Shown piece after piece: positions 1 to 27,462 of a stretch of 27,462 nt of DNA (its first letter is position 1; each line of letters starts with the position of its first letter). Both the position numbers and the translations under genes were made by a program. The stretch comes from Zoopage sp. CT-All. Taxonomy: Eukaryota; Zoopagomycota; Zoopagomycetes; Zoopagales; Zoopagaceae. The stretch lies in NCBI GenBank assembly GCA_004114245.1, contig QZWS01000091.1:1-27462 (forward strand), read 5' to 3'. The notes below the pieces were generated by a model. The model saw only the letters and a program-made list of their open reading frames with translations. It ran no database searches and was not told the origin of the DNA.

Positions 1-23
1 CCACACCCTAAACCACTCCCACC

Positions 24-947
24 ATGCTGATCTTCTATCTAATCGCGTTCATCGTCAATGTCGTCATTTTTGGCGGCTTCATATTCCGCTACCGCCAGAA
101 TCCCTCCGTCAAGGCCTACCTGCACCTGGGCATTGCTGTCCTCGGCCAGGCCATCTCCTCCGGCCTGCTCGCCTTCCTCGGCGACCTCCTCTTTTCCTCC
201 TACATCGTCTCGCTCGTCATCGTCTACGTCTCGGCCATCATTGGCTCTCTCTCGGGCCTCCTCATGATCATGGTCATCCTCGGCCTCATCCGCACCTGGA
301 TCACGAGCATGCGCACCGGCGTGGCCATCCCCCCTGCCAAGCTGGACACGTCCGACAAGGTGCTCCGCTACCTCCGCATCGCATACCCCGTGCTCACCGC
401 CGCCTCCATCCTCTTCTACGTGCTTCTGATCGTATCGCTGGGCTTTGCCGGCTTGCTCGTCCTCATCGTTGGGCTCGCCTTCACCATCACCATGGTCGCG
501 CAGTGCGCCATCCTCGTCTGGATGTATCTCGACCTCCACCGCCAGGGCTCGGGAAACCCCTCGGAGCTGCAGAAGCGCAACCAGCTGCTCAAGCTCGCCG
601 GACTCACTTTCTTTGGCGCCTGGCCCGCGATGCTCGCCGGTGTGGGCACCGGTGTGGGCGCCGGCATTGGCGGCGCCCTCTGCTGGTGGGTGTGGTACGG
701 CATCGCGCTGTGGCCGGGAGCGTTGCTTGCGCTTGATGAGCCGGTGCAGCCCGCCGTCGGTGGAGACAAGTACCCTGCTGCGGCGGCCTATGACCAGCAG
801 CAGTATGCGTATGGCAATGGCCAACCACAGACACAGCAGCCGCCGCAGCAGTTTGCTCAGCCCCCGCAGGCCGCATACCAGCCGCAGTACCAGCAGCAGT
901 ATGGTGGCCAGCCTCAGCAGCAATACGGCGGGTATCCGCAGCAGTAG
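24..947 (+). CDS. Seven-helix membrane protein 7TM-A, Gln/Pro/Tyr-rich tail
   Basis: Intronless, 307 residues, starting at the ATG in an ACC-ATG context. Seven hydrophobic segments are visible at about residues 2-22, 31-53, 57-89, 121-140, 143-169, 189-207 and 212-237. Basic residues cluster in the first loop (RYRQNPSVK), the third loop (WITSMRTG to LRYLR) and the fifth loop (SELQKRNQLLK), so the positive-inside rule predicts N-terminus outside and C-terminus in the cytosol, as in GPCRs. Residues 238-307 form a low-complexity tail rich in Q, P, Y and G. The protein is clearly paralogous to the product at 18970-19713 (shared LLAFLGD, WITSM, SELQKRNQLL, and a CWW-W-G-ALWP end) and more distantly to those at 16202-17083 and 14537-15785. 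No characterised family is recognised. A receptor or membrane-organising role is inference only. Confidence 0.9.
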   Translation: MLIFYLIAFIVNVVIFGGFIFRYRQNPSVKAYLHLGIAVLGQAISSGLLAFLGDLLFSSYIVSLVIVYVSAIIGSLSGLLMIMVILGLIRTWITSMRTGVAIPPAKLDTSDKVLRYLRIAYPVLTAASILFYVLLIVSLGFAGLLVLIVGLAFTITMVAQCAILVWMYLDLHRQGSGNPSELQKRNQLLKLAGLTFFGAWPAMLAGVGTGVGAGIGGALCWWVWYGIALWPGALLALDEPVQPAVGGDKYPAAAAYDQQQYAYGNGQPQTQQPPQQFAQPPQAAYQPQYQQQYGGQPQQQYGGYPQQ

Positions 948-970
948 TGCCGAGCCATGTGTGCCGATTC

Positions 971-987
971 CATATACTATACTATTT
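971..987 (+). promoter_or_regulatory. TATA-like element before RPT3
   Basis: An AT-rich run (catatactatactattt) lies about 120-130 bases before the RPT3 ATG, inside the 156-base gap after the 7TM-A stop. It is the only TATA-like sequence in this otherwise GC-rich gap. Assignment is by position only. Confidence 0.4.
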
Positions 988-1103
988 GTTCCATAACGGT
1001 TCTTGCTATGGGTGGGAGTGGGGACAAAGACGGCGTGAAGTGTTGGCCACCCACAGTGATGACGGCAGCACACAATCCAGCTCGCCAAATCACAGCATCT
1101 GGC

Positions 1104-2366
1104 ATGGAGGACATTGCCATCCTCGCGCCCGCCCAGGTACGCCGCATCTTCTCCTCTGCACGCTGCTGCCATCATCTTGCGCGTCAATAGTCATCCTCGG
1201 CCAGCACTGCCGCCGCCTCGGGCGATCTATACACGCGCCTCAAGCGCATGCAACGCCACCTCGAATTCCTCGCGCTGCAGGAAACCTACGTCAAGGACGA
1301 CCTCTCCAACCTCAAGCGCGAGTTGCTGCGCGCCCAAGAAGAGGTGAAGCGCATCCGATCCGTGCCACTGGTGATTGGCCAGTTCCTCGAAGCCGTTGAT
1401 GCCGGACACGCCATCATTGGAAGCACGGCCGGGTCAAACACGCTGGTGCGGGTGCTCTCCACCCTGGATCGCGAGCTGCTCAAGCCCGGGACATCGGTGG
1501 CGCTGCACCGGCACTCGAGCGCGCTCGTGGATCTGCTCCCGCCCGAAGCCGATTCCACCATTTCCATGCTCGGGAGCACCGAGAAGCCCGACGTCACGTA
1601 TTCGGATGTCGGCGGGCTGGATATGCAGAAGCAGGAGATCCGCGAGGCGGTGGAGCTGCCGCTAACACACTTTGATCTCTATCGCCAAATCGGCATTGAT
1701 CCGCCGCGCGGCGTGCTGCTCTACGGGCCGCCCGGCGGCGGCAAAACTATGCTCGTCAAGGCCGTTGCGCACCACACCACCGCCTCGTTTATCCGAATCA
1801 ACGGCTCCGAGTTTGTGCAAAAGTATCTCGGCGAGGGCCCGCGCATGGTGCGCGATGTCTTCCGCATGGCGCGCGAGAACACCCCGTGCATCGTCTTCAT
1901 CGACGAAATCGACGCGATCGCAACCAAGCGGTTTGATGCCCAGACCGGCGCGGATCGCGAGGTGCAGCGCATTCTCCTCGAGCTGCTCAACCAGATGGAC
2001 GGGTTTGACCAGACGCAGAACATCAAGGTGATTATGGCCACGAACCGCGCGGACACGCTGGACCCGGCATTACTGCGTCCCGGTCGTCTCGATCGCAAGA
2101 TTGAGTTCCCCACGCCGGATCGGCGACAGAAGCGCCTCATCTTTGCCACCATCACGGCCAAGATGAATTTATCCGAGGAGGTGGACCTGGAGGACTTTGT
2201 CAGCCGGCCGGACAGGCTGACGGGCGCCGAGATTGCGGCCATCTGCCAGGAGGCCGGCATGCAAGCGGTGCGAAAGAACCGGTATGTGATTCTCAGCAAG
2301 GACATTGAAAAGGGCTACCAGAGCCACTCGAAGAAGACCGACTCGGACTTTGAGTTTTACAAGTAG
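1104..2366 (+). CDS. RPT3: 26S proteasome regulatory particle ATPase subunit Rpt3 (PSMC4)
   Basis: Two exons, 1104-1136 and 1191-2366, joined by a 54-nt intron (GTACGC...AATAG, phase 0), give 402 residues, close to the usual 410-430. Rpt3 is one of six AAA+ ATPases of the 19S base; it unfolds ubiquitinated substrates and opens the 20S gate. Visible features are an N-terminal coiled coil ([15 protein letters not shown] onward), the OB-domain region, Walker A GPPGGGKT, Walker [11 protein letters not shown], the subfamily block [17 protein letters not shown], sensor segment [20 protein letters not shown] with arginine finger, and the C-terminal HbYX motif (FYK) that docks into the 20S ring. The Walker A variable position is Gly. 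The first exon supplies only 11 residues ([11 protein letters not shown]). The short gap to the next gene (113 bases) is typical of this window. Confidence 0.97.
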
Positions 2367-2437
2367 TGCAGCGTGTTGTTGTCGCCAGACATGCAGCTAT
2401 TCCTGGGCTAAATCCCCGATTAGGTGCCTGGCACCAA

Positions 2438-2450
2438 GATATATTAACCG
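2438..2450 (+). promoter_or_regulatory. TATA-like box upstream of the 2480 gene
   Basis: AGATATATTAACC lies about 35-40 bases before the ATG at 2480 and just 72 bases after the RPT3 stop. It is closer to the start codon than the other TATA-like boxes in this window, so the true start could be a later ATG or the 5' UTR is very short. Confidence 0.45.
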
Positions 2451-2479
2451 CCCGCCACTTCGCCGCCAGCACCCCCCAG

Positions 2480-4169
2480 ATGTCGTCCAAGGTCGAGGCC
2501 GAGTTCAAGGACATCTTTAATTGTAGGATAATCGATTCGTCCGTCGAGCGCGCAAAGCCGGCAGTGCATGTCGGCGTCCTGCAGGCACTCGACACCATCC
2601 GCGACGAGCTGGTATCTGCTCCATGTGCCTGCCATTCCGTCCTGTAATGCCGGGTTAGATGCAGCTGCTGCCTGAAAATGCCCGCAGCATTGTGACATCG
2701 CTGATCGACGGCGACGACGACAATGACGACGGTGAGAAGGACAAGGAATCGACAGTCGCCGATGCGACATCCCGCAGCGTCGTCCTCGCCAAGAAGCAGC
2801 ATCATGGCCATCTCCAAATATTCGATCCCATCCGGCGTAAAATTGAGGAAATTCTGGCCAGTCTCACCGCTGCTGTGAAGCAGGTCGTCGAGTCTGCGAC
2901 GAGCAATCTAGGCGATATGGTCACCGATGCGATGATTGTCGCGGTGAAGGCTGCGTTGAGGCGCTGGGACGAGCATCATCAGAAGCGCATTGCGCGTGGG
3001 TCGGACACCAGTAGCAGCCCGAGCAGCAGCGACGAGGAGCCGGAAAAGGCGGCGCAGGACATTGAGGTTGTTGCAGTGGTCGCTCCCGAGTCAACATCGA
3101 GGGAGATTCCAGCCACGCCGTCTGCCGCCGATGCGCCCAGCGAGTCTGGATTGTGGCATAAGACCCTGGAATCGACGTCGAAAATGGTGGGACAAACAGC
3201 GTCAGGGCTTCTCGCTGCGCTATCCGAAGGCGAGCCCACGGGTGATGACCTCGATCGTGTTTTGGGTCTGCCCTCGGCTCAAGATGAGAGTCATCCGAGC
3301 ACTGCAACCGCTGTGGAATCCGAGCTTGGTATGTGCCTGCCCCATGCTGTCCTTCTGACTTGGTCGCAGTTGTCCAAGCAGTGCTGGTTCAAGGCGTCGT
3401 CCCCAGCGATGCGCTCCCATTCGTAGTCAAGAAGCACGGGATATATTGCCGTTTTCGATCGTATGTATGTTGTCGACGTGCGCTGACCGAGGATGGCACC
3501 AATCCCCGAGAACTAGTGCTGGTGATCACCCCCCGATTAGTCCCGGACGGCAACGACGCAGATGTGGAGGACAATATCATTCCGAAGCCTGTCCGCAAGT
3601 CAGCATCGCAGCGTTCTGGCGGGGACGACCTGGACGATAAGATGGACAAGCTCCGTGATAGAATCGGGGCCAAAGCCGACAGTGCCGCAGAGAAACTGGA
3701 TATATTTAAGGGCGATGCTGACAAACAGCTGGTCAAGTTCATCGATCGGCTGGATGTTGTCGAGTGGGCCTCGCGTCAAGCCTGTCGCATTATCAAGCGA
3801 ACAATGGTATTCGTCACGCTCGAGGTGCAGCGCTTCATGGTTGTCGTATCAGCAGGCCTCGCGAACTTGATCTCAAGCAATCTGATCAAGCTTATGAATC
3901 GTGTCATGGATGAGGCGCGAAAGGCCGGTGGAATGTTTGGTCGGCTGGTCGGAACCCTTCAGGAATCGCGCAAGATTGGCGTGTTCAAGATGATAGCGAC
4001 GAGCTTTGAGGAGAAGGCGTCGCAGCTGGTTCATCTTGCGATGACTAGGCTGCAGGTAATGGTGCTGGCGCTGACGGAGGACAAGCTGAGGCTGACTTTT
4101 GACAAGCTGCCAGGAGTGAAGGTGACCTCGGAGCAGTTCAAGACAATAGTTGGTGATGTATCAGTGTAG
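2480..4169 (+). CDS. Unrecognised helical protein, about 533 aa
   Basis: Three exons are inferred: 2480-2611, 2659-3328 and 3370-4169. The introns are 47 nt (GTATCT...GTTAG, phase 0) and 41 nt (GTATGT...GCAG, phase 1); the joined length is exactly 534 codons. I do not recognise the product. It begins MSSKVEAEFKDIFN. An acidic patch follows (DGDDDNDDGEKDKE), then a helical segment (RRKIEEILASLTAAVKQVVE), a Ser/Glu-rich disordered linker, and a C-terminal part of long amphipathic helices (KMDKLRDRIGAKADSAAEKL; FEEKASQLVHLAMTRL). One hydrophobic stretch (MVFVTLEVQRFMVVVSAGLANLI is in this part, roughly 3800-3870) could touch a membrane. No signal peptide or catalytic motif is visible. It converges on the minus-strand gene ending at 4346 with 176 bases between. 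Confidence 0.75.
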
Positions 4170-4345
4170 GGCAAGTGCTGTAGTAAAGCTAATATGTATT
4201 GAGATTGGTCAAAAACATGGCTGCGGCCGACTCTAGCAGTGTCCAGCACTGCGAATCAAGGCCCTGCAGTCATGCAGCTGGTCCAGTCACACACGGCGTT
4301 GTTTTTGGTGGTTTACTTGCTCATGGAAGTTGTAGGGTGGCGTAG

Positions 4346-6415
4346 CTAATTGTGCTCCGAATCGGTGATGGCGATAGTAGAGCGGCGCAGGAGTGATGAC
4401 GACGCCGACGTATCGGTGGCGGGTGGCGGCATCGGTGCCACGTCAGTGGTGTTGCCAGAAGCCAGTGTTTCCTGCTGGGGGTCTGCACTACCCGCACCAC
4501 TTGTCTGGGAATCCATTGGTACTGACGAATTTACGCTCGCACCAGTAAAATCAGGCTGTGCTGCATCAGTAGGCCGATCCTGCTGAGGGGCATCCATGGG
4601 CAGCATATCAGCCGGCTGGTCGTTTGGCTGTGGCTGGCCACTGATTGATTGCGGCATAAGCGGGCTCATCCACTTGCCGCTGCGCGAGTTCCAGCGGCTA
4701 GCGCTAGGGTACTCGGCAGGACACCACTCACCATCATCGGGCATCTTCATCCAGTCACGAGACATGCGACGGTCGGTGTTGCTGCTGCGGCCCATGGCAT
4801 ATTTTGGTTGCGACGGGGACCACTTTCCCTGGCGCTCTTGCCCCCAAGACTTGGGCTGGCTCGGCTTGGGGGTCCAGTTGACCTTGTCGTCAGGCGACGA
4901 ATAGGTATCATCGCCTGCCATCTGTCCAGCACTAGGACGCGGTGCGCCATCCCCTTCGGACCAGTATGCTCCCTGCCCAGGCGAGGTGGACCAAGCAGTG
5001 ACGGCAGCGGACATGGGATTGGACTGACGGCGGAGGAGGCGACTGTTGCGGAAAAGGCGATTGTTACCGAAGGGAGAGCTATTACCGAAGGGAGAGCTAT
5101 TGCCAAAGGGAGAGTTGTTGCCGAAGGGAGCGTTATTGCCGAAGGGAGAGTTATTGCCGGGAAACGGCAGAGGAAGGCGACTCTGGCCGCTGATATTGGC
5201 CTGACCGCCGTTCTTGGCCTGACCACCGTTCTGGGCTTGACCAAGTCCTTGCCCACGGAGTTGTCGCTGGCCGTTGATCTTGGCCTGACCGCCGTTCTTG
5301 GCCTGGCCGAGTCCTTGCCCACGGAGTTGTCGCTGGCCGTTAATCTTGACCTGACCGCCGTTCTTGGCCTGACCGCCGCTCTGGGCCTGGCCAAGTCCTT
5401 GCCCACGGAGTTGCCGCTGGCCACTGTTCCTGCCCTGACCAGGTCCTTGCCCGCGGAACTGCCGCTTGCCGCGGGCCTGGCGAAACACAGCGATGCCATC
5501 ATCGTTCGAATCATCCATGGTCAGCATTGTGTCCGCGGCGACTGTCGTCCCGTTTGCAGCCGCTTCGTTTACAGCATCCGCGTTGATCTTTGCGAGTGCT
5601 GCGGCGGCCCTCTGGTTCTGCTTCAAGGCGGCGCGGTTGGTGAAGTTCTGGGTGCCATCGGCAAGCACCTTGCTCATGTCTGCGGCCAGTGCGCGGTTGA
5701 GCTGTGCCGTGGCCTGGGCATCGCCGCCCTGGGCCTGCATGGCGGCCAAGTCGGCGTCGGGGTTGTTGGAGACGAGCACGTCGAAGCACGAGGCGTACGT
5801 CTCGTTGAAGGACCACTTCCAGCGAAAGGTGAACATGCCCGTCTGCTGCGGCATCTGCACACTCCCGCCGCACAGCCCAAACTTCTCGTCGCCACTGGGA
5901 TCGCACGCATTGTCGCCAAACTTGGTGCGAGTCACCACGCGGCGGTCGAATTCCGCGGCGGATGGATCGGTGGCGAGATTGGGCCCGAGCATCTGCACCT
6001 CGACGTCGGTGTTGGGCAGCTTCTTGACGAGGCCCTTGAAGACTTCCACGGTGCCGTTGAGGTGACGGTTCGCCTGCCACTGGATATTGATCATGGCGCC
6101 GGGCGCGGCCACCGTCATGGGGAACTGGGCGGAGTAGGCGGCGGAGATGGGGGCGGCGCGGGGCTGGGTGAAGGGGTCGCAGGCGACGTTGGAGCGGCCG
6201 GGGCGGAAGGCGAAGAGGATGTCGTTGGCGGGGTCAAGGGCGGCGATGTTGCGCGGGAAGCCGCGGCAGGTGGATGTGTCTGGGGTGGTGGGGGAAACGG
6301 CGTCGGTGCAGACGAGGAAGGAGTGGGGCGAGACGAGGGCGGGGGCGAAGGAGAGCTGGATAGTGAGGAGAACGGCGGTCCAGCGTGCACCCACGGAGAA
6401 GACAGCAAAGGTCAT
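4346..6415 (-). CDS. Secreted protein with LPMO-like N-terminal domain and repeat-rich tail
   Basis: One open frame of 689 residues from the ATG at 6415. A start 53 codons upstream is possible but would bury the signal sequence. Residues 1-26 or 1-30 are a signal peptide. The following domain begins at HSFLVCTD (His31) and has paired cysteines, an internal His at WQANRHLNG (His118), and a closing strand FTFRWKWSFNETYASCFDV (195-213). This pattern resembles fungal copper-dependent polysaccharide monooxygenase-like secreted domains, where an N-terminal His and a second His bind copper. This is inference: Pro30 before His31 is an unusual cleavage site, so the His may not be N-terminal. The C-terminal half is low complexity: Gly/Gln repeats, GNNSPF hexapeptides, then a Trp-dotted Pro/Ser region. 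A wall-associated or polysaccharide-binding role fits the layout. Confidence 0.82.
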   Translation of the reverse strand: MTFAVFSVGARWTAVLLTIQLSFAPALVSPHSFLVCTDAVSPTTPDTSTCRGFPRNIAALDPANDILFAFRPGRSNVACDPFTQPRAAPISAAYSAQFPMTVAAPGAMINIQWQANRHLNGTVEVFKGLVKKLPNTDVEVQMLGPNLATDPSAAEFDRRVVTRTKFGDNACDPSGDEKFGLCGGSVQMPQQTGMFTFRWKWSFNETYASCFDVLVSNNPDADLAAMQAQGGDAQATAQLNRALAADMSKVLADGTQNFTNRAALKQNQRAAAALAKINADAVNEAAANGTTVAADTMLTMDDSNDDGIAVFRQARGKRQFRGQGPGQGRNSGQRQLRGQGLGQAQSGGQAKNGGQVKINGQRQLRGQGLGQAKNGGQAKINGQRQLRGQGLGQAQNGGQAKNGGQANISGQSRLPLPFPGNNSPFGNNAPFGNNSPFGNSSPFGNSSPFGNNRLFRNSRLLRRQSNPMSAAVTAWSTSPGQGAYWSEGDGAPRPSAGQMAGDDTYSSPDDKVNWTPKPSQPKSWGQERQGKWSPSQPKYAMGRSSNTDRRMSRDWMKMPDDGEWCPAEYPSASRWNSRSGKWMSPLMPQSISGQPQPNDQPADMLPMDAPQQDRPTDAAQPDFTGASVNSSVPMDSQTSGAGSADPQQETLASGNTTDVAPMPPPATDTSASSSLLRRSTIAITDSEHN
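5045..5165 (-). repeat. 18-nt tandem repeats coding GNNSPF-type hexapeptides
   Basis: The coding strand repeats a unit for Gly-Asn-(Asn/Ser)-(Ser/Ala)-Pro-Phe at least five times in a row, ending in a degenerate GNNRLF copy. On the plus strand it shows as recurrent blocks such as ccgaagggagagctattg. It lies inside the secreted protein gene and keeps the reading frame. Confidence 0.85.
5190..5470 (-). repeat. 66/84-nt tandem repeats coding Gly/Gln-rich units
   Basis: Three near-identical copies of a unit beginning NGQRQLRGQGLGQA are followed by one or two (Q/K)NGGQAK modules, giving 28-, 22- and 28-residue periods. A fourth, degenerate copy (RGQGPGQGRNSGQRQL) lies at the N-terminal side. High DNA identity between copies points to recent unequal exchange. 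Copy number may vary between strains. Confidence 0.85.
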
Positions 6416-6815
6416 GGTGCGAAGGATGATGGGCGAAGGAGGTGCGTGAGGGCGATGCGGGGAAGGAGGGCGCGGGGTCGCGAGGAGGAGGGGCGGATGG
6501 AAGGAGGAGGGAAGAAAAGAGCCGCCCCAATGCGGAACGAGCCGAGATCCATTGGCCCGCCGAGCCAAATGCATCTCAATGCCACGGGGTCCGCGTAGCA
6601 GCGCTCAGTCGATGCCCTGCCGCGCCGTGGGCATCGATTCCCAGGATTCCTCGGCTGCAAGCTGCCGCCCCATCAGAAGGGCTTTCTCTATTCTGGCGTG
6701 CAGGCACTCTTATATCCGTCGTCCAATGCTGATGCCGAGGCGTCGACGCGTCGACGCGCCAACGCGGCAACGTTGCCTGTGTCCATGGGCGGCGGAGAAC
6801 TCTCCCACACGACGC
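6416..6815. promoter_or_regulatory. Divergent promoter region, 400 bp
   Basis: This gap separates the secreted protein gene (minus) from the mitochondrial kinase gene (plus). It holds a TATA-like TTATAT at 6710-6715, about 100 bases before the kinase ATG. An 18-nt perfect palindrome at 6740-6757 contains ACGCGT. No TATA-like element is visible on the minus-strand side, which is a polypyrimidine-type leader read toward 6415. No RNA gene seen. Confidence 0.55.
6740..6757. promoter_or_regulatory. 18-nt perfect palindrome with ACGCGT core
   Basis: gcgtcgacgcgtcgacgc reads the same on both strands. It contains ACGCGT, the core of the fungal MCB element bound by MBF/APSES factors, plus two GTCGAC half-blocks. 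It sits between the TATA-like box and the ATG of the kinase gene. Function is inferred from sequence only. Confidence 0.4.
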
Positions 6816-8045
6816 ATGCTTCGCTTCCGCGGCATTGCGGGCTCCGCCGACGCCGTCCGCCACGTCTGTCCACTCGCTCCCCGCCCCCGCCCCGCTCACC
6901 TTTGCTCGTAGTACGCTGTGCGCGAAATCCAGCCAGTGACGCTGCGGACGCTGTTGCTCACGCCAACCCCGAACTCGCCCGCCGCGCTTCTCGCCTCGGC
7001 CCGCTATGCGCATTCCGAGCTCCCGACCCGCCTCGCCCGCCGCATCCAGGCCTTCCGCCACCTCCCGTTCATCGTCGGCACAAACCCATACATAAAGAGC
7101 GTGCACGACGACTACATCGAGTCGTTCAACGCCATCATTGCGTTCAGCGAGATTGCATCCGTGGAGCAGGATGAACGCTTCACCCGGGTGCTGGTCGAGC
7201 TGACCGAGCGACACAAGGATACCGTGCCCAAGCTTGCCCGCGGATTCCTCGAGTCGCGCGGATATGTGGCCCCCGGGATGGTGGCGCGGTTCCTAGACGA
7301 GCTGATTCACTCGCGCATCGGGGTGCGCTTGATTGCCGAGCACCACGTCGCGCTGCACGGCGTCTCTAGGGCCTGCAGCGACGGTGATTTCGCCGCCTCG
7401 AATTACATTGGGCTGGTGCACACGCGTCTGCGCCCAGCAGCACTGCTCCGCGATGTGGTCGAGTACGTCCGCGACATCTGCGAGGTTAATTATGGCCGCG
7501 CACCGCGCGCCATCTTCACCGGCCAGGTCGACACCATCCTTGCATATGTGCCCGTGCATTTGGAGTACATCGCCTGCGAGCTGCTGAAGAACGCATACCG
7601 CGCCACCGTTGAGCATGCCATGCGACAGAACTCTGTGGCTGACGACGAACTGCCGCCGGTGGAGATCACCGTGAGCAAGGGCTCGGAGCAGGTCGGGATC
7701 CGGATTCGGGACCGCGGCGGCGGCATTCGTCCCGAGGACGTCGACTCGGTCTTCGACTACTCCTACACCACTGTCAGCGACGACCCGTCCAGTCCGTCCT
7801 CCTCGCTCAGCAACGACTTGGCCGCGGGCGGTGCTGGCGGCGGCATATTCTCGACGCAAACACGCATGGCTGTGCAGGCAGGCAGCGGCGGGCCCATGGC
7901 CGGACTCGGCTACGGCCTGCCCATGGCCCAGATCTACGCGCAGTATTTCGGCGGCCGACTGGAGCTGGTCAGCATCGACGGCCTAGGCTGCGACGTGTTT
8001 CTGCGCGTGCCAAACATTAACCAGGAAACGGATAAGGAGATTTAG
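6816..8045 (+). CDS. Mitochondrial 2-oxoacid dehydrogenase kinase (PDK/BCKDK family)
   Basis: Two exons, 6816-6863 and 6912-8045, with a 48-nt intron (GTCTGT...GTAG, phase 0), give 393 residues. The family phosphorylates and switches off the pyruvate or branched-chain 2-oxoacid dehydrogenase complex in the mitochondrial matrix. The Arg-containing N-terminus MLRFRGIAGSADAVRH fits a targeting peptide. Family marks are PVTLRTLL, the block LPFIVGTNPYIKSVHDDY, the regulatory-domain segment LIAEHHVALHG, N box ELLKNAYRATVE, G1 box RDRGGGIRPEDVD, and G2 box AGLGYGLPMAQIYAQYFGG. The end GCDVFLRVPNI is closer in style to branched-chain kinases, but I would not decide between the two from sequence alone. 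An in-frame ATG at 6726 exists; it lies only about 10 bases after the TATA-like box, so 6816 is preferred. A Gly/Ser-rich ATP-lid insertion lies near 7785-7850. Confidence 0.92.
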
Positions 8046-8248
8046 CTCCGCTGCGGACTCTGTACCCAAAATCACATGCTTCTGTTGCGGCAAGGTTTGC
8101 AGCTCCTAGCTACAAATCCATGCGCACACTCCGTTGATGCAGGCAGATCCTTCTGGCCACGTGCCGACTGCGCTCTGCAGCAGCCGAGACAGAACATGCC
8201 GCCGATGATACATTAGTTGTGTGTCCCCTCGCTTGTATTCCATGTTCG

Positions 8249-8258
8249 TATATAAATA
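8249..8258 (+). promoter_or_regulatory. Strong TATA box without an evident gene
   Basis: TATATAAATA matches a eukaryotic TATA consensus perfectly but is 380 bases before the next confirmed ATG. It lies about 55 bases before a CACC-ATG mini-frame of 15 codons at 8312. It could drive a short transcript, a non-coding RNA or a long leader for the 8633 gene. Orientation is uncertain because the sequence is nearly symmetric. Confidence 0.35.
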
Positions 8259-8534
8259 TTCTTGTAGTGGCTCAAGCCGAATGCTGAGTTTACTCCACTT
8301 AAGCACGTCACCATGCTCGTAGCTGAAGCTGCTTTGTCTCTACGACTAGGCATTTCGTAAAATATCGTCTCGTTAAGCATGATATTGTTGCGGTGTAAGA
8401 AGACAATAATATTTCAGCATGTCATAGAGCACCCAATGACGTGGTATTGCCTGTTCGATGCATATAGTGCTAAATGCCACATCCCCGTGGTCGAGGCACG
8501 CGGAACACAAGCCGATTTTGGGTCGCAAGATGCA

Positions 8535-8541
8535 TATAAAA
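8535..8541 (+). promoter_or_regulatory. TATA box for the 8633 gene
   Basis: TATAAAA lies 98 bases before the ATG at 8633, followed by a pyrimidine-rich leader (ccgccctccggctctcccct). This matches the spacing seen at other genes in the window. Confidence 0.65.
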
Positions 8542-8632
8542 ATGTCGCTACGCGTCCCCCCGCCGCCCTCCGGCTCTCCCCTCTCCAACTCTCGCTGCAC
8601 TCTGCATCTACATCTTGCACCTATCGACCACT

Positions 8633-9236
8633 ATGCGTCTCGTCGCTCTCTTCATCGTCTTCTTCGCGCTCGTGGCCACCCTCGGCCACACTCACAGCAC
8701 CATCACCGCCAACGACAGCCATCCCGTTGCCGCGCTGTTCAAGCTCTCATCTGCTCTTATCGGCAGCCTTCGCGGCGCGCTTGAAAGGTACTGCGTGTTC
8801 CTGCTGGCCCCTGACTGACCTGTTGCTTAGCATCGTTGTGATCTTCGAATCCGCCTATGATTCGCCCCGCCACTCATTTTGCCTTCGCCACTCCCACGAT
8901 GTCTGCGACGCGCGCTCGCCCTCCGCCGCCGCCGCCTCGCACGCACTAGACGACGGCCAAGATTCGGGAACATGCACCCCCGCATCGATGTCGTGCGGCA
9001 GGGTGTGTCGCTGTGGGACGGCCGGGCTGCTCCAAGATGCTCGCATGACCAACGCCACCCGCACCGCTTTCGGCCGGAACTGGGCCGCCTACCTTGTCGA
9101 GCTCCCCGGATCCGATTGGGAGAGCTTCAGGGCGATGTACTTCCTCGCGTTCGTCGCCCTCTTGGCCGCGTCTGGCCGGCTCGCCTTGGTCTCGAGGATC
9201 GCCCGGCGGCTCGGCGCCTCGCTCATGGCGCTTTGA
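8633..9236 (+). CDS. Signal-peptide protein with C-terminal membrane helix
   Basis: Exons 8633-8787 and 8831-9236 are joined by a 43-nt intron (GTACTG...CTGACTGACC...TTAG, phase 2), giving 186 residues. Residues 1-19 (MRLVALFIVFFALVATLGH) form a clear signal peptide. The luminal part has a Ser/Ala-rich section and a short Cys cluster (TCTPASMSCGRVCRC). A helix near the end (YFLAFVALLAASGRLAL) followed by SRIARR looks like a membrane anchor with a basic inner flank. Family not recognised. The frame stops at TGA (9234-9236), yet the same frame reopens 9 bases later at ATG 9246 with no promoter space between. This gene and the next may therefore be one type-I membrane protein with a long cytosolic tail, broken by a TGA or joined by an unrecognised intron (for example 9189-9296, 108 nt, frame-preserving). 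Confidence 0.65.
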
Positions 9237-9245
9237 AACGGGGTA

Positions 9246-11284
9246 ATGGCGCTCTGCGAATGGGCCGTCGATGGTGCATCTGCTCGGGCGGTGAAGCGCA
9301 CCGGCGGTCCTTTCTTTGTTTTGCCGCGTAAGAAGACCTGGGCTTTGACCGCCAGGCTCCCGGGGCACTGGGAATCGAGCGCCGAGGAGTCGTCGGACGA
9401 CACGCCGGTTTCGTCGCCAAGGCTCACAGCCTTGTCCGTCGTGTCGTCAACATCGCCCGCTGCTACTGCGTCTCTTGCGACTGAGAGCGCCCGGCCCAAC
9501 GATGCCCCACCAAGCGTTGCTCCGCCGGTCATCTCTTCTGCTGTCGCGACGGGTGACGCGATGCCCTTGAATCGTGGAAGATCGACGAAGCGATCGTTCC
9601 TTACGGCCGGCAACAGCCTTCCGACGTTTCCTCCGTGGACCCCAATCCGTCGCGGTGTGTCGACGCTGGCCGAGCCAAGCTTGCCGAGGAAGAAATGCCG
9701 CGACGCGTCGACGATGACGGAGCCAAGCCTGCCGCGTAAGGAATTCCGCGATGCGTCGACGATGACGGAAGCAGGCTCGCCGAAAAAGACATATCGCGAT
9801 GCGTCGACGGCGACGGCAGCTGAGCCAAAGGAGCTCGACCGCAACACGGCAAAGACGACCGAGCCCAAGTTGCCGAGCACCAAGCACTGCGATGTGAAAC
9901 CGACGGTCGAGCCAAGCTCCAAGAGCAAGACCCGTTGCTCGGTCCAACATGGTATGTTGCTTATGATGGCGAGTATGCAATTCATTTTGTATAGATGCGC
10001 GGAAATCGCGTTCAGGGGATTCCGAGAACGTCGCCAGCCAGCCGCCCTCGTCCCAAGCGTCCGGTGGCGATCGCTTGAAGTCGTCGAATCCTCCGACTGG
10101 TGCGCCGCAAGCCGCGCTTGGGACGCGCGTGACCCCGCTTGCCGTTGAATCGCCCTCGTTCGTCGCGCCGCCAAGTGTGCAGCATGCGCTTATTGGAAGC
10201 GGCATGATCTTTTGCTCGGCGGTCGCCATGCCTGCCGTTACCAATGCCAGCGCCTACAGGTTGCGAGAACAAGCGACGACGGCATCGATCGGCGATGCGA
10301 TTATCCGGCCGCGCACATGTACATCGCCGGACACGACGAGACATTGCTCTCCTGCGCTCCTGACGACGATCGACGATTTTTCCGCCATGTTTGCGTTGCT
10401 GAGCACCAACGATCGGCCGCCTCGCAATACGGTAGACGTCGTGATGCTCGATGAGAGTAGCGATTTGGTAGCGATGGATCTCGAATTCTCGCCCGCAAGT
10501 CCGGACTGCGGAGCATCGGCTGGTATCGAGGATGTCCCGATGGCTCCCAGGTTCATCGGTCACGACGCACAGGTTTCGTTCGAGGAAGTCGCCAGGGCGC
10601 TTCATATGGATATCTCAAATCTGACGGCGTCCGATATCGAGCTGCTCAATCTCGTGCTGGCTGATGTTCCCACGGTCGATTCCGCCGATTTCGCCGTGCC
10701 TGACGCTCCCATGGACGATTCCACCGCGTTAGATCCCGCCGTGGCCGATTTCGCCATGGTCGACTGCATGCCAAGGGCTCACGGCAACCTTGGAGCGTGG
10801 CAAGAGCCGTCTCCGATGGAGATCGACGAGCAGACCTCGCATCTATTCATCCCAAGCGAGGATCCCATCGTCTCGGCATCTTCTCCAGCGCCGTCAGGAG
10901 AAGTTCAAGGTGTCATCTTTGGCGCGAAAGGACGCGTAGCTCCCGGTCAGTTCATCATGCGCTCCATTTTCTGCTGACATGTCTGTAGATGCAGCCAGGG
11001 CTGTTCCGCTTCGCAATCGTCCAGTGCGAGTACCCCGGGGACAACCGCGCCTCCCATCTGCCGCCCAAGCGCCAGTGGTGAGCGATGCGCCGTATGTTGG
11101 CGATGGCTCGGCGTCGACTCCCGACGACGACGACTTGACTGCGGCGGAAATCTTGCGCATATCGGCAGGGATCGGGTACGACGAGGACGCCGAGATTGAC
11201 GTCAACAATCGACGCGATCTCCGAGCGGAGGCGGCAAGCGATCTTGCATTGGCCCGAAGGATGCTGGCCAAACCGCGGAAATGA
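9246..11284 (+). CDS. Ser/Pro/Asp-rich protein of unknown function, about 650 aa
   Basis: Three exons 9246-9951, 9995-10945 and 10989-11284 are joined by two 43-nt phase-1 introns (GTATGT...ATAG and GTCAGT...CTGACATGTCTGTAG). Together they make exactly 651 codons, and the clean joins are the main evidence for coding. The product is predicted to be disordered. It has a Ser/Thr/Pro-rich start, five or six degenerate 16-residue repeats (model STMTEPSLPRKEFRDA), and an acidic middle with short helices (FEEVARALHMDISNL; SDIELLNLVLADV) and Asp-Ala-rich runs. It ends in a charged helix (RRDLRAEAASDLALARRM). It is in the same frame as the upstream signal-peptide protein, and sense-like sequence continues in frame past its own TGA (see 11285-11532). 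Function unknown; a cytosolic tail of a membrane protein is one option. Confidence 0.6.
9660..9851 (+). repeat. 48-nt tandem repeats (16-residue units)
   Basis: Three clear units start at 9660, 9708 and 9756, each opening tcgacg and ending with a codon pair for Asp-Ala (gatgcg or gacgcg). A fourth, degraded unit starts at 9804. The encoded units read STLAEPSLPRKKCRDA, STMTEPSLPRKEFRDA and STMTEAGSPKKTYRDA. Basic and Ser/Thr residues recur at fixed places, so they could be phosphorylation or binding modules. Confidence 0.85.
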
Positions 11285-11532
11285 ACCGGGACGAGTTCAA
11301 CCAAGGTGCCCGAGTCGACGCCTGGTGCCGATGCCTGGACGGGCGAGTCAAGTGCTGGCCCCACTACAGCCGCCGCTCCGAGGTTACGGCTAACGCTGCG
11401 CGGAAAGACTGCCAAGGATATGATGGCAGACGAGGGTAAGTAATCTGGTTTATCATTCCCGGATTACCATTGATACTAGATCAACGGGTAAGGCGGCCGA
11501 CGAATCGAAAGGATTACCGGCTGCTGCGATAA
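11285..11532 (+). other. Possible 3' extension of the preceding gene after an in-frame TGA
   Basis: The frame of the 10989-11284 exon stays open for another 50 codons after TGA, reading as a plausible Ser/Thr/Pro-rich then basic segment (RLRLTLRGKTAKDMMADE). It then meets a consensus 44-nt intron at 11436-11479 (GTAAGT...ATACTAG, phase 1). The next exon adds DQRVRRPTNRKDYRLLR and a TAA at 11530-11532. The good splice sites suggest real coding sequence. A frame-preserving intron 11201-11305 (105 nt, GTCAAC...CCAAG) would bypass the TGA, but its donor is weak. Otherwise this gap upstream of the folate gene shows only an AT-rich TATA-like patch at 11549-11559. Confidence 0.4.
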
Positions 11533-11548
11533 ATATGTACTGCATTGT

Positions 11549-11559
11549 GTAATATATTT
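11549..11559 (+). promoter_or_regulatory. TATA-like box upstream of the folate cyclo-ligase gene
   Basis: gtaatatattt lies about 125-135 bases before the preferred ATG (11684) and about 35-40 bases before an in-frame ATG at 11591. The distance pattern elsewhere favours the later start. Confidence 0.45.
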
Positions 11560-11683
11560 GCATAGCATTTTGTGATTCAAACCTTCTCGTATGATGTCTC
11601 CCTTGAAAAATCAGAAATTGGATAGCATTGATATTTTGTTGGTGCAACAGCGGAAAAGAACGATCTCGGGGAATTGGCTGCTC

Positions 11684-12392
11684 ATGTCAACACAGCTTGC
11701 GAAACGCTCCCTTCGACGCCAGCTCCGCGCCGTTCTCCGTGTGCTTTCGCCACAAACCATCCGCGCGGACACAGAGGCCGTCGTGAAGCTACTATTTGAC
11801 CTCCGCGAGTATCAAAATGCGCAGCGAGTAAGTGTTTACGCGAGCATGAGCGGTGAAATTGCTACGGACGCCATCATCGCCGACATCTTCCTTACTGGTG
11901 TGTTTGTTCCTCACAGCTGCGCCTTCCTATGCTCCAATTGCTTGCAGGCAAAGAGTGCTATATCCCGCGATGGGACGGAAACGCCATGGCAATGACCCGT
12001 ATTCCTTCCTATGCCGCGTTCCTCGAGCTTCCTGTCAATGCTTGGGGCATTCGGGAGCCGACGACGATCGATCCCGCTGACACTGTTCCTGATCTCGTCA
12101 TTATGCCTGGCCTGGGGTTTGATGCGTCACGGAACCGAATCGGACATGGCAAGGGCTACTATGATCGGTACCTCGCCAGTATCTGCAGTCAAGCTGTGAC
12201 CAGCGGTCTTCCAAGGCCTGTGTCGGGTGAGTCTCTTAATCGCGCTATACAGGACTGAAAGCAATGCTGATTTGCAATTGATTGATAGTCGCGCTAGCAC
12301 TGCATGCCCAGATGATAGAGAGCGTTCCTACGGACAGCAACGACATGAGACCAGATATGCTTATTACCCCTGATAGGATTCTGCACAGCTGA
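11684..12392 (+). CDS. FAU1: 5-formyltetrahydrofolate cyclo-ligase
   Basis: Three exons 11684-11897, 11948-12226 and 12289-12392, with introns of 50 nt (GTGTGT...TGCAG) and 62 nt (GTGAGT...GATAG), both phase 1, give 198 residues, the usual size. The enzyme uses ATP to convert 5-formyl-THF (folinate) to 5,10-methenyl-THF. Family marks are an N-terminal basic segment (AKRSLRRQLRAVLRVL), the substrate-loop region GKECYIPRWDG recreated exactly across the first splice junction, and the signature PGLGFDASRNRIGHGKGYYD followed by RYL. The C-terminal strand MLITPDRIL matches the conserved end. An in-frame ATG at 11591 would add 31 residues (MMSPLKNQKLD...), possibly a leader. I prefer 11684 because homologous sequence starts there. 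Confidence 0.93.
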
Positions 12393-12458
12393 ATACAATT
12401 CGTGCTTACACAGTGTAAATGCATATCTAAACTAAATCATGCTGTCCGCTCACGTGCG

Positions 12459-14107
12459 TTATTGCCAGCGTCGCGGTGCTCCGCTGGCCCGTCCGCCTCC
12501 ATCCGTACTCCCACTGCTGCCGCGCTCTCTCAGCTTGGCATTCAGCCGATCCATGTTCCTCCTAGCCTCCTCGTTCGCCACACTTACGCTGCGATTCCTC
12601 GTTCCACCGCCCGAACTACCCGGCCGCGATGGACCCGTGCTCAACGAGCGAATGCTGCTAAAGGCGGATCCCAACAAGGATGTCGATGGCGGCGAGGAAG
12701 GCGACGATGGCGGCATTGTGGGCGCATTGACAGGTGTACGAGAGCGCGACATTCTCCCGCCATCTCTTGGCGACGATGCACTTGTTGTATTTGGACGCAG
12801 TGACATTGGAGGGGCCGTAGATCTGCCTTCGTTCTTGTGGGGGGATGTCGCAATCGGCGTGGGCGAGGAGCCGCGCTCGGCGATGACTGTAAGTCCTCCG
12901 GTTACTATCTGATCACGCGGACTTGTCGCCATCGCTATAACCTCCAATCGTGTCATTGACGACGTCTCGAGTCTCATTCTAGTGGTCGGACGGGCGGATT
13001 CTGCGCGGCGATGATTCCCAACTAGCTGCTTCGCTTCTTCCCTCACCGGCGTAGTCACCACATTGGTTGTGCGCTGGTTCCACACAACCGAATCGAATGT
13101 CAACGCGGCCGCAGTGCGTGTCACAGAGGATTCTTGCAATGACATTCTCATTTTTTGCTGCGATTGCAGATGCACCATAGGGGTGGCCGAGGAGGTTGCC
13201 GGTCGCTGCTGCTGAGCGGGTGCCCGAGCCACTGCCGCAGCACGAGCCGATCGGCGGTATATCTTTGCAAGCGACGGCATCCTGACCTCCATATCTGCTC
13301 TCGACAGAGACAACTCATCGGGCACGAGATCTTGCAACCGGTGAAGCATGGACATGATATCCTTGATCGCCGTGCGTGTACGGTCCACCTGTTCGGTCAA
13401 ATTGGTGGCATCCCGTGAAAGCTTATCCCGAACCACGCTCATTCGCCCGAGCGTTCCGCTTCCCGAAGACAGAGCGAGTCTGGCGGACAAATCCTCGACA
13501 TGTCGCCGGCTCCCAGCAATGCGTTTCTAGTGATCATCAATGGCGCCTATTCCACCCTTAGTGGTACCTGTTTCAGGGCAAGCTCGTCGTTAAACTTGCG
13601 CCTGCGGTCTCTCACTACGCTCCATACCTCGATCATCGCATGCGCCAGGGGTGTTTCTGGCACAGCATCGACGCGGGTTTGCGACGTGCGGAAGGGCTGC
13701 AGGAGACCCTCGAGCGATATGAATGACTGGCCGGGTGCACGGCGGCGGCCCAGCGGCGAGAACTAGCAGCAGACGTATAATTCACGCAGGGATTGACAGG
13801 ATAAAGCTGACAGTTGGGAGATCATGAAGGGCGGCAAGGAGTGGGTCTTGCTTCACAGCCAGAGATTTTCGCGTGACGACACTCACTACTCCCAGATGCT
13901 AAAGTACGCACGAACATTATGTCACTCTACAAGCAAAAGAGGAGCACAACTCACTGTCTCGGAGTTGCTCCGGGTGGTTGCAGCCGGCCTGGCCGCTCTG
14001 GCCCTCCCGGATCCGGCCTCCAAATCACTGTCTGATGACGACAACCCTTCGTCGGGAACAGCAACATCCTCGCGAGACACTGTTGTGACTGCGTCGAGAG
14101 CAGTCAT
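12459..14107 (-). CDS. BORCS5: BORCS5-like subunit (BORC lysosome-positioning complex), long C-terminal tail
   Basis: Four exons on the minus strand: 14107-13955, 13898-13812, 13762-13568 and 13526-12459. The introns of 56, 49 and 41 nt are all phase 0, giving 500 residues. BORC acts at the lysosome/vacuole surface and couples it to Arl8 and kinesin. Recognition rests on the join KQDPLLAALHDLPTFSPL across exons 2-3, which matches the family's DP(D/L)...(E/D)(I/L)PTF.PL block. The following helical region ends in RTRTAIKDIMSMLHRLQDLV-PDE, like the family's coiled-coil end (D..VP.LDRLN.MLPE). Beyond this a roughly 250-residue Ser/Pro/Arg-rich tail is present, absent from the about 200-residue animal protein. 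The start is uncertain: ATG 14107 has a TATA-like box 80 bases upstream, while the frame is open to ATG 14446 (CACC-ATGG). No N-terminal Met-Gly myristoylation site is evident at either. Confidence 0.72.
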
Positions 14108-14184
14108 GGATGAGGAGCGGCGGTGATCAACGCCAAGGTAAACGGCATGCAGCTGTTGTCGTTGATGTTCGCCCAACACGGGTG

Positions 14185-14190
14185 TTATAT
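14185..14190 (-). promoter_or_regulatory. TATA-like box for the BORCS5-like gene
   Basis: On the minus strand, ggATATAAcacc lies about 80 bases before the ATG at 14107, the usual spacing in this window. It supports the shorter start over the in-frame ATG at 14446, which would place this box inside the coding region. Confidence 0.45.
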
Positions 14191-14536
14191 CCCTCCTCCG
14201 ACGCCGCTGTTTTACTGTCACTGGCGAGCCACTTGGTGCGTCTGCAGGGGTGGTGGTCGCGGTGGTGGCCGTGGTAGTGACCGTGTTGCTGAAGGGGAGG
14301 GGGGGACGTTTGCGCGGCCGCGGCGAGTGCGGATCATGGGGTCGGTAGTGGCTGGTTTGCTTCCTGACCAGCGTCGACTGCTCCTGGCCCTGCAGGGTGA
14401 TGTGAGTGTGAGCGATGAGACTGGCATGAGACACGCGACAGACCATGGTGCGGAGGGATGCCGGTGGAGGGAAGGTGGTGCGGGGTTTTGGCTGACGTGG
14501 CACTTTGGCCAAAAACTGTACTGCATAATGAAACGT
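14191..14536. other. Intergenic or 5' extension region, 346 bp
   Basis: It lies between the 3' end of 7TM-B and the BORCS5-like gene, both on the minus strand. It is open on the minus strand from ATG 14446 (MVCRVSHASLIAHT...) through a Thr-rich low-complexity run into the BORCS5-like frame, so it may be N-terminal coding sequence or leader. No other feature seen. Confidence 0.5.
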
Positions 14537-15785
14537 CTATACAACATACTCGCCGAGTTCGTTGATGTAGCCGACGCTGGGGCTTCGTTGCGTGCGCATC
14601 GCACTCGGCGTCTCCTGCGGCGCTGCTGGTTGTGTTGCGACGAGATGTAGGGCAAACTCTGGAATGGGCATGCGTCGGCCGGGAGCGATGCCTTCGGGGT
14701 AGAGCGGTGCCGGTGGAGGGTATATGTGGCCACGGGATGCTGCTGAGTGATCGGGCTCTGGCATGGACATCAGCGGCGGTGTGGTATATCTTGCACCGTT
14801 GGCGTCGCTGTTGAACACTGGGCCGGAATCCAGTATGCCCGAGGCGGTCATGGGCGGCGGTGCCGGCTGTGGCCAGGTCCCAGAGTGCTCTGGCACGGGA
14901 TGCAATGATGGAAATGGTGGCTGCTGGGGTTCTTGCACTGTCGGCGGCTGGCTCGTGTCTACTGGTCCAGCCGGGGGTGGTCGCGTTAGAGGAGGGTATG
15001 TCGGCGGCGCTCCGAACCCGCTGTATGCTGCTGGGTAGAGTGCCGACAGCATGGCAATGAAGCAGTCGAGAACGAGATACGCGATTAGCGCTGCGAAACG
15101 CGGGGATATCACCGTGACGAGGTACACGGCTGTGACTATGAACAACATGACACTCATTCTTGCCGATTGCTGCGAAAGGCCATCAGCAGTGGGTATTGCA
15201 GTGGGAAGGGGAGCCTACGTTGCGCTTGAGAGTCGAGTGGCGAGTATCCGACGATCGGGTTAGGAACCCGGCTGCTACGGCAGCGACGGCGCACGACACC
15301 ACCGTGAGCACTCCGGTGGCGTAGATACCGCCGGCATACACATCTAGCAGCCCGGCCGACGGGTCCACGGAGTATGTCACAATAAACAGCACGGGTCGGG
15401 CAACGCCATTGACGATGATGGAGACAAAGAGCAGCAGAAACAGCACCCGCATGGACCGGTATCGCTCGGGAGAGCGCAGGTGGCGCTTCATGGCCCACAC
15501 CCAGCGCAGCATCAGCCATATCAGCGCCACGGGAAATGCCAAATGCAACAGGTAGAGAACGGCGAGAATGACGGCGAAGTAGGGCTGCGGCTGGGTGAAG
15601 AGGGCGGTGAGGTAGACGGGGATGAGGAGGGCCGAGACGACAATCAGCAGGGCGTAGGAAGCGTCACGGTGGATGTAGAAGCGCACGGCGTGTATGATGC
15701 AGAAGATGGCGACGCAGCAGACCGAGACGAGAAGAAGGAGGCCCTCGGAGGAGCCGAGGACGGCGAGAAGGGCAGCCGGATCCAT
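14537..15785 (-). CDS. Seven-helix membrane protein 7TM-B, Pro-rich tail
   Basis: Two exons, 15785-15219 and 15169-14537, with a 49-nt intron (GTAGGC...CGCAG, phase 0), give 399 residues. Helices are visible at about residues 15-37, 44-63, 70-93, 113-137 and 152-175, then two after the splice (SVMLFIVTAVYLVTVIS; AALIAYLVLDCFIAML). The splice restores the sixth and seventh helices, which supports it. Basic loops (RFYIHRD; WVWAMKRHLRSPERYRSMR; TLKRNQSAR) again put the N-terminus outside and the tail inside. The WVWAM motif (95-99) matches WITSM/WVKSM in the three paralogues. The cytosolic tail is about 160 residues, rich in Pro, with PPTYPPL and PPPAPLYP stretches, and ends SVGYINELGEYVV. It is transcribed away from 7TM-C across a shared promoter. 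Most divergent of the four; family unknown. Confidence 0.87.
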
Positions 15786-16201
15786 GCGCTGCAGATGGAT
15801 GCCAAGGTCAGCTGACCGCCAAGAGGAGATAAGGGTGGGTGGCATTAGGATGCTATTTCCTGCATGTGACTTGAGGCATCTGAAGTCCTTATGGGATTGC
15901 GGTCTACTGGGGCTTGAGAAATACACGCCTAGCTGCATTCCATCTGCAGAATGGCCGATGACGTGGAAGCAGAGCATTTGGACCTGAGCACCTTCAAGCC
16001 AACGGCCTGAAGCGGCCTTAGCCACGCCCCACAGCCTGCTGATTCCCGGCTTCGTCTCCGTCCGCTTCTGAACTTGGGCGCACGACAGGCATATATTAAT
16101 CGCGACTTTGATCTAGCGCACTCCTGTAGCCTGCTTGGCCTCCAGATCCCCCGCACTCCCCGCTCCTCCCGCTCCTCCCCCCTACACGCTACACATCAGC
16201 C
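15786..16201. promoter_or_regulatory. Shared divergent promoter of 7TM-B and 7TM-C
   Basis: This 416-bp gap separates two head-to-head seven-helix genes. A TATA-like ATATATTAAT at 16091-16100 is about 105 bases before the 7TM-C ATG and is followed by a C-rich leader. A 12-nt palindrome GGTCAGCTGACC at 15806-15817 lies just upstream of the 7TM-B ATG. No TATA-like box is evident for 7TM-B. Confidence 0.6.
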
Positions 16202-17083
16202 ATGTCCGTGTTTGTTACCGGTGTCGTCGACGCCGTCTTTGTCGGCCTGCTGCTCGTCGGCCACACCGTGCAGTTTGCCCGGTCAAAGGTCCGCGCTCAC
16301 ATCGCCTTCGCCAGCGCCGCATTCTTCCTGCTGGTCGCCGCCGCGACCTCCGCAGCGCTCTTCACTTCCACGCTGCTCGAGGCGCTACGAGCTCTCTTCG
16401 CGGTCTTTATCCTGTGGACCATTGCCTCGGCGATCATCTCCTTTACGCTGGTGGGCATGGTCCGTGCCTGGGTCAAGTCCATGGACAATGTGCCCGCCGG
16501 ACACACCCGCGGCCCAATCAAGGCGGCGCTTATGGGCATCAAGGTTGCCCTCGGCGTCATCCACCTGCTCCTCATCCTCCTCGTCATCCTGTATTTTTTC
16601 GTCGTCTCTAATATGTCCATTTCCCTGTTCGTCATCCCCGGCGTGCTTATGCTCATCGTCGGCCTCATCCTCGTCGGCATCACCGTGTCCCAGTGCTTTG
16701 GGGCCCACTATGACGGCTCTCCAGACATGGCCCGCAAGCGCCGTGAAATCATCGTGCTCGCCGTCCTCTCCTTCTTCTTCTTCTGGCCCCTGTTCCTTGG
16801 CACCATACCCGCCGTCAGCTACATAGTCACTCCCGTCTTCTTCTGGATCTTCCTTGGCATCGCGCTCTACACCCTCCCAAAGCTCCGCGAGCCGCCCACC
16901 GTCACCGCCGGCGGAGAGCCGATCCAGCCAGTAGTTGGTGGGGGCATGGCCACGGCTGCTAGCGGCGGCGCAGTTCCCGTCATCATGAACGACCCCAACG
17001 CGACGTCCGGCCTGGTCCAGGTCGGGTTCGACCAGCACGGGAACGCGCTGTTTGCCCAGGTGCCCGTCATGCAGCAGGTGTAG
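16202..17083 (+). CDS. Seven-helix membrane protein 7TM-C
   Basis: Intronless, 293 residues, starting at CAGCC-ATG. Hydrophobic segments are seen at about residues 3-24, 32-55, 60-88, 112-135, 138-165, 182-203 and 206-226. The loops RSKVRAH, RAWVKSMDNVPAGHTRG and DMARKRRE are basic, giving N-outside, C-inside topology. The motif WVKSM (90-94) and the seventh-helix end GIALYTLPK match 7TM-A and D (WITSM; GIALWPGA / GVALWPKA). DMARKRREIIVL occupies the place of SELQKRNQLLK. The tail (227-293) is shorter, Gly/Val/Pro-rich, without Gln repeats. It is divergent from 7TM-B and about 130 bases upstream of the GCNA-like gene. Function unknown. Confidence 0.9.
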   Translation: MSVFVTGVVDAVFVGLLLVGHTVQFARSKVRAHIAFASAAFFLLVAAATSAALFTSTLLEALRALFAVFILWTIASAIISFTLVGMVRAWVKSMDNVPAGHTRGPIKAALMGIKVALGVIHLLLILLVILYFFVVSNMSISLFVIPGVLMLIVGLILVGITVSQCFGAHYDGSPDMARKRREIIVLAVLSFFFFWPLFLGTIPAVSYIVTPVFFWIFLGIALYTLPKLREPPTVTAGGEPIQPVVGGGMATAASGGAVPVIMNDPNATSGLVQVGFDQHGNALFAQVPVMQQV

Positions 17084-17140
17084 GCCTGCTGCTACACATC
17101 GACTGTGGCTTGATGTAATTTCTCCTGCGTCGTGGGTAAA

Positions 17141-17148
17141 TATATAAG
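17141..17148 (+). promoter_or_regulatory. TATA box upstream of the GCNA-like gene
   Basis: TATATAAG lies 58 bases after the 7TM-C stop and about 65 bases before the ATG at 17211, supporting that ATG as the start of the following gene. Confidence 0.6.
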
Positions 17149-17210
17149 ACTCTCAGGCGCTCTGCATTGCTGCCTCTGAGTTGCCGACTGACTGTCGACA
17201 GGCCAATCAG

Positions 17211-18874
17211 ATGTCCCTTACGAACACCGCCTCCGCCACGCGTTTTGTGGACGGTAGCGGGCTTATTCTCGCCGCTGTATTTCTCAACACACCATCTAGA
17301 CAAGTCGGATGCACGGCAGCGCCGTTTTGACGGATATCCCGGCGCGGTTCCTCGCGACGAGAGTACGCCATCGGCCTTCCCCGTTTACCACTGATCGTCT
17401 TGCATTGTCAGCACGGTTTCCATACATGAAGCATGCCGGCATTTCTGACTCATTTAAGACACCCAGCAAAGACGCCAGTTATGATCACGAGGAGCCCCTT
17501 GGGCAAGAAGTCTCCCGCGAGGCGTTATCCCGCTTCAGGCAGACAGCCTGCAACCCGGCCGTCCTCCTCTGGCTTGCTATTCAAGCGCTCGCCAGTGAAC
17601 AGTATAGACTCGAGCAGCGACGACAGTGTTGTTAATTCAGCTCCTCCTGCATCGGCAAGCAGTCTTGCAGGGATCCATCACTTGCTTACATTTCAAGCAG
17701 CGGCTGGTGACGACCAACGCCAAGCTCAGCCGAAACACCAAAATGATCGTGTTAGACAGCGACGACGACGACTACTACTTTCGGAAGTCGAACAGACTCC
17801 CTGTAGCGGACGACAACGTTGGTGTTTGTGCTGACGAGGATGCAGCAGTTGGCGTGCTCACCTCAATGCTAGCCAGCACTGTAATCGACCTTGACAGCGA
17901 TGTCGATATATTTGTATGCAAACGATTGCTTCGAGTTCTGCTGCGCTGACACTATGGTGCCTAGCCTACCTTTGAAGAGTCCATGCTTTCCAGTCCCGGC
18001 GTCCTCTTACAGTAGGCCTCCATGGCGTGCCTTTCTTGCGCTGACCTTGCCGTGCAGTGAAGGTCGTCATGCACCGACTCTCGATAATAAGACACCATGC
18101 GCTAAAACTCGAGCGCCCGTCGCAGCAGAGCACATACCAAAATCACTCAGCATTGCCTCGGTCGCCTCAGTCACCTCGGTCGCCTCGGTCGCCACGCCAT
18201 CCATGACCAAGGTCGCTTTTGCCCGCAAGCGCGTCCAACTCTCCCGCCAATACTACGACGAGTTCAACGAGACAGTATTTAATGGTCGGCTGCCGTGGGA
18301 CATGGAGATAGTCTGGAGCAAGTCGCTGCTCAAAACTGCAGGCCTCTTCCGCAGTCAGCGCTCGCTAGCAGGAGTGTCGCACTCGATCCACCTTGCAGTC
18401 AAAGTCTGTGACAGCGTTGAGCGATTAAGGACCACCCTCGTCCACGAGATGTGCCATGCTGCAGTGCGCATCATCGATGGAGCGAGCGATGCCCGAGCCC
18501 ATGGCCGCGAGTTCAACACATGGGGACGGAGGGTGATGGCCAGGTATGTGGGACTGGAGGTGACACGGTGCCATGGATATGAGATCGCATTCAAGTTCCA
18601 GTATGTGTGCATGAATGCAGCATGCGGGGTAGTGTATGGGCGGCACAGCAAGTCGATTGACGTGGCACGGCAGTGCTGTGGACGGTGTCGAGGACGACTG
18701 ACGCTGAATGGGGGCGGCGAGGCGCGTAAAATGAGCGGGTATGCCGAGTTTACACGCGAGCACTTTGCGCGTGTGCGTGGGGAGATGGCGCCGGGCAGCT
18801 CGCACGGTGACATTATGCGACAAGTTGCCGTCGAGTGGCGGGCGACGCAGGGCGCGGAGAGCATTGTTCCATAA
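17211..18874 (+). CDS. GCNA: GCNA-like SprT-family metalloprotease with SUMO-interacting motifs
   Basis: The secure part is 17743-17913, 17965-18011 and 18058-18874, with introns of 51 nt (GTATGC...GCTGAC...CCTAG) and 46 nt (GTAGGC...GCTGACC...GCAG). The SprT domain contains the zinc protease motif HEMCH (18443-18457), the downstream AHGREF, and a Cys-zinc ribbon (YVCMNAACG; RQCCGRCRG). The blocks NGRLPWDMEIVWSK, GRHSKSIDVAR and LAVKVCDS match the GCNA branch, which removes DNA-protein crosslinks guided by SUMO. Two strong SIM-type segments precede it (MIVLDSDDDDYY and TVIDLDSDVDIF). The 5' end is tentative: ATG 17211 then introns 17254-17299 and 17363-17411 give MSLTNTASATRFVD-D-KSDARQRRF..., but the join from 17412-17601 to 17743 is unresolved. 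An alternative frame with SIDSSSDDSVV at 17598-17630 is also attractive. Confidence 0.82.
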
Positions 18875-18881
18875 ATAAAGC
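18871..18881 (+). promoter_or_regulatory. TATA-like / polyA-signal-like overlap
   Basis: CATAAATAAAG spans the TAA stop of the GCNA-like gene. ATAAATAAA is TATA-like and about 95 bases before the 7TM-D ATG, while AATAAA within it is a polyadenylation-signal hexamer. One short sequence may thus serve stop codon, 3' processing and the next promoter. Confidence 0.5.
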
Positions 18882-18969
18882 GCGCAGTCGACGCTCTGCC
18901 AAAACTAGCCAACCAACCACCACCCCTACTCCCGCGCCATCTCGCGTCCCGCCCTCCGCGCCGCCCACG

Positions 18970-19713
18970 ATGCTGATCTTCCCCATCGTCGACATGGCCG
19001 TTAGCGCGGCCATTTCCGTGTGCTTTTTCATCCGGTTTCGTCAGTACGTGGAGCGACGCTATCTGTACCTCTGCTTTGCAACTGCCGCCGCCGCCGTCTC
19101 CTCTGCCCTCCTCGCTTTCCTCGGCGACGGCTTTGAAACCCTCAACGCCGTCTTCATCTACCTTTCCCTGATCGTGTACATGATGGTGACTCTGGTGTAT
19201 ATCATGATGGAAGTCGGGATGCTGCTGGTGTGGATCACAAGCATGCGCAATGCGCCCCGCCCACGGGCGTACAAGCTGTTGTGGGTGGGCAAGCTCATGC
19301 GCGTGCTGCGGTGGGCGTATCCAGTGTTTACGTTCCTTTTAGTCGTGTTTTTCGTGCTGCTGATCGTCACGCTGACCTGGGCCACCGTGCTCACGGTCGT
19401 CGTTGGCCTGATGTACACCATTGTGCTTTTCGTGCAGACCTTGCTCATCCTCTGGCTCTATCTCGATGTCCGGGTCGTGGGAAATGCGTCCGAGCTGCAG
19501 AAGCGAAACCAGCTGCTGCGCATCCTCGCGCTGTCGTTGCTATCCTCATTCCCGCCACTCTTGAGCGGAGTGGGCGCGGGAATCGGCAGCTCGATCTGCT
19601 GGTGGCTGTGGTTCGGGGTGGCATTATGGCCGAAAGCACTGGTGGGGTTCGATATGCCCCCGGAGACAGCAACGCCCGGGATGATGGAAGGCGGCAGCCC
19701 GGTATTCAAGTAG
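18970..19713 (+). CDS. Seven-helix membrane protein 7TM-D, short tail
   Basis: Intronless, 247 residues. An upstream in-frame extension overlaps the GCNA stop and the TATA-like box, so ATG 18970 is chosen; it also aligns with the MLIF start of 7TM-A. Helices are at about residues 2-22, 31-52, 58-88, 115-135, 138-165, 184-201 and 206-226. It is the closest paralogue of 7TM-A: LLAFLGD (48-52 region), VWITSMRN (87-94), WAYPVF, NASELQKRNQLLR (172-184), GVGAGIG, ICWWLWFGVALWPKAL. The tail is only about 20 residues with no Gln-rich repeats, so the tail was gained or lost between A and D. Loop charges again predict N-outside, C-inside. Function unknown. Confidence 0.9.
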   Translation: MLIFPIVDMAVSAAISVCFFIRFRQYVERRYLYLCFATAAAAVSSALLAFLGDGFETLNAVFIYLSLIVYMMVTLVYIMMEVGMLLVWITSMRNAPRPRAYKLLWVGKLMRVLRWAYPVFTFLLVVFFVLLIVTLTWATVLTVVVGLMYTIVLFVQTLLILWLYLDVRVVGNASELQKRNQLLRILALSLLSSFPPLLSGVGAGIGSSICWWLWFGVALWPKALVGFDMPPETATPGMMEGGSPVFK

Positions 19714-20112
19714 CCGCATCGCCATGCGCATGCGAGGGGTAATGGGCGTGTGCAGTGGGCGCTGGCCTCGGGGACAAGCAGTTGTGGCGCATTGGCCGTG
19801 TGCTAATGGAGTCTTTCTTTGCATCGGCAATACAGCGTGTACTGGGCTTTGGAGGGTGTGCGGGCTGAGACGTCCACTGGACCTCCGCACACTACTATGA
19901 TCCCAGGCGTTGCTCACGGCGACTGTGCTCGGCGGCCGGGCTGCGCGGGATAACCCCGGCAGGGCGACGCGTCAAAGACGGCGTCTCGGCACGCGCCGCG
20001 TGGGTGATGCGGCGTCCGTTAATATATGCAGTCGCGTGTTGGGGACAGACAGATTAGGTCGGCGCCATCGCCCGTGTGCGCATCACGTGTGCGGCCGCTT
20101 GTGGGACTCTGC
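19714..20112. other. Intergenic, 399 bp, with TATA-like box of the CCA gene
   Basis: No gene seen. It holds the 7TM-D 3' flank and, at 20020-20028, TAATATATG, about 85-90 bases before the preferred CCA-transferase ATG. An ATG at 20026 overlaps this box and is therefore not used as start. Confidence 0.5.
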
Positions 20113-21722
20113 ATGCGTCGCGGCCTCCGCTGCATGACAACGCGCACTGGACAGACGCATCGCCGCACCGCCGCAGAACTCAGCATCGCGCTGACGCCGA
20201 CGGAGCGCGCTATCTGTGCCGCAGTCGCCTCGGCCGCTGCCACCTTCCCCGCCGTCGCCGTCGAGGCCCGTGTCGCCGGCGGCTGGGTGCGCGACAAGCT
20301 GCTGCGCCTCGCCTCGCACGATCTCGATTTCGCCGTCTCGAATACCACGGGGCACGCATTTGCACTGCATTTGGCCGCGCACATGCAGGCGATGGGGCAG
20401 GAGACGCACTCAGTGGCCAAGATTGCATCGAACCCCGACCGGTCAAAGCACCTCGAGACCGCGACGACGTGGATCCTCGGCACGCCAGTCGACTTTGTCG
20501 GCTTGCGGTGCGATGTCTACACAGACGCGTCACGGGTACCAGAGGTGCGGACTGGCACGGCCAAAGAAGATGCGTTCCGACGCGATATGACCATCAATGC
20601 GCTCTTCTACAACGTCTCCACCGGCGAAGTGGAGGATCACACATGCATGGGGCTGCAGGATCTGGCCGATGGTGTGGTGCGCACCCCCTTGCCGCCACGC
20701 GAGACGTTTCTCGATGATCCGCTGCGGGTGCTGCGTCTTGTGCGCTTCTCCTCCCGATTTGCGTTTCCCATCGTCCCCCAAGCACTTGCTGCTATGCACG
20801 ATGCCGAAGTCAAGGACGCGTTTCGGGGAAAGGTGAGCAGGGAGCGTGTTGGCGTGGAGGTCGGGAAGATGATGGCTGGCGCGGATCCAGTCGGCGCATT
20901 GAGGGTCCTCGTCGACGTCGGCTGGTCGCCGCTCGTCTTTGGTGGCCTCCAGTTGCACCAGGAAGACGACTCGGTTGCACCAATTGACTACCACGAAGAT
21001 GTCCAAGTCGCCTATGCCATACAGGAACTAGTGTCTGTCGCTGGCGACTTGGCCACGGATAAGTTCGGCATCCGCCCTGCTGATTACCGTGGCCTCTACC
21101 TTGCTGCTGCCTACCACCATGCTCGCGGACACTCCGTCAAAGTCAAATCAAAGTTGCTCCCACTGGCCTTTGTTATGGTTCGCGATTTTCTCAAATTATC
21201 CAACGTCGACGCCGAGCGCACCATGCATTTGCTCGCTGACATCCAGTTCTTGCACGGCCTCCTTGACGACTTTGACAGGCACCGCTTGGATGAGCTCGAC
21301 CGTGTACGTATGGGCAAGGTCGTCAGACGTCTGGCCCACCAAGTCGGTATTGGCGAACACTGGCGCATATGCTTCTTCTTCGCCGCTGCCGTCGATCTTG
21401 CACTCGAGTTTGGCGATCGGGAGTTTATGCGCGCTGATGCCGAACGAGTGCTGCGCAAGTATATTGCAGTCATGGATCATATCCAAGCTCTGGGCGTGGA
21501 CCAGTGCCATGTCTGGAAGTATATCGTAGATGTAAGAACACTTTCGTTGATTCAAGCACTGCCATTTCCTAGGGAAAAGAAGTCGCGTCTCTCCTCGGCT
21601 TGCGTCCGGGCCCACGAATCAAGGAGGTGCTCGAGGACAGCGTTATGGCCTGGCAGCTCGCCAACCCCTCCGGCTCTGTTGACGAATGTCGATCTTACCT
21701 GCTCGCCTCCATACGTCGATGA
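20113..21722 (+). CDS. CCA1: CCA tRNA nucleotidyltransferase
   Basis: Exons 20113-21531 and 21573-21722 are joined by a 41-nt intron (GTAAGA...TCCTAG, phase 0), giving 522 residues, near the usual fungal size. The enzyme adds or repairs the 3' CCA of tRNAs in cytosol, nucleus and mitochondria. Class II marks, in order, are ARVAGGWVRDKLL (motif A start), SHDLDFAVS (catalytic Asp-x-Asp), FRRDMTINALFYN (motif B), DDPLRVLRLVRFSSRF (motif C/D), and SRERVGVEVGKMM. The second exon restores the conserved C-terminal block GLRPGPRIKEVLE...WQLANPSGSVDECRSYL. Two nearby in-frame starts, ATG 20113 (MRRGLRCMTTRTGQTHRRT, Arg-rich) and ATG 20134, fit the known fungal use of alternative starts for mitochondrial and cytosolic forms. 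Convergent with the next gene, 74 bases apart. Confidence 0.95.
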
Positions 21723-21796
21723 AATGTACAATATATATGTTGCTGCAAAGCCATGCCTATATCACATATTGGTACAAAAACATCATGCCAGCACGC

Positions 21797-24693
21797 CTAT
21801 CGCGATACTCGACTCAATGGGCGCCGTCCTCGTCCATCGCGTAGCTTTTCGCGCTCATCGGGCTGCACAAACAGTGACGGTGTGTTTAGAAGCGCGAGAA
21901 ACTGCCCTGGCCGTCGTCGCACTCGCCGCAAGCCATGCGCCATTTCCTCGTCCCCATAATCCACCGGCTCAGATGCCATCTCGGCTGCGTATTCGGCCTC
22001 CGTCACCATCAGCATGTCTTCGTCTTCGCTCAGCGATCGGGTCGGCAGTATATAGGTGGGTCGTATGGCGTTGGGTCGAGTGCTTCGCTTCAGTGATTTA
22101 CGTGACCGCGCGTCGCGATTGGGTGCCTTCTTAGTTGCCATATAATCCGAGCCCTCGTCTTCGACAAGATCATCGTCCTCGTCGCTAAACACCTCAACCA
22201 CCTTGCCGTGGCGTGAATGGGAACTTGCCGATGCACTGCTTTTAAGCGGCCGTCTGACTGCAATCGGCCTTTCACGTGGCAGATTGTCAAGCCGGTGAGG
22301 CATGTTCGAGATTTCCTTGGCCGATAACAGCGTGGCAGAGTGAGGAAGCAGCATCGTCGTTCGCGCTCGCCGCTGCCCCGGAAGCACTATGCCCTGCCGC
22401 ACTTCGTTTGTTCGAAATCGCGGTATTGTTGGAGAGACCAGAAATGCCATGTTGGTGCGCGGTCCGGATGGGTAAACATGCAGCACGGCGCCTTGCTCTT
22501 CCATAGCCAGCAGCCTGTTCGGCCTTCTCCCAGGCTTGGACTTCCATCGTCCGCTTTGCATCCACACAGGAATAGACCTGAATTCCCCGCCCTCCAGCTC
22601 TGCCATTCGCGACATGCCGGTCATGGGAGTGATGGCGTCGGGCGATACACATTGGTAGCCGCCGTGATCGCCGTCGGCCTTGACCGCGGACTCGGTCACA
22701 TTGCCAGGACGATGACGGCAGACGCTGGCAGCAAGTTTTCTTGCCTCATTCATGCCAAAGCGTAGGTGGTCGTCGTCAGTATCGCTCCCGCAATGGTCGC
22801 CATCTTCTCTGTTGGTAGGACGCGTCGACAGCGCCTCGAGCTTTTGACTGACAGTTTCCACGAAGCCGTCCCGATTTGCCGTCCCGCTCACCTCGGGCAA
22901 TGGGCCATGTTCTGAAGGTGTCGTATGGCAGGGCGATCTGGTGTGGCTCGATTTGTCAATCACGTCGGAGATGTAGCAGTCCGACAGCGAATCGGGTGCG
23001 AGCAAAGGCGCCAGTGTAGCTTCAATGCAGTCGGCTGTTTGAGCTAGCACTAGGGATAAGTCGACCGGCTCGATGGACTTGGCCGGTGTCAAAACGGCAG
23101 GCTCTGCTGGCGATGACGACGCGGATGGGGAAGTTTGGGGTTGCTGCGCTATTGCTTTCTTGGCTTTGGGCTTTATCACCTGACGAGTGCGCGTTTTCTT
23201 CTGGCCATAGGGCTTCAGTGGGGCCTGCGTAATCGCTGAGGAGTACGGTTTCGGTACTGAGAATATGGTTATCAAACTTGGGTCCTAATCACTCTGAGTT
23301 GGACGGAAAGCATGGCAAAGATGCGTACCTCGAGCGCCAGAAGCGCGTTGGGATATTTAGCCTCCAGAGCCGCGAGCAGCAGAGCCTCATTGTCGCCGCG
23401 CCCTTCTTGTCGCATTCGCCGCATCCAATTGTGCCACGAGTCGGCGTCCGCACAAACCACATCCATGATTTCGTCATTGACGCGCGACTTTAAGCGATGG
23501 CATTCCGCTCGGGGATCGTGACGCGCAAGATTTGTAGTTATCCACGGTGCGTTAGAATCGCCAGGTCCGCCAATGGGCGTGATTTTTCCCTCGACTGGTT
23601 CGCGCAAGAGTGCTTTGAGAGTGCGAGCTTGGCCAGAGCTATTGCTGCGAGCTCGAGCAGCATGTTCGGGCATATACTCTGCGCGACGACGCAAAAGATA
23701 CATGTCGTCGAGCATCCAGTAGCTATTAAGCCAGACATCGCGACCGATCGGAACGAAGCTTCGCTCGATTTCTGCCTTGAATGCCCGCGCTTCCTTTCCC
23801 GCTATGGCACGCATTCGGTAGCCAAGAATGCGCGCGATAAGACTGAATCGGGTGAGAGGATGGGCTTCGAGAAAGCGAGTTCCCTCGGGCATGGTCTTTG
23901 TTTCGCGCAGCATGAGGTTTATGCCATACTCGAGATGGCCGCTGAGGATGGGGATGTGAAAGGCATGGCCCACGGCACCAGCAACTTCTCCAATAAGACA
24001 CTCAAGATCTGTGTAGACGCGATCGGATGCCCCGGACGACTGGGCATGGTGGGGAGCAATAAGCGCGAGGATGAACTGTTGGAATGTGGGCAGACCGACT
24101 CGCCTGAGCGCTCGTCTGGTCAACGCCGGTCTTTCCAAGCAATCCTGAACGTTCCTGGATGCGATTATGATGGCGCGAAGGGCGTGGAAGATGGTAACGA
24201 GACGCCAAGAGCGGGACAGCACTAGCACTGGAGCATCACGACAAGTCACGCACCAACATTCCAGCGCCGAGGGAGCCACCACCTCGACTGGCGGCGCGCC
24301 CCCAGCGTGGTGATTGGTACGGACGGAAATGACTGAGAATGTTATTGGAAAACAGGGAGGAGGGAGGCAAGACGTACGCTCATTGGTGGGCCGAGGTTGG
24401 GCAGGCGGGGGCATGGGATGCACCCCTTCGAGCACAACGGCCTCAAACACAGAGTGCGCACCTTGCACCGGATGGGCTGGTGACACTGCGGGAAGGGCTG
24501 GCTGCGGCTGCGCGCCGGCGGGCGACGTAGGGGGCGACGGGTCAGCCATGGCCATGTCGGCATCGATGGCAGCATCGCCGGCGCCCTGGCCCTCGGACGT
24601 CGGCGTGGGGATCGTGGGGGGAGGAGCGACGCGGATAGAGCGCCCAGAGAGCACAATTTCGTCGTCATCGTCTGCGTCGGGCGCGGAGAGCAT
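21797..24693 (-). CDS. Large unrecognised protein, about 935 aa, acidic SIM-like N-terminus
   Basis: Three exons, 24693-24378, 24332-23329 and 23284-21797, with introns of 45 nt (GTACGT...TCTCAG, phase 1) and 44 nt (GTACGC...GATTAG, phase 0), total exactly 936 codons. The first intron is a multiple of three and open, so it could be retained. The product is not recognised. It starts MLSAPDADDDDEIVLSGRS, where DDDDEIVL resembles a SUMO-interacting motif. After a Pro-rich linker comes a globular-looking part (CWCVTCRDAPVLVL to about LLALE) with no known signature. The last 490 residues are mostly disordered: basic (KPKAKKA), acidic (VVEVFSDEDDDLVEDEGSDY) and Ser-rich, ending RRRPGQFLALLNTPSL... 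A nuclear role is a guess from composition. It converges with the CCA gene. Confidence 0.7.
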
Positions 24694-25385
24694 GCCGGCA
24701 GAGGCGGGACCGGGGCAGGCGGCGGACAGTTTTCAGCGAAGAAATCCACGAATGGCCAACAGCAGCGACATCTCGACTAAAGGCGAGACAGCCGAGTGCA
24801 GCCGAGTGTACAGGTCATATCCGCGGCCGACTTTGCGCGGTTAGTGTCGATGAGGCGAACGCGTAATTGATCTGAGTGGGATTGTGGAGGTTTGGTTTGC
24901 AATCATTCTGCAGCGATTGAACGAGGTGCCGGATAGGAAGAAGTGTTTGGTGGTGTCGGAGGCGGTGTGGGTCAGCCTGGCCGTGCCAAGAGATATCCAT
25001 ATCATGTTGCATAATGCCGATTTGGGCTGAATTTGGTGTGCTGGGCAGCTACACCGTCATTGGGCGAGTCGGGCAAGAGGCTTGGAGCCATATTGCCTTC
25101 AGGCGGTGTATTGGCTCCGTTTCAGTGGTGCCCTCACAGCAACCCGCGCATAGTTTATTGAAGATACTGTACACGGCTTTAGTCTCGTGGGATTTCGTAT
25201 TGAAGGATTGGCCTGTTCAATTGTACAATGCGCTTCTACTGAAGCCAATATGCACTGAATTGCATGATAACAAATTAGCACAATACATGATGTTGAATGA
25301 TAGATATTGCAGCACTGTCGTGTATTACAGCAGACATAATAGTTGTATGACTCCAAAAAGTGAATCAGCTGCATACTTTACCTAT
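24694..25385. other. Long intergenic stretch, 692 bp, AT-rich at its right side
   Basis: Between two minus-strand genes. The part to about 25010 is GC-rich leader, including a 65-codon minus-strand frame from ATG 25012. From about 25150 to 25385 composition turns clearly AT-rich, unlike the rest of the window. A plus-strand frame of 138 codons (25014-25430) and a minus-strand frame of 91 codons (25099-25374) both begin with ATG here; neither shows a recognisable domain and they cannot easily both be real. Confidence 0.45.
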
Positions 25386-25430
25386 TCAGCAGTCGATTTC
25401 ACTCATTTCTGCCTGCCTGCGCTTGAGTAG
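25014..25430 (+). CDS. Doubtful orphan ORF, 138 aa
   Basis: An ATG-started frame (MPIWAEFGVLGSYTVIGRVG...) stays open through an AT-rich segment where stops should be frequent, and overlaps the antisense F-box-like gene end by 45 bases. It has no signal peptide, repeat or known motif. Codon choice is mixed. It may be a chance frame. Confidence 0.15.
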   Translation: MPIWAEFGVLGSYTVIGRVGQEAWSHIAFRRCIGSVSVVPSQQPAHSLLKILYTALVSWDFVLKDWPVQLYNALLLKPICTELHDNKLAQYMMLNDRYCSTVVYYSRHNSCMTPKSESAAYFTYSAVDFTHFCLPALE

Positions 25431-26871
25431 CCTTGGAATAGAGATAAAGCTGCACTTGCGTGCTGGGCCCTTCTTATCACCTTCGTCGTTGCTTTCGGTG
25501 TAGGCGATCTGAAGTCGATCATTAGATAGAACGATGCTCCGATGATGTTGGCGGGACCATAGCTCCCGCAGCTCCCAGTGTTCTTGGCCAATAGACATCT
25601 TCCTGATCTCATACCCGTGCAGTTGTCCCATCGTCCTCACCATGAATGCAAGCGGTCCAGTTCGCACAAGGGCTTGAAACAACTCGCGCTCAGGAAGCGT
25701 GTGTACCAATTTGGTCGCTCCAGTGAGCAAATCGATGACATGGAGTCGCATATCAACAGGAGTCTGGGAATACCGATTCAATGATGCAGGGACAGAGGGC
25801 TATAGCCATGTTGCTGTCCAATACAGTAAACTCTTTGCACAGATGAGGATACTCCCAACGAGCGACCATGGGCGTAGAAGCCTGAGATACATCAAGCGCG
25901 CGAATGCGTTGATCTTCGACGCTCCCATTTTGCCGGGTAATCTCAAAAATGGTTGTTCCATGTCGAGCTTCAGAAAATTTGGAATCCAGCGAGCCCCCCT
26001 TTACTGTCGGGGCCCAGGAAACCGCGGCGTGGATTACCGGAACCACAGCGAATGCGTCGAATGTCACCAGCGCAAGAGTACGGTATGGCTCGCCAAATGC
26101 AACTCCAACAAAACCACCGTCAATCGCCTTGGCAAAATTCAGACTAATCGTTTTGCCAACGACCTTCTGAGTGATAGTATCGAATATAGTAGAGTGCATA
26201 CCAAAGGAGTAAGAGAGAATAAATCGCCCAGAGATGCATATGCGGAGATTGTGCTTTCGCTCAGCCAAGGCGAAGCTATTCTCGGGGAAGACACCAGCCA
26301 TAATTTGCGGAGGAAGCCAGACAATGTACATAGCACTACTTGTATCATGGCTGCCCATGGATTCGCCGCTATTATATGACACGTCGATGGCTGCAATGGC
26401 ATCGGTGCTCTGTGGAGTCGTGAGGTGCAAACTCTTGCACCACCATACTCTCCCATCACCATTGATTGATGCGAGCTTATATGAAAAATCATCGTCCATT
26501 GCAAGAACCATTCCAAGCCATTGAATATGCGGGTCTTCGCACTTGTGAACGCGATAATGCACCGCGACGGATGATTCGGACAATTCGACGAGATCGGGCG
26601 GCCTGGCCCAGAACTCGTTTAAGCGCACTCGTCGCGCAAAGGCACACTTGGTGCTTATGGCTGATGTGGGATCAAAGTAAGAAGACGGCCAGGGATGGAG
26701 AAACCCCGCGTGGCGGTGCCAAAGGTCGAGGTGGTGCAGCAGGAGGGCTCGGAATACAGTGGAGGCATCAGTAAGTCGAAGAAGCGTCGGGGCATCAATG
26801 CAGCTTGCAATATTAATCCAGACGTGCTCCAACGCGGTATCGGGCAACGGAGGCGCGATGGAAAAGGCCAT
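25386..26871 (-). CDS. F-box-like protein with propeller-type repeats; frame break near 25763
   Basis: Starts at ATG 26871. The N-terminus LPDTALEHVWINIASCIDAP followed by TLLRLTDASTVFRALLLHHL has the length and hydrophobic spacing of an F-box, which binds Skp1 in SCF ubiquitin ligases. The rest alternates hydrophobic strands with Gly/Asp turns (for example LALVTFDAFAVVPVI; LHVIDLLTGATKLV), suggesting a beta-propeller substrate domain. The frame stops at 25753 while coding sense continues in another frame to the stop at 25386. Either a 61-nt phase-0 intron (25824-25764, GTATTG...CCCAG) joins them (474 aa), or a one-base frameshift is present. The intron would remove TVLDSNMAIALCPCII, which itself looks like a propeller strand. 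Assignment as F-box is moderate. Confidence 0.62.
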
Positions 26872-26979
26872 CAGCGGCAGTGGAGGTGGGAAGGCGAGGT
26901 TGACATGGCATCAGTCCTCTGATACAACCAAAATTGCCATTCCACCCTCCGTTTTGAAGTGGTGTGTATAATCCACATT

Positions 26980-26991
26980 ATATTATAAATG
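26980..26991 (-). promoter_or_regulatory. TATA box for the F-box-like gene
   Basis: On the minus strand GCATTTATAATATA lies about 110 bases before ATG 26871, in the 154-base gap after the transporter gene. This is the most AT-rich spot in the gap and matches the spacing of other TATA-like boxes here. Confidence 0.5.
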
Positions 26992-27025
26992 CATTCGATG
27001 CTGTATGGCGAATGCACCGCGAGTG

Positions 27026-27462
27026 CTAGCCTATTAGTCGTGTTGTTTCGTCCAAATAGGATGGCGGACACGAGATTGCTTCATCGGCAGCCATGACCCT
27101 CTGCTCCCGACTCGGTCTGGCATCACCACTATACTGGGAACTGACTATGGGCAGCGACATACGCTTTCGGCGCATGCTGACCTTGCAGTGCACATCGATG
27201 CATATGTCTGCCTCATCCACAATCTTCTTGCCAATAAGTTCCCTGATCACGTCTTCCAAAGTGATGATCCCTAGGTATTGGACACCATCTGCATCGCCGG
27301 ACACTGGAGAAGATGCCACCAGTGCCATATGGCTCTGCCCATCCTGGAACAGGCTGATGGCATCCAGGAGATTCATGTGCTCGTGCATCTCGGGGAGCGG
27401 CTCTGGCTGAAACGATGCTACTGGCTGCAATGCTGACGGATCGTAGCCAAGCAGCCGCTTGA
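27026..27462 (-). CDS. MAM3: CNNM/MAM3-type CBS-domain membrane protein, C-terminal part
   Basis: Partial: the frame enters from the right edge (KRLLGYDPSALQPVASF) and ends at 27026. The segment PLPEMHEHMNLLDAISLFQ-GQSHMALV, then GVQYLGIITLEDVIRELIGK followed by KIVDEAD, is the second half of the CBS pair that follows the DUF21 transmembrane domain in CNNM and yeast Mam3 proteins. In that family this region regulates Mg2+ or Mn2+ handling at the plasma or vacuolar membrane. The residues after VDEAD (SMRRKRMSLPIV...) form a short basic, likely disordered tail ending SYLDETTRLIG. The transmembrane part would lie outside the window. Confidence 0.85.
   Translation of the reverse strand, partial: KRLLGYDPSALQPVASFQPEPLPEMHEHMNLLDAISLFQDGQSHMALVASSPVSGDADGVQYLGIITLEDVIRELIGKKIVDEADICIDVHCKVSMRRKRMSLPIVSSQYSGDARPSREQRVMAADEAISCPPSYLDETTRLIG

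Follow-up and report, generated by a model that had tools for sequence, protein, structure and literature searches.

Four genes (A-D) in the window, which is an entire contig of 27,462 bases (C339) from an 8.62-Mb, 419-contig assembly, and a fifth (E) elsewhere in the genome appear to encode an undescribed fungal family of seven-helix proteins with a GPCR- or rhodopsin-like bundle. These proteins may well be orphan receptors or sensors, a reading to which we give slightly less than even weight; among the three functional readings weighed below receptor function is the likeliest, plausible but unproven. If the members are true receptors, the family would add to fungal sensing a class that current models miss, and its conserved tail motif would provide a direct handle on a partner. 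If they are not, it would still be a conserved, probably expressed and unannotated family of fungal membrane proteins. According to PMC12842992, profile searches left 141,666 fungal seven-helix proteins, grouped into 1969 clusters, unidentified as GPCRs, and beside these one more unclassified set is useful rather than astonishing.

Table 1. Predicted family genes and neighbouring genes (window positions unless another contig is named)
Feature	Position	Strand	Remarks
Gene A, A-type	24..947	+	307 aa; 7TM core and Q/P/Y/G/A-rich cytosolic tail; single open frame
A-type tail motif PQAAYQPQYQQQYGGQP	864..914	+	residues 281-297 of A
Gene B, spliced	14537..15785	-	two exons and 49-nt intron; 399 aa without stop once joined
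Gene B exon 1	15219..15785	-	TM1-TM5
Gene B intron	15170..15218	-	49 nt, GT...AG; inferred from sequence alone
Gene B exon 2	14537..15169	-	TM6-TM7 and long Pro-rich tail
Gene C	16202..17083	+	293 aa; divergent member; single open frame
Gene D, D-type	18970..19713	+	247 aa; short-tailed member; single open frame
Gene E, fifth member	contig C411:617-1474	-	285 aa frame, seven hydrophobic segments
Proteasome ATPase RPT3	1248-2366	+	ordinary neighbour
BCKDH/PDH-type kinase	6918-8045	+	ordinary neighbour
5-FTHF cyclo-ligase	11591-11995	+	ordinary neighbour
SprT-like protease	17891-18874	+	ordinary neighbour
Poly(A) polymerase/CCA head-domain protein	20026-22134	+	ordinary neighbour
CBS-domain protein	27026-27460	-	ordinary neighbour

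Kinship of the window genes

The frames of A-D are open where they had been predicted, B requiring one intron, and its exon junction falls between N and Q of a KRNQ motif common to A and D. Third codon positions have a GC fraction of 0.84 in A, 0.83 in C, 0.80 in D and 0.71 in B; on the same contig the value is 0.81 for both RPT3 and the BCKDH/PDH-type kinase and 0.64 for the SprT-like gene. Transcription of B and C diverges, with 416 bases (15786-16201) separating their start codons. In this common region a TATATTAAT element lies roughly 100 bases ahead of C, and a resembling TTAATATATG overlaps the ATG at 20026.

Judged by sequence, A-D belong to one family, in which the A-D and A-C similarities are plain (42%, E 1.9e-52, and 33%, E 1.1e-8, respectively, in a whole-genome search with A) and B is remote yet stands above shuffles and control. 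The motif W-x-x-(S/A)-M, which the original prediction had placed at the same point of all four proteins, indeed occupies a single alignment column, and the sequences bear out the sharing of SELQKRNQLL and a Trp-rich helix 7 by A and D. Against a profile of 12 members made without B and C, C scored 57.9 bits and B 9.5 bits. Among shuffles that kept the hydrophobic pattern, none of 2000 reached the real profile score for D, and none of 2000 for C; for B the count was 0/2000 with C in the profile and 1/2000 without it. Fifty-two columns are conserved in at least 11 of the 12 core proteins; 22 of these are retained in C and 18 in B, counts that lean upward, the alignment having included both.

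Conceivably, the likeness of B reflects general seven-helix hydrophobicity, in which case the window would hold three family members and not four. Its low score against the core profile, the single shuffle that reached that score with the stricter profile and an HHalign value of 75% (E 2.4e-5, 11-member profile) all lean this way, as do the genome searches: B was not among the matches to A, C, D or E, and its own exon 1, read on into the intron, matched only B itself. We nevertheless regard this as quite improbable, given that no shuffle reached the score of B once C was in the profile and that KRNQ (aligned to KRNQ by HHalign), W-x-x-A-M and ALYPAAYSGF of B all sit at family positions, whereas an unrelated seven-helix control, the genome's own cAMP-receptor-like GPCR, obtained -0.1 bits and an HHalign value of 0.1%.

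Topology, bundle shape and known families

Members of the family are predicted to span the membrane seven times with the N-terminus outside and the C-terminus inside, as had been proposed for A-D. A hydropathy scan found seven segments in A, B and D and eight in C, the eighth being a weak one (1.43) in the tail that has no helix in the AlphaFold2 model. Models were built for A (seven long helices and a 4-residue turn at 52-55; mean pLDDT 74.2, pTM 0.69) and C (seven helices; mean pLDDT 73.7, pTM 0.70), and the helix count of B, D and E comes from hydropathy. Lysine and arginine in predicted inside versus outside loops number 13/0 in A, 12/1 in B, 14/1 in C and 15/0 in D, and 11-17 versus 0 in all ten environmental relatives described below, a positive-inside bias in 14 of 14 proteins checked. 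Hardly any of the protein is extracellular, helix 1 beginning at residue 2 in model A and the outside loops being short.

Both models are sequential seven-helix bundles whose nearest shapes are microbial rhodopsins and GPCRs, and in Foldseek neither had a match at E <= 0.001. Yeast Ste2 is among the structural neighbours of model C and absent from the 50 VIA-align matches listed for model A. The 'GPCR topology' originally claimed thus holds for the fit of the models, but microbial rhodopsins and TMEM87A, a non-receptor seven-helix protein, fit them about as well as GPCRs do, and shape therefore does not establish receptor function.

It is in this light that a non-receptor rhodopsin-like bundle must be weighed. 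In yeast, the lysine-less opsin-related proteins Hsp30, Mrh1 and Yro2 stabilise or modulate some other membrane protein, or the membrane itself, during stress, and the family might do likewise, with neither ligand nor G protein; bundle shape and short loops are alike in the two sets. Rhodopsins, by title, make up 36 of the 50 VIA-align matches listed for A and 43 of the 50 listed for C, and the short outside parts are themselves rhodopsin-like. Likewise, the family resembles opsin-related proteins, described in PMC7667738 and PMC6467936 as opsin-like without the retinal lysine, in lacking a lysine midway along helix 7. On the other hand, none of the 15 family proteins matched the microbial rhodopsin family PF01036 by sequence, and on balance we consider this reading rather unlikely. 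A genome search for PF01036 also returned nothing, with its controls equally silent, so that it is no proof of absence.

The lysine itself can be followed through the family. No lysine precedes LW(P/S) of helix 7 in any of the 12 core proteins; in D and two relatives, P0009 and P0010, one stands directly after LWP; C has a sole helix 7 lysine, K227, at the end of predicted helix 203-229; B has none, and E has none before WPGAL. A retinal protein is ruled out, the middle of helix 7 being without a Schiff-base lysine.

Comparison with sequence libraries agrees with the original remark that no named receptor family is recognisable, and the profile and Pfam check reached no known family, receptor or non-receptor. 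Among GPCR Pfam families there was no match at E <= 1 for A, B (as two exon pieces), C, D, E, P0009 and P0010, nor at E <= 0.1 for an 11-member set containing P0001-P0008; NCBIfam gave no family for the 11 members searched, a set outside which B, E, P0009 and P0010 fall. A profile of 13 members, made without B and E, found nothing among PDB sequences at E <= 10, Ste2 chains included, and A alone drew only four ATP-synthase c-subunit sequences (E 4.8-7.6). Weak Pfam matches, those of A-E, P0009 and P0010 lying below the displayed cut-offs, fell in one member each (DUF973 in C, 0.12; Flp_Fap in D, 0.093; CoV_NSP4_N in B exon 1, 0.95; Asp4 in 1 of 11 members, 0.079; CCD in P0009, 0.15; SLATT_1 in P0010, 0.88), save H_PPase, found in D (0.014) and P0010 (0.28).

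Individual seven-helix systems differ from the family in distinct ways. Ste2, the fungal class D pheromone receptor, has no sequence match from the family profile, and the start of helix 1 at residue 2 is unlike it. TMEM87A, a GOLD-domain seven-helix protein, differs in that the family is without a domain before helix 1 and without a sequence match to a PDB chain. The Dicty_CAR family PF05462 is likewise seven-helix and has one representative in the genome, the control used above (L015; 672 aa, contig C19, 247-2265, minus strand), which matches at 2.3e-13, whereas none of the 15 family proteins does. The lysine-less opsin-related proteins also part from the family at PF01036. A further analogy is with the DUF6534 proteins, an unclassified fungal seven-helix set which PMC12842992 proposes as a new GPCR class, with a consensus set entirely from Agaricomycotina; no DUF6534 match was listed for the 15 proteins. 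The family, left unclassified by the Pfam, NCBIfam and PDB libraries, may be one of many such fungal sets. Four short family strings were absent from the literature searched, which is weak evidence in that papers seldom print such strings.

A fifth copy, environmental relatives and the age of the cluster

Mapping of family copies along the assembly yielded a fifth, divergent one. A genome search with D gave a full-length match on contig C411 at E 0.0975, insufficient alone; this protein, E, bears WLRSL following helix 3 and WPGALSGFDK following helix 7. It scores 35 bits against a 12-member profile, a value that none of 2000 shuffles attained, and aligns by HHalign at 97%; in the reverse search it recovered D only at E 1.25. 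The genome thus holds at least five family members, not confined to the cluster, and further divergent or intron-split copies may have been missed by the searches. With E and P0010 included the shared motif relaxes, to W-x-x-S-L and W-x-x-S-V respectively. E adjoins a protein-kinase-like gene (C411, 1868-2942, minus strand) with pieces GAVFKCLHEPTG, FMEFCEGGSLD and IHRDVKPSN, which presumably resembles a MAP kinase kinase.

Searches of a large protein set, each of which scored about 8000 candidates, recovered at least 10 environmental relatives (P0001-P0010, a lower bound), none with a listed Pfam domain. For nine of the ten, the longest contig measures 900-1153 bases and exceeds the coding length by 101-382 bases, as would be expected of mRNA contigs; P0010 lies on a contig of 5,068 bases. 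Prokaryote genomes gave 65 pattern stretches and viral contigs 84, of which not one was confirmed, and phage records gave no match.

In an unrooted tree of 14 proteins, weak at 6 of its 11 inner branches, A joins P0001-P0004 (99/100) and D joins P0009-P0010 (100/100), P0005-P0008 falling in neither group; the branches of B and C are too long for these two to be placed. Because A and D each group with their own environmental proteins, their duplication would predate the divergence of the species from which those groups come, as far as we infer from an unrooted tree, and the gene cluster appears to be an old arrangement. Recent local duplication is ruled out by the two separate, supported groups. 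The original picture of three clustered copies, one distant copy and local duplication is therefore incomplete, given a fifth member on another contig and the age of the A and D paralogues.

Conserved surfaces and possible function

Across the 12 core proteins mean identity is best in helix 7 (0.81), followed by outside loop 2 (0.70), helix 4 (0.67), inside loops 2 and 3 (0.65 each), inside loop 1 (0.51) and outside loop 1 (0.40); in the tail, which most members lack, it is 0.17. Helix 7 reads CWW-W(Y/F)--LWP-A in most core proteins. The TM6 proline P201 is present in all 12 and in C, not in B, and FF--WP in 9 of 15 members; class A GPCRs carry a CWxP element, which FF--WP/P201 resembles, a likeness and not a test. 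In model A, the charged columns shared by 11 or more of the 12 core proteins (R22, D54, R97, K106, D170, K184 and R185) are confined to helix ends and loops. That placement speaks against the possibility that the family is an undescribed seven-helix kind of channel, scramblase or transporter of lipids or small molecules, as does the nature of the better structural fits, which are single sequential bundles, and we hold such a role to be rather unlikely.

The A-type proteins add a feature of their own. A 17-residue tail stretch (consensus PQAxYQPQxQQxYGGQP), chosen by eye from the same sequences on which it was scored, shows 82-100% identity across all 10 pairings of the five A-type proteins, against 60-75% for their core and 20-34% for the tail before the motif. 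D is without it, and a genome search with the low-complexity tail of A returned A alone at E <= 1.

Receptor function, ligand type, membrane and partner are matters on which only a conditional account is offered. As receptors, the members would sit in the plasma membrane or an endomembrane, N-terminus outside and C-terminus inside. With an extracellular part near-absent, the stimulus would be bound inside the bundle, near the Trp-rich helix 7, and might be a small hydrophobic molecule, a lipid, a sterol or a state of the membrane. In the cytosol loops 2 and 3, both conserved (W-x-x-S-M-R and KRNQL), could together with helix 7 pass the change on to the G-alpha/RGS system of the cell or to another adaptor, and the 17-residue motif may dock an A-type-specific partner. 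More doubtful, if possible, is that the family constitutes an unrecognised fungal receptor class with at least two old subtypes, one signalling through its own tail motif. Such a class would lie outside the 17 catalogued in PMC12842992.

The genome contains part of a G-alpha gene, whose N-terminal pieces (L007/L009) lie at the end of contig C319, where the gene is cut. One of five matches in the G-alpha search exceeded the family cut-off; other GTPases may account for three weaker matches located elsewhere. Among the RGS matches, six of seven exceeded theirs. Together with the sole Dicty_CAR-type GPCR, these matches mean that parts of G-protein signalling exist in this genome, and two chitin synthase matches support a fungus as the source of the genome.

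Two further frames of the window deserve mention. One (9246-10148, plus strand) runs over 48-nt direct repeats (9651-9935), has no Pfam match and may be coding or not. The other, of 742 aa (4346-6574, minus strand), has a sub-threshold match to DUF7492 (0.031) as its sole Pfam match and contains GQG/NGGQ and NNSPFGN repeats, with DNA repeat families at 5043-5440; its N-terminal stretch, hydrophobic by eye, suggests secretion.
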